From positions 1,054,001-1,118,000 of the forward strand of contig NZ_CP072467.1 in assembly GCF_018437505.1 (NCBI RefSeq): DNA of 64,000 nt, written 5' to 3'. Below, piece after piece: positions 1 through 64,000 of the stretch (positions are counted from its first letter, which is position 1; each line of letters begins with the position of its first letter). The position numbers and the translations under genes are program-made. The notes under the pieces are model-generated. The model saw only the letters and a list, made by a program, of their open reading frames with translations, ran no database searches and was not told the DNA's origin. The DNA comes from Spiractinospora alimapuensis. GTDB taxonomy: Bacteria; Actinomycetota; Actinomycetes; Streptosporangiales; Streptosporangiaceae.

Positions 1-31
1 TGGCGGGAACACGCGCGCGGACACCGGACAT
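1..31 (-). CDS. possible N-terminal fragment of ftsW (runs off window)
   Basis: On the minus strand an ATG at 31 opens a frame (M-S-G-V-R-A-R-V-P-A) that reaches the window edge without a stop. In actinomycete dcw clusters ftsW follows murD, so a lipid II flippase/polymerase family gene is expected here. The Shine-Dalgarno sequence is weak, and another ATG at 68 opens a different frame, so both the start and the identity are guesses from position only. Confidence 0.2.
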   Translation of the reverse strand, partial: MSGVRARVPA

Positions 32-114
32 TTCCCGCGTGTCGCTGGATCGCGTGGTGTCCGGGCATCGGGAGGGGCGGCCTCCCCCCACCCGTCCCTC
101 CCCCGGGCCGGCGA

Positions 115-1617
115 TCAGTCGCGGGTGGCGGCTGTGTCGATCCCCCGGGTGACCGCGGCGGCGAAGACGTCGCCCCGCTCCCCGTAGTTGGTGAACATGT
201 CCATGGAGGCCGCGGCGGGCGCCAACAGCACGGTGCTCGCGGCATGGGTGGTGGCCAGGTCACGCGCCGCCCCGATCACCGCGTCCATCGCGTTGACGTC
301 CGTACGGTCGATCTCCACGACGGGGACGTCGGGAGCCGTCCGCTCCAGGGCGGCACGCAGCCGCGCCCGGTCGGCGCCGATCAGGACGACACCGCGCAGT
401 CTCTCCCGCGCGGCACGCACCAGCGCGTCCAGGTCGGCCTCCTGCGCACCCTTCAACAGACCGCCCGCGATCCAGACCACCGAGTCGTAGGCGGCGAGGG
501 ACGCGGCCGCGGCATGGGCGTTGGTGGCCTTGGAGTCGTTGACGTACTCCACCCCGTCAATGGTGCCGACCGTGGCGATGCGGTGATCCTCGGGCGTGAA
601 CGCGACGAGGCCGGCACGGACGGCGGCGGCCGGGACACCGGCCACGCGTGCCATCGCGGCGGCGGCGAGCGCGTTGGCCACGTTGTGCGGCGCGGCCGGT
701 CGGACGTCGTCCACGCTGGCGAGCACCACGCCGGGTTCGTCCCGGGTCGCGCCGGTGCGGTCCACCAACGTCCCGTCGGCGACGCCCAGCTCCCCGATCG
801 CCGGCGCGGCGAGGGTGAACCCGATCGTGGGCGTGGTGGGGTCCCCGTAGCGGTCGGCGAGCCGACGGGACCAGGGGTCGTCCAGGTTCACGATGCGCGT
901 CGTGCCCGAGGCGTAGATCCGGCCCTTGTCCGCGGCGTAGGACTCCAGGTCGCCGTGCCAGTCGACGTGGTCGGCGGCGACGTTGAGGACGGTGGCCGCC
1001 TCCGGGCGGACACCGGTCGACCAGTGGAGCTGGAAGCTGGAGAGCTCGACGGCGAGGATCTCGTTCTCGGCCCCGGGTTCGAGGGCGACGTCGACGATAG
1101 AGGTTCCGACGTTGCCCACGGCGCGCGCCTGGTAGCCCGCGGCCCGCAGGATCGCCTCCAACATGCGCACGGTGGTGGTCTTGCCGTTGGTCGCCGTGAC
1201 CGCCAGCCACCGCTGTCCCGCGGGCTTCAGGCGCCAGGCGAGCTCGACGTCGCCGATGACCTCGATGCCCGCCCGGTTCGCGGCGACGAGCGCCGGCGCG
1301 TCCGGTCGCCACCCGGGTGAGGTGACGACCAACTCGGTGCCGGCGGGCAGGGCGTCGGTGCCGGTGCGGACCTCGATACCGTGTCCGCGCAGCTCGGCCG
1401 CCTGCGTGTGGACCCGCGCGGCGACGGGGTCGGCGTCCGCGGCGTCGCTCTCCCGCTGGCCGTCGATGACGCACACCCGGGCGCCGCGACGGGCCAGCGC
1501 GCGGGCGGCGGGGGGGCCGGAGACGCCGAGGCCGGCGACGCAGACGGCGAGCCCGGTGAGGTCGGCGTCACTCCAGGGAGCGGACGGCCGGGGGGGCGGC
1601 GCGCCGTCCGGCGTCAT
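115..1617 (-). CDS. murD: UDP-N-acetylmuramoyl-L-alanine--D-glutamate ligase MurD
   Basis: This cytoplasmic Mur ligase adds D-glutamate to UDP-MurNAc-L-alanine in peptidoglycan precursor synthesis. The product is 500 aa. It shows an N-terminal Rossmann-like segment ([10 protein letters not shown]), the ATP-binding loop TATNGKTTT, and the later ligase motifs HVDWHG and [10 protein letters not shown]. The ATG at 1617 was chosen because it overlaps the mraY stop as ATGA, indicating translational coupling; the frame is open further upstream but that part lies inside mraY. The order mraY-murD matches the usual dcw cluster. Length and motifs are ordinary for the family. Confidence 0.96.
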
Positions 1618-2669
1618 CGCGGCATCCATTCCAGGTAGAACAGGCCGACACCCACACCGACGAACAGTCCCTGGATGATCCAGAAGCGGATGACGATAGT
1701 CGTCTCCGCCCACCCCTTGAGTTCGAAGTGGTGTTGGAGCGGCGCCATGCGCAGGATGCGTTTCCCGGTCAGTCGGAAGGTGCCGACCTGCACCATGACC
1801 GACAAGGTGATGAGGACGAACAGTCCGCCGAGGATGACGAGCAGCAACTGGGTCCGGGTGGTGATGGCCAGGCCCACGAGCAGACCACCCAGGGCGAGGG
1901 AGCCGGTGTCCCCCATGAAGATCTTGGCCGGCGGCGCGTTGTACCACAGGAACCCGATACAGCCGCCGAGGCCGGCGGCGGCCACGACCGCGAGGTCCAG
2001 GGGGTCGCGCACCGTGTAGCAGTTCGGGCTCAGCACCTCGACGCAGCTCTGGCGTAGCTGCCAGTTACCGATGATGACGTAGGCGACGAGGGAGAGGACG
2101 GTGGCGCCGGCGGCGAGCCCGTCCAGTCCGTCGGTGAGGTTCACCGCGTTGGACGTGCCGACGATCAGCAGCAGCGCCCAGATCACGAACACGCCGACCA
2201 TCAGCGGCGGGCCGAAGTCGCGCAGGAACGACAGGTGGGTCGATCCCGGGGTGTAATCGTGGTGGTTGGGGAACTGCGTCGCCCCGATCGCGAACGCGAC
2301 ACCGACGACGATCTGTCCGAGCATCTTGGCGCTGCTGCGCAGGCCGAGGCTGCGCTGCATGAAGATCTTGATGAAGTCGTCGAGGAAGCCGACGAAACCG
2401 AGGCCGACGAACAGCCCCATCACCAGCAGCCCACTCACGGTGGGCACGGTGAGGGAGACGGCGTGCGCGGCCAGGTAGCCCACGACGGCGCCGATGATGA
2501 TGGTGATGCCGCCCATGGTGGGCGTGCCGCGCTTGTCGTGGTGGGCCTCGGGGCCCTCCTCACGGATGTGCTGTCCGTAGCCACGCCGGCGGAGAATGCG
2601 GATCAGCAGCGGTGTGCCGAACAGTGAGATCAGGAGTGAGACCCCCGCGGCGACAAGAATTCCTGTCAC
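1614..2669 (-). CDS. mraY: Phospho-N-acetylmuramoyl-pentapeptide transferase MraY
   Basis: MraY is an integral membrane enzyme that transfers phospho-MurNAc-pentapeptide to undecaprenyl phosphate, making lipid I. The 351-aa protein is a string of hydrophobic helices. It contains the family aspartate motifs [17 protein letters not shown] and [12 protein letters not shown], and the HHFELKGW signature near the C-terminus. The start is the GTG at 2669, which overlaps the murF stop as GTGA and is preceded by a GAGGGAGG ribosome-binding site. Size and motif order match bacterial MraY. Confidence 0.97.
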
Positions 2670-4102
2670 TGCGTGCCTCCCTCGGCCGTCAGCCGTTGCG
2701 CCAACTGCTCCAGCCCGGTCACCCGCGATCCTTTCACCAACACGATGTCGCCCGGTCGGAGCACGTGCGACAGGGAGGTCACCGCGTCGTCGCTGTCGAC
2801 CACCCGACGTGTCTCTCCGGGCCATTCCGTCACAGTGGCGGCTCCCGCGGCAATCGGTTCCGCGGCCGAGCCGACCGTCACCAGCACGCCGACACCGAGT
2901 TCGGCGGCGAGTCTCCCTACGCGTTCGTGCTCGACGTCGTGGCCGTCGCCGAGTTCGGCCATGTGGCCCAGGACGGCGACCGCGCGGCGTCCCGGTGTCG
3001 CCTCGACCATCGTGCGCAGGGTGCGCAGCGCGGCCTCGGTCGACTCGGGGTTGGCGTTGTAGGCGTCGTTCACGACGGTGACACCGTCGGCGCGCTCCGA
3101 CACCTCCATGCGCCAGCGGCTCTTCGCCCGGGCGTCGGTGAGCGCGGCGGCGATCTCGCCGGGCGCCAGTCCGAGTTCCCGCGCCGCCGCCGCGACGGCT
3201 AGCGCGTTGTGGACCTGGTGCTCACCGGCGAGGGCGAGGGCGACGTCGCCGCGCCCCTCGGGGGTGACCAGGGTGAACCGGGGACGTCCGCCCGCGTCCA
3301 GGACGACGTTCTCGGCGTGGACGTCGGCGTCGGGCGTCCGCCCGTACCGGACCACACGCGCGGTGGTGCGGGTGGACATGGCCGCGACCGCGGGATCGTC
3401 GGCGTTCAGTACCGCGACCCCACCGTGTTCGGCGTCGGGGAGCGCCTCCACGAGTTCGCCCTTGGCCTTGGCGACCGCCTCCCGGCTGCCGAACTCTCCA
3501 AGGTGGGCGGTGCCGACGTTGAGGACGATGCCGATCCGGGGCGGCGCGACGTCGCACAGGTGCGCGATGTGCCCGGTCCCTCTGGCCGCGGCCTCGAGGA
3601 CGACGAAGCGGGTGTCGGGGCCGGACTTGAGCACCGTCAGGGGCAGCCCGATCTCGTTGTTGAAGGATCCCACCGGGGCGACCGTCGGCCCCTGGGGGGC
3701 GACGACCTGGGCGAGTAGGTCCTTGGTGGTGGTCTTGCCGGAGGATCCGGTGACCGCCATGACCTGGGCGTGGGGCAGGGCGTCCAGCGTGTGGCGGGCG
3801 AGCCGGCCCAGCGCGTCGAGCACACCGGCGTCGCCGTCATCGACGACGAACTGCGGGATGGTGGTGTCGGTCGGCCGGGAGACGAGCGCCGCGGCGGCGC
3901 CAGCTCGCGCGGCGGCGGCGACGAAGTCGTGGCCGTCCACGCGTTCCCCCGTGAGCGCGACGAACAGCGCGCCGGGGACCACCTCTCGTGAGTCGATGAC
4001 GACAGGGCCGTCCACGGTCTCTTCCCGTCCACTGTCTCCAGGAAGGAGACGGGATTGGGTGACCGCAGCGATCCGATCGAGCGGCAGCACGACCAAATCC
4101 AC
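2666..4102 (-). CDS. murF: UDP-N-acetylmuramoyl-tripeptide--D-alanyl-D-alanine ligase MurF
   Basis: MurF is a cytoplasmic ligase that adds D-Ala-D-Ala to the UDP-MurNAc tripeptide. The protein is about 475 aa, with the ATP loop [14 protein letters not shown] and the ligase segment [10 protein letters not shown]. The outermost start is the GTG at 4102, but an AAGGAG ribosome-binding site directly abuts it. The TTG at 4096 (spacing 5) or the GTG at 4090 (giving [11 protein letters not shown], which resembles the family N-terminus) is more plausible. It is coupled to mraY by a 4-bp overlap; 129 bp separate it from murE. Confidence 0.95.
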
Positions 4103-4231
4103 TCCTTAGGACTTCGGGGTCTGTCCGTGCGCGGCAGCGACGCACGCGGCGGCCCACAACGGGGCACAGGGCGCTCCCGCGAACCGCGTCCGGAGAGGAT
4201 ACCGACTTGGTGCCAGGTCCGTTTGCCGCAC

Positions 4232-5776
4232 CTACCCTAGAGCATGTCGACCGGCCGCGTCGCGCAGCGCCTGCCGGAGAACCTCGCGGTCGTCGAACGG
4301 GAGTGTCACCCCCGCGACGGTCTGACCACGTTCGTGACCTTTCCCGGCCACGACGATCGTGTCGCCGGGACGGCCACGACGCACCGCGAGGGCGATCGCC
4401 TCGGCGCGGTCGGGTTCCACCGTGACGCGGGCCCGCCGCTCGTGGGGCACCTCGCTCACACCGTCGAGGATGCCGCTGAGGATGCCCAGGGGGTCCTCCC
4501 CGCGGGGGTTGTCGTCGGTCAGGATGACGGCGTCGGCGAGGCGCGCCGCCGTCTCCCCCATCAGTGGGCGTTTGCCGCGGTCCCGGTCGCCCCCGCAGCC
4601 GAAGACGATGGTGAGTTCGCCGTCGGTGACGGTCCGCAGGGAACGAAGGACCGCCTCGATGGCGCCGGGTTTGTGGGAATAGTCAACGAGGGCGGTGATG
4701 TCGGTGCCGTCACCGACGCGCTCCATGCGCCCCGGCACACCGGGGCACGCCGCGACTCCGGCGGCGGCGTCGTCGAGGGGGACCCCGGCCTCGACGAGCG
4801 CGACGATGGCCGCGAGCGCGTTGTCCACGTTGAAGGGACCGGGAAGGGCGATCGACCCGTGGGCCGAGACGCCGCCGGGGCCCACGACACGGAAGGTGCT
4901 GCTGGTGTGTCCGAGCTCGATGTCCTCGGCGCGCCAATCGGCGGTGGGCTCGTCCTTCGAGGAGACCGTGGTGACGGGGACCTTGCCCTCGGCCGTCACC
5001 ATGTCGATCAGGGCTCGGCCGAAGGGGTCGTCGGCGTTGACGACCGCGACCCGGGTCTTCTCCGGACGGAAGAGCTGCGCCTTGGCCTCGAAGTAGTCAC
5101 GCAGGTCGGCGTGGAAGTCGAGGTGGTCCTGGGAGAGGTTGGTGAAGACGGCCACGTCGTAGACGACCCCACCCACGCGGCCCATGGTCAGCGCGTGGCT
5201 GGAGACCTCCATCGCTGCCGCGGAGACGCCCTGTTCCTGGGCGAGCGCGAACACCGCGTGCAGGTCGGTCGCCTCCGGCGTGGTCAGCGGCGTGGAGATC
5301 GTGGAGCCGGCGATCTGCGTCTCCACCGTGCCGATGAGGCCCGTCACCATGCCGGCCGAACGCAGTCCCGACTCCAGCAGGTAGGTGATGGTGGTCTTCC
5401 CGCTGGTGCCGGTGGTGCCGATCAACAGCATGCCGTCCGCGGGGTGACCGTAGGTCCACGCCGCGGCGACGCCGAGCTGTGACCGCGGGTCGGCGACGAC
5501 CAGGACCGGGAGTCCGGTGGCCCGGGCGCGTTCCCTGCCCTCGGGGTCGGTCAGGATCCCGGCCGCTCCCGCCTCGACGGCCTGAGCCGCGAACGCCACC
5601 CCGTGGCGCTGTTGCCCGGGCAGCGCGACGTAGAGGTCACCGGGTCGCACCTGTCGGGAGTCGTGGGTGATTCCGGTGACGGTGACGGAGCCCGGCTCAC
5701 CCTCGGCTCCGAGGACACGGACCAGGTCGCTGAGCGGACGCGGTTCAGTATGGCGAGGTCGCGGTACAGGTTCCAC
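4232..5776 (-). CDS. murE: UDP-N-acetylmuramoyl-tripeptide synthetase MurE (meso-DAP type)
   Basis: MurE adds the third stem-peptide residue to UDP-MurNAc-L-Ala-D-Glu. The 514-aa protein has the Mur ligase core: ATP loop GTTGTSGKTTITYL, NLSQDHLDFH and VDYSHKPGA. It also has the motif DNPRGEDP; the DNPR element marks enzymes that use meso-diaminopimelate rather than lysine, so the cell wall is inferred to contain DAP. The start is the GTG at 5776, without a strong ribosome-binding site. The 478-bp stretch upstream separates it from the reductase gene and ftsI, so it may have its own promoter. Confidence 0.96.
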   Translation of the reverse strand: MEPVPRPRHTEPRPLSDLVRVLGAEGEPGSVTVTGITHDSRQVRPGDLYVALPGQQRHGVAFAAQAVEAGAAGILTDPEGRERARATGLPVLVVADPRSQLGVAAAWTYGHPADGMLLIGTTGTSGKTTITYLLESGLRSAGMVTGLIGTVETQIAGSTISTPLTTPEATDLHAVFALAQEQGVSAAAMEVSSHALTMGRVGGVVYDVAVFTNLSQDHLDFHADLRDYFEAKAQLFRPEKTRVAVVNADDPFGRALIDMVTAEGKVPVTTVSSKDEPTADWRAEDIELGHTSSTFRVVGPGGVSAHGSIALPGPFNVDNALAAIVALVEAGVPLDDAAAGVAACPGVPGRMERVGDGTDITALVDYSHKPGAIEAVLRSLRTVTDGELTIVFGCGGDRDRGKRPLMGETAARLADAVILTDDNPRGEDPLGILSGILDGVSEVPHERRARVTVEPDRAEAIALAVRRGRPGDTIVVAGKGHERGQTVAGVTLPFDDREVLRQALRDAAGRHALG

Positions 5777-6254
5777 GCCGAGAGGCTATCGCACCTGGAC
5801 GGGGGAACCACCGTGTCGAGCGCGCCGCGCGACCGAGCGCCGTCACCCGACCGTGGTCCCGTGAGTACGGCCGGATCCCTCGCCCCCACGCCTGCTCGCC
5901 CACGTGATCGCACGCCCCCTCGGGGAGTACTCACGCGGTGCCTGCGGTGGGCCCTCCCGTCACCGCCACCAACATGGGGTCCTCCGCCCGGCTCGAAGCG
6001 ACGCACCCCCTCCCCCGCGCCCTTGCGCCGTTCGATCACGGACGTGGTGGACGGGCACACCCGCACCCGGTGCGTGCGGCGGAGCACCGACGTTCCGGGG
6101 GGGCGTGAGGCAGTCGGCGACGAGGGTGGGGAGCGCCGGCCGGGCGATCGACGTGTGGCGTCGTGCGTCCGCCCCGCCGGACGGCCTCGGTGACCTGGAC
6201 TCCGGACCGGAGCGACGGCGCGCCTCCGGCTCGCGCGCAACCCGACGCGACCCG
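5777..6254. other. 478-bp gap in the dcw cluster, no gene recognised
   Basis: The sequence is very GC-rich and open in several frames, but none of the conceptual products resembles a protein: they are arginine/proline-rich and lack ribosome-binding sites. In most actinomycete dcw clusters ftsI and murE are almost adjacent, so this gap together with the reductase gene beside it is an interruption of the usual order. It must carry any promoter for murE, but I could not pick out a convincing -35/-10 pair. Confidence 0.5.
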
Positions 6255-6818
6255 TCAGCGCAGCAGCGCCTGTGACGCCTTCCGTTCGGACCGGACCAGG
6301 GCTGCGGACATCTCACGCAGCGCGAGTTCGACCCGCTGAGCGACGTCGGGATCGGTGAAGTCGCCCCGACCGTCGGTCCGCGCGGGGGCACCGGAGATCG
6401 TGACCGAGTCGACCAGCACGCTGCCCATCAGGGTGAGTGTGGGGATGAGGGCGAGGTGGCCCCGCATGCCGCCCGCCTGGCCCGGTGACGAGCTCATCAG
6501 GAGCGTCGGCTTGCCGGCGAGCCCGCTGGATCCCACGAGCCAGTCCATCGCGTTCTTCGTGGCGCCCGAGGGGCCGTGCGCGTACTCCGGTGTCGCGATG
6601 ATGATGCCGTCGCACCGGTCGGCGCACGCCCGGAACTCGCGCGCGGCGTCGGGGAGCAGTGCCTCGTCGTCGAGGTCGGGGTTGAACAGCGGAAGCCGGC
6701 CGGCGAGCTCGGCACCGAGCACGGTGATGTCGGGCCGGGCGCGGTCGGCCGCGCGGAGCAGCCCCGAGCTGTAGGAGTTCCGCCGCAGGCTCCCGCAGAT
6801 CCCCAACACGTTCCACAT
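6255..6818 (-). CDS. NADPH-dependent FMN reductase-like flavoprotein
   Basis: The product is about 187 aa with a flavodoxin-like fold. It starts with a beta strand and phosphate-binding loop (VLGICGSLRRNSYS), has the family segment TPEYAHGPSGATKNAMDWL, and then a flavin-contact stretch SSSPGQAGGMRGH. Members reduce FMN or quinones with NADPH, or act on azo and chromate substrates; the substrate cannot be read here. The start is taken at the ATG at 6818; the GTG at 6824 is an in-frame alternative. It sits between ftsI and murE on the same strand, an unusual place for this family, and no role in division is implied by the sequence. Confidence 0.85.
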   Translation of the reverse strand: MWNVLGICGSLRRNSYSSGLLRAADRARPDITVLGAELAGRLPLFNPDLDDEALLPDAAREFRACADRCDGIIIATPEYAHGPSGATKNAMDWLVGSSGLAGKPTLLMSSSPGQAGGMRGHLALIPTLTLMGSVLVDSVTISGAPARTDGRGDFTDPDVAQRVELALREMSAALVRSERKASQALLR

Positions 6819-6892
6819 GGGCACACCCCGGTCCGCTCGCCTGACGACACGGTCGCGACCACCCTACCCAGCGTGGTCTCCGGCGCGACTCG

Positions 6893-8827
6893 CTACTCTT
6901 CGAAGAGCCGCAGCGACTCCATCTCCTCGTCGGCCGGCGGTACCTGTTCGGACTTCAGCGCGAAGGACATGACGTCGCTGAAGACGGGGCCGGCGGCCTC
7001 GCCGCCGTGATAATCGCTCTCGGCGTCGTGGAGGACGACCTGGACGACGAGCTCGGGGTCGTCGGCCGGAGCGAAGCCCACGAAGGTGCTGGTGTAGCCG
7101 CCGCCCTCGTAGGTCCCGGTCTCGGGGTTGACGTTCTGCGCGGTCCCCGTCTTCCCGGCGACGCGGTAGCCCGGGATCTGCGCCTGCTGCGCGGTGCCGT
7201 GTTCGCCGGTGACCGCCTCCAGCATGAGCCTGAGGTCCGCGGCGGACTCCTCGCTGATCACCCGTTCCTGGGTGGCGTCCGATCCCTCGTCGAGTTCACC
7301 GTCCTCGCCGACCGTGCCGGCGACGATGTGCGGTTCGGCGCGCACCCCGTCGTTGGCGATGGTGGCGTAGACGCTGGCCGCCTGGACGGCGTTGACCGAG
7401 ATGCCCTGTCCGAAGGAGATCGTGGCGAGCTGGGTTCCCCACCACTCGTCCGGCGGCGCGACGATGCCGGCGTTCTCGCCGGGAAGGTCGAGCCCGGTGG
7501 GCTTGCCGAAGCCGAACCGCCCCAGGTAGTCGTACAGGCCGTCCGCCCCCACCTGTTCCGCCATGAGCACGGTCCCCACGTTGGACGACAGGGCGATGAT
7601 GCCGCTCATGGTCAGTCGTTCGTACCCGTGGGGGGTGGCGTCGCGGAACGTGCGGTCGTGTCGGTCGAGGCTCTCGGGGACGGAGTAGACCGTGTCGGGT
7701 GTTCCCAGCCCCTCCTCCAGCACCGCGGCGGCGGTGATCACCTTGTTGGTGCTGCCGGGTTCGAAGGCGTCGGCGACGGCACCGTTGCGTCGGTCCTCGG
7801 CCTCGGAGTCCTCGACGGCGTTGGGGTCGAAGGTGGGCGCGTTGGCCATGGCGAGGATCTCACCGGTGGGCCGCATCACGATGACACTGCCGCCGGCCGC
7901 GTTGAGCTCCTCGACCCGGTCCTGTAGCGCCTCCTGTGCCTGCCACTGGATGTCCCGGTCCAGGGTCAGGCGCACGTCGGTTCCGGGCACGGGTTCGCGC
8001 TCCAGGCCTCCGGCCATCGGGATCTGGGTGCCGCCCGCGCCCAGCTCGATGTGTTGGCGTCCGGGCTGTCCGGCCAGGGTGTCGTCGAGGGACCCCTCGA
8101 GCCCCTCCAGGCCGTGGCCGTCCGCGCCGACGAAGCCGACCAGGTTGGCGACTCCACTGTCGTCGGGGTAGACGCGCCGGTACCCGATCTGGTCGTTCAC
8201 TCCGGCGAGCTCCAGCTCGCCCAGCTCCCGCGCCTCCTCGGGGGTGACGTTGCGGGCGACCACCTGGTACCGCGTGGGTGTGGCGTCGACCTTGACCGCG
8301 ACCTCCTCCGGGTCGAGGTCGAAGCGTTGCGCCAGCTCGTCCACGACGTCGTCCCGTTGGTCCTCGTCGACCTCCATGGGGTCGACGAAAACGGTGCGGG
8401 TCTCGACCGACACCGCGAACGGGTTGCCGTTGACGTCGGTGATCTCCCCCCGGGTCGTGGGGATCTCGATGCGCTGTAGACGCAGGTCGGCGGCTTCGGC
8501 CGCGTAGGTGGCGGACTCGATGCCCTGGATCTGCACGAGCCGGCCCGTGAACAGCAGCAGCAGGGCGACCAGCAGGACGAGCCCCGCCTTGATCCGCCTG
8601 CCCGGCTCGCCGCGGCGCAGGGTCGGACGCAGCGGAACGCGTACACCGGGCCGCTCGCCCGGCCGCGGACCGCCGCGACCTGCCCCCGGGCGTCCCTGTG
8701 GAGGGCGCGGCGGTCGTGTCCCGCCGCGCCTGGCATTGGTTCCGGGCCGACGACGCTGCGCGCTGGACGGCCCACGACTGGGCCGCCCCGCGGCGTCGGG
8801 CCGTCGGGAGTCCCGCCCCCCACTCAC
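6893..8827 (-). CDS. ftsI: Septal peptidoglycan transpeptidase FtsI (class B PBP3-like)
   Basis: This class B penicillin-binding protein cross-links septal peptidoglycan. The 644-aa protein has a basic, proline-rich cytoplasmic N-terminus of about 80 residues, one membrane helix (LVLLVALLLLFTGRLVQIQG), a PBP dimerisation domain and a C-terminal transpeptidase domain. All three active-site motifs are present: S359-T-N-K362, S414-S-N416 and K559-T-G. No PASTA domain is seen. The gene starts 16 bp after the ftsL-like gene ends, so the two are probably cotranscribed. Confidence 0.95.
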   Translation of the reverse strand: MSGGRDSRRPDAAGRPSRGPSSAQRRRPGTNARRGGTRPPRPPQGRPGAGRGGPRPGERPGVRVPLRPTLRRGEPGRRIKAGLVLLVALLLLFTGRLVQIQGIESATYAAEAADLRLQRIEIPTTRGEITDVNGNPFAVSVETRTVFVDPMEVDEDQRDDVVDELAQRFDLDPEEVAVKVDATPTRYQVVARNVTPEEARELGELELAGVNDQIGYRRVYPDDSGVANLVGFVGADGHGLEGLEGSLDDTLAGQPGRQHIELGAGGTQIPMAGGLEREPVPGTDVRLTLDRDIQWQAQEALQDRVEELNAAGGSVIVMRPTGEILAMANAPTFDPNAVEDSEAEDRRNGAVADAFEPGSTNKVITAAAVLEEGLGTPDTVYSVPESLDRHDRTFRDATPHGYERLTMSGIIALSSNVGTVLMAEQVGADGLYDYLGRFGFGKPTGLDLPGENAGIVAPPDEWWGTQLATISFGQGISVNAVQAASVYATIANDGVRAEPHIVAGTVGEDGELDEGSDATQERVISEESAADLRLMLEAVTGEHGTAQQAQIPGYRVAGKTGTAQNVNPETGTYEGGGYTSTFVGFAPADDPELVVQVVLHDAESDYHGGEAAGPVFSDVMSFALKSEQVPPADEEMESLRLFEE

Positions 8828-8843
8828 GGTCCCACCTCTTCCG

Positions 8844-9341
8844 TCAGGAGCCCGATTCCCCGGGGGCTCCGCTGATCTCCCCGGTCTCGGGGTCCAGGAA
8901 CCGTGGCGCGTCGCCCGGTTCCATCCCCAGCTCCTCCGCGCGACGCGCGAGCTCCTCGGGCGACTCCGCCTCCATCACCTCTTCGGACAGCGCCTCCTCC
9001 TGTTGCGAGAGCTGCCGGTTCTCGCGCTGGAGTTCGGTGATGACGAAGGCGTCCTGGGCGAGGATCGTGTGCAGGACGAGCATGCTGACGAACGCGCCCC
9101 CGAGCAGACCCAGGATGAGCAGCACGAACGGCAGCCGCGGCGCACGCGCCTGCCGGCTGTCCGGGCGGGTACGGCCGGTACGCCGTTGCCCGCTGGTGGG
9201 GTCCTTCCGTGGTTTCGTGGCCGGAGGCGCGGTCTGCGGGCCGCGTTGGCGCCGTGGCTTGGTCTCCGCCCCCCGCCGTTTCCTCGTGGTGCCGGCTCCG
9301 CTCGGCGCCTGGGTGTCCTTCGCGGTCGGGCTCATGCTCAT
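8844..9341 (-). CDS. FtsL-like septum formation protein
   Basis: A 165-aa bitopic membrane protein. It has a basic, disordered N-terminus of about 70 residues, one hydrophobic helix (LPFVLLILGLLGGAFVSMLV), then a short coiled coil (ELQRENRQLSQQEEALSEEV) and an acidic tail. This layout and its place between rsmH and ftsI are those of the actinobacterial FtsL position gene, which pairs with the DivIC-like partner in the divisome. Sequence conservation in FtsL is low, so the call rests on architecture and context. Its ATG overlaps the rsmH stop as ATGA. Confidence 0.82.
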   Translation of the reverse strand: MSMSPTAKDTQAPSGAGTTRKRRGAETKPRRQRGPQTAPPATKPRKDPTSGQRRTGRTRPDSRQARAPRLPFVLLILGLLGGAFVSMLVLHTILAQDAFVITELQRENRQLSQQEEALSEEVMEAESPEELARRAEELGMEPGDAPRFLDPETGEISGAPGESGS

Positions 9342-10333
9342 CCCCCAGCCTGTCCGCTGTGTCCACTCTTTCCACCGCGTGGCGTACGAACGCGTTCGGC
9401 CGCCCGCAGTCGTGCGGACGCGGCACGTGAGTTCTCGCCGCTCTCCTCCGCCGTGGGAACCTCCGCGCCTCGGGTGAGGAGTCGGAGTTCCGGCTGGTGC
9501 TCGGGCAGCGACACAGGGAGGTCCTGTGGTGTCGTGTCCCGCGCACGGGCGGACAGTGCTCGTTTGGTGGCGCGGTCCTCCAACGAGTGGTAGGACAACA
9601 CGGCGATCCGGCCGTCGAGCGCAAGTTGGTCGATCGCGGAGGGGAGGGTGTCCTCCAGGACCGATATCTCGGCGTTCACCTCGATACGGATCGCCTGGAA
9701 ACTGCGTTTGGCGGGGTTGCCCCCGGTACGCCGTGCGGGGGCGGGGATGGCGTCGCGGACTATGGCGGCCAGGCGTGCGGTGGAGTCGATCGGGCTGGTC
9801 GCCCGTTCCCGCAGGATCGCGTCGGCGATCCTGCGGGCGAAGCGCTCCTCGCCGTACTGGCGCAGGATGCGGGCGAGTTCACCGGCGGAGTAGGTGTTGA
9901 CGACGTCGGCCGCCGTGAACGGCTGGCTCTGGTCCATCCGCATGTCCAGCGGCGCGTCGTAGGAGTAGGCGAAGCCGCGGGTGCCCTCGTCCAGTTGTGG
10001 TGAGGACACGCCAAGGTCGAGGAGGATGCCCTGGACGGTCCCGATGCCGAGTTCGCGCAGCACGTCGGCTATGTGGTCGTAGCGGGCGTGGACGAAGTCG
10101 ACCCGGTCGAGGTCGTCACTGAGGCGGGCTTTGGAGAACTCCAAGGCCGTCACGTCTCGGTCGATGCCGACGACGCGCAGTTCGGGGTGTGCGGCCAGCA
10201 GGGCGGCGGTGTGCCCGCCCATGCCCAGGGTTCCGTCGACCAGGACAGCGCCCGGAGCCCGCAACGCCGGGGACAGGAGTTCACCGATGCGGTCGGCCAT
10301 GACCGGGATGTGCGCCGCAGCGTTCTCCGCCAT
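9338..10333 (-). CDS. rsmH: 16S rRNA (cytosine(1402)-N(4))-methyltransferase RsmH
   Basis: RsmH (MraW) methylates N4 of C1402 in the decoding centre of 16S rRNA. The product is 331 aa. It begins AAHIPVMADRI, the usual RsmH opening, followed by the SAM-binding loop VDGTLGMGGHTAALL and GILLDLGVSSPQLD. The C-terminal NPAKRSFQAIRIEVN and AVLSYHSLEDR segments are diagnostic. The ATG at 10333 is chosen because the family N-terminus begins here; the longer upstream frame is not conserved-looking. It follows mraZ with a 226-bp gap. Confidence 0.96.
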   Translation of the reverse strand: MAENAAAHIPVMADRIGELLSPALRAPGAVLVDGTLGMGGHTAALLAAHPELRVVGIDRDVTALEFSKARLSDDLDRVDFVHARYDHIADVLRELGIGTVQGILLDLGVSSPQLDEGTRGFAYSYDAPLDMRMDQSQPFTAADVVNTYSAGELARILRQYGEERFARRIADAILRERATSPIDSTARLAAIVRDAIPAPARRTGGNPAKRSFQAIRIEVNAEISVLEDTLPSAIDQLALDGRIAVLSYHSLEDRATKRALSARARDTTPQDLPVSLPEHQPELRLLTRGAEVPTAEESGENSRAASARLRAAERVRTPRGGKSGHSGQAGG

Positions 10334-10559
10334 GTCTCCGCCCCCTCGTCGCTCTGCTCCCCCTCGCTCACGTCCCCGCGAAGGGGGCCCAGTCCAGCCT
10401 CCAGGCGCCGTGGCGCTCGCGGTCCAGCAATCCGTCACCTGGCGCCGGGGAAGATGCGTCAGCTAACGGGGCGCACGGTCACCTGAAGGCCGAGCCGGAC
10501 TGGGACTGACGGTTGTGACACCAACAGTCGGCCGTGGGGAACACCCCTTGGCCTCGGCG

Positions 10560-10991
10560 TCACAGCACTCCCGGCAACACCTCCTCCGAGAGTTCGGCGA
10601 ACGCTTGCTCCTGCTCGGCCTCGTAGTCCGCCCATGCCTGGGCGTCCCAGATCTCCAGCCGCGTGTTGGCCCCGACCACGACGCAATCGCGCTCCAGGCC
10701 GGCATACGTTCGCAGACCCGCGGGAACCGTGACGCGGCCCTGCCGGTCGGGAACCTCGTCGGAGGCGCTGGCGAACAGTATTCGGCTGTAGTCACGAACT
10801 GCCTTGGCAGTGACCGGGGCCGTCCGCAGCGCGGCGGTGACGCGTTGGAACTCGTCCGTCGTGAAGACGTAGAGACAACGCTCCTGGCCCTTGGTGATCA
10901 CTAACCCCCCCGACAGCTCGTCGCGGTACTTCGCCGGAAGGAACAGGCGTCCCTTCTGGTCGAAGCGGAGCGGGTGGGTTCCGAGGAACAT
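10560..10991 (-). CDS. mraZ: Transcriptional regulator MraZ
   Basis: MraZ is a DNA-binding protein with two AbrB-like repeats. It usually heads the dcw cluster and regulates its own promoter. The 143-aa product begins with the standard [20 protein letters not shown] and has a second repeat near [20 protein letters not shown]. The ATG at 10991 is preceded by GGGAGGTGG. Directly upstream are four 10-bp-spaced GTGGAG-like boxes overlapping a good promoter, as expected for autoregulation. Confidence 0.95.
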
Positions 10992-11029
10992 CGGCCCCCA
11001 CCTCCCCAGACCGATGGAGCAGTCTCCTG

Positions 11030-11071
11030 CTCCACAGTGCTCCACTGTACTCCACTCTCCCCCACGGTCAA
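11030..11071 (-). promoter_or_regulatory. mraZ promoter with four MraZ-box-like repeats
   Basis: Reading toward mraZ, a -35 TTGACC (11071-11066) is followed after 16 bp by a -10 TACAGT (11049-11044). Four direct hexamers lie at exactly 10-bp steps: GTGGGG (11065-11060) and GTGGAG at 11055-11050, 11045-11040 and 11035-11030. Two boxes fill the -35/-10 spacer and two overlap or follow the -10. MraZ proteins of other bacteria bind short direct repeats of about one-turn spacing in front of mraZ, so these are the likely operator. Confidence 0.75.
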
Positions 11072-11531
11072 CAGATTCACACCTGCGGTGACCACGACAT
11101 TCCGCCGAAAACCGCAGGTCCTCGCCGGCACCCGAACGGAGCACGGTGCGTGGCGCACTAAAGCCGCAGTGTCACCGACCGAAACAGGGCGCCCGCACGG
11201 AATATCGGGAGATTGACGGCGAGGTTCCCAAAGTGGTCGATTAGCCCTACTCTTTGGGTTTGTGGGTCGATCTGGGCATGAGGGGCGAGCGTTCCGTGCC
11301 GCCTCCGCTCGCCGTGGCGCGCGCCACGGGGCCCGATGTCTGGGCCGACACACCCCGATTCGGACATCCATGGACGCCGTCGGGTGCGGGCGGGCCGCGA
11401 CCGCATCACCGGGGTCCTCCCCGTCGACGGCCCGAAGATCGCCCGACGCGCGGCACGCCCCCCACGAGACAGAGCCACGGTCGAGCGGGCTGGGGCGCCC
11501 CGGCGACGGGTGTTGACCACGAGGAGTGCGG
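11072..11531. other. Intergenic region upstream of moxR with an inverted repeat
   Basis: This is the spacer between the divergent mraZ and moxR genes. It contains a 7-bp inverted repeat, CCCAAAG (11227-11233) and CTTTGGG (11252-11258), with an 18-nt loop. A TTGACG hexamer lies at 11213-11218 but has no convincing -10 at normal spacing. No small ORF here has a good ribosome-binding site. Confidence 0.35.
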
Positions 11532-12524
11532 GTGTCGCTGGACACGGGGCATAGAGGTCACGGTGAGGCGGAGAGGTCGGACACGTCAGGGGGCATCCTC
11601 GGCGTCGCCGACCGGATCCGCTCCGCGGTGGAGACCGTCCTGGAGGGCAAACCCGAGGCCGTGCGCATCGCGCTGACGGTGCTGATCGCCGAGGGACACC
11701 TGCTGATCGAGGACATCCCGGGGGTGGGAAAGACCATCCTCGCCAAGGCGCTGGGGCGCGCCGTGGACTGCTCCGTGAGCCGCATCCAGTTCACCCCGGA
11801 CCTGTTGCCGGGGGACATCACCGGTGTGAGCGTCTATGACCAGGCGCGTCGGGAGTTCGAGTTCAAGCCGGGCCCCGTCTTCGCCAACATCGTCGTGGGT
11901 GACGAGATCAACCGCGCCTCGCCGAAGACCCAGTCGGCTCTGCTGGAGTGCATGGAGGAGAGCCAGGTCAGCGTGGACGGGTGGACCCGCCAGCTCACCC
12001 GGCCCTTCATGGTCGTGGCCACGCAGAACCCTGTGGACATGGAGGGCACCTATCCACTGCCCGAGGCACAGCGGGACCGGTTCATGGCGCGCATCGCGGT
12101 GGGGTACCCCGACCCGCAGGCGGAACTCGACATGATCGACACCCACGGCGCGCACTCCCCCCTGGCGGAACTGGAGCCGGTCGCCACGGCGGCCGAGGTC
12201 ATGGCCATGAGTGACACCGTGCGGGATATCCACGTCTCCCCCAGCGTCCGCCGCTACACCGTCGATCTCATCAGCGCCACCCGAACCGCGTCGGCGCTGC
12301 GCCTGGGCGCCTCGCCGCGCGCCACCCTGCACCTGATCCGCGCGGCCCGTGCCTACGCGGCCCTGGAGAACCGCTCCTACGTTCTCCCCGACGACATCCA
12401 GGCCTTGGCGGTTCCCGTGTTGGCGCATCGTCTGATCCCCAGCCCCGAGGCGCAACTCGAACGCCGACTGCCCGAGCAGGTCGTCGCCGACATCGCCGCC
12501 CGCATCCCCGTACCGAGCCGCTGA
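11532..12524 (+). CDS. MoxR-family AAA+ ATPase
   Basis: MoxR ATPases act as chaperones that help assemble or activate partner complexes, usually with VWA or DUF58 proteins. The product (about 330 aa) has Walker A GVGKT, Walker B-type VVGDEINRA, sensor motif ATQNPVDMEGTYPLPEAQ-DRF and a C-terminal lid. The GTG at 11532 is preferred because GAGGAG (11521-11526) lies 5 nt before it; the GTG at 11526 overlaps that ribosome-binding site. The DUF58 gene starts 2 bp after the stop, giving the common moxR-DUF58-transglutaminase operon. Confidence 0.93.
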   Translation: MSLDTGHRGHGEAERSDTSGGILGVADRIRSAVETVLEGKPEAVRIALTVLIAEGHLLIEDIPGVGKTILAKALGRAVDCSVSRIQFTPDLLPGDITGVSVYDQARREFEFKPGPVFANIVVGDEINRASPKTQSALLECMEESQVSVDGWTRQLTRPFMVVATQNPVDMEGTYPLPEAQRDRFMARIAVGYPDPQAELDMIDTHGAHSPLAELEPVATAAEVMAMSDTVRDIHVSPSVRRYTVDLISATRTASALRLGASPRATLHLIRAARAYAALENRSYVLPDDIQALAVPVLAHRLIPSPEAQLERRLPEQVVADIAARIPVPSR

Positions 12525-12526
12525 GC

Positions 12527-13816
12527 ATGGGGTCAGTTCGTCGCGTGCTGGCCGCGTTCACCCCGCGGGGGCGGGCGCTCATCGTCTGCGGGGTTCTCGC
12601 GGTGACGGCGTCCCTCGTCACCGGAGAGCGCGACCTGATGCGTGTGGGTGTGTTCGTGGCGCTGATCCCCCTGCTGGGTGTCCTGTCGATCGTGGGCGCG
12701 CCGATGCGGCTTCGACACACCCGGGCGCTGGAGCCGCCCCGTATCGCGACCGGTCAGGAGACCCGGGTCCACCTTCGCCTGTCCAACCCGGCGACGCGCG
12801 GGCGGACCAGCACCGCGTTCGTCACCGACACGGTTCCCCACAGCCTGGGCGGACCGCCACGGTTCCAGCTCGGCCCGCTGCGGCACGGTGAGCGGCGTGA
12901 GCTCACCTATCGTGTGCGGGCCCAGGCGCGGGGACGGTTCCCGATCGGGCCGCTACGGCTGTCCGTGCGAGACGCCCTGGGCTGTGTGGAGCTGCGCCGC
13001 ACCTACTCCGCGGAGCAGTCCCTCGTGGTCACGCCGGCCGTGGTGGAGCTTCCCGCCGCGGCCGCGCAACGGGCCCGTGCCGGTGGCGGCCCCAGCCGTG
13101 CCCGCATGGTGGCGAGCTCCGGCGAGGACGACTCCGTGCCCCGGGAGTACCGGCACGGCGACGAACTACGGCGGATCCACTGGCGCTCGACGGCGCGGCA
13201 CTCCGTGCCCATGGTGCGGCGAGAGGAGCAGCAGTGGCAGGAACACTGCACGCTGCTTCTGGACACCCGAGTCTCGGCCCACGCGGGACGGGGACGCGAC
13301 TCCAGTCTGGAGACGGCTGTCGCCGTGGCGGCCTCGATCGGCCGTCGCGTGCTCTCCGACGGACTTCGGCTGCACTTCGTGTCCACGGACCAGGAGATCC
13401 CGACGGACGCGCGGGCGGAGGGACTCCTCGAGGCGCTCGCGCTCCTGCGCGGCTCCCGCTCCGCCTCGGTCGGTGGGCGCGCCGACCTGCTGGGCCACGC
13501 GCGGACCGCGCAGGGTGGCCTCACCGTCGCCGTTCTGGGGGCGCTGCGCCCCGGCGAGGCCGAGACACTCGCCGAAACCCGACGCGGCGAGGACCGCGCC
13601 GTCGCCATCCTCAATCCCCTCTCCGCCTGGACCCGCCCGACCGACCTGGACACCACCCGCGCCGAACTGAGCCGCACCGGCTGGCGCACCATCACCCTCA
13701 GCTCCCTGGCCGAACTCCCCCCGCTCTGGCCCGAGGCCCTCCGCCTGAGTGTGGGCGCACGCCTCGGCCCCACCACTGGGGACGCAGGCTCGCGACACGG
13801 GGGTGGGGTCGAGTGA
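12527..13816 (+). CDS. DUF58 domain-containing membrane protein
   Basis: A 429-aa protein with two N-terminal membrane helices (residues about 15-55), a beta-rich extracytoplasmic-like segment and the DUF58 signature EDDSVPREYRHGDELRRIHW followed by RSTARHS. The C-terminal half resembles a VWA-type fold. Proteins of this type are encoded with MoxR ATPases and transglutaminase-like membrane proteins; the complex is thought to work at the envelope, but its substrate is not known. Its stop codon overlaps a GTG (13813) opening the next candidate ORF. Confidence 0.9.
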   Translation: MGSVRRVLAAFTPRGRALIVCGVLAVTASLVTGERDLMRVGVFVALIPLLGVLSIVGAPMRLRHTRALEPPRIATGQETRVHLRLSNPATRGRTSTAFVTDTVPHSLGGPPRFQLGPLRHGERRELTYRVRAQARGRFPIGPLRLSVRDALGCVELRRTYSAEQSLVVTPAVVELPAAAAQRARAGGGPSRARMVASSGEDDSVPREYRHGDELRRIHWRSTARHSVPMVRREEQQWQEHCTLLLDTRVSAHAGRGRDSSLETAVAVAASIGRRVLSDGLRLHFVSTDQEIPTDARAEGLLEALALLRGSRSASVGGRADLLGHARTAQGGLTVAVLGALRPGEAETLAETRRGEDRAVAILNPLSAWTRPTDLDTTRAELSRTGWRTITLSSLAELPPLWPEALRLSVGARLGPTTGDAGSRHGGGVE

Positions 13817-14211
13817 CGAGCCGCCTTTCACCCTTCACGACGGCCACGGAGCGGCACGCGGGCGCACCACCTACCGACCCACCGCCGGTGACCGTGACTC
13901 CACCGAGGGCCCACGAACACCGCGCACCCTCCATGCGTTCCGCTCGAGGAGAGAAGCACACGCGCGGCCGGCCGCGTCGGTCACGGGGTGGCGGGGGACA
14001 TGGGTGGGGGCGGGCGACGACCCGCCTCGGTCCCGTCCTCGTCGTGGCGACCGTGGCGCGCCCACTCCCGCCGTGGCGACTCTCGTGCGACGCGTGCCAG
14101 CCGGTGGGTGCGACGTGCGGCGAGCCGCGAACCGCCGTGCTCGGCCGGCACGCGGAGGTCCGTCACGTCACCCAGGGAATCGTGGTGACCGGAGGGGGCG
14201 AACACGGATGA
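13813..14211 (+). CDS. Candidate 132-aa coupled ORF, unrecognised
   Basis: A GTG at 13813 overlaps the DUF58 stop as GTGA, and the frame ends at 14211 with a TGA that overlaps the transglutaminase ATG as ATGA. The ORF therefore fits precisely between its neighbours with coupling signals at both ends. The protein is rich in Thr, Arg, His, Pro and Gly and contains Cys residues near position 95 (CDACQPVGATC); I recognise no domain. Its third-position GC is lower than in the flanking genes, which argues against a strongly constrained protein. It may be a real small protein or a leader through which ribosomes reach the next gene. Confidence 0.3.
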   Translation: MTSRLSPFTTATERHAGAPPTDPPPVTVTPPRAHEHRAPSMRSARGEKHTRGRPRRSRGGGGHGWGRATTRLGPVLVVATVARPLPPWRLSCDACQPVGATCGEPRTAVLGRHAEVRHVTQGIVVTGGGEHG

Positions 14212-16517
14212 GGCGACGTCTGGCCCTCGCCGCGGCGGTGGCCACGGCGGCCGGAGTGCCGCAGCTCCATCCTCTGTTCCTGGAGACGTCCTGGATCGTC
14301 GTGCCGTTGGGGATGGTCCTCGCGGTCTCCCTTCTTCGTGTGCTGGTGGAGTCCCTCGGCAGGGGCACCATCGTGGTGCTGCTCGCCCAGAGCGTGGGCG
14401 TGCTCCTCGTGCTCACCACGCGCTTCGCCGGGAGTTCGGCGCTGCTCGGTGTGGTCCCCACGCCGGGGTCGCTGGCCGATCTGGGCGTGTTGCTGGCGCG
14501 GGGCGTGGTGGAGATCCAGACCAATCCCGCGCCGATCTCCGCGAGTCCGGCCATCGTGGTGGTGACGAGCCTGGCGGTGGCGCTCGTCGCGATCCTCGTG
14601 GACCAGTTGGCGGTGACGTTCCGCGCCCCGGCACTGACCGGGCTCCCGCTCGCGGGCTTGGCGTTGGTTCCACTGTTCGTGCACTACCAAGGAACGAACT
14701 GGCTGGCGTTCTCGCTCGCGGCGGGCGGGTTCCTGTGCCTGCTCGCCGTGGACGGCTGGGCCCGGACACACGCCTGGCACGGTAGGACGGATCGTCTCTC
14801 CGGGGCGGCCGCCGTGGGCGCCGCCGGTGGGTTGGACGTGTCCCGCCTCGCGACGCGTACGGGGGCGATCGCGCTCGCGGCGGCGCTGTTGGTCCCGGTG
14901 TTCGTCCCTCACCTCACGGGGGACGCGCTGTACACGTGGGCCGGTGACCGCAGGTCGGACGGTGAGAGTGTGACCACGGTGCATCCGCTGGTCAGTCTGC
15001 AACGGGACCTGCGCAGCTCTCCGGAGGAGGTGGTCCTCACCTACGAGACCGACGCGTCCCGCCCCGAGTACCTGCGCACGCACGCCTTGGACACGTTCGA
15101 CGGGGAGAACTGGACGATGTCCCCGCTCAACGCGGGACGCCAACACCTCGTGGACGAGGAGTCCCTTCCGACTCCGCCGGGGCGGGGGTCGGGGGAGGTA
15201 GTGGAGACATCCATCCAGTTGGCGGACCACCTACGGGCCGTGGACTTCCTCGCCATGCCCTACCCGGCGCGCGAGGTCACCGCGCCGGGGGCCTGGTACG
15301 TCGACCCGGAGTCCCTGATGGTGTTCACCGTGAGCGACCCGGCCCGAGGTGGCTCCTCCTACACCGTGCGCACCGAGGCGCCGGTGGCGGACGCCGAGGC
15401 GTTGGCCCGGGTGCGCAACGCCTCGCCCAGTGTGCACGATCGGTACCTGGAACTGCCCGACTCGGTGAGCGCGGACGTCGCCGATCTCACCGAGCGGGTG
15501 ACCGAGGACGCGGACGGACCTCACGAGGCGGCCGTCGCGCTGCAGGACTGGTTCACCGGAGGTGATTTCGACTACGACCTCGACCCTCCGTCGGTGCCGG
15601 AGAACGCCGATCCACTGGACGACTTCGTCCTCGACCAACGGACTGGGTACTGCGAACAGTTCGCGGGGGCGATGGCGGTGATGGCTCGGCTGGCCGGGAT
15701 CCCGTCCCGCGTCGGCGTCGGCTACACGCCCGGTGAGCGGCGGGGTGACGACTGGGTGGTGCGGCGCCAGAACGCGCACGCGTGGCCGGAACTGTACTTC
15801 GAGGGCTACGGCTGGCTCCGGTTCGAGCCCACGCCCGCCTCGACCGCCGGACAGGGGAACGCCGCGGTGCCCTCGTGGGCACAGGCGGCTCAGGAAAGCG
15901 CACCCGAGGAGTCGGAGGCGAGCACCGCCGAGGACGGCGACGATCCCGCCGCGCAGGGGGACGAGGAGACGCCGCCCGACGCGGGGGAGGACCCTCTCGA
16001 CTCCGAGCTGGCGGAGGACGAGGGCGGCGTCACCACCCGGTCACCGCTGGACTCGACGCCGATCGTGGTGACGCTCCTGATCGTGCTCGTGGTGTTGGTG
16101 ACGCCGTGGGTGTTCCGAACGGCGGTGCGCGGTTGGCGGTTCGCCCGCGCGGGCGACGACTCCGCGCGCGCTGGCGCGGCCTGGTCCGAGATCCGCGACA
16201 CCTGCCGTGACCTGTCCCTGCCGTGGAGTTCCGCCCACAGCCCCCGTGCCGCGTCACGCGCTCTCCTCGAGACGGTGGAGCTGCCCAAGCAGGCACGCCG
16301 AGCCCTGTGGCGTATCGCGTCGGCCGAGGAACAGGCACGGTACGCGCCGCACGCTCCGGTGGCCCCGTCGCTCCGGGCCGACACCCACACCGTCCGCTCG
16401 GCAGTCCTTCGTTCGGTGAGCCGCCGCGCCCGGCTGCGTGCCATCGTTCTCCCGCGTTCCCTGTGGCCACTCGGTACGGACCGGCTGGATCGAACAGCCG
16501 GGATCGCCGGATCCTGA
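14208..16517 (+). CDS. Membrane-bound transglutaminase-like protein (DUF3488/DUF4129)
   Basis: A 769-aa protein with about six N-terminal membrane helices (residues 1-235), an extracytoplasmic transglutaminase-like core and a C-terminal membrane helix (PIVVTLLIVLVVLVTPWVF) followed by a cytoplasmic DUF4129-like tail. The papain-like catalytic triad is visible: Cys in RTGYCEQFAGAMAVMAR, His in RQNAHAWPELYF and Asp/Glu in the following GWLRFEPTPA region. The ATG at 14208 has GGAGGGGG upstream and starts directly at the first helix. It completes the moxR-DUF58-transglutaminase set and probably acts at the outer face of the membrane; the substrate is unknown. Confidence 0.92.
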   Translation: MRRRLALAAAVATAAGVPQLHPLFLETSWIVVPLGMVLAVSLLRVLVESLGRGTIVVLLAQSVGVLLVLTTRFAGSSALLGVVPTPGSLADLGVLLARGVVEIQTNPAPISASPAIVVVTSLAVALVAILVDQLAVTFRAPALTGLPLAGLALVPLFVHYQGTNWLAFSLAAGGFLCLLAVDGWARTHAWHGRTDRLSGAAAVGAAGGLDVSRLATRTGAIALAAALLVPVFVPHLTGDALYTWAGDRRSDGESVTTVHPLVSLQRDLRSSPEEVVLTYETDASRPEYLRTHALDTFDGENWTMSPLNAGRQHLVDEESLPTPPGRGSGEVVETSIQLADHLRAVDFLAMPYPAREVTAPGAWYVDPESLMVFTVSDPARGGSSYTVRTEAPVADAEALARVRNASPSVHDRYLELPDSVSADVADLTERVTEDADGPHEAAVALQDWFTGGDFDYDLDPPSVPENADPLDDFVLDQRTGYCEQFAGAMAVMARLAGIPSRVGVGYTPGERRGDDWVVRRQNAHAWPELYFEGYGWLRFEPTPASTAGQGNAAVPSWAQAAQESAPEESEASTAEDGDDPAAQGDEETPPDAGEDPLDSELAEDEGGVTTRSPLDSTPIVVTLLIVLVVLVTPWVFRTAVRGWRFARAGDDSARAGAAWSEIRDTCRDLSLPWSSAHSPRAASRALLETVELPKQARRALWRIASAEEQARYAPHAPVAPSLRADTHTVRSAVLRSVSRRARLRAIVLPRSLWPLGTDRLDRTAGIAGS

Positions 16518-16558
16518 CCGTGGTGTGCCGGGAACCGCGCGATGCCGCGGGCGGACGC

Positions 16559-17038
16559 AGAGCTCACGTCCCCGCGTCGTCGCCGTAGACACGGCTGGAC
16601 CAGACCTCGGGGACCGCCCGGTGTGCCGGGGCAACCGTGATACCTCGAGCGGACGCACAAGGGACACCTCCCGCCACGACAGACACGGCGGCAGCGAACG
16701 GTGGGAGTGAGCGACCGACCATCACGGAAGCGGCCCCGGCCGCACGGAACAAAGGGACGAGGCGCGTGGCGCCAACCGATCGAGCCCGTGCCCCCGCGAC
16801 AGAGCTCACATCCCCGCGTCGTCGCCGTAGACACGGCTGGACCAGACCTCGGGGACCGCCCGGTGTGCCGGGGAACCACGACTTCGGGCGGACACACAAG
16901 GAACCCACGCGGCACGACAGACAGGGCGGCTCGATGCGTCAGGAGATCCACACAGGCGAACTCCGGCACCGAACGATCAAGGCGACCCGCCGCCATGAAG
17001 CGGCCCCGGCCAACCGATCGAGCCCGTGCCCCCGCGAC
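16559..17038. repeat. Tandem repeat, two units of about 240 bp
   Basis: Unit 1 is 16559-16800 (242 bp) and unit 2 is 16801-17038 (238 bp). The first about 73 bp differ at roughly one position and the last 30 bp (16771-16800 and 17009-17038) are identical; the middles have diverged but share short blocks such as GAAGCGGCCCCGGCC. Part of a further unit is seen upstream (16518-16558, sharing GGTGTGCCGGG-AACC). Within unit 1 a GTCCCCG...CGGGGAC inverted repeat (16569 onward) could fold. The rest of the 16518-17178 gap shows no gene. Confidence 0.8.
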
Positions 17039-17178
17039 AGGGCCGTACCCCCGCGAGGTCGCCGGTGACGCGACGCCGATGTGGTGTCCGGGCTCGAGCG
17101 AGGCGGGGCGAGGACGCGCCCGCGTGCTCGCCCGTCGCCACAACCCGCCACAAACGCTTCAGGCTCCGCGACCGCGGG

Positions 17179-17571
17179 CTATGAGTCGCCTTCCTGGCGC
17201 CGTTTCCACCGCTCTTCGAAGCGGTTCATCATCCCGCCGCGTTGCTGCTTGCGGGATGGGGCGGCGGCCGGTTCGGCCTCGCCACCACCGTTGACCATAC
17301 GACGCCACGCGGCGAGGAACCACAGTGCGCACGCCAGCATGATCAGGAAACCCAACGCGCTGACGCCGTACCCGATCGGGTTGTTGACGATCACGCCCCC
17401 CATGAGGAGCCCGATCCCGAGGAAGAACCCGACCGACGACTTGACGATCGAGCCTCGGTAGTGGGCCTGCGGGGTGGTCTGCCGCACGGTGTTGGCGAAC
17501 TTTGGATCCTCGTCGTACAGCGCCCGCTCGATCTGGTCGAGCATGCGCTGCTCGTGTTCAGAGAGCGGCAC
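17179..17571 (-). CDS. DUF3040 domain-containing membrane protein
   Basis: A 130-aa protein typical of DUF3040, an actinobacterial family. It has an N-terminal MPLSEHEQRMLDQIERALYD helix, two membrane helices (SSVGFFLGIGLLMGGVIV and YGVSALGFLIMLACALWFLA) and a basic tail. The function of the family is not known. In many actinomycetes the gene lies close to the dinB gene, as here, and it is often near dcw genes. Confidence 0.9.
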   Translation of the reverse strand: MPLSEHEQRMLDQIERALYDEDPKFANTVRQTTPQAHYRGSIVKSSVGFFLGIGLLMGGVIVNNPIGYGVSALGFLIMLACALWFLAAWRRMVNGGGEAEPAAAPSRKQQRGGMMNRFEERWKRRQEGDS

Positions 17572-17679
17572 GGCGCCTCCCTATGACAGTCCCCGAGTGG
17601 GGTGGCGGGTACTGGAGCAGAGTCCCGTCAACGCTGCTGCCCCCAGAATACGGCGGATTGACGCCCGGTGGAAAGAACG

Positions 17680-17758
17680 GTTGCGCGTATCGGTGACCCA
17701 CACCAGTCACCCTACCCGCGTGACGGGGCCAACACACCAGCCCCCCGCGATACGCAAC
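17680..17758. other. Nested inverted repeats between DUF3040 and dinB
   Basis: An outer pair, GTTGCGCGTATCG (17680-17692) with CGATACGCAAC (17748-17758), pairs with a 2-nt bulge. Inside is a perfect 6-bp hairpin, GGTGAC (17692-17697) and GTCACC (17706-17711), with an 8-nt loop. It lies upstream of DUF3040 and downstream of dinB, so it may terminate dinB or structure the DUF3040 leader. Confidence 0.4.
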
Positions 17759-17785
17759 AGTCCCGGACATCGTCGTTCCACCCAT

Positions 17786-19075
17786 CTAGCGATCGTGCCG
17801 TGAGGAGTCGTCGGGGGGTTTGAGTGCCGCGGGGCGGATCGAGTCGGCACCGAAGCGCTTGACGACCTGGTCCATCGCCCGTTCGGCGGCGTTCCAGGCG
17901 TCGCCCGGGTCCTCCTCCAACGTCATCTGCCGTGGTTGGCTCTCGGCGTCTACCAGGCCGCTGACGCGTACTCCCACTAACCGCAAACGGACACGTTCCA
18001 TTCCCGCGGCGGCGTACATGTGGCGTACCTCGGTGTAGATCTCCCGGGCGAGCGCGGTGCCCTCGTCCAGGGTGTGTGACCGGGTGATGGTCGTGAAGTC
18101 GGCGCGGCGCAGTTTCACGGTGACGGTGCGGGCGACGAGGCCCTCGGCACGGGTTCGGCGCGCCACCTTCTCCGACAGCCGCAGGAGTTCCCGGTTGATG
18201 GTGGCGGCGTCCGCCGTGTCCTGGGCGAAGGTCTCCTCGGCGCTGATGCTGCGCTCCGCGGTGTCGGAGCCGGGGACGACCTTTCGGGGGTCTTCTCCCC
18301 GGGCCAGCGCCGCCAGGTGGTTACCCGAGGCGACGCCCAACTGGTCGCGCAGCACCTCGTCGGAGACGCGTGTCGCGACGTCGCCGATCGTGCGCAGCCC
18401 AAGCCGGTGCAACGCCGACTCGGTCTTCTCCCCCACCCCCCACATTGCCCCGACGGGCAACGGGTGCAGGAAGTCCAGGACACGGTCCGCGGGCACGTAC
18501 AACAGACCGTCCGGTTTGCAGACCGTGGAGGCCAGCTTGGCGACGAACTTGGTGGGGCCCACCCCGACCGAACACGTGAGGCGCTGTTCGGAGCTGATCC
18601 TGCCGCGAATGAACTCCGCGATGTGGACCGGGTCGCCCATGCGCAGTCGCGCACCGCCCACGTCGAGGAACGCCTCATCGAGCGAGAGGGCCTCCACCTG
18701 GGGTGTGACGGCGCCCAGGATGTCCATGACCGCCTCGGAGGCCTGTGCGTACTTGCGGTGGTCCGGGGGGATGACCACGGCGTCGGGGCAGGCGCGCAGC
18801 GCCCGCACCATCGGCATGGCCGAGTGGACTCCGTAGGCCCGGGCCTGGTAGTTCGCGGAGGACACCACCCCACGAGGACCCGGATGACCGACGATCAGGG
18901 GCCGGCCCCGGGCCTCGGGGTGGTCGAGCTCCTCGACCGCCGCGAAGAAGGCGTCCATGTCGACGTGCAGGACGTGGCTCTGGCTCGCGTCCACGGTGGC
19001 GGGCAGCGGGACGACGCCGTCCGCACCCACCATGCCGCGTTGCGGCACCCCACGTTCCAACTGACGTCGGCTCAT
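17786..19075 (-). CDS. dinB: DNA polymerase IV (Y-family)
   Basis: DinB is an error-prone translesion polymerase. The protein is 429 aa from the ATG at 19075. It shows the catalytic HVDMDAFFAAVE near residue 39, the second acidic motif SLDEAFLDV, the thumb HhH segment GVGEKTESALHRLG and a little-finger domain. A C-terminal beta-clamp-binding peptide is not obvious. The GTG at 19102 would add nine residues. No LexA-type box was noticed upstream. Confidence 0.93.
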   Translation of the reverse strand: MSRRQLERGVPQRGMVGADGVVPLPATVDASQSHVLHVDMDAFFAAVEELDHPEARGRPLIVGHPGPRGVVSSANYQARAYGVHSAMPMVRALRACPDAVVIPPDHRKYAQASEAVMDILGAVTPQVEALSLDEAFLDVGGARLRMGDPVHIAEFIRGRISSEQRLTCSVGVGPTKFVAKLASTVCKPDGLLYVPADRVLDFLHPLPVGAMWGVGEKTESALHRLGLRTIGDVATRVSDEVLRDQLGVASGNHLAALARGEDPRKVVPGSDTAERSISAEETFAQDTADAATINRELLRLSEKVARRTRAEGLVARTVTVKLRRADFTTITRSHTLDEGTALAREIYTEVRHMYAAAGMERVRLRLVGVRVSGLVDAESQPRQMTLEEDPGDAWNAAERAMDQVVKRFGADSIRPAALKPPDDSSRHDR

Positions 19076-19160
19076 ACCACCAGTGTGCGCCACGACCGGC
19101 ACTGTGGCGGCCGGCCGCGTTCCTCCCGCGGGCGGGACACGGGCGTCGACGGCCGCGGGG

Positions 19161-19919
19161 TCAGGCGGTGCGCCACCCCAGGACGTGGATCTGTGTGGCG
19201 ATTCCGGACAGTGTCGGGTGTGCCGAGGCCTCGCGTTCTAGCTCCGCCAGTGTCTGCGCGCTCGCCTCGCCGGTGTCGAACAGGCGCCCGGGCACCAGGT
19301 CGGTGAATACCCGGACCCCGGCCGGCGCGTCAGCGCGCAGGCCGGTCCCCTCGACCAGACGCAGGAGTTCCGCGCCGGTGAACCTCCTGGGAACGGGATC
19401 GTGCGCTCCGGAGCGGCCCTGGGGCGATCGCAGCACGTGCAGGGCCCCGTCGGGGTCACCGGCCAGGGCCCGGTGCAGGACGGCCGCGAGCGCGTTCGTG
19501 GCGAGGACGCTTACGGCGCCGCGTGGCCGCACGCAGCGACTCACCGCCGTGAGCACCGCGGCGGGGTCCTCGACGTGTTCCAGGACGGTGTGGAGCAGGA
19601 CCAGGTGGACGCTGCCGGGCTCGACGAGTCGCTCGAGGTCGGCCGCGTCCCCCTGGAGTCCGCGGACCTCCACACCGGTCTCGTCGGCGCGTCGTTCCAG
19701 CGCGGCGAGGGAGTCGGGACTGGGGTCCACGACGGTGACCCGGTGCCCCAGCTCCGCGAGCCGGACGGCGGACCCGCCGGTTCCCCCGCCCACGTCCAGC
19801 ACCTCGAGCGGCGCGGGGTCCGGTTGGCGGTCCAGCACCGCACGCAGGGACGCCCACAGCGTGTCGGTGCCGTGCGTGCCCGTGTGGGCGGTTCCTCTGT
19901 CGACCGGGTCCTGCGACAA
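19161..19919 (-). CDS. Class I SAM-dependent methyltransferase
   Basis: A 252-aa protein with the Rossmann-fold methyltransferase motifs: VLDVGGGTGGSAVRLAELG (motif I), TVVDPSP (motif II) and LVLLHTVLEHVEDP (motif IV region). The substrate is not evident. The start is an unusual TTG at 19919, supported by GGGAGG four bases upstream; no ATG or GTG lies nearby. Same-strand neighbours are dinB downstream and nusB upstream. Confidence 0.85.
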   Translation of the reverse strand: MSQDPVDRGTAHTGTHGTDTLWASLRAVLDRQPDPAPLEVLDVGGGTGGSAVRLAELGHRVTVVDPSPDSLAALERRADETGVEVRGLQGDAADLERLVEPGSVHLVLLHTVLEHVEDPAAVLTAVSRCVRPRGAVSVLATNALAAVLHRALAGDPDGALHVLRSPQGRSGAHDPVPRRFTGAELLRLVEGTGLRADAPAGVRVFTDLVPGRLFDTGEASAQTLAELEREASAHPTLSGIATQIHVLGWRTA

Positions 19920-20007
19920 GCGGCCTCCCTCGACCCGTGGTGGTGTGCGTGCTGCCCCGCAGGGGACCGGAGCCCGCCGACCTCCACCCCTCGGTTGCCC
20001 GACGGGG

Positions 20008-20421
20008 TCAGAGCGTCAGGGTCTCCTTGTGCTCGAGCACCCGTGAGAGCAGGCCGTTGACGAAGCCAGGGGCGTCGTCACTGGACAGGTCGCGGGCGGC
20101 CGCGACCGCCTCGGCGACCGCGACTCCGTCGGGAACGTCCTCGACGCCGAGCATCTCATAGATCCCCATCCGCAGGATGTTGCGGTCCACGATCGGCATC
20201 CGGTCAACGGTCCACCCGATGGCGAACTGGGCGATCAACGCGTCCAGCCGGTCACGGTGGAGGTCGATCTCGGTCGCGAGGTCCTCGGTGAAGTCGTTGA
20301 TGGGCGGGCTGGTCTGGGCGCGGCGCCGTTTCACCACGTCGGCGACGTCGACCCCGCGCACCTCCGCCTCGTACAACACCTCGATCGTGCGCAGCCGGGC
20401 TTTGTGTCTGGAACCGTTCAC
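20008..20421 (-). CDS. nusB: Transcription antitermination factor NusB
   Basis: NusB binds boxA RNA with NusE and supports processive rRNA transcription. The 137-aa helical protein begins SRHKARLRTIEVLYEAEVRG and ends in the family segment DDAPGFVNGLLSRVLE. The GTG start at 20421 overlaps the efp stop by one base. The order aroC-aroK-aroB-efp-nusB on this strand is a common actinobacterial arrangement. Confidence 0.95.
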   Translation of the reverse strand: MNGSRHKARLRTIEVLYEAEVRGVDVADVVKRRRAQTSPPINDFTEDLATEIDLHRDRLDALIAQFAIGWTVDRMPIVDRNILRMGIYEMLGVEDVPDGVAVAEAVAAARDLSSDDAPGFVNGLLSRVLEHKETLTL

Positions 20422-20996
20422 TAGTTGACGCGGCTCAGATAGTCACCGCTGCGGGTGTCGACCTTCACGCGCTCGCCGGTGGTCACGAACAGGGGAACCT
20501 GGATGACGGCCCCGGTCTCCAGCGTGGCGGGCTTGGTGCCGCCGGTGGAGCGGTCGCCCTGCAGCCCGGGCTCGGTCTCGCTGATCGTGAGGTCGACGGC
20601 GGCCGGCAGCTCGACGTAGAGCGGGTTGCCGTCGTTCGTCGCCACCGTGGCGATGGAGCTCTCCAGCAGGTAGTCGGCGTTGCTACCGACCACGTTGGCG
20701 GGGACCTCGAGCTGCTCGTAGGTCTGGGTGTCCATGAAGACGTAGGAGACGCCGTCGAAGTAGAGGTACTGCATGTCGCGACGGTCAACGTTGGCGACAT
20801 CCACCTTGATGCCGGCGTTGAAGGTCTTGTCCACGACCTTGCCCGAGGTGACGTTCTTGAGCTTGGTACGCACGAACGCGCCACCCTTGCCCGGCTTGAC
20901 GTGCTGGAACTCCACGACGCTCCAGAGCTCGCCGCCGTCGAGTCTCAGCACAATGCCGTTCTTGAGATCGTTGGTCGAGGCCACTTCGGTTGTCAC
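20421..20996 (-). CDS. efp: Translation elongation factor P
   Basis: EF-P relieves ribosome stalling at polyproline stretches. The product is up to 191 aa with the three-domain layout: KOW-like N-terminus ([20 protein letters not shown]), the loop [15 protein letters not shown] that carries the tip residue, and the C-terminal OB domains ending YLSRVN. Start is placed at the GTG at 20996; a GTG at 20984 (V-A-S-T-N-D-L) would match the usual EF-P N-terminus better and cannot be excluded. Confidence 0.96.
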
Positions 20997-21080
20997 TCTC
21001 CAGATTCGGGCGTGTTGAGCCGGAGTCTCATGTCCGGCTTGCGATTGTAGTGTCTCGGTGTACTGCTTCCCGCCGGGCGA

Positions 21081-22166
21081 TCAGGCGCTGACGTCGCCGT
21101 ACGCGGCGCTCAGCAGGTCCTCCGGCGGGTCGGTCAGTGTTCCCGGGCGGGCGAGGTCGTCCAGCACCACGAAGCGTCGCACCGCGCCGCGGTTCTTCTT
21201 GTCCACCCGCATCGCGTCGCGCAGGGCGGGCCAGGAGTCGACGTCGTAGCTGGTGGGAAGGCCCACAGCGCGCAGGATATCCCGGTGTCGGTCCACGAGC
21301 TCCTGGTCGATCCGACCGTCGCGTCGCGCCAGTTCGGCCGCGTAGACCATACCGATGGCGACGGCGTGGCCGTGTCGGAACCGGTAGTCCTCGACTTTCT
21401 CCACGGCGTGCGCGAGCGTGTGGCCGTAGTTGAGGATCTCCCGCCGCCCGCTTTCCCGCAGGTCACCGGAGACGACCTCGGCCTTCACCGTGACGGCCCG
21501 CTCCACCAGCTCCCGGGTGTGCGCACCGTCGGGCCGGGCGGCGACGTCGGCGTCGCGCTCGACCAGGTCGAGGATGACGGGGTCGGCGATGAACCCGGCC
21601 TTGATCACCTCGGCGAGTCCGCCGATGTAGTCCTGACGGGGAAGCGAGTCCAGGACGTCGAGATCGCAGACCACCGCGGCCGGTGGGTGGAAGGAACCGA
21701 CGAGGTTCTTGCCCTCGGCCGTGTTGATGCCGGTCTTCCCGCCCACCGCCGCGTCGACCATGGCGAGAAGCGTGGTGGGTACGTGGACGACGTCGACGCC
21801 ACGCAGCCACGTGGCGGCGACGAAGCCGGCGAGGTCGGTGACGGCGCCGCCGCCGACGCCCACGACGACGTCGGCGCGGGTGAAGCCGGCCTGCCCCAAC
21901 TGTGCCCACAGGCCGGAGGCGACGTCGACGTGTTTCGCGGCCTCACCGGCCGGAACCGGCAGGGCGAGGACCTCGTGTCCGGCGTCGGCCAACGCGGCGC
22001 GGACGCGCCGGGCGAGCTCCTCGAGGCCCTCGGGGTGGACGACGCCCACCCGTCGGGGGGTCGGGCCAACACAGGGCGCGACCTCACCGAGGATCCCCCG
22101 CCCCACGACGACGTCGTAGGGGCGCTCGGTCCCGTTGGCGCCGACGGTGATCCGGGTGGGGCTCAT
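21081..22166 (-). CDS. aroB: 3-dehydroquinate synthase AroB
   Basis: AroB converts DAHP to 3-dehydroquinate, the second step of the shikimate pathway, using NAD and a divalent metal. The 361-aa protein has the NAD-binding [19 protein letters not shown], then [12 protein letters not shown]. The metal-binding sites are Glu in GLAEVIKAG and His residues in [11 protein letters not shown] and [10 protein letters not shown]. Its ATG overlaps the aroK stop (ATGA), so aroK and aroB are coupled. Confidence 0.96.
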
Positions 22167-22702
22167 CGGGACCCCGCCGTGTGGTTTCCCAGGGCGGCCA
22201 GGATCTCGTCGACGATCTCCTCGGGGTGGTATCCCGTGGTGTTGACGGTCGCGGTGGCGAGGCCCTCGTAGATGGGGAGACGTTCCTCCAACAGCGCTTT
22301 GAGGCGGGCACGTGGGTTGCCGGCGAGGAGCGGCCTCGCCTGGTTGAGTCCGACCCGCTTCACCGCGTCGGCGAAGTCCACCTGGAGGTAGACCACCGCG
22401 TGCGCGGCGAGATCGGCCCGGGTCCGCTCGTCGAGCACGGATCCGCCACCCAGGGCGACGACGCCGGACGCCTCGCGCAGGGCGTCGGCCACGGCGGCGC
22501 GCTCGAGCCGCCGGAACTCCTCTTCGCCCTCGTCGAGGAAGATGTCGCCGATGGGTTTGCCCGCCCGGTGCTCCACGACGATGTCGATGTCGACGAAGTC
22601 CACGTCGAGCCGCTCGGCCAGCAGGGTGCCGATGGTGCTCTTACCGGCGCCGGGCGGTCCGATGATCACCGCTTTGGGTGCGGAGTGTGCGCTCTCGTCC
22701 AT
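22163..22702 (-). CDS. aroK: Shikimate kinase AroK
   Basis: AroK phosphorylates shikimate at the 3-position. The 179-aa P-loop kinase has Walker [14 protein letters not shown], the substrate segment [16 protein letters not shown], and [12 protein letters not shown]; the lid arginine is in [13 protein letters not shown]. The ATG at 22702 was chosen because the upstream extension lies inside aroC; only one base separates the two genes. It forms the middle of a coupled aroC-aroK-aroB operon. Confidence 0.96.
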
Positions 22703-22703
22703 G

Positions 22704-23882
22704 TCAGCGGATCTCCAGTGTGTCGAGGTAGGCACGTGCGTTGCGCCGGACCTCCGCGAGTGAGTCCCCGCCGAACTTCTCCAGGACCGCCTCGGCGAGC
22801 ACGAGGGCGACCATGGCCTCGGCGACGACGCCCGCGGCCGGCACCGCCGTGACGTCACTGCGCTGGTGGTGCGCCTGCGTGGCCTCGCCGGTGACGACGT
22901 CCACGGTGTCCAGGGCGCGGGGCACGGTGGCGATCGGCTTCATCGCGACCCGGACCCGTAGGGGGTCGCCGGTGGACATGCCGCCCTCGACTCCCCCGGC
23001 GCGGTTGGTGCGGCGCCGCAGGCCGGACTCCCCGGGCTCGATCTCGTCGTGGGCGGCGGATCCGCGTCGGGTCGCCGTGGCGAAGCCGTCGCCGATCTCG
23101 ACACCCTTCATCGCCTGGATTCCCATGAGCGCTCCCGCGAGCCGGGCGTCCAGGCGCCGGTCCCAGTGCACGTGGCTGCCGAGACCTGGTGGGAGTCCGT
23201 AGGCGACGACCTCGACCACACCGCCGAGGGTGTCGCCGGTCTTCTTGGTGTCGTCCACCTCGGCCACCATGCGGGCGCTGGTGTCGGGGTCGGCGCAGCG
23301 CACCGGGTCGGCGTCGACACGGGGCAGGTCATCGCGCCCCGGCAGCGTGCCCTCGGGCACGGAGACCCCGCCCATCGCCACGACGTGGCTGAGGATCTCC
23401 ACGTCCAGGGCCTGGCGGCAGAACTGGCGTGCGACCTCCCCGATGGCGACCCGCGCGGCCGTCTCGCGGGCGCTGGCGCGCTCCAGGATCGGGCGTGCCT
23501 CGGAGTGGCCGTACTTCTGCATGCCGGCGAGGTCGGCGTGACCGGGGCGGGGACGGGTGAGGGGCGCGTTTCGGGCCAGCCCCTCCAGTTCGTCGTCGGG
23601 GACGGGGTCGGCGGACATGACCGTCTCCCACTTGGGCCACTCGCTGTTGGCCACCTCGACGGCGACGGGCGAGCCCAGGGTGCTTCCGTGTCGGAGACCC
23701 CCGATGACCCGCACCTGGTCCCGCTCGAACTTCATCCGGGCGCCGCGGCCGTACCCGGCACGCCGGCGCTGGAGCGCCGTGGCGATGTCGTCGGAGGTCA
23801 CCGACACACCGGCCGGTAGTCCCTCCAGGGTCGCGACGAGTGCGGGTCCGTGTGATTCGCCCGCGGTCAGCCAACGCAGCAT
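22704..23882 (-). CDS. aroC: Chorismate synthase AroC
   Basis: AroC makes chorismate from EPSP using reduced FMN. The 392-aa protein begins [20 protein letters not shown] and contains family segments [32 protein letters not shown] and the signature-like [19 protein letters not shown]. It ends with [17 protein letters not shown]. The ATG at 23882 matches the conserved N-terminus, and the frame upstream of it does not look like protein. It is the first gene of the aroC-aroK-aroB operon. Confidence 0.97.
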
Positions 23883-23937
23883 AGTTCCAATTTTCCCATG
23901 TCTCCGTACGTGCTGTGGCCACGGAGGCGCAGGCCTC

Positions 23938-24768
23938 TCAGGGGAGCAGTGCGGAGAGCGTCCGCGCGGTCCAAGGGCCCGCGATAACAGCTCCGAGCGT
24001 ACCGACCGCCATGAACGGTCCGAGCGGGACCACCGTGCCGCGGGCCTCGCGCAGCGCGACCCGCCACCCGGTCGGCTCGGGTCGCACCCGCCAACGATAG
24101 GTCGCGGCGGCGACGCCGTACCCGGCGGAGAGAAAACTCCACAGATAGAACGCGACGACGATGTTGATGATTCCGGTCCAGCCCAGGTAGGCACCGAGAA
24201 GGCCCACGATCTTGATGTCGCCACCACCTATCCCCCGGCCGAAGAGCAGACCGACCAGGCCATAGATCGCGGTCAGACCGACGAGCCCGGCTCCGGCGCC
24301 CAGCAGCGGCTCGGGGCCGCCCCACAGCGCGGCGAGGCCGAGGAGCAGGAACGCGACCGGGTAGGCCGGGAGTACGAGGCGGTCCGGGAGACGATGGACC
24401 CGGGCGTCGATGACGGCGACGGGGACGAGGACCGCGGCGAGGAAGCCGAAGGCCACGAGCTCGAAGCCGACGTCGAACCGGACCGCCAGGGCGGCGAACG
24501 TCGCGGCGAGCAGGAGCGGGACCAGGACGTCGCCCCGCGCTCGGTGGTGACAGTGCGGACAGGGCGCTCGGGAGAACAGCCGAGGCGGAACGGGCGACCA
24601 TCGCGACCAGGGGACGATGGTGCCGCAGGTGGGGCACTGCGGTGGGGGCGGGACCACCGTCTCCTCGTCCGGGTAGGGGACGAACATGCCGGTGACGGGG
24701 GCCAGCCACAGCCCGAGGAGTCCGCCCAGCGCCGCCACCACCCCGACGCTCGCCAACTCCGCCCCCAT
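23938..24768 (-). CDS. A24-family prepilin peptidase
   Basis: A 276-aa polytopic membrane protein. The N-terminus has a helix and then a CxxC pair set (CPTCGT and CPHCHH), the zinc-type cytoplasmic motif of bifunctional prepilin peptidases. Later come the two catalytic aspartates in [15 protein letters not shown] and [14 protein letters not shown]. Such enzymes cleave and often N-methylate type IV pilin or Tad/Flp prepilins at the membrane. No pilin genes lie in this window. It is probably expressed separately from aroC, with 55 bp between them. Confidence 0.9.
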
Positions 24769-25189
24769 CGTCTCCCCCTCCGTGCCACCGCGCGATTCCG
24801 TCGACCGTCAGGATCCACCATCCGCGGCGGTGGGGGTAGTCGGAGGCGTGGACGTGTGGACCGGCCGGCTCGTCACGCACGCGTTGGCGTGTCACACGCG
24901 AGAGGCCCCGCTGAGGAACTGGCGAGCCACCGGGAGCCGGGGCCGGGGCCGCGAACGCGTGCCACGGGTGGGCGGACCACTCGGTGTGGCCGGCCAGGCC
25001 GGCCGCGTCGTGCGGCCTTCACCGACCTGGCGGGGGTGCGGCGTGCCGAGAGTGCGCACCGCCACTCCCTCGAACCCCCGCGAACACGATCGCCCGCTGG
25101 GGCGCTCCGAACACGGCGCGGTGACGTCGCGGGAGCCTCACCCACGCCCCTTCTCGGGTGGCGGGGATTGGGCGGCCTCCCGCGCGCGG
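24769..25189. other. 421-bp intergenic region, no gene seen
   Basis: No ORF with a ribosome-binding site and protein-like composition is visible on either strand. A GGCCGGCC-AGGCCGGCC self-complementary stretch lies near 24990-25006. It could fold behind the MarR gene, which ends at 25190 on the minus strand, but no U-tract follows. Confidence 0.4.
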
Positions 25190-25633
25190 TCAGTGTCCCT
25201 CGAGTTGGTTCCGGACCTCGCGGACGAGGGTCGTGGCGTCGTCGAGTCGTCCTTCGGTGAACCGCTCCGCGAACTCGGCCAGCAGGGGCGCACGGGCGGC
25301 GCGGGCCGCGGCGGCGAGGTCCGCTCCTCGTGCGGTGAGCGTGATGAGGACAGCTCGGCCGTCCTGGGGCGAGGCGGCGCGTGTGACCAGGCCCTCGGCG
25401 TCGAGCCGGCCGATGAGTCGGCTCGGGTGGCCGGATTCGGCGACGAGGTGTGTGGCGAGTTCCTTGAGCGTGACCGGCCCCAGCCGTTCCAGGGCCATCA
25501 ACGCGTCCGCCTGGACACAGGTGAGTCCCAGTTCTTTGAACGTCCGGGTGAGGACGGGGTTGAGCTCGGCGATCATGCTCTTCACCTCGAAGATGAACTC
25601 GAGCACGGATTCGTCGGCCAATTTAGATGACAT
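25190..25633 (-). CDS. MarR-family transcriptional regulator
   Basis: A 147-aa winged-helix regulator. The helical N-terminus (FIFEVKSMIAELNPVLTRTF) leads into the HTH (VTLKELATHLVAESGHPSRLIGRL) and the beta-wing SPQDGRAVLITLTARG. The ATG at 25633 lies inside the left arm of a 15-bp inverted repeat shared with the divergent oxidoreductase gene. It is therefore likely to repress itself and that gene, with release by a small electrophile or quinone-type ligand, as in related MarR pairs (inference). Confidence 0.88.
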   Translation of the reverse strand: MSSKLADESVLEFIFEVKSMIAELNPVLTRTFKELGLTCVQADALMALERLGPVTLKELATHLVAESGHPSRLIGRLDAEGLVTRAASPQDGRAVLITLTARGADLAAAARAARAPLLAEFAERFTEGRLDDATTLVREVRNQLEGH

Positions 25634-25680
25634 GTGACCTACTTGTCTGTATCGTCTAGTGCATGACATGTTACGTAAAT
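25621..25680. promoter_or_regulatory. Inverted-repeat operator between marR and oxidoreductase gene
   Basis: The left arm ATTTAGATGACATGT (25621-25635) and the right arm ACATGTTACGTAAAT (25666-25680) are inverted copies of ATTTAnnTnACATGT, centred between the divergent genes. Each arm also contains the 6-bp palindrome ACATGT. The left arm covers the MarR start codon and the right arm covers the first ATG of the oxidoreductase gene, consistent with a shared MarR operator. Confidence 0.6.
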
Positions 25681-26688
25681 TCGGTGCGTCACACACGACG
25701 CTCCGCCCGCGTCACCCGGTTCGGCGCCCCCGAGACCACTCTGTCGAACGAACCGACGAATCCACGTCGAATCGGACACCGTGCGCGGATCCGCGTCACC
25801 CACGCCTCCGTGGGCGTCACCGACGTCCTGGCCCGCGACGGGCGCTACCTCCTGAAGCCGAGGACGGGGTTCGTTCCCGGGTACGACTTCGTCGGAGTGC
25901 TCGAGGAGCTCGCTCCGGGGGCCAGCCCCAATGGGCTCTCCCCCGGCCAGCGTGTCGCCGGAGTCCTGCCGCGAATGGGGGCCCACGCCACGGAGGTTCG
26001 AGTGAACCCCGCACTCCTCGCCGCCGTTCCCGACGGGCTCGACTCGGAGGTCGCCGCCACACTGCCGCTCGACGCGCTCACCGCGTACCACGCGCTTGAC
26101 CAGGGCCCCGCCGGCGCCACTCAGGTGCTGGTCCAGGGCGCGGGGGGCGCGGTGGGGAGCCTCGCCGTCCAGCTCGCGCGCGAGCGCGGCCTCGCCGTGT
26201 TCGGTACCGCGTCCGCCCGGACCGGGCACACGGCCGAGAGCCACGGCGCCCGGGTGTTCGACTACCGCGACCCCGCGTGGCTGGACGCCTTGTCGGCCGA
26301 GCTCGACGGCGGTGTCGACCTCGCGATCGACCACACGGGCGGCACGCGGGTGCGTCGGGTGGTCGCGCGGCACGGACGTGTCGTACGGACCGCGTTCGGC
26401 GACGCGTCCGCGCTTCCACGCGCCACGACCGCGCTCCGTAGCCTGGGAACGGTCGCGCGACACCTCGCCCGACCCACGGAGCGGATCTGCTCCGTCCCAC
26501 TGTGGGCGATGGCGCGTCCGTCCGAGGTTGGGCGCACCTTGGACGCACTGTTGGAGCGGTGCGCCCACGGACGGTTGTCGCCCCCCAGCCCACGAGTCGT
26601 GCCGTTCACCGCGTACGACGAGGCCGTCGGACTGACCCGGGATCAGGCACCCGGCACCAAGGTCGTGCTGCGGATGCCACCGGGGTGA
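25663..26688 (+). CDS. Zinc-independent alcohol dehydrogenase / quinone oxidoreductase (MDR family)
   Basis: A medium-chain dehydrogenase/reductase of about 340 aa. The N-terminal GroES-like domain carries RIRVTHASVGVTDVLARDGRY and GYDFVGVLEELAPG; the NADPH-binding Rossmann domain carries VLVQGAGGAVGSLAVQLAR. Catalytic zinc cysteines are absent, so it is more like quinone oxidoreductases than alcohol dehydrogenases. The start at 25663 lies within the operator arm; a GTG at 25684 (V-R-H-T-R-R-S-A-R-V) may be the real start. It is divergent from the marR gene and probably controlled by it. Confidence 0.87.
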   Translation: MTCYVNSVRHTRRSARVTRFGAPETTLSNEPTNPRRIGHRARIRVTHASVGVTDVLARDGRYLLKPRTGFVPGYDFVGVLEELAPGASPNGLSPGQRVAGVLPRMGAHATEVRVNPALLAAVPDGLDSEVAATLPLDALTAYHALDQGPAGATQVLVQGAGGAVGSLAVQLARERGLAVFGTASARTGHTAESHGARVFDYRDPAWLDALSAELDGGVDLAIDHTGGTRVRRVVARHGRVVRTAFGDASALPRATTALRSLGTVARHLARPTERICSVPLWAMARPSEVGRTLDALLERCAHGRLSPPSPRVVPFTAYDEAVGLTRDQAPGTKVVLRMPPG

Positions 26689-26701
26689 CGTCCGGCTCGG
26701 C

Positions 26702-27415
26702 TCAACCCTGGTCGGCTTGGGCGCGGACGACCGCGCTGAGCTCGACGCCGCTGGGCAGCATGGGCCGCAGGTGCCCGCGGAGCTCCTCGGCGATCCTGCG
26801 GACCATGGCGTCGTCACGGCGGTGGAGTTCCAGACGGACCCCCAGGTCGGCGCGGTCGGAGTCCAGGACACGGACGCGATCGATGTCGGTCTCGGCCTGG
26901 GTGACGCGGTAGATGGTGGCGAGAACCTGTGGGTCGGCCTTGGCCTCGGGGACACTGCCGTCCTGGGCGAAGGCGCGCAGGAAGTAGTCCTCCACCGCGT
27001 AGGTCACGGGACCGGCGACGTCGATGACGAGAGCGTCCGCGCCTTCGTCGAGCGCCGCCTGGCAGGCCTCCTCCACGTAGGCGGGGACGGGGCGGGCGTC
27101 GCGACGCCAGCGTTGCATGGCGTCCACGCAGGTGAAGGCGAGCACACCACGGCGGCCGTCCGCACCGACCATGATGGGCAGGGCGACGTCGCTGCGCTTC
27201 TCCCGGGTGCGACCGTTGGCGTCGGTCTCGGTCTCCGAAGCCAGGGCGACGACGGGGATCAGCAAGCGCACACCGCCGAGGACCGCGAGCACGTCACGGT
27301 CGGTCGCGGTGCGCTTGGCGAAGGAGTGCAACGCTGCCCGCAGCGTGGGATCGACCGCTCCGGTGTCGCCGGTGAATCGCCGCGCTCCGATGATCTGAGG
27401 TCCTGTGGCCGTCAC
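26702..27415 (-). CDS. SseB family protein
   Basis: A 237-aa soluble protein. Residues about 20-140 resemble the SseB N-terminal domain: VRLLIPVVALASE, LPIMVGADGRRGVLAFTCVDAMQRW, AALDEGADALVIDVAGP. In actinobacteria these are cytoplasmic proteins of unknown role and are not linked to type III secretion. The GTG start at 27415 is the only good candidate. It converges with the oxidoreductase gene, with 13 bp between stops. Confidence 0.72.
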   Translation of the reverse strand: MTATGPQIIGARRFTGDTGAVDPTLRAALHSFAKRTATDRDVLAVLGGVRLLIPVVALASETETDANGRTREKRSDVALPIMVGADGRRGVLAFTCVDAMQRWRRDARPVPAYVEEACQAALDEGADALVIDVAGPVTYAVEDYFLRAFAQDGSVPEAKADPQVLATIYRVTQAETDIDRVRVLDSDRADLGVRLELHRRDDAMVRRIAEELRGHLRPMLPSGVELSAVVRAQADQG

Positions 27416-27513
27416 GCTTCGACCCTACCCAGGGCCGGCCCGCGTCGTGACGGTCCCCCCGTGCCCTGGGGACATCTTGGGCGTGTCGCGGACGAGGTGT
27501 GCGTCCGCACGCG

Positions 27514-27969
27514 TCAGTCGTCGAGCCCTCGGTTCAGCCGGTCGAGGGTGTCGCGCAGTTCCTTGAGGTCGTCGGGCGTGAGGTGGTCGAAGAAGTAGCG
27601 CCGAACGTCGGAGACGTGCCCCGGCGCCGCGGAGCGGACGGCCTCGAGCCCCTTGTCGGTGAGCACCGCCCACGACCCACGCCGGTCCTCCCCGCAGGTC
27701 TCCCGGCGCACGTACCCGTCCCGCTCCAGTCGGGCGACCTGGTGTGAGAGACGACTCTTGGACACCAGGACGGCGTCGGCGAGCAGACTCATCCGCAGTC
27801 GCCGCTCCGGCGCCTCGGACAGGTGGACCAGCAGCCCGTACTCCACGAGCGTGATCCCGCTCTCCTTGCGCAGCGCGCGGTCCAGACGCTCGTCGAGCTT
27901 GGACGTCACGGCGAGGTAGGTACGCCAGACGTGCTGTTCTTCGGGGTCGAGCCACCCCACCACGTTCAT
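27514..27969 (-). CDS. MarR-family transcriptional regulator
   Basis: A 151-aa winged-helix protein with HTH segment LRMSLLADAVLVSKSRLSHQVARLERDG and wing TCGEDRRGSWAVLTDKG. It is divergent from a YceI gene, and an 18-bp palindrome lies 26 bp upstream of its ATG. This MarR/YceI pairing recurs in actinobacteria; it probably represses both itself and yceI. Ligand unknown. Confidence 0.9.
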   Translation of the reverse strand: MNVVGWLDPEEQHVWRTYLAVTSKLDERLDRALRKESGITLVEYGLLVHLSEAPERRLRMSLLADAVLVSKSRLSHQVARLERDGYVRRETCGEDRRGSWAVLTDKGLEAVRSAAPGHVSDVRRYFFDHLTPDDLKELRDTLDRLNRGLDD

Positions 27970-27995
27970 GCCTCCAGTGTAGACTTGCGCGAAAT

Positions 27996-28013
27996 TAGTT
28001 TAAGCATAAACTA
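27996..28013. promoter_or_regulatory. Perfect palindromic operator between marR and yceI
   Basis: TAGTTTA-AGCA-TAAACTA has perfect 7-bp arms. Reading toward yceI, a -35-like TTGCGC (27985-27990) precedes a -10-like TAAACT (28007-28012) with a 16-bp spacer, so the palindrome would cover the -10 and spacer. The site suits repression by the divergent MarR protein. Confidence 0.75.
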
Positions 28014-28109
28014 TCTCCACGGGGGCTTCCGGCAGAGCGCACTGCGGACAGCCATGCCGTTTCGCTTAGAGTAACAATGAAACCACCATCCGTTATGGGG
28101 GCATCACCT

Positions 28110-28652
28110 ATGAGCGACGTCCAGATCAAACCCGGAACGTGGACCATCGACCCGGACCACACCGAGATCGCGTTCACCGTGCGGCACATGATGGTGAGCA
28201 AGGTCCGGGGACGGTTCGACAAGTTCTCGTCCACGATGCGCATCGACGAGGACCCAGCGAAGTCCTCGGTCGAGGCGACCATCGACGCCTCGTCGATCGA
28301 CACCGGGCAGGAGGATCGGGACAACCACATCCGGTCCGCCGACTTCTTCGAGGTCGACAAGCACCCGTCGTTCCTGTTCAAGTCGACCGGGATCCGGCCG
28401 GCCGGCGACGACTTCGTTCTCACCGGTGACCTCACGATCAAGGGCAACACGCGACCGGTCGAGTTGAAGCTGGAGTTCAACGGGACCACCGTCGACCCCT
28501 ACGGCAACGACCGCGCCGGTTTCCACGCCGAGACCGAGATCGAGCGCAGCGAGTTCGGCGTCGACATCAAGATGCCGATGGACGGCGGCGGGGTCGTCGT
28601 CGGCGAGCGCATCAAGATCGAGATCGACGCGGAGTACACGCGCCAGCAGTGA
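28110..28652 (+). CDS. YceI family protein
   Basis: YceI proteins are small lipocalin-like beta-barrels that bind polyisoprenoid-type lipids. The product is 180 aa from the ATG at 28110: GTWTIDPDHTEIAFTVRHMM at the start, then DHIRSADFFEVDKHPSFLF-like and the terminal EFGVDIKMPMDGGGVVVGERIKI. No signal peptide is present, so it is cytoplasmic. An upstream in-frame ATG at 28077 exists but the family start fits 28110. A strong hairpin follows the stop. Confidence 0.92.
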   Translation: MSDVQIKPGTWTIDPDHTEIAFTVRHMMVSKVRGRFDKFSSTMRIDEDPAKSSVEATIDASSIDTGQEDRDNHIRSADFFEVDKHPSFLFKSTGIRPAGDDFVLTGDLTIKGNTRPVELKLEFNGTTVDPYGNDRAGFHAETEIERSEFGVDIKMPMDGGGVVVGERIKIEIDAEYTRQQ

Positions 28653-28662
28653 CCACCTGACG

Positions 28663-28702
28663 GGTATCGTGGGGTGGCTTCCGTCCGGCCACCCCCGATA
28701 CC
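28663..28702 (+). terminator. Strong hairpin after yceI
   Basis: GGTATCG-T-GGGGTGGC (28663-28678) pairs with GCCACCCCCGATACC (28688-28702), giving 15 base pairs with a one-base bulge and a 9-nt loop, 11 bp after the yceI stop. There is no long U-tract, as is common for actinobacterial terminators. It also lies just before the DUF2470 gene. Confidence 0.65.
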
Positions 28703-28725
28703 ACTCACGCAGTTGGGAGCGCCCG

Positions 28726-29052
28726 GTGAACGACACCGCGTCGACCAATCCGTTCTCGCCAGAGGTCGTCGCGGCCGTCTGTCGACACATGAACGAGGAC
28801 CACCCCGAGGACTCGCTCCTGATCTGCAGAGCCTTGGGTGGCGTCCCCGACGCCACCGCGGCCCGCATGACCGGCTTGGACGGCCACGGTGGGGACTTCG
28901 TCGTCACGGTCGCCGGGGGCGAGACGAGCGTCCGCCTGCCGTGGGCGCGGGAACTCACCGAACGCCCCCAGATCCGGGCGGAGGTCGTGCGGATGTACCG
29001 GGAGGCGTGCGCGCGGCTGGGTGTCACCCCCCGCGGTGAGGACGAGCACTGA
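28726..29052 (+). CDS. DUF2470 domain-containing protein
   Basis: A 108-aa protein consisting of a DUF2470 fold: VVAAVCRHMNEDHPEDSLLI, TAARMTGLDGHGGDFVVTV and a helical tail. This domain is found at the C-terminus of heme-iron utilisation (HugZ-like) proteins and alone in actinobacteria. The histidine-rich HMNEDHPED segment is the conserved part. The GTG at 28726 follows GGGAGC. A role in heme handling is only by family analogy. Confidence 0.72.
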   Translation: MNDTASTNPFSPEVVAAVCRHMNEDHPEDSLLICRALGGVPDATAARMTGLDGHGGDFVVTVAGGETSVRLPWARELTERPQIRAEVVRMYREACARLGVTPRGEDEH

Positions 29053-29162
29053 GCGAGTAGGCCGCTCCCCTCCCCCGGTCGTCCTCCCACTTTCTCTGGA
29101 TTCCGGCCGGCGCGCGGGCGTCATCCCGTCCGGTTCGCCGTCGCCGTCGTCACGGTCACACG

Positions 29163-29205
29163 CGCCGGGCCCCGGGGATGGTCGACTCTCCCCCGGGGCC
29201 CGGCG
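29163..29205. terminator. Perfect 15-bp hairpin between converging genes
   Basis: CGCCGGGCCCCGGGG (29163-29177) and CCCCGGGGCCCGGCG (29191-29205) are exact inverted copies with a 13-nt loop. The site lies between the DUF2470 gene (plus, ends 29052) and the CoA-transferase gene (minus, ends 29222), so it is placed to stop transcription from both sides. Confidence 0.8.
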
Positions 29206-29221
29206 GACCGTTCGTCTGGAC

Positions 29222-30394
29222 CTACCGCTCGTCCAGCCCGTCCAACCACGCGCGGACGCTCTCGTTGTGCTCGCCCAGCATGGGCGGCGCCACGTGCTCC
29301 TGCCGCCCGCCGTCGTCGAAGCGGACCGCCGATCCGGGCAGATCGATCTGCCCGAGGACACTGTGCTCGACCGGCAGGACGAGTCCCTGGGAGCGGGTCT
29401 GGTCCCAGGAGTAGACCTCGTCGATGGTGCGGATCGCGCCGCAAGGGATACCGGCGGCGTTGATGCGCTCCAGCCACGAGTCCCGTGTGTCCGTGGCGAA
29501 CACCGCCTCCAGCTCGGTGTTGAGCGCCGCCCGGTTGGTGACGCGGTCGGGGTTCGTGGCGAAGCGTGGGTCGGCGACGTCGAGCCCGACCAGCTCAGCG
29601 AAGATCTTCCACTGTCGTTCGCTGGCCACCGCGATCTGGAACATGCCGTCGGCACACGAGTAGGCGCCGTACGGGGCGATGGACGGGTGGTGGTTGCCCA
29701 GCGCGGTGGGCACCTCGCCGCCCACCGTCCATCGGGTTCCCTGGAACGCGTGCACACCGACGATGGACGACAGCAGGGAGGTCCGCACCACACGCCCGCG
29801 GCCGGTCTGGTTCCGCTCGTACAGCGCGGCCAACACGCCGTGCGCGCCGTGCAGACCGGCGAGGAGGTCACCGATCGGGACGCCGACCTTGGTGGGGTCG
29901 TCGGGGCCGGCGCCGGTGATGCTCATCAGGCCGGCCTCGCCCTGGGCGATCTGGTCGTAGCCCGCGCGACCGCCCTCCGGGCCGTCGTGGCCGAACCCGC
30001 TGATCGAGCAGACGACCATCCGGGAGTTCAGCTCATGGATGTGTTCCACGGGGAAGCCCAGCCGGTCCAGCACCCCGGGGCGGAAGTTCTCCACCAGCAC
30101 GTCGGAGGCGCGGATCAGCCGGGTGAGTTGGGCCTTGCCGTCGTCGGACTTGAGGTCGAGCTCGATGGACTCCTTGTTGCGGTTGCAGGACAGGAAGTAG
30201 GTGCTGATCGGGCCGTCCTCCGGACCGACGAAGGGCGGCCCCCAAGTTCGGGTGTCGTCCCCGCTGCCCGGGGCCTCGACCTTGATCACGCGCGCTCCCA
30301 GGTCCCCCAGCAGCATGGCGGCGTGGGGACCAGCGAGGGCCCGGGACAGGTCCAGCACCACGATGCCGGCAAGGGGTCCACCAGCGTCCGTCAT
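29222..30394 (-). CDS. CaiB/BaiF family (class III) CoA-transferase
   Basis: A 390-aa class III CoA-transferase, which moves CoA between carboxylic acids through an aspartyl-CoA intermediate. It has the N-terminal LAGIVVLDLSRALAGPHAAM, the segment VIKVEAPGSGDDTR-TWGPP and the catalytic Asp in GYDQIAQGEAGLMSITG. The acyl substrate is unknown; homologs act on formyl-, succinyl-, carnitinyl- or bile-acid CoA esters. It is transcribed alone and has a palindrome just upstream, so it is likely regulated by a small-molecule repressor encoded elsewhere. Confidence 0.92.
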   Translation of the reverse strand: MTDAGGPLAGIVVLDLSRALAGPHAAMLLGDLGARVIKVEAPGSGDDTRTWGPPFVGPEDGPISTYFLSCNRNKESIELDLKSDDGKAQLTRLIRASDVLVENFRPGVLDRLGFPVEHIHELNSRMVVCSISGFGHDGPEGGRAGYDQIAQGEAGLMSITGAGPDDPTKVGVPIGDLLAGLHGAHGVLAALYERNQTGRGRVVRTSLLSSIVGVHAFQGTRWTVGGEVPTALGNHHPSIAPYGAYSCADGMFQIAVASERQWKIFAELVGLDVADPRFATNPDRVTNRAALNTELEAVFATDTRDSWLERINAAGIPCGAIRTIDEVYSWDQTRSQGLVLPVEHSVLGQIDLPGSAVRFDDGGRQEHVAPPMLGEHNESVRAWLDGLDER

Positions 30395-30413
30395 AGTCGA
30401 CTCCCGTCACAGA

Positions 30414-30434
30414 TGAATTGGCCTAGCCAATTCA
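30414..30434. promoter_or_regulatory. 21-bp palindrome upstream of CoA-transferase gene
   Basis: TGAATTGGC (30414-30422) and GCCAATTCA (30426-30434) are perfect inverted arms around CTA, centred about 30 bp before the ATG at 30394. It has the form of a GntR- or TetR-type operator. The rest of the 308-bp gap (30395-30702) shows no gene. Confidence 0.65.
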
Positions 30435-30702
30435 GCACGTTAGTGATCGACAACGCGGCCCGACAAGGCGGGGCCCGGAAATCCCGCCGCACATCACACC
30501 GGCTCCCACCCGTGGGGGCCGCCATCTCGAGCACGGTCCCGCTCCGGGGAGCGGTGACACGGCGACGGGCGGAACGAAGGAATCCCCGCGAAACCGCGCC
30601 TCTCCCCACCCATAGGAGGGGAAGGGCGTCAAAGAGTGACTACCCTGGAACCACGTCCGGGACAACCGAACGTGTACCCGTCACCCGCCCCGAGGACGAC
30701 CG

Positions 30703-33414
30703 ATGGCCCAGTCCGATCCGGATGACCACACCGGACCGACGCACAGGCTGGATCCTGTGCCGCCACGATTCGGCGTGGACGAGGAACCGGCCCCGGCGGA
30801 CCGGGAGGAGAATCGGGAAACCGACCAGGGAGAGGCCGGTCCCACCGAGCGTCTCGGCCCGCCCTCACCGTCGTCCACCGTCGGGGGGTCATCCGGACCC
30901 GCCGCGCCCACCCGGCACGTCACCCAGGTCATCGGCGCGGACCAGGGACACACCCGGGTCTTCGCCGACTCCGAACCGGCGTCTCCCACCCCCGCCACGG
31001 CGCCGTCACCCAACGCCACCACCACCCTGGCGCCCCAGGTCGAGGAACCCGAGCGGGCCGAACCCGCCAAGCGTCGCGGGCGCCGGTTCGCCCCGCTGGA
31101 GTGGTTCAGCCGTGGGGTGGCCCGCGTCCTCGTCGGCCCCGCCAGCGACCTCGAGCACAGCATCCCGGCGGAACTGCGGGAGAAATACCACGTCCAGGGA
31201 CACGTGGGGGCGGGAGGCGAGGCGATCGTCTACCGCGCGGAACCGGAGAAGGTCGGTGTGGCCGGCACGCCCGTCGCGCTGAAGGTCTACCGGCCCGGCC
31301 ACGACCTCAACCGGGAACTCCTGGACCGGCTCCGCGCCCGTCCCGGCACCGATCCCTACACGCCCGTCATCGACGGCTACGGCTACGCGCGCAGTTCCTG
31401 GGGTGAGGACCTGGCGTGGGAGGCCCAGGAGTTCTTCGACCAGGGGTCGTTGCGGGGCGTGCTGGACGAGGCGCCGCTGTCGGAGGACCACGCGCGCGAC
31501 ATCGTCGCCGCGCTCGCCGCCTGCCTGCGGCACTGGCAGGAGGAACTGCAGCACAACCACACCGACGTCAAGCCGGAGAATCTGCTGCGGCGGCGCGGCG
31601 ACTCCCCCGTGTTCGCGCTCACCGACTTCGGGGGCGCGGTGCGGGCGACGATGAGCCGGGTCTATGGCGGCCTGGCCGTCACCGAGGCCTACGCGGCGCC
31701 CGAGGTCATCGAGGGCCGCCGCGAGGCTCCCGCCGCGTGGTGGTCGCTGGGGATCATGGTGCACGAGATGATGACCGGCCGCCGCCCGGAGGGGGCGGGG
31801 AACTGGCTCTCCGCCCGTAGCTCCGAGGTCGACGTCTCCGCGATCACCGACCCTCGGTGGCGACTGTTGGCCCGCGGCCTACTGACCCCGGTCCCCACCG
31901 CGCGGTGGGGCTATCGGGAGGTCATGGAGTGGCTCGCCGGCGAGGAACCCACCGTCGCCCGGCCCCGACGGTACAGGTCGCTGCGGTTCGGCGACGTCGA
32001 CCACGACGACCCCCCGAGCCTCGCCTTCGACCTGATGGACCGCTCCGACAAGGGCGCGGTGTGGTTGGGGTCGCACTGGCAGTCGCTGCGCACGTGGCTG
32101 GACCGCGAGGTCAACGACTACACCTTCGACCGGGCGAACCTCACCCAGCTCGCGTCTCACCCCGAGCGCACCCACCTGGTGATCAGCAGCCTGGCCGCGG
32201 CGTTCGTCCCCGGGATGCCGCCTCGGTACCGGGGGTACGAGGTGACCGCCGAGGGGGTTCTCGCGCTGGCGACCGGGGACGGGAGCCGCCACGCGGCGCT
32301 GCGTGAGGCGATCGAGTTGGGCGCGCTCGCGTTCGCCGCCCGCCACTGGTGCGGTCACACCGAGTGCCGTGACACACAGGGACGCTGCGCACGACTGGAA
32401 CGGGTGCAGCACGAGGTCCCCCTGGTGATGACCGAGACCATGCAACAGGTGGAGCGGTTGGTGCGCGACGGGGACGCGCAGGTGACCGAACCCGCCGACC
32501 ACGAGTGGGACGCCGCGTGGGCGCAGGCGGTCGAGTTGGTCCTGGACGAGGACGCGGCGCGTCGCTACCGGCGTTCGTTGCGCGCGGAGTCCTGGCACCC
32601 GACCCGGCGCAGCCACGCGCACCGGGCGGAGTGGTGGCGCGAACAGCGCCGCGCGGGCGCACGCACCCGTTCGCTGAGTGACGCCGCGGCCGTCCAGGCC
32701 AACGCCGCACTGGTGACGGCGGTGCTGCTGCTGCCGAGCGCGACGCGCGCCGGTGCGATCGAGCGGGAGCGACAGAACGCCGACTGGCAGCGCCGCCGTC
32801 AGGCCCTGGGCGCCCGGATCACCCGCGCCGTCACACAGCGGGGGAACACTCCGGAGGCGCTCGGGTCCGGGGACGACTCCGCGCCGTCCGACAACGCCTC
32901 CGCGTCCCAACGCAAGGAGCACCGACGCCAGGAACGTCAACAGCGACGAGTCGACCGCGGGATGCGCCAGATCGAACGGGCGATGACGGCCGGGCGCTGC
33001 CGCCGTTTCACCCGCCCGCTCGCCATGCTGGGCTTCCTGGACGCGCTGGGGACCGCGCTGCTCTTCTCGGTGGGCCTCGCCTACACCGCGCCCTGGATCG
33101 CCAACGCCGACCAGATCGTCACCACCATCGTCGAGGCGCCAGGAATCGCGCACCTCAGTGGCGCCCTGACCGCGCTGCTGGGCGTCCTCCCCGGGGAGAT
33201 CGGCCTGTCGTGGTGGTTCGCCGCCCTGCTGGCACTCGCCCTCATCCTGTGCGGCCGCTACGCCGCCAACCACCGCAAACGCGCACGCAACCGCCTGATC
33301 GCCTACCGCCTCGCCATCGCCGGATCCGTCCTCATGGCCCTACGCCTGGCCGCCAGCGCGTTGTTGATGGTCGTCTACGCCGTCCTGATCCCGTTGAGCA
33401 TGGTCGCGGGGTAG
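30703..33414 (+). CDS. Serine/threonine protein kinase-like protein with C-terminal membrane helices
   Basis: A 903-aa protein. The first about 150 residues are disordered (Pro/Ser/Thr/Glu-rich). A kinase domain spans about 160-440: glycine loop GHVGAGGEAIVY, Lys194 in VALKVYRPG, catalytic H286-T-D288-V-K290-P-E-N and D308-F-G-G. The catalytic loop has HTD instead of HRD. A central 300-residue helical region contains CGHTECRDTQGRC-type cysteines, and a basic coiled segment follows (RKEHRRQERQQRRVDRG). The C-terminus has three or four membrane helices (about 765-900), so the kinase is tethered from its C-terminal end, unlike PknB-type kinases with an external sensor. Function unknown; its place at the start of the accessory block suggests conflict or stress signalling. 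Confidence 0.8.
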   Translation: MAQSDPDDHTGPTHRLDPVPPRFGVDEEPAPADREENRETDQGEAGPTERLGPPSPSSTVGGSSGPAAPTRHVTQVIGADQGHTRVFADSEPASPTPATAPSPNATTTLAPQVEEPERAEPAKRRGRRFAPLEWFSRGVARVLVGPASDLEHSIPAELREKYHVQGHVGAGGEAIVYRAEPEKVGVAGTPVALKVYRPGHDLNRELLDRLRARPGTDPYTPVIDGYGYARSSWGEDLAWEAQEFFDQGSLRGVLDEAPLSEDHARDIVAALAACLRHWQEELQHNHTDVKPENLLRRRGDSPVFALTDFGGAVRATMSRVYGGLAVTEAYAAPEVIEGRREAPAAWWSLGIMVHEMMTGRRPEGAGNWLSARSSEVDVSAITDPRWRLLARGLLTPVPTARWGYREVMEWLAGEEPTVARPRRYRSLRFGDVDHDDPPSLAFDLMDRSDKGAVWLGSHWQSLRTWLDREVNDYTFDRANLTQLASHPERTHLVISSLAAAFVPGMPPRYRGYEVTAEGVLALATGDGSRHAALREAIELGALAFAARHWCGHTECRDTQGRCARLERVQHEVPLVMTETMQQVERLVRDGDAQVTEPADHEWDAAWAQAVELVLDEDAARRYRRSLRAESWHPTRRSHAHRAEWWREQRRAGARTRSLSDAAAVQANAALVTAVLLLPSATRAGAIERERQNADWQRRRQALGARITRAVTQRGNTPEALGSGDDSAPSDNASASQRKEHRRQERQQRRVDRGMRQIERAMTAGRCRRFTRPLAMLGFLDALGTALLFSVGLAYTAPWIANADQIVTTIVEAPGIAHLSGALTALLGVLPGEIGLSWWFAALLALALILCGRYAANHRKRARNRLIAYRLAIAGSVLMALRLAASALLMVVYAVLIPLSMVAG

Positions 33415-33529
33415 CTCGCGCTCCTGGGTCTGTCCGCACACCGGACGGATCAGCCGTCAGTGCCTCGCGATGGCACCTGACCGCTGGTCGTCGGGGACGG
33501 TCGCCTGAGTCGAGGCTTCGGCACTGGAG

Positions 33530-33577
33530 GTGACCGAGCGCGAGCGATCCGAGCTCCAGCGATGGGTGCGACGCCGC
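33530..33577 (+). pseudogene. Remnant of IS630-type transposase N-terminus
   Basis: A GTG-started stretch encodes T-E-R-E-R-S-E-L-Q-R-W-V-R-R-R, which closely resembles the conserved N-terminal helix of IS630-family transposases (usually followed by an ALRARIVLACA-like segment). Here the similarity stops after about 16 codons and no transposase continues. A hairpin ACCGCT-CGCTC-AGCGGT lies nearby at 33736-33752. The 33415-33804 gap holds nothing else recognisable. This is short evidence, so the call is tentative. Confidence 0.35.
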
Positions 33578-33780
33578 GAACCCCCGGCGGTATCTGGGGT
33601 CACCTGGGATCGCGGGCGGGGCGTTCTCGCCTTCGCGCGGGTCCATGCCGGTGGGACTGGTGGAGGTCACGACGCGTCGGTGCTGGAGGTGGCGGCGGGC
33701 GCGGGTCGAGGCCGTGTCGGTCTGAGTACTCACCGACCGCTCGCTCAGCGGTGATCAGTGCGGGGATAGCAAAGTGTCAC

Positions 33781-33801
33781 TTCCTGTCTAACTGACAAGA
33801 A
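33781..33801. promoter_or_regulatory. Inverted repeat upstream of the Nudix-type regulator
   Basis: TTCCTGTC (33781-33788) and GACAAGAA (33794-33801) form an imperfect inverted repeat (7 of 8) around TAACT, ending 3 bp before the first ATG of the NrtR-like gene. It is in the right place for autoregulation by that protein. No good ribosome-binding site follows, so the message could be leaderless. Confidence 0.45.
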
Positions 33802-33804
33802 ATT

Positions 33805-34545
33805 ATGGTCGGCACCATGACCGAAGAGTCCTGGGAGCCACCAGCCGTACTGATCGCGGTCGATCTCGTGATCCTCACCCTGCGCGAATCGGCCCTTCAT
33901 GTTCTGCTCGTGCGGCGAGGGATCGAGCCCTACGCAGGTGCCCAGGCTCTGCCCGGGGGCTTTCTCAACAACGCCGGAGAGGATGTCGAGGCCGCCGCGC
34001 ACCGCGAACTGCGCGAGGAGGCGAACCTGGACGCCTCGCGGTTGTACTTGGAGCAACTGGCCACCTACGGCACCCCGGACCGTGACCCGCGGGGACGGGT
34101 TATCTCCGTGGCCTACCTGGCGATCGCTCCGGGGCTGCCCGAGCCGGTCGCCGGGACGGACGCTGTCGCCGCGTCCTGGCAGCCGGTACACGACGTCCTC
34201 GCTGGACATCTGGAGTTGGCCTTCGACCACCGGCAGATCGTCGACGACGGAGTCAAGCGCGCCCGGGAGAAGATGGAACGCTCCTCGCTCGCGACCTCCT
34301 TCTGTGGAGACACCTTCACCATCGCCGAACTTCAACAGGTCTACGAGGCGGTCTGGGGGCTCCGACTGGACCCCCGCAACTTCTACCGCAAGGTCCAGGC
34401 GGCCTCCGGGTTCATCATCCCGGCCGGTACCGACCGCCGCACCACCAAGGGGCGCCCGGCGCGGCTGTTTCGCGCTGGCCCATCCACCCGGCTGCACCCA
34501 CCGCTCATCCGTCCTCCACAGGACGACGAGGGAGACTACCCATGA
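33805..34545 (+). CDS. NrtR-type transcriptional regulator (Nudix domain plus winged helix)
   Basis: A 246-aa protein. Residues about 15-150 form a Nudix domain with the box GGFLNNAGEDVEAAAHRELREE, in which the REXXEE core is intact. The C-terminal part (about 165-230: FTIAELQQVYEAVWGLRLDP, NFYRKVQ, GRPARLFRAG) is the winged helix of NrtR regulators. NrtR proteins sense ADP-ribose or related nucleotides and control NAD metabolism genes. Its stop overlaps the next ATG (ATGA), so here it is coupled to a nucleoside-phosphorylase-fold protein rather than an NAD biosynthetic gene. Start may be 33805 or 33817; neither has a clear Shine-Dalgarno sequence. Confidence 0.85.
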   Translation: MVGTMTEESWEPPAVLIAVDLVILTLRESALHVLLVRRGIEPYAGAQALPGGFLNNAGEDVEAAAHRELREEANLDASRLYLEQLATYGTPDRDPRGRVISVAYLAIAPGLPEPVAGTDAVAASWQPVHDVLAGHLELAFDHRQIVDDGVKRAREKMERSSLATSFCGDTFTIAELQQVYEAVWGLRLDPRNFYRKVQAASGFIIPAGTDRRTTKGRPARLFRAGPSTRLHPPLIRPPQDDEGDYP

Positions 34546-35684
34546 GCAGCACCATGGTCGTCATGCTCAGCGCGCTCAACCTCGAATACGAGGCCGTGCG
34601 GCGCAGGCTCACCAATCCGCGGCTCCACCAACACGAGAAGGGAACGCTGTTCGAGCTCGGCGGCCTTCCCGGCACTGAGGGGCAGGTCGCCCTCGGGCTC
34701 ACCAGCAAGGGCAATCACTCCGCCGCGGTCCTCGTCGAGCGGGCCATCCAGAGCTTCTCTCCGGCGGCCGTGCTCTTCGTGGGCGTCGCCGGCGCGCTGT
34801 GGGACACCACCGCCTTGGGGGACGTCGTCATGGCGACGCAGGTCTACGCCTACCACGGCGGTACCAGCGAGGACGACGGTCTCAAGGCGCGACCACGGGT
34901 CTGGGAGGTCCCCCACGACATTGGTCAACTGGCCGCCCATCTGGCCCGCACCGGTGACTGGGCCGAGGGCGCGGACGGCCCTCCTCCCAAGGTCCACTTC
35001 GGGCCCATCGCCGCGGGTGAGATTGTCCAGAACTCTTCCGTCTCCCACGAAGCGGCGTGGATCCGGCGGGTCTACAACGACGCCCTCGCCATAGAGATGG
35101 AGGGCGCGGGTGTGGCGCAGGCAGGACACCTGAACAGCTCTCCCGTCGCCGTCGTCCGCGGGATCAGCGACCGGGCAGATGGCACCAAGACCGCGCTGGA
35201 AGACCGGACCTCGCAGCCCGCCGCTGCGCACAACGCGGCCGCATTCGCCGTGCGGCTGGCACAGGAACTCGTCACGAAGCGAAGGGGCACGGCGATGGCT
35301 GACGACGACACGACTGGCACTGGCGAAGGCACCACCAATGTCGCCTTCGGACAGGTGGGGCTCCAGGCGGGCAACATCACCAACAGCACCGTCTCCGTTG
35401 GCCAGAGTGTGCAGCACTCCGAACCCGAGGACCTGCGGTCCATGCTGGCCGCGCTCCGTGACGAGCTCGCCAGCGAGCGGTCGGCGGATCGGATCGACGA
35501 CGCCACCTACCAAGCGGCGCGGCAGGAGGTGGAGACCGCCCGCACCTCCCTCGAGGAGTCCACGCCCGAGGCCGCCGGCGCGGTGATTCTCGCCCTCAAG
35601 CGGCTGCGCGGGCTCGTCGGCGATGTCGCCAAGCTCGCCGCGCGGGTCGCCCGCATCATCACCGCGGCCCAGGGAACGCCATGA
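34542..35684 (+). CDS. Nucleoside phosphorylase-fold protein with RHIM-like motif and helical C-terminus
   Basis: A 380-aa protein. Residues 5-245 are a PNP/MTA-nucleosidase domain: VVMLSALNLEYEAVRRRL, VLFVGVAGALWD, LAIEMEGAGVAQAGHL and the catalytic-Asp segment RGISDRADGTK. After a flexible linker comes the motif V272-G-L-Q-A-G-N-I-T-N-S-T-V, then an all-helical tail (about 295-380) like the small effector-associated domains of bacterial conflict proteins. PNP-fold nucleosidases serve as nucleotide- or ATP-destroying effectors in several defence systems (for example Detocs), which is a better guess here than housekeeping purine salvage. It is coupled on both sides by ATGA overlaps. Confidence 0.8.
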   Translation: MSSTMVVMLSALNLEYEAVRRRLTNPRLHQHEKGTLFELGGLPGTEGQVALGLTSKGNHSAAVLVERAIQSFSPAAVLFVGVAGALWDTTALGDVVMATQVYAYHGGTSEDDGLKARPRVWEVPHDIGQLAAHLARTGDWAEGADGPPPKVHFGPIAAGEIVQNSSVSHEAAWIRRVYNDALAIEMEGAGVAQAGHLNSSPVAVVRGISDRADGTKTALEDRTSQPAAAHNAAAFAVRLAQELVTKRRGTAMADDDTTGTGEGTTNVAFGQVGLQAGNITNSTVSVGQSVQHSEPEDLRSMLAALRDELASERSADRIDDATYQAARQEVETARTSLEESTPEAAGAVILALKRLRGLVGDVAKLAARVARIITAAQGTP

Positions 35685-37642
35685 ACGCATCCGCGACACC
35701 CACCATCAACACTGTGGCGCCCGGCAGCAACGTGGGAGTTCAAACCGGGAACGTCCACAACTCCACTATCTACGTCGTTCCTCCCGATGCCACCCCCGAG
35801 CAGAAGTACACGATCGGTCTGCGCTCTCTGGAGGCCGGAGCACCCAGTAAGGCCAGAGGGCTGATCCGAGACGCCATCGACCACGGCCTGGATCACACAG
35901 AAGCCAACTTCCACTGGGTGCTAGCCCTACTCAGCAAACGCACACTGCGCGACCTTACCTCCGAAGAGCATGAGCAAATAAAACGCTTGTTCGCCGCCCT
36001 GCACACCTACCTCGAGGACGAGTGGCGCACGGCGCTGGAAGTGGTCTTCCGGCTCCTCTACTCACCAAACGACTCCAGCGGCGCCACGGCCGCGGCCATC
36101 AAAGACCTGCACGCCCTACCACCGGGTCGACGCGAGATGATCCTGCGCCACCTCGACCTGGTTCTGACCGGCGCCAAGAAGGACAGCGTGTGGGAGGAGA
36201 CCCGCCGCGAAGCCGAGGAGTCACAGTGCGGTGCGCAACGACTCGACCGCGTGTGGGCGTATTTCCATGCCGACCCGATACCCGCCCGCACCCGTGAACC
36301 GGACCGAGCCGAAGTCTTCACCGCTCACTACGTCTACGCGGTCGCATGTACCGGCCTGTTCGCGGGGGCGGTCGGCTACCTGGGCTGGCTGGTCCTGCTG
36401 AACACCGCTCCCTCTCCCATCCTGGCCTACTTGGTGTTGCTGGCCGCCGGATCCACCGCGGGGCGGCAGGGTCTGGAGTGGCACTACCGCGCGAAGCGGT
36501 GGCAAGCCAGGGACAGACAGTTGCGCAGCGCAGGGCGCGAGTCCCAGCCGCCGGAAGGCGGATTCGCCCGCGGGGTCGACCATTCCTTCACCCACTACTT
36601 CGGCACCTACCTGCCCCAGGGGCTCGGGCGCGAGCACTGGCTGTCCAAAACCGCCGGGATCCGTCGCCTGCTGCGCGATGAGGTCGTCGAGATCTACCGC
36701 GAGAGCCGGATCGGAGTCCGGCGCGTGGACTGGCTAATCCGCTTCATGGCGCGAGATGTTCGGCAGCGCTGGCAGGCCGGGACACTGCTGGAGTATCGCG
36801 ACCGGTACAGCGTCGCGACGTCGACCAAGATCTGGTGCCTCCTGCCTGCCGCTATCGCTGTCGCATCGGCCACAGTCGTGATCGCCGCGGCCTTCACGGT
36901 GAACCCGCTGGGGGCCGTGCTCGCCGCCGTATGCGCACTGGCTGCGGGATGGTACACGGCAGTGTGGTGGACACACATCCTTGGCGAGAAACGACGCGAG
37001 CGTGAGGAAAGGGAGGAACACGACCAGGCTCAGTCGGCCAGGAAGACAGAACACCAACGGTGGAAGGCCAAGCTGGACGCCACGCGCCCCAACGAACAAG
37101 AGATGGAAGCCTGGCTGACCTACGACAAGACACTCCTACTGTCGCAGGCGCTGGACCTCTACCGCCTGCCTTGGCAGGACGTCATCGCCCACACGTTCCT
37201 GCAAACACACGCGCCCGGCTGCAAGAAGGCACGGCGGCGTGGCGGGGTGTGGCGGTTCTCCAAATACAGCATCCGCCTATTCCTCGTCACCCACGACGGG
37301 GTCCGGGACTTCAGCGCCGACCTCAACTTCGAGCGCGCCCACATCGACTGGACGGAACGGCGCAACTTCCGCTTCGACGCCGTCTCCTCCATTGAAGTTG
37401 CTCGGGAGAGCACCTACAGCTACACACTGAAACTGACCCTCTCCAACGGCCCAACCACGGACGTGGGCGTCGCGAACAGCGAAGGCGTTGCTCCCGAGCC
37501 GGAGGAGGACCCGGACGCCTTCTCCGAGACCAACCTCGACGCGGCGGGATTCACCACCACGCTGCACATTCTGGAGGGCATCGCCGCAGAGGGGAAAGCC
37601 TGGTTCAACCGACACACGGTCGACACCCCGTCACAGCGTTGA
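35681..37642 (+). CDS. Four-helix membrane protein with N-terminal RHIM-like motif
   Basis: A 653-aa protein. The first 32 residues carry V18-G-V-Q-T-G-N-V-H-N-S-T-I-Y-V, matching the motif in the preceding PNP-fold protein at 9 of 15 positions, with conservative changes at most others. Residues about 40-190 are helical, TPR-like. Two membrane hairpins follow (about 220-270 and 385-435: AVACTGLFAGAVGYLGWLVL, ILAYLVLLAAGSTAG, AAIAVASATVVIAAAF, GAVLAAVCALAAGWYTAVWW). A basic/acidic coiled region comes next, and the C-terminal 120 residues look beta-rich and PH-like. I do not recognise the family. Its ATG overlaps the PNP gene stop. The shared motif suggests the two proteins assemble through it. 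Confidence 0.75.
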   Translation: MNASATPTINTVAPGSNVGVQTGNVHNSTIYVVPPDATPEQKYTIGLRSLEAGAPSKARGLIRDAIDHGLDHTEANFHWVLALLSKRTLRDLTSEEHEQIKRLFAALHTYLEDEWRTALEVVFRLLYSPNDSSGATAAAIKDLHALPPGRREMILRHLDLVLTGAKKDSVWEETRREAEESQCGAQRLDRVWAYFHADPIPARTREPDRAEVFTAHYVYAVACTGLFAGAVGYLGWLVLLNTAPSPILAYLVLLAAGSTAGRQGLEWHYRAKRWQARDRQLRSAGRESQPPEGGFARGVDHSFTHYFGTYLPQGLGREHWLSKTAGIRRLLRDEVVEIYRESRIGVRRVDWLIRFMARDVRQRWQAGTLLEYRDRYSVATSTKIWCLLPAAIAVASATVVIAAAFTVNPLGAVLAAVCALAAGWYTAVWWTHILGEKRREREEREEHDQAQSARKTEHQRWKAKLDATRPNEQEMEAWLTYDKTLLLSQALDLYRLPWQDVIAHTFLQTHAPGCKKARRRGGVWRFSKYSIRLFLVTHDGVRDFSADLNFERAHIDWTERRNFRFDAVSSIEVARESTYSYTLKLTLSNGPTTDVGVANSEGVAPEPEEDPDAFSETNLDAAGFTTTLHILEGIAAEGKAWFNRHTVDTPSQR

Positions 37643-37830
37643 GGTCGTTCCGTCCTGTGGCTGCCGGGGGCCGATGGCTGCCCGCGGTCGCGACCCTCTG
37701 GTGGCCGCAGAGCTTCGTACCGCCTCCAGGCTGGCATCCCCACGAAGTTCTGGATGCCTCTCACCCATTGTGCGATGCTGCTGTCAGGGAACCCCAGGCT
37801 GCCCACAAGCGATTCGCCCTGGAGGTAGCG

Positions 37831-38100
37831 ATGCCCCGACCCTGGGAGGCCAACCCGGCCGCGGAGTTCACGCGGAGGATCGGCAAGTCCGCACTCGAAC
37901 TTGGGGACACCAAGGGCGATCCGACCTGCCCGGACATCTGGGAGTTGAGCAACGGCGACATCGCCGTGGTCGGCCGCGACCTGACCGAGGCCTACCGCGG
38001 GCGTCTCCCCCACGACGTGAACGTCGGCCACGACGAACGGTTGGTGATCATCCCCCGCACCATGCTGCTCGCGGCGAAGCCAGACATTCCAGATGCTTGA
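37831..38100 (+). CDS. Small hypothetical protein of a DUF6879/DUF6082 cluster
   Basis: An 89-aa protein with the segment CPDIWELSNGDIAVVGRDLT and a tail ERLVIIPRTMLLAAKPDI. Small proteins of this kind are repeatedly found in front of DUF6879 genes in streptomycetes and relatives; no function is known. The ATG at 37831 has a perfect GGAGG five bases upstream; the frame is open further upstream but that region lacks a ribosome-binding site. It overlaps the DUF6879 gene by 8 bp. The 188 bp before it must hold the operon promoter, but none stands out. Confidence 0.7.
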   Translation: MPRPWEANPAAEFTRRIGKSALELGDTKGDPTCPDIWELSNGDIAVVGRDLTEAYRGRLPHDVNVGHDERLVIIPRTMLLAAKPDIPDA

Positions 38101-38698
38101 GCAAATACCGGACGTCCCGGGAGTCCACCTCGACCTTGACGCCTACCTGCGTGACTTCCGACAGGAGTTCGAGCACGGTGGTGACATCTTCGCCAAGTTG
38201 GAACGGGCGCAGACGTTCCGGGAGCCGGGTGACCCGAGCTGGGAGGCGTTCGCCGCCGGGGACTGGCAGCGGGCGCTGGAACTGAACGAGGAGGATCGCC
38301 CCTCCGCCGTAGGAATGATCGACACGTACCGGCGCCTCGGCTACGCCACACAGCGGATCCGTGTGGTCGAATTCCCCATCAGCCCCTACCTGCAGTGGGA
38401 GATACAGTTCCTCCGCCTTCTCGCTGAAGCGGGACAGGACATCCGGGTGCTGCGCGGCGAGCGGGCGGCGGAGTTCGAGGCGCACCGCCCGCTACCAGAG
38501 CTGGTGATCATCGGTGACCGGGTGCTGTACGAGGTGCTCTACGATGACTCCGGCACCCCGGCGGGCGGCCGGAGGATCGACGACCGTAAGGTGATCGCCG
38601 GCTGCCGCCGAGACGTGGCGAAGCTCTATGCCCAAGGTGAGCCTTTGCTGGCGTTCTACGACCAGCACATCGCTCCGCTTCCGCCCCCGATCGTATGA
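38093..38698 (+). CDS. DUF6879 family protein
   Basis: A 201-aa soluble protein. Family-like segments are SWEAFAAGDWQRALELNEED, YATQRIRVVEFPISPYLQWE and LVIIGDRVLYEVLYDDSG. DUF6879 proteins are common in actinomycetes, often close to XRE regulators and small membrane proteins; their biochemical role is not established. It overlaps the upstream small gene and is coupled to the DUF6082 gene by ATGA. Confidence 0.75.
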   Translation: MLEQIPDVPGVHLDLDAYLRDFRQEFEHGGDIFAKLERAQTFREPGDPSWEAFAAGDWQRALELNEEDRPSAVGMIDTYRRLGYATQRIRVVEFPISPYLQWEIQFLRLLAEAGQDIRVLRGERAAEFEAHRPLPELVIIGDRVLYEVLYDDSGTPAGGRRIDDRKVIAGCRRDVAKLYAQGEPLLAFYDQHIAPLPPPIV

Positions 38699-39435
38699 GA
38701 GTTCTCCGGCGAGCCGGCCGCCGCAGACTCCATGTTCCGCTCGTGGTGACGCTGCTGGTCGTACTCGCCGTCGCTCTGGTCGGACTCTCCCCGTTCACGC
38801 TGGTCTGGTTCACCGGGCAGGCCCAGGACTGGGAACAGCTCAGCCTGGTCGGCCAGACCTACGGCGCGGCCTCGGCACTGCTGGCCGGCCTGGCGCTACT
38901 GGGTATCGCGGCGACCTTGGTGCTTCAGCTCCGGGAAGTGCGCAACTCCCGAGAGATCGCTCTGCGCGAGTCCAACAGCGAACTGCTGCGCATGGCCATG
39001 GATGACCCCGCATACCGCGCCTGCTGGGGCACCAACTTCCCCGCCGACGCGAGTACGGCCGACCGCCAGCGCATGTACACCAACATGATCTTCTCGCAAT
39101 GGGAGTCGGCCTTCGAGTCGGGCGCCATGGGCGAGGCGGTGATCCGAGCCGTGGCGCGAAAGGTCCTCGCCGGGCGGATCGGCTGGGAGTACTGGCGCGA
39201 CGTGCGCGAAATCCGCCTGTCCACCTCCGAAACCCGCCGAGCGCGTCGGTTTCACCGAATCATCGACGACGAGTTCCACGCCTTGCCCGAGCCCCGATCC
39301 GAGCGGACGGCGCCAGTGAAGACCTCACCCAGAGCTCAGTCCCACTGGACGACGTTGGCAGCACTCGGGACCTCGGCGGCGGTGAGTGCGGCGACCGCAT
39401 GGCTCTGGCTGCGCCATCGATACGGACGATCCTGA
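38695..39435 (+). CDS. DUF6082 family membrane protein
   Basis: A 246-aa protein with two N-terminal membrane helices (VPLVVTLLVVLAVALVGLSP and GAASALLAGLALLGIAATLV), a cytoplasmic helical domain with ELLRMAMDDPAYRACWG, and a third hydrophobic stretch near the C-terminus (TLAALGTSAAVSAATAWLWL). The combination SALLAGLALLGIA and DDPxYRxCWG is typical of DUF6082. It is the last gene of a three-gene coupled operon; the next gene converges on it. Function unknown. Confidence 0.75.
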   Translation: MRVLRRAGRRRLHVPLVVTLLVVLAVALVGLSPFTLVWFTGQAQDWEQLSLVGQTYGAASALLAGLALLGIAATLVLQLREVRNSREIALRESNSELLRMAMDDPAYRACWGTNFPADASTADRQRMYTNMIFSQWESAFESGAMGEAVIRAVARKVLAGRIGWEYWRDVREIRLSTSETRRARRFHRIIDDEFHALPEPRSERTAPVKTSPRAQSHWTTLAALGTSAAVSAATAWLWLRHRYGRS

Positions 39436-39579
39436 CGTTCTCGCGGATAGCGGGGGGTACCTCCGAGACTGGGCGAGGCCCCACTCCCCCTTCCCCAGCG
39501 GCGGAGTCCGAGGAGCGCGATGCGCATCCCTCCTGTCAATATGTGCGTGCTGAGCTGGGCAGTTTAGGGCGGTGGGCGG

Positions 39580-42500
39580 TCAGCCCTCGGCGGCCGGGTG
39601 GCGGGGGCCGTGGCCGGGGGGTGGGGTGAGGGCGGAGGTGAAGTTCTCGCCGTCCACGAGGGGGGTGTCCTGCCCGACGCCGACCTTGGCCATGCGGTCG
39701 TAGACCTCCAGGATCAGCTCCTTGGTGCGGTAGGAACCGTGCGCCGCCACATCCTTCTTCTTGACGATCGGGAAGGTCTCCATGATGTAGTCCACGTCAT
39801 CGCGCTCGATGCCGTAGAGGTGAAAGAACAGGGCATCCAGCTCGGCGCGCATAATCGTGCGGCGTTCCTCGTCCCAGCGGAAGGGCGGGCCGTCGTCGTC
39901 GAGGTCTCGAGCAAAGGGGGCCATGTCGTGGGCGGTGTAGGTGAGCTCGAGAGATCTTCTCGCGATAAAACCCTCGTGTAGCTTCAATCTCTGTGGAGCC
40001 AGCACTGGAAGCTGCTTCCACAGAAAAAACGCCATGCTCGTTCCACCAATTTTTTGACGACTCGCATAATCAAACACAAAAGAAGCCTGACAGCCACATA
40101 GACCTACAACTTCGCTTGCCTCCCTGGGGAGAATCGACAGGAGGTATTTGTGTCCAACCGCAACCCGAGGTATCACGGCAGCGATAGACGTCCGTTCATT
40201 TGTGGCTGATGTAGCATCACACCATCCAAACAGCCATTGATGACGCCATCCAACGGCCTGAAGTCGCGACGCAACCGTAACTTCGACTCTCCCCCGGGAA
40301 CTCTCTGACGATTCATGAATCCCAGCGGGAACCCAGCTCAGGGGAACAGCCCTGCGATTCGGATCTTGAAGCTCATCATGTTGAAGGTAACGCGGCTGAT
40401 TCTTTCTCTTGGTTGCGGTTTCACTCTTTACAACGTCTGCTGCACGATGGTTATAAAAATCCACCATCTTCGCCTCGTACAGCGGGAGCATGCGCTGCTC
40501 GCCCTTGGTGAAGACGTTGCCGTGCAGGGTCCAGCCGTCGGACTCCAGGTCCTCGCGGGCGTGGAAGAGCCCGGAGTCATGGGACATGTTGAACAGCCCT
40601 TGCGCAAACGACACCCCCCAGGGGTTCCCCTCCGGATCCCCCTCCTTCACCAGGACCGGAACCCGCCGGTAGATCCCCAGGGTGACCTCCGCATCCCGGC
40701 GAGAGCGGAACACTGGGAGGGTTCCCGTGTTCGGGTTGACCAGGGTGATCTCCTCCGGAGTGAGGGTGAACACCTTGTCCGGGGTCTCCAGATCGGCGGG
40801 ATCATGCAGGAAGAAGGCGAACGGCGTCGCGGACTCGCGCATGTCCCGGCCGGCGAGGGCCAGGATGCAGAACTTCATTCGCGAATCTACGGCCGGGAAC
40901 AAACCACTGCGATTCTCGAAGTCATACAGCGCCGCGATCGAACCCCGCTGCACAAGGTCCTTGAAGAAGTACTGCGTGCGCGCATCTGTAGCGATTCCCG
41001 TCGGCACGATGATCCCCGTACGACCATTTGCGCTGAGCAAGACGCGGTCCGTCTCCGCGAACACCGCATACAGATTCAAGTTCCCCTGGCCGGTCAGCGG
41101 AACCCGCCCGGAGCGCCGCAGGAAGTGGCTCTCCGCGTAGACCTTCCGCTTGGCCGCCGCGTGCTCGCGGAACAGCCACTGCTTGTCCGGGTCGTCCTTG
41201 AGTGCCGCGATGCGCTTCTTCCGCTCCGAGGCACGCCCGATCTCAGCGATCTCCGGGTCGCGCAGTGCGAAGAACTCCTGCTCCTTCAGCTCCACGCTGT
41301 CCCACGGCGGGTTCCCCACCACGCAGTCGAAGCCCCCGGCCCAGCCGGTGTCCTCCTCGGTACCGGTTCCGCCTTCCGGGACGGTGAAAACCTCGGGGAA
41401 CTCCAGGTGCCAGTGGAAGAAGTCGTATTGTTCGCGCAGCCGCACGATCTCCACATTGGTTTCCGACGAGGCTCCGGCCCCCTCGGGGTCGCTGAGTGCT
41501 TGGAACACCTCTTGGGTGACCGGGCGTGGAGCGTCCGGGGTCTTGAGCCACATGAATGCCGCGCACCAGGCATCGGCCAAGTGCAGCGCGTGCGTGTACT
41601 CCGCCGAGCCCTGCCAGGCGGCGTAGGCCTCCTGCTGCTCGCGCACCTCCAACAGCGAGTCCGCCGTGGCATCGGTGATGCGGCGCAGGCCGCGCGCGAA
41701 GTCCAGGTTGGACACCTTCACCGTGTCCGCGGCGAGGTCGAACAGGCTCTCCTGCCCGCCGTGCTCCTTGGCGTTGAGCTTTTCCAAGTACTTCGCGCGC
41801 TTCTTGTCGTCCCCCTCGGTAGCGATGAACGCCGCGTCCGGAACGCCCCCCTCCAGCAGCTTCGGCGTCGCTCCGATCAGTGCGTTTCCCTGTTTGATGT
41901 GTGCGTCCAGGAAGTTCAACGCCTTGCCCGGCTCCAGCGCCTCCAGCCACAGGGACACCTTCGCCAGTTCCACCGCCATGGGGTTCAGGTCCACCCCGTA
42001 GATGCACCTTGCCGCCACCTCGTGCAGTGCCCCCCGCACCGCGCCCACGGTCGGCTCGGGGTTGCCTTCCCGCACCGCGGCTACCCGCTTGGCGATCCTT
42101 CGGGCCGCCGCCAGCAGGAAGTGCCCGGAGCCGCAGGCCGGGTCACACACCTTCAGGTCCAACAGCTCGCCCACTACGGCATCCGCGTCGTCCGGGTTGC
42201 CCGCCCGCGTGGCCTTCTCCTGTCCACGTTTCACCGCGTCGTCCAGCACCGGATCCAGCGACGAGTCCAGCAGCGTCTCGATCAGCGAGGTCGGGGTGTA
42301 GTACGACCCGGTGGTCTTGCGGTCGTTGCCGCCGATGACTTTCAGTTCGAAGGTGAGGTCGGAGGCGTTGTGCTTGGGCACCAACTCCAAGAGGGATTCG
42401 TAGATGGAGCCCAACTCTTCGGCGTCCAGGTTGCGGTAGTCCACCGACCGCTGGCGCCGGGAGTCCTTGTCCCTGACCTCGGCGAGGTGGCGCACCGCCG

Positions 42501-43683
42501 CCAACAGGTGCTCGTTGGCAAGCTCCAGCCCGTCCAGGGGCGTGTCGGCCTCGGTGCGGTCGAACAGCCCGCCCAGTCCTGGCAGCCCCAGTTCGGGGCG
42601 GCCCTCGACCTCCCCCAGCGCGTCCAGCACGAGGCGCAACGCCCGGTACAGGTCCCGATGGGCGGTGCCGCGGCGACGTCGGGCGTGGCGGCGCAGGCGG
42701 GCGGTGGAGAAGTAGGCCGCGTAGCGCTCCTTGACCTGCTCGTCGGTCCCCGGCGGGTGCAGCGCGCCACGGTCCTCGGCCACGAACACGAACAACAGCC
42801 GGTAGACGAGCCGGAGCAGCGCTCGGTGGAAGGCGGTGACGTCCAGGTCTCGGCGCAACTCGGGGTTGGCGCGCAGGAAGCCGGTGCCCAGCACCGTGAT
42901 GGCCTCGCGTACGCTCTCGCTGAGCTGTTCCAGCGCGCGGGTGCCGGACTTGATGGCCTCGCTCCGCCAGGTCTCCAGCCAGCAGGCCGAGGCCGGCTGC
43001 TCGGGGGCGGTCTCGAAGCGGGAGGCGTGCAGCAGCCGGAACAGCAGCACGAACTCGTTGAAGAGTTCGCCGTCGAAGATCGCCTCAAGGTCGAACTCGA
43101 CGTAGGCCGCCCCGGCCAAGGCGCTGGAGTCGCGGAGCAGCCGCACCTGGCGGCCGTTGGTGAGCAGCGCCCACAGGCGGGGCGTGGAGGTGTTCAGTAG
43201 CTCCTGCACGAACGACTGTGGCGGAACACCTCCCGAGCTCGGCCGCCGGTCCAGCTCGGTATGCCAGGCCACGACGTGGATCGGCACGTGCTGCCACAGG
43301 TGGGAGACGTCGAAGGTCTTGGTGCCGTCGTCGCTCGCCACCCCGTCCGCCGGTCCAGGTGGCACGCGGCCGAAGCCCAGTTCGCCGAGCAGTGGCTCCA
43401 CCCACTGCGGCAGCGCCGCCCCGGCGGAGTCGGTGGCGGGGGTGCCGTCCTGGGCGGTGGGCAGGTTCTTGCGCAGCTCGCGCCAGGCACCCTTGAGGTA
43501 GTCCCAGCGGCGTTCGGCCTCGTCGCTGACCGAGCGGGCGCCCACAACCCCGTAGTCGGACGGCCTAGCGCCGGATATGTCCTTCTGTCGTCCTTCGGCG
43601 ATGCGCAGCAGCATGTCGGCGGGCAACAGCCCACCCTCGGTATGCACCGCGGTGAGGACCTGGGTACGGGTGACGGCGGCCAT
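39580..43683 (-). CDS. DrmMI/PglX-like adenine-specific DNA methyltransferase
   Basis: A 1,367-aa class I SAM methyltransferase of the Eco57I/PglX type. Motif I is VCDPACGSGHFLLAAARRIA (D514) and catalytic motif IV is VVGNPPWDS (N791-P-P-W794), which indicates N6-adenine methylation. The C-terminal about 300 residues should hold the target recognition domain; DNA there (39950-40480) is clearly AT-richer than the rest of the gene. The gene starts at an ATG overlapping the stop of the SNF2 helicase gene by one base (TGATG). In class 1 DISARM the methylase sits next to the drmD helicase, as here. It presumably marks self DNA. Confidence 0.87.
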   Translation of the reverse strand: MAAVTRTQVLTAVHTEGGLLPADMLLRIAEGRQKDISGARPSDYGVVGARSVSDEAERRWDYLKGAWRELRKNLPTAQDGTPATDSAGAALPQWVEPLLGELGFGRVPPGPADGVASDDGTKTFDVSHLWQHVPIHVVAWHTELDRRPSSGGVPPQSFVQELLNTSTPRLWALLTNGRQVRLLRDSSALAGAAYVEFDLEAIFDGELFNEFVLLFRLLHASRFETAPEQPASACWLETWRSEAIKSGTRALEQLSESVREAITVLGTGFLRANPELRRDLDVTAFHRALLRLVYRLLFVFVAEDRGALHPPGTDEQVKERYAAYFSTARLRRHARRRRGTAHRDLYRALRLVLDALGEVEGRPELGLPGLGGLFDRTEADTPLDGLELANEHLLAAVRHLAEVRDKDSRRQRSVDYRNLDAEELGSIYESLLELVPKHNASDLTFELKVIGGNDRKTTGSYYTPTSLIETLLDSSLDPVLDDAVKRGQEKATRAGNPDDADAVVGELLDLKVCDPACGSGHFLLAAARRIAKRVAAVREGNPEPTVGAVRGALHEVAARCIYGVDLNPMAVELAKVSLWLEALEPGKALNFLDAHIKQGNALIGATPKLLEGGVPDAAFIATEGDDKKRAKYLEKLNAKEHGGQESLFDLAADTVKVSNLDFARGLRRITDATADSLLEVREQQEAYAAWQGSAEYTHALHLADAWCAAFMWLKTPDAPRPVTQEVFQALSDPEGAGASSETNVEIVRLREQYDFFHWHLEFPEVFTVPEGGTGTEEDTGWAGGFDCVVGNPPWDSVELKEQEFFALRDPEIAEIGRASERKKRIAALKDDPDKQWLFREHAAAKRKVYAESHFLRRSGRVPLTGQGNLNLYAVFAETDRVLLSANGRTGIIVPTGIATDARTQYFFKDLVQRGSIAALYDFENRSGLFPAVDSRMKFCILALAGRDMRESATPFAFFLHDPADLETPDKVFTLTPEEITLVNPNTGTLPVFRSRRDAEVTLGIYRRVPVLVKEGDPEGNPWGVSFAQGLFNMSHDSGLFHAREDLESDGWTLHGNVFTKGEQRMLPLYEAKMVDFYNHRAADVVKSETATKRKNQPRYLQHDELQDPNRRAVPLSWVPAGIHESSESSRGRVEVTVASRLQAVGWRHQWLFGWCDATSATNERTSIAAVIPRVAVGHKYLLSILPREASEVVGLCGCQASFVFDYASRQKIGGTSMAFFLWKQLPVLAPQRLKLHEGFIARRSLELTYTAHDMAPFARDLDDDGPPFRWDEERRTIMRAELDALFFHLYGIERDDVDYIMETFPIVKKKDVAAHGSYRTKELILEVYDRMAKVGVGQDTPLVDGENFTSALTPPPGHGPRHPAAEG

Positions 43684-46600
43684 CAGGCGGCACCTCCAGC
43701 AACGGTGGGGGCGACGGGCAAGTAGACGTAGACGCCGAGGATGTCGGCGGGTTTCTGGGCCTGAACCCGCAGGCCGCGGCGGATCTCGTCGGAGGCGATG
43801 CGCACCCGCCGGTGGGCGTCGGCCAGCTCGGTGGCCAGTGTCTCGCCGTGAGCGTCCAGGTGCGACTCTGCGGAAGGGAGATCGTCGAGCACCATTCGCA
43901 TGGTCGGTTTGGCCATGGCCAGGGCCGTGTTCTGCGTGGCGGAGACCTCCAGGAGCGCCGTCGCCTGCTCCGGCTCCAGCCATTCGGGATGATCGGGGGT
44001 GCCGGTGAAGGCGAGCAACCGGGCGTCCTCGGCGACCATCTGCCGGGTGCCGTGCCTGGAGGGCAGGGTGAGGTGGAATCGGTAGCGCACGAGGAGCAGG
44101 GTGGTGGCCTCGTCGACGGCATCGGTACGGATCACCCCGCAGCGCCGCGCCGGGCGACGGTCGTCGCTCGGCCTCCCGTCTGGCGCGGTGTCCAGCGCGG
44201 TGTCGAGCACATGGGCGGCGAGCGCGCCCAGCACCGGGTCCGTGCGCACCAGCGCTGCCTCGCCCCGGGCCACGGCGGCGGTGTCCCGGAAGCGCACGCC
44301 CCGGCCCGGCCGGGTGGCGTCGGTACCGGCCAGCGGTTCCACGGCGTCCCGCAGCCCGATGGGGGTGCCGGAGAGATCGGCGCGGAACCCCTCGCCGCCG
44401 TCTGGAAGCGGGGTGAGCAGGCCACCGAGTCCGCGCAGGGCGCGTTCGGTGAAGGTGCGCACCTCCCCCGCCCCGCCCAGGGCGTCACGCACGGCGGCCA
44501 CCTCGCGGGCCACCTCCTCGGGGTGGATAGCACGCTGGGCGAAGCGGCTGCGGGAGGTGCGCTCCCGCTCGGCCGCGGACTTCCACTGGGTTTCGATGGC
44601 CTCCGCCTGGCGGTCCAGCGCGGCGAGTTCCTCGGAGCCGAACAGGGACTCCTGTTCGGCGGACTCGCTACCACGCATCAACAACCACTCCACAATGGCG
44701 TCCGTGACCCCGCTGGAGGCCTCGTCCGGGACGGAGACCGCGATGCCCAGGTCCTTGCGAATCTGGCGGTGTTTGCGGATGAGCACCTCCAGGACCTTGC
44801 CGTCGATGCCGTTGTCCTCGCCGTACAGAGTGACCACGCGCACCAGGTCCCGGAGCTGGCCGAAGCGGTCCACCCGGCCTTCGCGCTGGTCGTGGCGGGT
44901 GGGGTTCCAGGCGAGGTCGTAGTGCACTACGGCATCGAAGTAGTGCTGGAGGTTCACACCTTCGGAAAGGCAGTCGGTGGCTACCAGCACCCGGCGCGGG
45001 GTAGGGCCTTTCGCCGCATCGTCGGCGGCTTCGGCGGCGGTCTGTTTGGCCAACTCCTCGATCCGCTCTACGCGCTGCTGCGGGGAGAGCTTGCCGGTGA
45101 CGGCCATGACGGTGGTGCGTCGGCCGTTCGCGCCGCCCTTGTCCAGCAGGCTCTTTCGCTTCGCGGCGACGCCCTTGCCTGAGGTGCTCTTTTCCGCTGA
45201 GCCGCCGTCTTGCTCTCCGCCCAGGTGGGCGGCGACGTACTCGGCGGTGTCGATGTAGTGGCAGAAGACGATCGGGTTGTAGCCCGCGTCCAGTAGCCCG
45301 TTGAGGTGCTTGATCAGCGCTGCGAGCTTGTGGTCCTTCTGCGGGCCCTCCAATTCTGCTGCGCGGCGGGCCAGGGCCGCCAGCGGGCCGTCCGGGGCGT
45401 CCTCTGTGGCGCCTCGCTCACCCTCGGCGGCGAGGTCCGCGCCGTGGGCGGTGTCCATGCCCTCCAGAGTGTCGGTGTCCACGGCGTCCCGGGCCACTGG
45501 TGCGCCGAGCGCGTCGGCTTCCTCCGCGGTTTCGGCGGCGGCCGCAGCCGAGCGGGTGGTCAGGGTCTTCGCGGCGGCCCGCGGCGAAGAGACCATGGCG
45601 CGCAGCAATGCGATGGCCGACCACCAGGCCACCCGGTAGTCGCGGTCTCCCTTGCCGCCCGCCCGATGCACCCGCTCGCGGGCGTAGGCGATGGCATCGC
45701 CCAACAGATCCTTGTATTCCGGGGAGAGCCGGTAGGTCTCGTCAGCGAACTCCCGATCCCGGGGGAAGGACGTGGTTTCGGCGAGGGAGTCGTCGGCCAG
45801 ACCATCGCCCGTCCGGGTGAGGTATTGGCGCACGTCGGCGCGTTTGCGCTGAACGAAGTGCCGCGCCAGCAGCCGGCGCCCTTCGTCGGTATCCAGGTCA
45901 ACATCCGCCAGCTCGGGATTGACCAGGCCGAGGAGCGCCCGGAATGCCTCCTCCTTGCCGCTGTGCGGCGTGGCCGTGACCAGCATCAGGTGCCGCTCGG
46001 CGTCGGCCGCCACCTTCCGCAGCAGCTCGTAGCGAAGCTGATTCTGGGTGCTGCGGCCCGCTTTGGTGTCGCCGGCGGTGACGCAGGTGTGTGCCTCGTC
46101 CACGATGACCAGGTCCGGGCAGTGGCGCACGAAGTCGTCACGGTGGCGGGTGGACTTGATGAAGTCCGTGGAGACGATGACGTGGCGGTGCTTGTCGAAC
46201 AGGGACTGGCCGAGATCCAGGCCGCGCTCCAGTTTGGAGACCGTGGAGGAGAGCACGAGTTCGGCGTCGATGCCGAACTTGGTGCGCAGCTCCTCCTGCC
46301 ACTGCTCGGCGAGTGCCGGACTGCACAGGACGGCGAGCTTGCGGGCCTCGCCCTGCGCCAGCAGCTCGGTGGCGATCAGCCCGGCTTCCACGGTCTTGCC
46401 GATGCCCACGTCGTCGCTGATCAGCATGCGCACCGTGGGCTGGCGCAGCGCCATGAGCAACGGCACGAGCTGGTAGGCGCGTGGCTGCACCGCGATCCCG
46501 GCCAGGGAGCGGAAGGGGCCGGCCCCGGAGCGGAAGCCGATGCGCAGCGCGGAGCGCAGGAGTCCAGCGGCCTGCTCGTTGCCCAGATCCTCCGGAGTGG

Positions 46601-46775
46601 GCCAGGCGAAGGAGGCCTCGGCGACGTCCTCCAGGCTTGGGAAGACGGCGGCGACGTCGTCGTCACCCCCACCCAAGGGGCGCAGCACGAGCATTTCCTC
46701 GGCGCTCTCGGGGAGCACCACCCATTCCCGGCCCCGCGCGGAGACCAGAGATCCGGGTGCGTAGGAGGTGGGCAT
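43683..46775 (-). CDS. DrmD-like SNF2-family helicase
   Basis: A 1,030-aa superfamily 2 helicase. After a small N-terminal domain (APGSLVSARGREWVVLPESA) come Walker A DDVGIGKT (K127), DEAH box D226-E-A-H229, motif III VTATPHSGKEEAF, and the C-terminal helicase motifs LVATDCLSEGVNLQ and HDQREGRVDRFGQ. Such proteins translocate on double-stranded DNA. Size, domain order and adjacency to a DrmMI-like methylase match DrmD of class 1 DISARM. It lies 119 bp downstream of the kinase-helicase gene on the same strand. Confidence 0.88.
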   Translation of the reverse strand: MPTSYAPGSLVSARGREWVVLPESAEEMLVLRPLGGGDDDVAAVFPSLEDVAEASFAWPTPEDLGNEQAAGLLRSALRIGFRSGAGPFRSLAGIAVQPRAYQLVPLLMALRQPTVRMLISDDVGIGKTVEAGLIATELLAQGEARKLAVLCSPALAEQWQEELRTKFGIDAELVLSSTVSKLERGLDLGQSLFDKHRHVIVSTDFIKSTRHRDDFVRHCPDLVIVDEAHTCVTAGDTKAGRSTQNQLRYELLRKVAADAERHLMLVTATPHSGKEEAFRALLGLVNPELADVDLDTDEGRRLLARHFVQRKRADVRQYLTRTGDGLADDSLAETTSFPRDREFADETYRLSPEYKDLLGDAIAYARERVHRAGGKGDRDYRVAWWSAIALLRAMVSSPRAAAKTLTTRSAAAAAETAEEADALGAPVARDAVDTDTLEGMDTAHGADLAAEGERGATEDAPDGPLAALARRAAELEGPQKDHKLAALIKHLNGLLDAGYNPIVFCHYIDTAEYVAAHLGGEQDGGSAEKSTSGKGVAAKRKSLLDKGGANGRRTTVMAVTGKLSPQQRVERIEELAKQTAAEAADDAAKGPTPRRVLVATDCLSEGVNLQHYFDAVVHYDLAWNPTRHDQREGRVDRFGQLRDLVRVVTLYGEDNGIDGKVLEVLIRKHRQIRKDLGIAVSVPDEASSGVTDAIVEWLLMRGSESAEQESLFGSEELAALDRQAEAIETQWKSAAERERTSRSRFAQRAIHPEEVAREVAAVRDALGGAGEVRTFTERALRGLGGLLTPLPDGGEGFRADLSGTPIGLRDAVEPLAGTDATRPGRGVRFRDTAAVARGEAALVRTDPVLGALAAHVLDTALDTAPDGRPSDDRRPARRCGVIRTDAVDEATTLLLVRYRFHLTLPSRHGTRQMVAEDARLLAFTGTPDHPEWLEPEQATALLEVSATQNTALAMAKPTMRMVLDDLPSAESHLDAHGETLATELADAHRRVRIASDEIRRGLRVQAQKPADILGVYVYLPVAPTVAGGAA

Positions 46776-46894
46776 TGTGCGTCACTCCTTGTCGTGGGGA
46801 TGGGGGAAGCGATGGCAACGGGAGTTCGAGCGTGACCACGCGCCCCGCGTCGCACGGTGGTGAACGTGTCCGGTGGTCTCTAGAGAGCGCATGG

Positions 46895-49800
46895 TCAGTG
46901 GTCGGAGCCGCGGCCGAAGAAGTCTTGGTAATCGGCGACGATGCTCGCCCAGTCGGCGTCGTGGGGGAAGCGGATCGCCAGCCAGCCACTGCGGAACAGG
47001 CGTCTCTCCGCCTCGGCGTCGCGTTCGGCGACCCGTTCGTGCTCATGCACCGGGCCGTCCACGAACACCGCGACCTGGGCGTTGGACAGGCGATAGACGA
47101 AGTCCGGTCGTGCCTGGGCCTCGGGAAGATAGACCTGCCCCTCGTCGGGCATCCGGTAGCCGTGCTCCTTGAGCCAGTTCACGAACCGCTTCTCCAGTCC
47201 GGTCTCACTGGCGCGTCTCAGCCGCCGCATCTGGTCGGTGCGTGACTCACCACGCCCCGTGGGCAGGGTCTCGGCTCCGGCCAGGCGCCGCAACAGGTCC
47301 ACGATTCGGCGTCGGTCGATGTCCTGGTGGTGCATCTGATTCTGGTAGGTGAGCAGGCAGTTGTAGCAGCCGCGGGAGCAGTGGTTGGGCTCCGCAGTGC
47401 CCAGGTCCGCACCGTCGGGAGCGAAGTGGCACAGGTCCAGGGCGGTGGCGGCGGCGACGGCCAGGGCTTCGCCGTCGTGTTGGATACGGCGCAGCACTCC
47501 GGCCCCACCTTCGGCGGCCTCCGTGAACAGGATCCGATCCCGCGGCCCCTTGTCAGGAGGTAGCAGCTCGCTGGTGAGCTCGGAGTCCTCCAGCTCGAAC
47601 GCTGTCTCGATGCCGCGCTCCAGCGCGTACATCAGGGTCAGAGCCTCCTCCCGAGGCAGGGCATCGGTCAGGTGCACCACCAGGATGTTGCGCCGGTCCT
47701 CTACGTAGGGGATGACGCGCAGGGCGTGGCCGGCCTTGTCGTCACCCGCACGGTCGCCGCCTTCGACCAGCGGCAGGTCGCCGGGGTCGTGCGAAGCGTC
47801 CTGGCCCTGCTTCTCGTTCAGCCATCGCCCGGTGGTGGGGTCCAGCCAGAAGCCGTCGGGATCCTCGCGCTTGGCCCGCAGCCGGCCGAGGTTGGTGATA
47901 CGCACTGTGGCGGAGTCGCCGTAGTGCAGGGTGGCCAGGGTGTCGGCACCGTCGCGGGCCATGGCGTCCTGCCTGCCCACCCGGCCGCCGCCATGCTCGG
48001 CGAAGCGGTAGGAGGTCGCCAGGCGGAACCCGGCCCGGCGGCGCTCCTCCTCGTCGGAGGAGATCTTTTCCCGCTTGGTGGTGTACACGGTGTGCAACTG
48101 CAGCAGGTTCGGGGTGGGCGAACCCAGGGGAGAACCGCACAGGCGGCACTGGGTGTCGATGTCCTTCGGTTCGTGGTGATACCCGCAGTCTTCGCAGCGG
48201 GTCGCCTGGCCGGTGTGCAGGTCGCCGCTGGAGTCCGGCGGCAACTGGATGCGCGTCACCTGGTAGCGCGAGCCCTCGTGGTAAATGAGTGCGCCGGGGC
48301 CGAACTCGCGGATGGCCACGAACCGGGGCCGTTGCAGGAAGTCGCCGTCGTCGGAGCGCCCGCGAGTGGGAATGTAGGCGGCCAGTGGCAGGCGCGGAAA
48401 GGAGTAGCCAGGCAGGAAGCCCTCGCTGGCCAGGTAGCGATAGGGGTTGAAGTCGCTGAGCACGGACTTGCTGTCCTGACTCTCGTTGAGCAGCAGGGTG
48501 ATCTGGGTTTCCGCCTCCCGGCGTCGGTTGGCCGCGCGCTGCCGGTCTCGCTCCGAAAGGCTGTGGTCCAGACGACGGCGGTTCTGCTCGGCCTGGTCCA
48601 CCAACGCGGCGCGGAACAGTTCCCGCCAACGGTCGAAGGCGTCGTTGAATGCCTTGGGGGCGCCACGCACCATCCGCTCCAGCCAGCAGTCGTCCCACCA
48701 CGGCATCTCGGCCAGCGCCTCCAACTGCTCGCCGAACACCTCGTGGGCCGCGATCAAGGCCCGACGCTGGGCACCCTCCTGCTCGATCTTCTGCTGAACG
48801 TCGCTGTGCAGTTCCAGTGCGGGCTCGGGCCTGCTCTTCGCCTTGTCGTAGTCGACACTGATGACCTCGGGTATTGCGCGGCCGAGCTTGACGCCGGTCT
48901 CGGCCAGCCACAGCGCGTGCAGGTGAGCCGCCACCAGGTCCTCATTGGCCAGTTCAAGGCGCGGGGCCTGCACCGCCCCGGCCACCATCCGGTCGGAGTG
49001 GCGGAAGTAGTACTGGTCATGGCTGTTGCCGGTCGCGCAGTATGTGGTGATCAAGGCCGGCTGGCCGCTGCGCCCGCCCCGACCGCTGCGCTGGGCATAG
49101 TTGGCGGGGGTGGGCGGCACGTTGCGCATCAGCACCGCGTTGAGGTCCTTGATGTCCACGCCCAACTCCATGGTGGGCGAGCAGTACAGCAGCGGCAGCG
49201 TGGCCTCGCCGAACAGCTTCTCGCGGGTCTCGCGGTCGTCCGGGGTGACCTGCGCGGTGTGTTCGCGCGCCCACAGACCGCCGAGGGACGCCGCCGCTCC
49301 CCGGTAGAGGTCGCGGAAGAACTGGTTCACCGCGGGCCCCTCCCCACTGGCGTAGGTGCGGGTCAGCGGGTCTTGTGCGCCGAAGAGGCCGTCGCCGGCC
49401 TTCCAAATGAGGCATCCGGCGTCCACCTGGTAGCCGGTGACGGACTCACCGCGGTGGAAGCGGCGCCGCGCGGCGCGCGGGTCGTGGGCGGTGCGGGTCA
49501 GCAGACCGGCCTCGGCGAGGACTTCCAGCAGTTGGGCGACGATGTGCTGCAGATCCTCGGCGCCCAGCCCGGCCTCGCGGAAGTGCATCCGCTTGAGGTA
49601 CTGGGCGAACTTGTGCCGCCCAGAGAAGAACAGGCCGTTGGGGTTGACTTTGGCGCGCTGGGTGGACGCCATCGGATAGGCGGCCACGAACTTGGGGCGC
49701 TCGGAGTCCTGGACCACCCATGATTCGTTAAGGCGGTACTCGCTCGCGCTCTGTACCGACTCGAATTTCTCGTCGCCGAGGTAGGGCGTGGCGATGGCCA

Positions 49801-52800
49801 GCTCGCGGCGCATCTCGTCCAGCAGCGCGCGCAGAATGACGGCCCGCTGCCGCGACCCGGCGCCGAGCAGCGAGGGGTGAGTACCCGCCCAGGACCGCTC
49901 GTTCTCAGCGAGCCAGTCGAGGTCGGCGTAGTCGACGCGCAGCAGCCCGGTCTGTTCCAAGTTGGGCATGGTGACCCGCCAGCCGCCGCCGAGGTCGAGG
50001 TAAAGCCGGAAGGTGATCACGTCGCGCAGCGCCGTGGCCGCCTGGGCCGCCTGGCGAGGTGGGAGCTCGCCGTCAGTGGACCTCGCGTAGTCCCCGGGGG
50101 TTAGGCCCAGCGCGTCGCTGACCCGCGAGGCCAGGTGCTCGGCGGTGAGGCCATCGCTCCCGTCCTCCACCGCGGCCATGAGTGCCCGGTAAAGCCCACC
50201 GCGCAACTGGGTGACTTGAACGAAGTCGTTGAAGTGCCCGGCCTGCAGCGAGGCATCCTGCCGGTTGTCCACGAACGTCAGCAGCTTTCGGGCCTCTTTG
50301 CCCAGAGCGTCCTCGGGGACACGCCTGAGGGCGCGCACGATGGTCTCGGAGATCAGCGAAGTGGCCGAGGAGCGGCCCTCCTGGCCCAAGGTGGCCAGCT
50401 TCGCGAAGTCCTTACCACGCTTGGTCGCGTAGCTCACCCCGCAGTGCAGGCAGAACAGGAACGGCGAGGGGACGAACGCCGCCGTCAGGTCACCCTTGCC
50501 CTCGTGGCCGTGCACGTCCACAGTGACGGTGCGCGGCACGTTGTCCTGGTAGTTCTTGGCAACGTTGTCTTGGCCGTGGTCGTCGACCTCCAGCCAGGCG
50601 TCCGGAAGCCGATCCTTGGCGAGCACCTCCTTGAGGGTCTCCGGCCACGGGGAGTCCGCGGAGAGGTATAGGTAGCCCTCCTTGCCACCCTCCGGGGCAT
50701 CCGCCGCGGGGCCGCTTTGGCGGGATGTGTAGGCCGTGCCCGTGGCGGTCGTGGTCCGCCATACCGTCAGATACTCCTGGCCACATTCGCGGCAGAACGC
50801 CAGCGGCAGCAGGATCTTGCCCTCAGAGCCGGGAAGTTCCAGCTGGTAGTGGCGGGTCAGCGGCCGCTCACCGGGCGGCTCCAGTGTGGTGAAGACGGTG
50901 TCGCCCTTGGACAGGAACTGGTGCAGTCGGAAGGCGAACAACGGGCGACCATTGCCTGGGTGAAGGGCCTCGGCTCCCGCCTCAAGGGTGCGGCGGATCG
51001 CTTCCCGGCACTGCGTGGCGTCGACACCGGTCTCGGCGGCGAGCTGCTCGGCGGCCTGCTCTACCTGGGTGGGGCGTTGACGGACCAGGCGCCCTTCGGT
51101 GTCGGTGGTCAGGCCAAAAGTACTCTCGATCCATTGGGCCAGCGGGTCGTGGTACAGCTCGTGGTAGCTCCGCGGGGCGTCCTGGGCGGTGATCCGCGCC
51201 GGGGGCACCTGTGCGGGGCCGTCGGCGGTGGCGCGCACTACGGTCTCGGTGATCACGTTGTCCGCCTCGACCGGCGTACCGAAGATCATGCCGGCGACCT
51301 CGGCGACCTTCTCCTTCTGGGCCTGGTGGGTACCACCACTGACCATGGTGGCCGACGTGCCCACGCACTGCAGGTTCGGGGCCGCACAGGCCTGGCGCAC
51401 CCGCCGGGCGAGGAAGGCGACGTCCGCGCCTTGGCGGCCGCGGTAGGTGTGCAGCTCGTCGAACACCAGGAAGTCCAGGCCGCCCGCCATCGCGATGAGC
51501 GAGTCGCGCTCGTGCGGGCGGGTGAGCATGAGCTCCAGCATCACGTAGTTGGTGAGCAGGATGTCGGGAGGGTTCTTGCGTATCCGCTCGCGCGCCTCCT
51601 CGCTCTCCTGGCCGGTGTAGCGAGCGAAGGTGACGGGTTCTCGGCCCGGGCCGTAGCCGAATTCCAGGAACTTGCGCAGCTCGTTGAGCTGGCTGTTCGC
51701 CAGGGCGTTCATGGGGTAGACCACGATGGCGCGCACCCGACGCTCGGCCTTGCCACCGGCCCGCTCCCGCTCGCGCAGCACCCGATCCACGATCGGCACG
51801 ATGTAGCCCAAGGATTTGCCGGATCCGGTGCCGGTGGTGAGGACGTAGGAGGCACCGGTGCGGGCGGTCTGCAAGGCCTGGCGTTGGTGGCGGTGCAGGG
51901 TCAACGGGCGGCCCTCGCAGCGCGTGGCGCCCTCCTTCTTCTCCGTTTGGAATATGCGGGCCGCCTCGGGGTGCAGCAGGCCCTCCTGCACCAGTTCGGG
52001 CACGGTGCCCCCGGAGGAGAAGAAGGGGTTGAGCGAGAGCCAGGGGTCAGGCCACTGGGATTTGTCGTCGAGGTCTCGCCGCACGAATTCGGCGATGTCG
52101 ACGTCGCGGATGACGGTACCGCCCTCGGTGAACTCCCGATACTCCCTAATGAGCTCGCCGTGCAGATTGAACACGTCCATCACGCCGCGCGGGGCGTCGT
52201 GGGCCGGGCGTTGGGGCGCGGTGTCGTCCAACAGCGGCGCCGGGGCAGGCTCGGGAACTTCGGCGCGTGGGTCGAACTCTGCCCAGCCGGTGACCGAGCC
52301 CTCCCCCTTGGCCAGGGGACGCAGGGCGTCGCGGACCTCGGCGGCGCTGGCTGGACGCCGGTCGGGTTCCTTGCGCAGCAGCTGTTCCACTAGCTGGGTG
52401 AGCGCACTCGGGATGTCGGCGCGCAGCAGGCCCATCGGGGGCACGGCGTCATTGTTGTGCTTGTGTCCCAGCTCATAGGGAGTGGCGCCGTCAAAGGGGA
52501 GCGTTCCCGTGAGTAGCTCGTAGAGCACACAGCCCAGGGCGTAGAGATCGGCCGCGGCCGTGACTTTGGCTCCGGCGAACTGCTCAGGGGCCATGTATCG
52601 CGCGGTCCCGACTGTGGCATCGGTACTGGTGAGGCTGCTGATGTCCGGATCATCGACGATGCGCCCCATCCCGAAGTCCAGCACCACGGCCCGGCCGCCG
52701 CGGGCGATCATCACGTTGGCGGGTTTGAGGTCACGGTGCACGATGTCCGCGGCATGCGCGGCATAGAGGGCGTCGGCGATCTGTGCGCCGAGGGCGGCGG

Positions 52801-53170
52801 CCCAGGAGACCGGCACTTGGGGCTCTTCGTCGCAGAGGTCGCGCACCGTGCGCCCGTCCAGCAGCTCCATCGCCAGGTAGGGCTTGCGGTCTACGGCGGT
52901 CTCGTCCACACCGCCGTCGATAACCCGCGGGATGTGGGGATGCACGAGTCGACGCATGATCTCCACCTCACGCGCGAAGCGCCGCACCGCCACGTCGTCG
53001 GGGTCGACGGGGATCCCAGAGCGACGGCGCAACAGGAGCTTCACCGCAACGTGGCGGTCCGGGGACTCCGGATCCACCTTCGTGTCCTCGGCGCGGTGGA
53101 CCTCGCCCATGTTGCCACGTTCGATGAATCCGTCGAGGTGGAAGCGTCCAGCCACCCACTCCTGAGACAT
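46895..53170 (-). CDS. Kinase-DEAD helicase-DUF1998-Vsr-like nuclease fusion (DrmA/DrmB-like)
   Basis: A 2,091-aa multidomain protein from the ATG at 53170. Residues 1-290 are a complete Ser/Thr kinase (GNMGEVHRAED, VAVKLLL, H145-R-D147-L-K-P-A-N, LDFGMGR, APEQ). From about 420 is a DEAD-type helicase: Walker A TGTGSGKSLG (K452), D571-E-L-H574, and helicase-C segment SPTMELGVDIKDLNAVL...RSGRGGRSGQ. Zinc-like pairs CRECGQEY and CLHCGVSY, CEDCGYHH/CRLCGSP follow. A DUF1998 region ends with GGAGVLRRIQ and CYNCLLTYQNQ. The last about 100 residues (around D2023: RPDFVYRL, VAVFVDGPVHEHERV) look like a Vsr/DUF559 PD-(D/E)XK nuclease. Helicase plus DUF1998 corresponds to DISARM DrmA/DrmB; the kinase and nuclease fusions are unusual. 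Confidence 0.85.
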   Translation of the reverse strand: MSQEWVAGRFHLDGFIERGNMGEVHRAEDTKVDPESPDRHVAVKLLLRRRSGIPVDPDDVAVRRFAREVEIMRRLVHPHIPRVIDGGVDETAVDRKPYLAMELLDGRTVRDLCDEEPQVPVSWAAALGAQIADALYAAHAADIVHRDLKPANVMIARGGRAVVLDFGMGRIVDDPDISSLTSTDATVGTARYMAPEQFAGAKVTAAADLYALGCVLYELLTGTLPFDGATPYELGHKHNNDAVPPMGLLRADIPSALTQLVEQLLRKEPDRRPASAAEVRDALRPLAKGEGSVTGWAEFDPRAEVPEPAPAPLLDDTAPQRPAHDAPRGVMDVFNLHGELIREYREFTEGGTVIRDVDIAEFVRRDLDDKSQWPDPWLSLNPFFSSGGTVPELVQEGLLHPEAARIFQTEKKEGATRCEGRPLTLHRHQRQALQTARTGASYVLTTGTGSGKSLGYIVPIVDRVLRERERAGGKAERRVRAIVVYPMNALANSQLNELRKFLEFGYGPGREPVTFARYTGQESEEARERIRKNPPDILLTNYVMLELMLTRPHERDSLIAMAGGLDFLVFDELHTYRGRQGADVAFLARRVRQACAAPNLQCVGTSATMVSGGTHQAQKEKVAEVAGMIFGTPVEADNVITETVVRATADGPAQVPPARITAQDAPRSYHELYHDPLAQWIESTFGLTTDTEGRLVRQRPTQVEQAAEQLAAETGVDATQCREAIRRTLEAGAEALHPGNGRPLFAFRLHQFLSKGDTVFTTLEPPGERPLTRHYQLELPGSEGKILLPLAFCRECGQEYLTVWRTTTATGTAYTSRQSGPAADAPEGGKEGYLYLSADSPWPETLKEVLAKDRLPDAWLEVDDHGQDNVAKNYQDNVPRTVTVDVHGHEGKGDLTAAFVPSPFLFCLHCGVSYATKRGKDFAKLATLGQEGRSSATSLISETIVRALRRVPEDALGKEARKLLTFVDNRQDASLQAGHFNDFVQVTQLRGGLYRALMAAVEDGSDGLTAEHLASRVSDALGLTPGDYARSTDGELPPRQAAQAATALRDVITFRLYLDLGGGWRVTMPNLEQTGLLRVDYADLDWLAENERSWAGTHPSLLGAGSRQRAVILRALLDEMRRELAIATPYLGDEKFESVQSASEYRLNESWVVQDSERPKFVAAYPMASTQRAKVNPNGLFFSGRHKFAQYLKRMHFREAGLGAEDLQHIVAQLLEVLAEAGLLTRTAHDPRAARRRFHRGESVTGYQVDAGCLIWKAGDGLFGAQDPLTRTYASGEGPAVNQFFRDLYRGAAASLGGLWAREHTAQVTPDDRETREKLFGEATLPLLYCSPTMELGVDIKDLNAVLMRNVPPTPANYAQRSGRGGRSGQPALITTYCATGNSHDQYYFRHSDRMVAGAVQAPRLELANEDLVAAHLHALWLAETGVKLGRAIPEVISVDYDKAKSRPEPALELHSDVQQKIEQEGAQRRALIAAHEVFGEQLEALAEMPWWDDCWLERMVRGAPKAFNDAFDRWRELFRAALVDQAEQNRRRLDHSLSERDRQRAANRRREAETQITLLLNESQDSKSVLSDFNPYRYLASEGFLPGYSFPRLPLAAYIPTRGRSDDGDFLQRPRFVAIREFGPGALIYHEGSRYQVTRIQLPPDSSGDLHTGQATRCEDCGYHHEPKDIDTQCRLCGSPLGSPTPNLLQLHTVYTTKREKISSDEEERRRAGFRLATSYRFAEHGGGRVGRQDAMARDGADTLATLHYGDSATVRITNLGRLRAKREDPDGFWLDPTTGRWLNEKQGQDASHDPGDLPLVEGGDRAGDDKAGHALRVIPYVEDRRNILVVHLTDALPREEALTLMYALERGIETAFELEDSELTSELLPPDKGPRDRILFTEAAEGGAGVLRRIQHDGEALAVAAATALDLCHFAPDGADLGTAEPNHCSRGCYNCLLTYQNQMHHQDIDRRRIVDLLRRLAGAETLPTGRGESRTDQMRRLRRASETGLEKRFVNWLKEHGYRMPDEGQVYLPEAQARPDFVYRLSNAQVAVFVDGPVHEHERVAERDAEAERRLFRSGWLAIRFPHDADWASIVADYQDFFGRGSDH

Positions 53171-53311
53171 GGCACTGCCCTCACCCATGACACTGTCCCT
53201 CGCACTCGGCGTCACCCGGCTACGGCTCCCCCTAAATGCCCATCTTCCCAGCTTTCACCGCCAGGTGGCGACGCTCACGGAAAGAACTGCCGGTTGTCTG
53301 TTTGCGTCGCC

Positions 53312-53340
53312 AACATACTCGTGCTCTAGCATTCACACAA
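53312..53340 (-). promoter_or_regulatory. Predicted promoter of the kinase-helicase gene
   Basis: On the minus strand TTGTGT (53340-53335) and TATGTT (53317-53312) are separated by 17 bp and lie about 140 bp before the ATG at 53170. It would give a long 5' leader ahead of the defence operon. The surrounding 53171-53426 region is AT-richer than the genes and must also carry the divergent promoter, where a TATACA at 53398-53403 is a possible -10. Confidence 0.4.
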
Positions 53341-53426
53341 GAGCGGCTAACGTATCCGTCTGTGGTGTTGACGCAGTAAACGAATCTCTCCCGCCCCTAT
53401 ACACACAGTTCGTGTACGGTGATCAC

Positions 53427-54923
53427 ATGACCGAGAGCAGCCAGCGCGCGTACGAGCAGCAGGTCAGCGCCGCGGACATCGCCCGTCTCGCCGGCGTGAC
53501 CCGCGCAGCGGTGTCCAATTGGCGCCGGCGCCACGAGGACTTCCCCACCCCGATCACCGACCGTGGCACCGTGGCCCGCTTCCGGCTTTCGGAGGTTCGC
53601 GCGTGGCTGGGCCGCCAGCACAAGGGCGAACTGGAGTCCGCCGATGTGCGGTTGTGGAACGCGCTGCGCAGCACCTACCACTCGGACATGGCCGCTGGAG
53701 TGGCCGCTGTCGCGGAGCTGCTCACCGGCGGCGCCCCCGGGGATCTGGGTGAGGAGGCCGCCGCCGACGCCCGCGAGTTGGCCACGGAGGGCTCCGCGAG
53801 TCAGGCGGTGCAGGTGCTCGTAGAACGGCTGGGCCGCTCCCCGCTGCGGGCGGACACCGAGCTGACCACCGATCTCCGTCTGGTGCGCGTCATCGCCCGC
53901 GCCGTCGATGGTTCCGCCCGCTCGGTTTTCGACCCCGCCTGCGGCACGGGGTCGCTCCTGCTGGGCGTCGGCGCCAGGGACGCCCAGCGTTACGGGCAGG
54001 AGGCGGTGGGCTCCGCCGCCCGGCTCACCCGTGCCCGCGCCGCGCTCGCAGGCGCACCGGAGACCGAGGTGCGTATCGGTGACGCGTTGCGCGTGGACCG
54101 CTGGCCGGAGCTGCGCACCGAACTCGTTATCTGCCACCCGCCCGCGCCGACGCCGGAGTGGGGGCGAGAGGAACTGCTCGTCGACCCTCGCTGGGAACTC
54201 GCCCTGCCGCCGCGTGCGGAGAGCGAGATGGCATGGCTACAGCACGCCTATGCCCATACCCTGCCGGGCGGCATGGCAGCAGTGGTGATGTCGACCGCTG
54301 CGGCGTACCGACGCACCGCGCGGCGCATCCGCTCCGAAGCGGTGCGGCGCGGCCTGCTTACCCAGGTGCTCGCCCTGCCGGCTGGGTTGGCGACCGGTCA
54401 CGCCCAGCCGGTGCACCTGTGGGTGTTACGCCGTCCTTCACCGCGGACGCCGGCAGTGCGAGAGGTGCGCATGGTCGACCTGACCGGTACCTCCCCCGAC
54501 GACGTACTCGACCCCGAGCAAGCGCCCAGTGCCACGCTTCCGCTGGTCGATCTGCTCGACGACACGGTGGACCTCTCGCCGCAGCGCCATGTCGCCGAAC
54601 GCAGCGGGGATCTGCTGGGTGACTACGAGGCACTGCGCGCCGAGTTCGACGAGGCGCTCGCCACACTGCACGGCTCCCTGCCCAATGTCCTGCCCGAGCT
54701 CACCGAGGGCGGCGAGGACACGGGGCACAGCATGGCGCGGTTGGCCGACCTGGCATCCGCCGGACTGGTGGATCTGAGTGGGGAGCGCCCCCGAGCTCTC
54801 GATGAGCAGCTCGACAGCGACTTCCTCAACGGCTTCCTGTACAGTCCGGCCAACCGCGGGAGGGCCACGAGCGCCAGCGGCACCCATCGCACCGACGCCG
54901 CTCTGCCGCGGTTCCGCGGCTGA
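53427..54923 (+). CDS. HTH plus N6-methylase-like protein with degenerate motif IV and probable frameshift
   Basis: A 498-aa protein. Residues 12-35 form an HTH (ADIARLAGVTRAAVSNWRRR). The HsdM-type SAM domain has an intact motif I, F-D169-PACGTGSLLLG, but motif IV reads H237-P-P-A240 instead of N-P-P-F/Y, so catalysis is doubtful. The ORF stops at 54923, yet the frame one step over continues directly with L-T-P-E-D-Q-R-R-Y-G-A-A-F-R-A-L and runs to a TGA at 55103-55105, exactly the C-terminal helix expected of this family. A 1-bp loss near 54905 is likely. It is divergent from the kinase-helicase operon and could regulate it. Confidence 0.75.
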   Translation: MTESSQRAYEQQVSAADIARLAGVTRAAVSNWRRRHEDFPTPITDRGTVARFRLSEVRAWLGRQHKGELESADVRLWNALRSTYHSDMAAGVAAVAELLTGGAPGDLGEEAAADARELATEGSASQAVQVLVERLGRSPLRADTELTTDLRLVRVIARAVDGSARSVFDPACGTGSLLLGVGARDAQRYGQEAVGSAARLTRARAALAGAPETEVRIGDALRVDRWPELRTELVICHPPAPTPEWGREELLVDPRWELALPPRAESEMAWLQHAYAHTLPGGMAAVVMSTAAAYRRTARRIRSEAVRRGLLTQVLALPAGLATGHAQPVHLWVLRRPSPRTPAVREVRMVDLTGTSPDDVLDPEQAPSATLPLVDLLDDTVDLSPQRHVAERSGDLLGDYEALRAEFDEALATLHGSLPNVLPELTEGGEDTGHSMARLADLASAGLVDLSGERPRALDEQLDSDFLNGFLYSPANRGRATSASGTHRTDAALPRFRG

Positions 54924-55105
54924 CCCCAGAGGACCAGCGCCGCTACGGCGCGGCCTTCCGGGCGCTGGAATTGGCCGAGCGCCGGGCTCGCCACCTGGCG
55001 GACGTTGCCGCGCGCGCCGCCGAACTGGCCCGCACCGGACTGACCACCGGGAGCATCGCGCCGGGCGCGGCCGAGCCTTCCTCGACTCCCCGAGACGCAC
55101 GATGA
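54920..55105 (+). pseudogene. Out-of-frame C-terminal continuation of the HTH-methylase
   Basis: This 61-codon stretch (L-T-P-E-D-Q-R-R-Y onward, then ELAERRARHLADVAARAAEL and GLTTGSIAPG) has the helical pattern with which HsdM-like proteins of this type end. It has no start codon or ribosome-binding site of its own, and its frame is offset from the upstream gene by a single base. It is therefore read as the detached tail of that gene, by mutation, recoding or an assembly error. The junction lies in CCGCGG-TT-CCGCGG, a self-complementary sequence. Confidence 0.6.
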
Positions 55106-55290
55106 TGTGGTCGCTGCCCGGTTCGCGCCCGAAGAGCGCCGGTGCGCTTGGCACCGGCCGCGGCCCTCCACCCTCGACAAACCGCGTTACGCTGACCGCT
55201 CACGTGACCCCTACGAGTCGCCGGGTCGCTGAGGACCGCGATCCGACTTCCCCCTTACCCCCCGCGCCCGACTTCCACAAGGTGACAGCC

Positions 55291-57396
55291 GTGGCACAGC
55301 TCGCCCTATACCGGGACTTTCTGACCGACTTCGCCAAGCTCGAGAAGACCGTACAGATGCGGGTCAGCGAGGCCTTCGAGAAGTTCGAGAACGCCGTGCA
55401 CGCCGGCGCGCACCTGGAGAAGATCAGCGGGCTCAAGGGCTCTCCTTTCCGCACCATCCGCATCGATCGATTCTGGCGCGGCGTGGTGCTGGCCCCGGAA
55501 TCCGGCGACACCTACACCCTGCTCGCGGTGCTGCCGCACGACGACGCCTATGAGTGGGTGCGGCGGCGGCGCGCCTCGGTCAACACCGCGACCGGCCGGA
55601 TCGAGATCCGCGACGTGGCCGCCATCGATGCCTCTATGCCTCAGTTGGAGCGGATGGCGAGCAAGCGCCAGGGGAGGTTGTTCGACCACATTGGCGACGC
55701 GGACATGCGACGGCTGGGGGTGGACGAGCAGACCCTGGCCTTTGCTCGGGCGCTGACCGACGACTTCCAACTGGAGGCCGCCCGCGCCCTGCTGCCTCAG
55801 GTCCAGTGGGAGGTGCTCTACGGGCTGGCGGCCGGCATGAGCCCCGAGGACGTTTGGCAGGAGCTGGGCGCGGCGATCTCCGCGGGCCAGGACTTCGACA
55901 CCGAGGATCTGGACGCCGCGGTCCGCCGCAGCGGCGACCGGGTGCTGTTGGTGGACGGACCGTCCGATCTGCTGGCCGTGCTGGCCGACCCCTTCGAACT
56001 GTGGCGCATCTACCTGCACCCCGCCCAACGCTCCGTGGTGGAGGCGACCTACCGCGGTCCCGCCCGCGTCGGCGGAGGGCCGGGCACCGGCAAGACCGTG
56101 GTGGCGCTGCACCGCGCGTTCCGCCTCGCCCAGCGGGGCGCCGGCATGGTGCTGCTGACCACCTTTACCTCCACCCTCGCCGAGCAGTTGGAGCGCAGCC
56201 TGCGTCTGCTGGCCGAGTCCTCCGGGGACACCGAGGCACTTCAGCGCGTTCGGGTGGAGCACGTGGACCGGCTCGCCCATCGCGTCTTCCGCGCCGAGCA
56301 CGGCAGGCCCACGCTGCTGGACAACACCGCCGAGCAGAAGCTGTGGGAGCAGATCACCGCCGGGCTGCGAGACGACCTCCCGCCCGCCTTCCTCGCCGAG
56401 GAGTGGCGCCAGGTGGTGCTGGCCCGCCGGGTGTCCTCGGCGCCTGACTACCTCGCGGCGAAGCGCACCGGGCGCGGGCGAGCGTTGAACCCGACGGTGA
56501 AGTCCCGGGTGTGGCAGGCGGTCGACGAGTTCCGGCGCCTGCTCGACGAGCGCGGGCTGTGGACACACGAGACGGTGTGCGAGGAGGCGGAGCGGCTGCT
56601 CACCGCGCGCGCTAAGCCCGAGTTCCGCCACGTGGTGGTGGACGAGGCCCAGGATCTGGGCGCGCTCCAGTGGCGCCTGCTGCGCGCCGCGGCACCCGAG
56701 GCCGGTGATGACCTCTTCATCACGGGCGACACCCACCAGCGCGTCTACGGCCCGCAGGTGACCCTCTCCGAAGTCGGCGTGAACATCCGGGGCCGCTCCA
56801 CCAAGCTTCGGGTCAACTACCGCACCACCGCCCAGATCCTCGGCTGGAGCCTTGGGGTCGTCCGCGGCGAGCCGGTGGACGACCTGGACGGCGGTCTGGA
56901 ATCGTTGGCCGGGTACCGCTCGGAGATGCGCGGCGCCCCGCCGCAAACCGCGGCCTTATCCACCTGGGAGCGCGAGCTGGATCACCTCGCCTCCACTGTG
57001 CGCCAGTGGCGTGAGGACGGGGTGCTGCCCGGAGAGATCGGCGTGGCCGCTCGCTCCAACAGGCTGGCCGAGCAGGCTGCGGCGGCCTTGGAGCGAACCG
57101 GGGTTCCGGTGCGGCTTCTGGCCCGCTCCGGCGAGCCCAGCGAGTCGATCGCCGTGGGCACCATGCATCGGATGAAGGGGTTGGAGTTCCGCTGCCTGGC
57201 TGTCGTCGGTGCCGGCGCCGACCATCTCCCCGCCCCGCGCAGCCTCACATCGGAGGCGCAGGATTCCGGGGCGCACGCCCGTGACCTGCTGCGCGAGCGC
57301 TGCCTACTGTACGTGGCGTGCACCCGCGCCCGCGAGCGCCTCAGCGTGACCTGGCATGGTGCTCCCAGCCCATTCCTGGCCGATCTGGGGAACTGA
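55291..57396 (+). CDS. UvrD/Rep-like superfamily 1 helicase with N-terminal RelE-like domain
   Basis: A 701-aa protein. Residues 1-95 resemble a RelE/ParE-type fold (FLTDFAKLEKTVQMRVSEAF, LKGSPFRTIRIDRFWRGVV, YTLLAVLPHDDAYEWVRRRR). After a linker domain come SF1 helicase motifs: GGGPGTGKTVVALHRAF (K268), DEAQDLGALQWRLL (D451), GDTHQRVYG, VNYRTTAQIL, TMHRMKGLEF and ACTRARERL. RelE-UvrD fusions occur in bacterial defence neighbourhoods. Start is placed at the GTG at 55291; the GTG at 55282 is possible. It follows the methylase fragment by about 185 bp on the same strand and belongs to the same island. Confidence 0.85.
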   Translation: MAQLALYRDFLTDFAKLEKTVQMRVSEAFEKFENAVHAGAHLEKISGLKGSPFRTIRIDRFWRGVVLAPESGDTYTLLAVLPHDDAYEWVRRRRASVNTATGRIEIRDVAAIDASMPQLERMASKRQGRLFDHIGDADMRRLGVDEQTLAFARALTDDFQLEAARALLPQVQWEVLYGLAAGMSPEDVWQELGAAISAGQDFDTEDLDAAVRRSGDRVLLVDGPSDLLAVLADPFELWRIYLHPAQRSVVEATYRGPARVGGGPGTGKTVVALHRAFRLAQRGAGMVLLTTFTSTLAEQLERSLRLLAESSGDTEALQRVRVEHVDRLAHRVFRAEHGRPTLLDNTAEQKLWEQITAGLRDDLPPAFLAEEWRQVVLARRVSSAPDYLAAKRTGRGRALNPTVKSRVWQAVDEFRRLLDERGLWTHETVCEEAERLLTARAKPEFRHVVVDEAQDLGALQWRLLRAAAPEAGDDLFITGDTHQRVYGPQVTLSEVGVNIRGRSTKLRVNYRTTAQILGWSLGVVRGEPVDDLDGGLESLAGYRSEMRGAPPQTAALSTWERELDHLASTVRQWREDGVLPGEIGVAARSNRLAEQAAAALERTGVPVRLLARSGEPSESIAVGTMHRMKGLEFRCLAVVGAGADHLPAPRSLTSEAQDSGAHARDLLRERCLLYVACTRARERLSVTWHGAPSPFLADLGN

Positions 57397-57408
57397 CCGG
57401 TCTGTCCC

Positions 57409-57427
57409 ACCCGTTGGCCGGACGGGT
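57409..57427 (+). terminator. Short hairpin after the UvrD-like gene
   Basis: ACCCGT (57409-57414) and ACGGGT (57422-57427) form a 6-bp stem with a 7-nt loop, 13 bp after the stop codon. It is a weak candidate terminator without a U-tract. Confidence 0.3.
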
Positions 57428-57580
57428 CCCCTACCGATAGCTAGGGCTCGAACCGCGTTCTACCGCTCGGTACCACCGACGGCCTCTCGCGGGGCGACGG
57501 CGCACTCGCCTCCCGGTCGGGGACCGCGAGTGCCTGCCGGGCATAGCCTCGTCGAGTCACACCGGAACGGGCACGATCCT

Positions 57581-57597
57581 GCTAGAGTACTATTAGC
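57581..57597. promoter_or_regulatory. AT-rich imperfect inverted repeat before the RHH-RAMA gene
   Basis: GCTAGAGTACTATTAGC has GCTA/TAGC ends around an AGTACT palindrome and sits 33 bp before the ATG at 57630. The sequence here is much richer in A and T than the flanking genes. Ribbon-helix-helix proteins often bind such sites in front of their own gene, so autoregulation is possible. Confidence 0.3.
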
Positions 57598-57629
57598 GCT
57601 TTACCGGATTATCGAGTAAACTGCCCTCC

Positions 57630-58007
57630 ATGCCCCACGTGGAGATCACCCAGAAGACTGACGACAGACTCGAACTCCTCGCCTCGTGGGAGGGCATCTC
57701 GAAGGGCGAGGTCATCGCCCGACTGCTGGAGCGGCTCCACGAGGCGGGGGAAAAAACGAATACCAACGCCACCACGGTCACCGTCTTCACCGTGTATCAG
57801 AAGACCCGCGTCGAGGCGGAGTTCGACCCGGCCACCCACACCTTGGCGATCACTTCCTCCCCCTGGTCCGGGGAGACGTTTAGCAAGCCCAGCACAGCCG
57901 CGATCGCCGTAGTGGAACACCTCAACCCCAACGCCAGCCCGAACAGGAACGGGTGGTCCTTCTGGCGAGTGGCGAGCACCGGACGGCCGCTTGATACACT
58001 AAGATAG
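57630..58007 (+). CDS. Ribbon-helix-helix plus RAMA-like domain protein (candidate modified-DNA reader)
   Basis: A 125-aa protein. Residues 3-40 (VEITQKTDDRLELLASWEGI, SKGEVIARLLERLHE) look like a ribbon-helix-helix DNA-binding domain. The C-terminal half has the pattern G-E-T-F-S-K-P-S-T-A-A, NRNGWSFWRV, as in RAMA domains, which accompany restriction and methylation enzymes and are predicted to bind modified DNA. It lies directly after the DISARM-like island. A methylation-sensing regulator of that island is the obvious hypothesis. No catalytic residues are seen. Confidence 0.65.
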   Translation: MPHVEITQKTDDRLELLASWEGISKGEVIARLLERLHEAGEKTNTNATTVTVFTVYQKTRVEAEFDPATHTLAITSSPWSGETFSKPSTAAIAVVEHLNPNASPNRNGWSFWRVASTGRPLDTLR

Positions 58008-58052
58008 TTCTGAATCTGCTTTATAGCATTAAAAGTCCTGAATCTGAGGCTA

Positions 58053-58136
58053 ATGATTCTCTCTACCCACGCCACCATCGCCCTGTTGACCTTTATCTTT
58101 CTCGCGTTTGTGATGACCCTCCTCGCTGTCACGTGA
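58053..58136 (+). CDS. 27-aa hydrophobic peptide (possible type I toxin-like)
   Basis: ATG at 58053 with a GAGG three bases upstream encodes a 27-residue peptide, M-I-L-S-T-H-A-T then an uninterrupted hydrophobic helix (IALLTFIFLAFVMTLLAVT). Size and layout resemble type I toxin peptides. A direct repeat CTGAATCTG (58010-58018 and 58038-58046) and a TATAGC lie just upstream in AT-rich DNA. No antisense RNA promoter could be identified, so function is speculative. The rest of the 58008-58295 gap shows no other gene. Confidence 0.35.
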   Translation: MILSTHATIALLTFIFLAFVMTLLAVT

Positions 58137-58295
58137 CCGCCCATATCCCAGACCTCCTCACCGCTCGGCCAGGACACTGTTTCCTTCCGGAGACTTGCCG
58201 CATCTGGAGGGAAGTTCCTTCACTGGGGAGGAGTGACTCCTCAATAAGCTCCGGATCGCGTTGATTCGGATTGGACACACGCCCCTGGGGGTGCT

Positions 58296-59429
58296 GTGCC
58301 AGAGCACACAGCCACCGGTGCCTTCTTCACCGAACCGCCCGGACGTCTCTTCCTGCACGTGAGTCCTTCGCCGCGGGCATGCCCCGGCGATGATCCGCTG
58401 GACTTGGTCAGCCCCGATATCGGCGGGCTCATCGTCTCTGACGACGATGGCGTCCACGCTTCCGCCTACCTCGAGCAGGTCGCCGACGATGGGGCCTTCA
58501 CCGGACCGATCATCTACGACCCGGCGGTCTATGCGCGAGAGATCGCTCGACCCGACGAGCAACCAGCGCTCTTTGCGCTGAGCCGCGAGATGCGCGCCGC
58601 CTCCATACGCCTGCAGCCCGCGCGCCGTCACGCGCAGGTGAGCCTCACCCCTACCAGGTACCTCTATCCAGAGCCATATCGGTGTCTGCACAACGCCGCG
58701 CACGCCGCTGCGGAGATCGCGGCACCGGACATCGTCTTTGCCGTGCCCGTCGACCACACGTGGTTGGACTCCCCGCACTACCGGGAGCTGATCACCGTTC
58801 TCGTCGATACCCCCGGACCGAAGGCACTCATCCTGGGCGACGATGATGACCCGTTGGAGAAGCTCGACCGGGCCCAGCACTTGCGGGAGATCGTCACCTC
58901 GGTTCCCGGGCTCGCGCTTCTGCGCACCGGTCTCGCTGGCTTGGACGCCTTGGTCCACGGCGCGGAGTTCGCCTCGATTGGCGTGTCCGCCGCCACACGA
59001 CGAACCCCTCCCCCGGGCCTTTCCTCCACCGGCCCCCGGAGTGGGCCACCGGAGGTTCTTGTGCCTGACCTGATGCACTACGTCGATGGTCAGCGCTTTT
59101 CGACAATGCTCAGTCAGACCAGTCAGGTCCCGCGGTGCCGGTGCCCGGAATGCGCTCGGGGCAGCATTGAGTTTGGCGAGCGAGGACGCCCGGTCACCAC
59201 GTTCACAGAGGCCGCGGACGAGCAGATCGCCCACCGGCACAACTACTGGCTGATCGAGGAGTGGCACGCCACGCTCATGCGCGGTACCGAAAGCACCAAG
59301 CGACAGGACCGCTGGCGGCGGTTGTGCGCCGAGGCGCTCGGCAATCACATCCCAATCAACGCGCGTCGCCACCCGCATAGCGAGCCATTGGAAGCACCGA
59401 GCTCGCTGAAGTTCTGGGCAGCGGGCTGA
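58296..59429 (+). CDS. TGT/DpdA-like transglycosylase-fold protein
   Basis: A 377-aa protein. It has a zinc motif C281-R-C283-P-E-C286, then His315 in H-R-H-N-Y-W; the spacing C-x-C-x2-C-x28-H followed by Asn matches tRNA-guanine transglycosylases (C-x-C-x2-C-x25-H-N in the Zymomonas enzyme). The N-terminal GAFFTEPPGRLFLHVSP and LVSPDIGGLIVSDDD segments fit no housekeeping Tgt that I know. DpdA proteins of this superfamily put 7-deazaguanine into DNA in defence islands, so a base-exchange role is plausible. No other dpd or preQ0 genes are seen here. The start is a GTG at 58296. Confidence 0.6.
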   Translation: MPEHTATGAFFTEPPGRLFLHVSPSPRACPGDDPLDLVSPDIGGLIVSDDDGVHASAYLEQVADDGAFTGPIIYDPAVYAREIARPDEQPALFALSREMRAASIRLQPARRHAQVSLTPTRYLYPEPYRCLHNAAHAAAEIAAPDIVFAVPVDHTWLDSPHYRELITVLVDTPGPKALILGDDDDPLEKLDRAQHLREIVTSVPGLALLRTGLAGLDALVHGAEFASIGVSAATRRTPPPGLSSTGPRSGPPEVLVPDLMHYVDGQRFSTMLSQTSQVPRCRCPECARGSIEFGERGRPVTTFTEAADEQIAHRHNYWLIEEWHATLMRGTESTKRQDRWRRLCAEALGNHIPINARRHPHSEPLEAPSSLKFWAAG

Positions 59430-59489
59430 GAAGGGGGTGCGAAGGTATCGCCTGAGGAGATCCAGGAATCGGCCGCCCCTCCTTCGATC

Positions 59490-59542
59490 ACTGGTTCGGG
59501 GGTGCGGTCCGTCTGCGACGAGGAGCCGAAGCACGAACCAGT
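59490..59542. repeat. 9-bp inverted repeat behind the TGT-like gene
   Basis: ACTGGTTCG (59490-59498) and CGAACCAGT (59534-59542) are perfect inverted copies separated by 35 bp, about 60 bp after the TGT-like gene stop. It may be a terminator stem or a boundary scar of the accessory block. The remaining 59430-59668 gap shows no gene. Confidence 0.45.
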
Positions 59543-59668
59543 ACCCGCCTTCGCAGGCCACAGTCGCCGATCGCCTGGTCCCACCGATCGACCGCGGGAC
59601 GCGAACTTGACCAAGCCGATGCCACACCTCCCGGTGCTCCGATGGGCGTCGGCTATAGAATTCCCCGA

Positions 59669-60604
59669 ATGAGCGCTCCCCCCGTTTCCCCGTTTCTGGG
59701 GCTCACCGCTGGTCCCTATTCCGCGTTCGTGAGCCGCGCTGGTGCCACGCTGTGTTCTCTCACGCGGGAGGGTGTGGACCTGGTGTTGCCGGTGGATCCC
59801 GCTGTGGGGCCGGTGATGAGTCAGGGTGAGGTGTTGGTTCCCTGGCCGAACCGGGTTGACGGGGGGCGGTACTTCTTCGGGGGTGTGGAGCACCAACTGG
59901 AGGTCACCGAGCCGGGGCGGGGCAACGCGATCCATGGGCTCGCGCGGCACCGGGAGTGGACGGTGCGCGCGCGTGACGAGCGGTCCGTGGGGTTGGGGTG
60001 TCGGCTGGCCGGGGCGCCGGGGTATCCGTGGGATCTGGACCTCGAGGTCACCTACACACTCGACGCTGACGCCGGGCTGCGGGTCGCCGTGACCGCCGTC
60101 AACCTCGGGGCGGAGCCCGCGCCCTACGGAAACGGGACGCACAGCTTCCTCACCGTGGGTGGGGCGGTGGACGACACGACGCTCCACCTGCCGGCCGCGA
60201 CCCACCTTGCCGTCGACGACCGAATGATCCCCACCGGAGACGCGCCGCCGGTCGCGAACACGGAGCTGGACTTCCGCGCCCCGCGTCGAGTCGGGTCGAC
60301 GGTGCTGGACACGGCCTTCACCACGGTGACGGAACGCGACGACGAGGGACGGGCGTGGGTCACCCTCTCCGGAGAGGACCGGGCGGTCGCGCTGTGGGCG
60401 GACGCGACCTACGGGTGGATCCAGGCCTTCAGCGCCGAACGCCCCGGTCACCCGCTCCATCGCCGTGGTCTCGCCGTGGAGCCGATGACGTGCCCGCCCA
60501 ACGCGTTCGCCTCCGGCACCGACGTGATCACCTTGGGCGCCGGGGAGACGACCACGTCGACGCACGGCATCCGCGCAGTCGCCCCGCTCCGAGGGCGCGA
60601 CTAG
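59669..60604 (+). CDS. Aldose 1-epimerase family protein
   Basis: A 311-aa galactose-mutarotase-like protein that interconverts anomers of hexoses. Family features are VLVPWPNRVDGGRYFFGG, the catalytic His in NAIHGLARHREW, a second His in GNGTHSFLTVGG, and Glu in GLAVEPMTCPPNAFASG. The ATG at 59669 is preferred; an upstream GTG frame begins at 59642. Its TAG overlaps the stop of the converging Imm49 gene (CTAG). Confidence 0.9.
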   Translation: MSAPPVSPFLGLTAGPYSAFVSRAGATLCSLTREGVDLVLPVDPAVGPVMSQGEVLVPWPNRVDGGRYFFGGVEHQLEVTEPGRGNAIHGLARHREWTVRARDERSVGLGCRLAGAPGYPWDLDLEVTYTLDADAGLRVAVTAVNLGAEPAPYGNGTHSFLTVGGAVDDTTLHLPAATHLAVDDRMIPTGDAPPVANTELDFRAPRRVGSTVLDTAFTTVTERDDEGRAWVTLSGEDRAVALWADATYGWIQAFSAERPGHPLHRRGLAVEPMTCPPNAFASGTDVITLGAGETTTSTHGIRAVAPLRGRD

Positions 60605-61563
60605 TACTTGGCGTGCCAGCCGCCGAGGTTGTTCTGGTTGGTGTCCGCCGCCCGCCGCATCGCGTCGGTGTCGCCGAGGAGGTCCCGAGGCAGATACGGC
60701 GATCGGACCGTGAGCTCCCACCCGTGCACCTGGACGGCGAGCACGGCCAGGGTGAGGGGACCGAGCGGCAGGAGGGTCCTGGGCGCGGGGTCGTCCATCG
60801 CCTCCGCCGTTTCCCGGTGCTCGACCAGGCGGGCGACGAGCGCCTCCTCGAACGTGTGCTGGTCGTCGTCGAGGAGCACCCGGAGCAGGCGTTGGTCGGG
60901 GGTCAACGGGCCGGCCGCGTCCAGGCGCCCCGCCGCCTCGGCACGCTCGGAGTCCTCGGGCTTGCATAGCGGGACGGTGGGCCAGTCACTCGGCAGGTTT
61001 CCGCTGGCGCTCCGCAGGTAGGTCGAGAGGGTGTCCATCACGTCGAGGTCCGCGGCGTCGGAGATCGAGTCGAACGACGAGTACGGCACGCCTTCGTGGA
61101 TCATGGGCGCGTAGTCCTCGCGCAGCAACAGGCCGATCACGCGGTGCCAGTCCCACACCAGGCCGCTCACCACGGACATCTGAAAGGTGTCGATCCACGT
61201 TCGGGCGTTGGGGGCCCATGACACCGAGTTGGCGAAGACGATCTCCTCGCTGGTGAGGCTCTCCTCAAGGAGGGGAAACAGGATCTCCTGGTCGCCTTCG
61301 GGAAAACAGCTCACCGAGAGCGCCCCCAGCGAGCACTCCGCGGCCGTGGAGAGAGCGAGCCGGGTAGTCTCCTCCGCCGAGGCGCCGCTCGCGATGCGGG
61401 CGGCGACGTGGTCGAGCAGGTCGTCGCTGGTCTGGAGTATCTTGTCCGGCGAGGCGCTGGTGTAGCGCATCGTGAACCAGTGGTCCCAGGTCCGATCCCT
61501 GATATCGCCGAGCGCCCGCGTCATCTGAGCCGTGCTGACCTCGTGTCCTGCCACGTCCCGCAC
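60601..61563 (-). CDS. Immunity 49 (Imm49) family protein
   Basis: A 320-aa helical protein. The segments FTMRYTSASPDKI, SSLGAL-like ECSLGALSVSCFP, NSVSWAPNARTWIDTFQMSV, VSGLVWDWHRVIGLLLRED and YAPMIHEGVPYSSFDS are those of Imm49, an immunity family associated with polymorphic toxins. The GTG at 61563 follows GGAGGAAGG. No toxin gene with WXG or PT leader lies beside it, so it is an orphan; it may protect against neighbours' toxins or have another role. Confidence 0.75.
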   Translation of the reverse strand: MRDVAGHEVSTAQMTRALGDIRDRTWDHWFTMRYTSASPDKILQTSDDLLDHVAARIASGASAEETTRLALSTAAECSLGALSVSCFPEGDQEILFPLLEESLTSEEIVFANSVSWAPNARTWIDTFQMSVVSGLVWDWHRVIGLLLREDYAPMIHEGVPYSSFDSISDAADLDVMDTLSTYLRSASGNLPSDWPTVPLCKPEDSERAEAAGRLDAAGPLTPDQRLLRVLLDDDQHTFEEALVARLVEHRETAEAMDDPAPRTLLPLGPLTLAVLAVQVHGWELTVRSPYLPRDLLGDTDAMRRAADTNQNNLGGWHAKY

Positions 61564-61646
61564 AGAGCCTTCCTCCCGTCGTCGTTCGCCACCGGAGAGG
61601 CACCGTACCAGTGGATTCGGGGGGCTCCGCGAACGTCGGGAGTGAC

Positions 61647-62282
61647 TCAGTACAGGTACTTGGCGTAGCCCGGCCCGTAGTACAACTCGAGGTTCTCCAG
61701 CGACTCCTCGGGGCGCTCCAGCCGCTTGGCGAGCTGGGCGCGGGTGGGGATGGCGTCGGGCCGCCAGCTCTCGGGGTTCCACAGGTCGCTGCGCATGAAC
61801 GCCTTGGCGCAGTGGTGGTAGATGGTGTCGATGTCAACTACGACCGCCAGCGGCGGCCGGTGGCCCTTGACCACCATGTCGTCGAGGAACGGGGCGTCGC
61901 GCACGAGGCGTGCCCGACCGTTGATCCGCAGGGTGTCCCCACGCCCCGGCACGACGAACACCATGCCGACGTGGGGATTCTCCAGGATGTTGCGCAGCGA
62001 GTCGACGCGACGGTTCCCGGGACGCTCCGGGATGGCGATCGTCGAGTCGTCCAGCACGTGCGCGAGCGAGCCCGCCGGGTCGCCCTTGGGCGAGACGTCG
62101 CAGTTGCCCTGGGCGTCGGCGGTGGCCACCAGACAGAACGGGCTGTGCGCCAACCACATGCGGTCCGTCGGGGAGAGACTCGCCCGCTCCTTCGTCCACG
62201 CGGCCTCGATCGGCTCGGGGATCACCTCGCGCAGCTCCGCCTCGGTGGTGATCTCGGTACCAGCGGTCACGCTGTGCGCCAT
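61647..62282 (-). CDS. Pyridoxamine 5'-phosphate oxidase-family FMN protein (MSMEG_1061-like)
   Basis: A 211-aa split-barrel flavoprotein. It contains LAHSPFCLVATADAQGNCDV, SPKGDPAG, the FMN-contact segment AIPERPGNRRVDSLRNILEN and VFVVPGRGDTLRINGRARLV; this matches the MSMEG_1061 subfamily of PPOX proteins. Substrate unknown; family members often bind FMN or F420. The ATG at 62282 is preceded by a GGGAGGCGAGGG purine stretch. It is on the same strand as Imm49, 83 bp apart. Confidence 0.88.
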   Translation of the reverse strand: MAHSVTAGTEITTEAELREVIPEPIEAAWTKERASLSPTDRMWLAHSPFCLVATADAQGNCDVSPKGDPAGSLAHVLDDSTIAIPERPGNRRVDSLRNILENPHVGMVFVVPGRGDTLRINGRARLVRDAPFLDDMVVKGHRPPLAVVVDIDTIYHHCAKAFMRSDLWNPESWRPDAIPTRAQLAKRLERPEESLENLELYYGPGYAKYLY

Positions 62283-62395
62283 GTTCCCTCGCCTCCCTAC
62301 GACTCGCGACCAGCCCGGCCGCCCCCTCATCCTCACCGACGAGCGGCACTGACCAGACCACACCCCCGCCTTTCACGTGCCGGGCGGCGTGCGCG

Positions 62396-62647
62396 CTACA
62401 GCTCGTCCCGGCGGGCGGCGCGGACGAAGGCGGCCCACTCGGCGTGCGGGAACAACAGGTAGCCCTGGGCACGGTTCTTGGTGTCCCGCACCGCGATCCC
62501 CGGCGCCTCCGTCACACCACGACCCACCTCGACACAGCGGCCGTTCGTGTCGACGCTGTAGCTGCTGGTGCGCCACCCCACCTCGACGCAGTCGCCACGG
62601 CGGTTGGAGCTAGCGCTGCTGCTCTCCCAGGTGAATTGAGTACTCAT
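62396..62647 (-). CDS. DUF397 domain-containing protein
   Basis: An 83-aa DUF397 protein, a family that pairs with DUF5753-type XRE regulators in actinomycetes. The core is WRTSSYSVDTNGRCVEVGRG, then IAVRDTKNRAQGYLLF and EWAAFVRAAR. The first 25 residues (ESSSASSNRRGDCVEVG) repeat the start of the domain, a partial internal duplication. Its ATG overlaps the regulator's stop (ATGA). Confidence 0.9.
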   Translation of the reverse strand: MSTQFTWESSSASSNRRGDCVEVGWRTSSYSVDTNGRCVEVGRGVTEAPGIAVRDTKNRAQGYLLFPHAEWAAFVRAARRDEL

Positions 62648-63495
62648 GACAGTTCCTTCTCAATGTGCATCATGAACGCGCGGGATTCCTCAGCGTCAAG
62701 ACACGCTTGGTGCAAGCGCTCGTACGCATTCGCAAACTCACGAACATCATCGGCCTCGAGGAATATATTGCCGGCAGCGGAATCGATCGCGACGACCTCG
62801 GGAAACGGGTCAGGCATCTTGACGAGCATGAAAGTCCCTTTTGGGCCAGGGTATTCGCCAGCCACGAAAGGTAGAACGCGGAGGTCAATCTGATCCCGTC
62901 GACCGACTTCAATCATGTGACTCAACTGGCGGCGCATCGCGAACGCGCCACCCACCGGACGACGCAGCGCGGCTTCATCGATGACAAAGGTGGCCGACAG
63001 CGAGTCACGCGCCAACACTTCCTGGCGCGCCATCCGCACACTGACCCACCGCTCGATCTGCTGCTCGGGAACGGTCGGATCATCAATCCGGATGAGACGC
63101 TCCGCGTAGTCACTGGTCTGGAGCAGTCCTGGCAGCACCGAGGGGTTGAACACGCGAAGGCGCTCCGCCTGGCTTTCCAGCCAGACCCAGTCGAAGGTGC
63201 TGCTGTAGACGTCCTTGTGATACCGCTCCCACCACCCGGTCTTGGCGATTTCCTCGGCCAGGCGAAGGATCAACGCCCGCTGGCTGGCCTCGCCTACGCC
63301 GTACAGGTTCATCAACTCCACGACTTCGTTGCTTGGCGAGGGCAGTATCCCGGACTCGTATCGACTCAGGGTCGCGGTACTCCGACGTATGTGGTCAGAC
63401 GCTTCCTTCAAGGTGAGGGAGTTCTCTTCGCGCAGCTCTCGAAGAATCTTGCCGAGCCATCGAGCCCTAAGTGTCGCGTTGGGAGGAGCAGCCAT
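62644..63495 (-). CDS. XRE-family regulator with DUF5753 domain
   Basis: A 283-aa protein with an N-terminal XRE HTH (LREENSLTLKEASDHIRRSTATLSRYESG, residues about 20-50) and a C-terminal DUF5753 domain (NPSVLPGLLQTSDYAERLIR, VIDEAALRRPVGG, DLRVLPFVAGEYPG). The ATG at 63495 follows a near-perfect GAGGTGATC. These regulators and their DUF397 partners affect differentiation or antibiotic production in streptomycetes; the partner here is directly coupled downstream. Confidence 0.93.
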   Translation of the reverse strand: MAAPPNATLRARWLGKILRELREENSLTLKEASDHIRRSTATLSRYESGILPSPSNEVVELMNLYGVGEASQRALILRLAEEIAKTGWWERYHKDVYSSTFDWVWLESQAERLRVFNPSVLPGLLQTSDYAERLIRIDDPTVPEQQIERWVSVRMARQEVLARDSLSATFVIDEAALRRPVGGAFAMRRQLSHMIEVGRRDQIDLRVLPFVAGEYPGPKGTFMLVKMPDPFPEVVAIDSAAGNIFLEADDVREFANAYERLHQACLDAEESRAFMMHIEKELS

Positions 63496-63701
63496 GATCA
63501 CCTCAAGATTTATCCCCAAGTTTTCCGAGCAATCTTGCGAAGCATGTCAGCAGGTGCCACTCTAGCACTAGGTGAGCGCAGTCTCACTGGGAGTTGGGAG
63601 AAATCGGGCGGTGGTGACTGCCGCCGCTAAATCCACCGCCCGGGGCTCATGAGATTGAACCCCTCGGCGCCCCGGGCGGTGTTACCGAAAGGGGATTCGC
63701 C

Positions 63702-63959
63702 GTGACCGACGACCACACACCTTCCGGACCTTCTGTCTACCACGATCAGCCGGACGGCGCCTTTCCGGACCGGCCGCGTGCGTTCTACATCGACGTCTAT
63801 GTGGACGACGAGACCGACGACACCGAGCACGCCTACTACGGGGCGACGAATCCCGAAGGCGGAGCCGTCGCGCGCGGGATCGGCGACCGGTCCATCCTCA
63901 GCCTGTCCACGCCCGAACGTTTCGCCGACCGGGTCGGTGGATTCGTGGTGTGGTGCTGA
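63702..63959 (+). CDS. Small acidic hypothetical protein
   Basis: An 85-aa acidic protein (for example YIDVYVDDETDDTEHAYYGA, ILSLSTPERFADRVGG). The GTG start at 63702 has AAAGGGG 11 bases upstream. I recognise no domain. It is divergent from the XRE regulator with 206 bp between them, so it could belong to the same regulatory unit. No membrane segment or signal peptide. Confidence 0.6.
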   Translation: MTDDHTPSGPSVYHDQPDGAFPDRPRAFYIDVYVDDETDDTEHAYYGATNPEGGAVARGIGDRSILSLSTPERFADRVGGFVVWC

Positions 63960-64000
63960 GCGCTCAGCCTTCTAGCCCACCAAAGTGATCCGCGCCCGGG

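Follow-up and report, generated by a model that had tools for sequence, protein, structure and literature searches.

An ARMADA Type I-like locus of Spiractinospora alimapuensis with a Ser/Thr kinase fused to its ArmC-like helicase

A five-gene locus of Spiractinospora alimapuensis, located in a window of 64,000 nucleotides (contig NZ_CP072467.1, positions 1,054,001 to 1,118,000; coordinates below count from the first nucleotide of the window), is assigned from its sequence to ARMADA Type I and not to a subtype of DISARM. ARMADA, including its Type I, was named by Bell et al. in a 2025 preprint (PMC12458937); what is new here is a Type I variant in which a kinase is fused to ArmC. On balance, the locus is probably an anti-phage ARMADA Type I of a kinase-fused actinomycete lineage, accompanied by a divergent regulatory/effector gene pair and working as proposed below. 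This proposal is based on gene content, gene order, homology, a single origin of the fusion, kinase and helicase residues, the loss of a methylase motif and a non-random linkage. To our knowledge, there is no settled account of how the YprA-helicase defences (DISARM, ARMADA and Druantia) stay inactive in healthy cells and become active when infection occurs. The fused kinase, the existence of fused and unfused sister lineages and the kinases found beside Type II and DISARM genes make this question of control directly testable.

An earlier note on this DNA had described a five-gene divergent layout, and all five open reading frames are present on the strands it gave, with GC3 values of coding type, family matches and homologues elsewhere. 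The minus strand encodes an ArmC-like helicase (46895..53170; 2091 amino acids from the ATG at 53170), an ArmA-like SNF2 helicase of the RapA/BrxHII/DrmD kind (43683..46775; 1030 amino acids; matched in PADLOC and NCBIfam) and an ArmB-like adenine DNA methylase resembling PglX and DrmMI (39580..43683; 1367 amino acids). For the methylase, 43683 is a more likely start than 43983, and this start codon has one base in common with the SNF2 stop codon. A divergent intergenic region of 256 bp (53171..53426) is followed on the plus strand by an HTH protein with an HsdM-like probable pseudo-methylase domain (53427..54923; 498 amino acids as read) and an ArmD-like RelE-UvrD protein (55291..57396; 701 amino acids), 53427 and 55291 being their most likely starts.

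The gene order of ARMADA Type I is YprA helicase, BrxHII/RapA-like helicase and PglX-like methylase (PMC12458937). The window trio has the same order, is co-directional and includes DUF1998. This order is kept in 75/75 named relatives with all three genes in the fetched DNA, and is also found in kinase-free plasmid loci. The locus differs from the described Type I in the kinase fused to ArmC and in the divergent HTH pseudo-methylase and ArmD genes; ArmD is a part of Type II, and the word "kinase" is absent from the main text of the preprint (PMC12458937). All four families of the Type II locus of E. coli ATCC 8739 are also present in the window, including a shared ArmD homologue. However, the E. 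coli genes are arranged in one direction as ArmA-ArmB-ArmC-ArmD, unlike those of the window, and the E. coli ArmC is 23-33% identical to the window ArmC, in pieces. No kinase was found in the 49-kb stretch around the E. coli ARMADA. The locus falls outside Type II, from which it differs in gene order and in the tree position of ArmC. In the helicase tree (FastTree), which has flagged long branches and was built without the Type I reference sequence of PMC12458937, a set of 76 rows including the window was split from E. coli ArmC, L070 and L072 with a support of 100. Of 126 proteins, 42 were left out of this tree (duplicate genomes, rows that were truncated or had a frameshift, L177, and two of every three rows for most of L100-L149). 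The best PADLOC match of the window ArmC is DruE3 (338 bits), and its E-value is 4e-31 against E. coli ArmC versus 3e-25 against DruE3; the big helicase appears to be nearest to DruE and ArmC, and nearer to Druantia than to DISARM, which is a Type I trait.

The earlier note had called this protein a helicase with DUF1998. Both parts are present, but a complete N-terminal Ser/Thr kinase was overlooked (residues 32-290; 52346..53122, minus strand; Pfam Pkinase, PF00069, 5.6e-37), next to the YprA/DruE-like SF2 helicase and the MZB/DUF1998 zinc-binding domain (47354..47635, minus strand; PF09369, 5.6e-9). The kinase is active-looking and carries K59, αC Glu83, HRD, N167, DFG, APE and R287, and its catalytic residues are invariant in 94/94 fused rows, the window among them. 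Columns 85 and 286 had been tried as the αC Glu and the motif XI Arg and are not conserved; Glu83 and R287 are present in 94/94. The helicase and zinc residues of ArmC are invariant in 91/91 rows, as are three Cys of the MZB domain. As some genomes are present twice, the 94 kinase rows represent 87 distinct sequences and the 91 ArmC rows 85.

Type I ArmC proteins contain, after RecA1, a BrxA-like insertion and also have a single OB-fold insertion, and the YprA proteins of ARMADA carry a C-terminal Vsr-type nuclease (PMC12458937). The latter accords with one part of the earlier note, that another nuclease may stand in place of DrmC. Pfam gave no match to a nuclease domain in the window ArmC. 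Its C-terminal region is possibly of the PD-(D/E)XK (Vsr-like) type: two Asp are kept in 90/91 rows, the Glu that was tested is E in 45/91, and the His count is 38/91 in a badly aligned column. The second Asp is kept in 15/23 kinase-free Type I proteins.

The fusion was followed in two samples. In the class sample, for which the query had no kinase, a kinase lies on the N-terminal side of ArmC in all 14 long matches of at least 58% identity, and in 13 of them the two form one open frame, the G301 gene being frameshifted. Among the 17 long matches of at most 54% identity, none of the 16 examined has a kinase, so ARMADA in general does not depend on one; these counts leave out four short helicase fragments (G083, G088, G139 and G190) and the long match G023. 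The named loci are the best 80 of 557 matches to a query that included the kinase, which biases the proportion found fused (79/80, the remaining one ending at a contig edge). On the helicase tree the kinase fusion is a single change, inside Type I, on a branch with a support of 100.

From these data we infer the substrates, the order of events, the nuclease activity and the role of phosphorylation, which could be as follows. ArmB would mark host DNA as self by adenine methylation, while ArmA and ArmC would load on phage DNA that is unmarked or has single-stranded parts; ArmC would then translocate and cut by means of its C-terminal nuclease. The fused Ser/Thr kinase may license this output upon DNA engagement or partner release, by phosphorylating ArmC itself or a partner protein, the likeliest candidates for which are ArmA, the HTH pseudo-methylase and ArmD; phosphorylation would either lift an inhibition or recruit a second effector. 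That effector could be ArmD, with its UvrD motor and RelE-like domain. The HTH pseudo-methylase might bind DNA, and perhaps SAM, without methylating, and so act between ArmD and the core as an adaptor or a regulator. In the accessible text of the preprint, phage protection by ARMADA is shown for the E. coli Type II system only (PMC12458937).

The whole length of the RelE-UvrD protein shows homology to ArmD of E. coli ATCC 8739 (35% identity over 715 columns, E 4e-125). The window protein matches PF00580 and PF13361 in Pfam and has a UvrD fold (VIA-align; Z 27.7, rmsd 3.7, 420 aligned). Bell et al. termed the N-terminal domain of E. coli ArmD RelE-like (PMC12458937); by sequence, the RelE-like domain gave no significant Pfam or PDB match, and the VIA-align matches listed come from the UvrD part and therefore neither support nor exclude a RelE fold. 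ArmD lies within 35 kb of the kinase-ARMADA genes in 10/14 class-sample genomes against 0.26 expected, with a limit that was set after the distances had been seen and a null of random placement that ignores defence islands. The distance is 12-31 kb in 7/14, and in 4/14 no ArmD was found within 35 kb. In G208, the ArmD gene close to the core is interrupted by an internal stop. ArmD adjoins kinase-ARMADA after armB in L084 and L090, and divergently, next to the HTH-methylase, in only a few loci (the window, L042, L076 and L077); L115 and L142 have only the start of an ArmD-type gene, at the locus edge.

It is possible, though somewhat doubtful, that the HTH-methylase/RelE-UvrD pair forms a system of its own, independent of the ARMADA core and brought next to it only by defence-gene clustering. 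DISARM-type loci and other places contain the pair with no ARMADA, and the fetched flanks of the 80 named kinase-ARMADA loci contain an HTH-methylase in only 16 cases and a RelE-UvrD gene in only five. However, the linkage just described argues against independence, although it would be increased by defence-gene clustering too, and the divergent genes have one 256-bp gap in common. E. coli ARMADA needs all four of its genes, so that ArmD is essential there (PMC12458937). In addition, ArmD copies near kinase-ARMADA occupy at least two places in the RelE-UvrD tree, whose contexts were labelled by hand (L183 was counted as DISARM though its RelE-UvrD gene is about 18 kb from DISARM-type genes).

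The HTH-methylase is probably a pseudo-methylase. Motif IV reads CHPPA, so that the aromatic residue is lost, and in its subfamily this loss goes together in 9/9 rows with a shortening of about 75 residues, which fall in the recognition region. Relative to 7/7 homologues compared, the gene is frameshifted near 54899, which places the conserved last 55 or so residues in another frame (aligning to about 55080). The locus might therefore be partly decayed, with the minus-strand trio alone working in this strain. We regard this as unlikely: the frameshift lies past the HTH and methylase folds, the frame as read is modelled with a pLDDT of 85.7, the frameshift could be an assembly error, and the other four genes are open. 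In the divergent region, positions 53266-53281 and 53297-53312 are the two arms of an inverted repeat of 16 nt, which is imperfect (81% complementary). No operator common to the divergent regions of relatives was found, nor were perfect 7-nt inverted repeats common to them, and a consensus promoter scan gave no match. Two 8-mers considered as an operator, ACAGTACA and CAGTACAC, occur in 6/8 divergent regions and are absent from the window and L042.

The methylase of BREX-2 may be toxic. A system resembling Pgl/BREX-2, in which phosphorylation by the fused kinase controls a toxic methylase and protection is partial or altruistic, would be improbable here. BREX-2 has a PglW kinase and a PglX methylase (PMC12839542), the kinase of the window has a weak PglW match, and ArmB, which contains DPACGSG and NPPW, also matches the PglX model of NCBIfam. 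Nevertheless, the best NCBIfam matches of the kinase are PknB-type, no PglZ or BrxC/PglY-like model is among the matches listed for the five proteins and the scanned neighbours, and E. coli ARMADA is non-abortive (PMC12458937).

The earlier note had taken the first three genes for the class 1 DISARM set. Families are indeed shared (RapA/BrxHII-like, PglX/DrmMI-like and YprA-like), but the DISARM cut-offs are missed: ArmA scores 292.5 bits against the NCBIfam DrmD model (cut-off 610). Its score against the DrmD model of PADLOC is 266 bits. In relatives, genuine class 1 DISARM genes exceed the NCBIfam cut-offs (DrmD 1373/610, with G267 as positive control, DrmA 1425/950, DrmB 699/240 and DrmC 236/133). 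The SNF2 protein also matches PADLOC PDLC02572, labelled DrmA, at 166 bits; the true DrmD of G267 reaches 1367 bits with this model, which therefore seems to be of DrmD type. The suggested fusion of DrmA and DrmB is not supported, as no model of DrmA, DrmB or DrmC is found on the DruE-like big helicase among the best 25 of its 26 NCBIfam matches. Separate drmA and drmB were likewise not seen among the NCBIfam matches listed for the five proteins, nor was drmC, whose absence the earlier note had pointed out. A search of the strain's own genome gave no DrmA homologue at E 1e-10, a weak test run with no control. That the locus is a so far undescribed form of DISARM, with fused drmA and drmB and a substitute for drmC, is thus very improbable, since the trio corresponds to ARMADA Type I, which already has a name (PMC12458937), the helicase is nearest to DruE/ArmC, and split drmA/drmB with drmC occur in the same bacterial family.

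In Druantia, DruE is accompanied by type-specific partners (DruH, DruA-D, DruM/F/G), and we know of no methylase in Druantia III. No Druantia partner model is among the PADLOC matches listed for the five proteins, which for four of them are the best 25. The solved chain nearest in sequence to the ArmC helicase is 9tu7 (E 9.6e-43). It had been considered as an ARMADA structure and was rejected, since it matches DruE of ATCC 8739 over 2104/2104 residues; it is thus Druantia III DruE, a sequence relative of the window helicase and not ArmC. In Druantia III, DruE is paired with DruH and PLD-type nuclease domains are present (PMC12458937).

Companions of the ARMADA Type I trio recur in other defence loci. 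At least 12 of 20 RelE-UvrD relatives examined away from ARMADA, mostly better-scoring matches rather than a random draw, lie near drmA/drmB, and at least six of these loci read drmA-drmB-(drmC)-HTH-methylase-kinase-RelE-UvrD; both are lower bounds, G038 (except its end) and part of G233 being covered. In class 1 DISARM loci of the same family, the RelE-UvrD protein (G267, G121, G250 and G110) is 61-69% identical to that of the window, a Ser/Thr kinase is present (in these four and others) and most have an HTH-methylase. These loci have DrmD, DrmMI, split DrmA and DrmB and, in some, DrmC, unlike the window, and their kinase is a separate gene, whereas that of the window is fused. Their HTH-methylases are 31-35% identical to that of the window (three rows, alignment A1), with motif IV reading CDPPF in 2/3 and CAPPS in L190. 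Stand-alone kinase genes lie 5' of armA in 6/8 evaluable actinomycete Type II loci, and in 2/8 none adjoins; 7/15 loci, in which the region upstream of armA was not covered, were left out. These contexts are evidence for an exchange of a kinase/HTH/RelE-UvrD cassette among YprA-helicase defences.

The occurrence of a kinase-fused ArmC with DISARM-type side genes points to phosphorylation as a possible switch of such systems. More tentatively, phosphorylation could be a general licensing switch of actinomycete YprA-helicase immunity: a single cassette, made up of an HTH methylase or pseudo-methylase, a Ser/Thr kinase and RelE-UvrD, would be exchanged between systems and serve both class 1 DISARM and ARMADA Type I; kinases would also stand next to Type II genes, and one lineage would have joined a kinase to ArmC in a single event. 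If so, DNA engagement and kinase signalling would be combined in one protein of 2,100 residues. Neither a kinase-fused ARMADA nor a DISARM operon with a kinase and RelE-UvrD was found among the papers listed from the open literature, at the level of titles, abstract beginnings and a few passages.

The common RelE-UvrD cassette ties together systems that are now filed apart, and it bears on splits in annotation. For instance, PADLOC 2.0.0 fits ArmA best to PDLC02853, a model labelled DpdE (1507 bits). A Dpd identity was rejected, the NCBIfam DpdE score being 168 of 500 bits and the DpdJ and DpdF models lying far under their cut-offs; on these scores the label is treated as a presumed PADLOC naming fault. 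Downstream of armD, a small protein (57630..58007, plus strand) is a possible sixth gene. Its match to RAMA is weak (2.4e-6), as the 27.9 bits do not reach the 35.2 that Pfam requires, and its homologue lies directly 5' of drmA in genome G171.

Five long open reading frames, with GC3 of coding type, confirm the layout described for this stretch in an earlier note; they lie in a genome of 5.86 Mb assembled as one contig. The minus strand carries a trio of genes. The first codes for an ArmC-like helicase of 2091 residues (46895-53170, ATG at 53170) with Pfam matches to a protein kinase (PF00069, 5.6e-37), DEAD (1.8e-24) and MZB (5.6e-9). It is followed by a SNF2/RapA-like helicase (ArmA-like, 43683-46775, 1030 residues) and by an Eco57I/PglX-type methylase (ArmB-like, 39580-43683, start at 43683, 1367 residues). 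Beyond a gap of 256 bp, the plus strand carries an HTH protein with an N6_Mtase domain (53427-54923) and a UvrD helicase (ArmD-like, 55291-57396), which over its first 112 residues shares 38% identity with the same N-terminal part of E. coli ArmD.

The same note had taken these genes for a DISARM-related island with DrmA and DrmB fused and DrmC missing. DISARM membership is not borne out by NCBIfam scores with positive controls from relatives. DrmA, DrmB and DrmC models are not among the NCBIfam matches listed for the five proteins, which are complete except for one weak match of the big helicase. The SNF2 protein reaches 292.5 bits on the DrmD model (cut-off 610). The class 1 DISARM of the related genome G267 scores above cut-off on DrmD (1373 bits), DrmA (1425) and DrmB (699), as does the DrmC of another relative, G250 (236 bits). 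In PADLOC, the nearest model to the big helicase is DruE (338 bits). The model PDLC02572, labelled DrmA, matches the SNF2 protein with 166 bits; it seems to be a model of DrmD type, as it scores 1367 bits on the true DrmD of G267. A further PADLOC 2.0.0 model, PDLC02853 (labelled DpdE), matches the window ArmA from end to end with 1507 bits, so that PADLOC may wrongly report ArmA of ARMADA as Dpd.

ARMADA is defined by a YprA helicase, a BrxHII/RapA-like helicase and a PglX-like methylase (Bell et al., PMC12458937). In Type I the YprA gene is generally first, while in Type II the order is ArmA-ArmB-ArmC, with the RelE-UvrD fusion ArmD next in nearly all cases (PMC12458937). In the window, the trio is arranged as in Type I. 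This order, without the kinase, is also found on plasmids of Nocardioides, Rhodococcus, Deinococcus, Roseomonas and Agrobacterium. A Planktothrix plasmid shows the reversed gene order, which has been reported for cyanobacteria (PMC12458937). Compared with the Type II genes in the sequence record of E. coli ATCC 8739, the window ArmA, ArmB and ArmC are distant (23-37% identity in pieces), and the RelE-UvrD protein is 35% identical to ArmD over its length (E 4e-125). A helicase tree built with FastTree from 84 rows, in which long branches were flagged, places the window protein in a set of 76 rows; the split of this set from E. coli ArmC and a pair of Type II proteins of actinomycetes has support 100.

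In this locus a Ser/Thr kinase is fused to the N-terminus of ArmC (kinase-ARMADA). A kinase-free query matched the helicase in 56 of 394 genomes of the class at E 1e-30. The kinase lies on the N-terminal side of ArmC in all 14 long close matches (at least 58% identity) and in none of the 16 examined of the 17 long matches at 54% identity or less. Thirteen of the 14 kinase-ArmC genes are in one open frame, that of G301 being frameshifted. A scan of 84,980 species used a query including the kinase, and the best 80 of 557 loci were kept as named loci; 79 are fused and the remaining one, L152, ends at a contig edge. They include Streptomyces, Nocardiopsis, Micromonospora, Nonomuraea, Actinomadura, Lentzea and Amycolatopsis. 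On the helicase tree, the fusion corresponds to one state change (support 100). Lys, αC Glu, HRD, Asn, DFG, APE and the motif XI Arg are invariant across 94 fused-kinase rows (87 distinct). Bell et al. do not use the word kinase in their main text (PMC12458937), and the literature searched (titles, selected passages and the main text of that preprint) yielded no description of a kinase-fused ArmC. One contig filed under Candidatus Melainabacteria (L089) carries a 61%-identical kinase-ARMADA and is perhaps a mis-binned actinomycete contig.

The RelE-UvrD gene lies at most 35 kb from ArmC in 10 of the 14 genomes with kinase-ARMADA, where random placement would give 0.26. The limit was picked after the distances were known, and the null takes no account of defence islands. 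The copy near the kinase-ARMADA of G208 has an internal stop. The window-type adjacency recurs in L042 and, with an additional stand-alone kinase in between, in L076 and L077; in L084 and L090 RelE-UvrD is directly downstream of armB. Among 20 further loci away from kinase-ARMADA (mostly better-scoring matches), 12 have drmA and/or drmB within the fetched stretch. Six of these (L181, L184, L185, L188, L189 and L190) show the order drmA, drmB, (drmC), HTH-methylase, kinase, RelE-UvrD; L186 and L187 have no HTH-methylase, the kinase is convergent in L192 and L193, and L195 and L197 are arranged otherwise. In seven genomes a DUF262-like gene (HEC-05 in PADLOC) comes next. The remaining eight loci include the very close G283 (L180), with HTH-methylase and kinase and no drmAB in view, and G189 (L182), with HTH-methylase only, at a contig edge. 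On the RelE-UvrD tree, the window copy falls inside a nine-row clade (100/100) made up of four kinase-ARMADA, two DISARM-labelled and two unassigned rows and one distant kinase-ARMADA locus, and kinase-ARMADA copies occupy at least two separate places. Between the stand-alone kinase of L076 and the kinase in the cassette of the G267 DISARM operon, identity is 71%. The simplest reading is that the cassette has been exchanged between DISARM and ARMADA. No description of an HTH/kinase/RelE-UvrD cassette in DISARM was found in the titles and selected passages searched.

The HTH-methylase has an HsdM-like fold in a predicted model (pLDDT 85.7), whose best PDB match is the PacII M subunit (7vs4, E 3e-19, TM 0.50). 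The C-terminal part of the family is weakly similar to HsdS subunits: E is about 1e-10 for the whole sequence, and no individual segment falls below 1e-5. In the alignment, motif IV is without its aromatic residue in all nine rows of the window subfamily (CHPPA, CDPPT, CTPPA, CEPPT and similar), whereas PPF or PPY is kept in 14 of the other 15 rows, the exception being L190 (CAPPS). The stretch preceding the C-terminal tail measures 92-96 residues in the nine rows versus 161-185 in the other 15, and motif I is mostly retained. Given these features, the subfamily has probably lost its catalytic activity and been retained for DNA or SAM binding. The window copy is frameshifted near 54899 relative to 7/7 homologues; the HTH-methylase is open in a relative, Nocardiopsis alborubida ATCC 23612 (L077).

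E. coli ARMADA is non-abortive and depends on all four genes; its Walker motifs and NPPW motif are needed too, with only a partial loss when Walker B of ArmD or the SAM motif of ArmB is mutated (PMC12458937). DruE is a helicase-nuclease and assembles on DNA that contains ssDNA (PMC13192584). From these E. coli ARMADA and DruE data we infer that self DNA would be marked by methylation, that ArmA and ArmC would mount a helicase-nuclease attack and that the kinase might license it. ARMADA has been listed among systems restricting by unknown mechanisms (PMC12904381). CapK, of a different kinase class, belongs to an ssDNA-activated kinase-repressor pair controlling immune operons (PMC13373217), and its likeness to the ArmC-fused kinase is one of analogy only. 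BREX-2 PglW is another kinase-bearing defence protein (PMC12839542).

Stand-alone kinases also accompany actinomycete Type II loci. One is found just upstream of armA in six (G232, G291, G371, G378, G161 and G338) of the eight loci showing that stretch, and none in G111 and G198; in seven further loci the stretch is outside the view. The G161 locus has an HTH-methylase before the armA-side kinase, and a further kinase follows its armD. The E. coli Type II stretch has no kinase gene. The genome G338 (L211 and L218/L229) combines a Type II ARMADA that has a kinase of its own with a DISARM-type set comprising two types of HTH-methylase; a RelE-UvrD gene lies about 18 kb further along from the latter.

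Some kinase-ARMADA loci of Streptomyces type have other neighbours instead. Counted in the best 80 of 557 loci, these are a divergent sigma-70-like protein (17), DrmA (14), DrmB (15) and a small UvrD/NERD-helicase-like protein, which marks a cluster of 10 loci. McrBC-like genes are found close to some loci, an AAA gene in 12 of the 80 and an McrC-like gene in 7. An association of McrBC with a DISARM-like system has been described before (PMC11090510). In Streptomyces/Kitasatospora, a divergent sigma-70-like (MzaA-like) gene is followed by drmA and mostly also drmB (L088, L092, L094, L101, L103, L104, L108, L114, L116, L129, L132, L146, L150); there the sigma factor heads a DISARM-type module beside ARMADA. 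L165, L166 and L168 carry DUF4357-AAA, McrC-like and RelE-UvrD genes and then, in convergent orientation, an HTH-methylase; kinase-ARMADA is 12-24 kb away.

Within the window, a small protein with a weak RAMA match (57630-58007) lies 234 bp 3' of the RelE-UvrD gene; its sole homologue among 176 loci is directly 5' of drmA in G171. A second, separate kinase-domain protein (30703-33414, 903 aa, Pkinase 2.5e-19) is encoded about 6 kb past the methylase end. The neighbouring cassette (33805-37642) comprises an NrtR-like NUDIX regulator, a PNP-superfamily nucleosidase that matches a PADLOC effector, and a third protein that we read as TPR-like. Homologues of all three adjoin kinase-ARMADA in Actinopolyspora alba (L086) and Micromonospora mirobrigensis (L110), and two of the three are present in G338 (L211).
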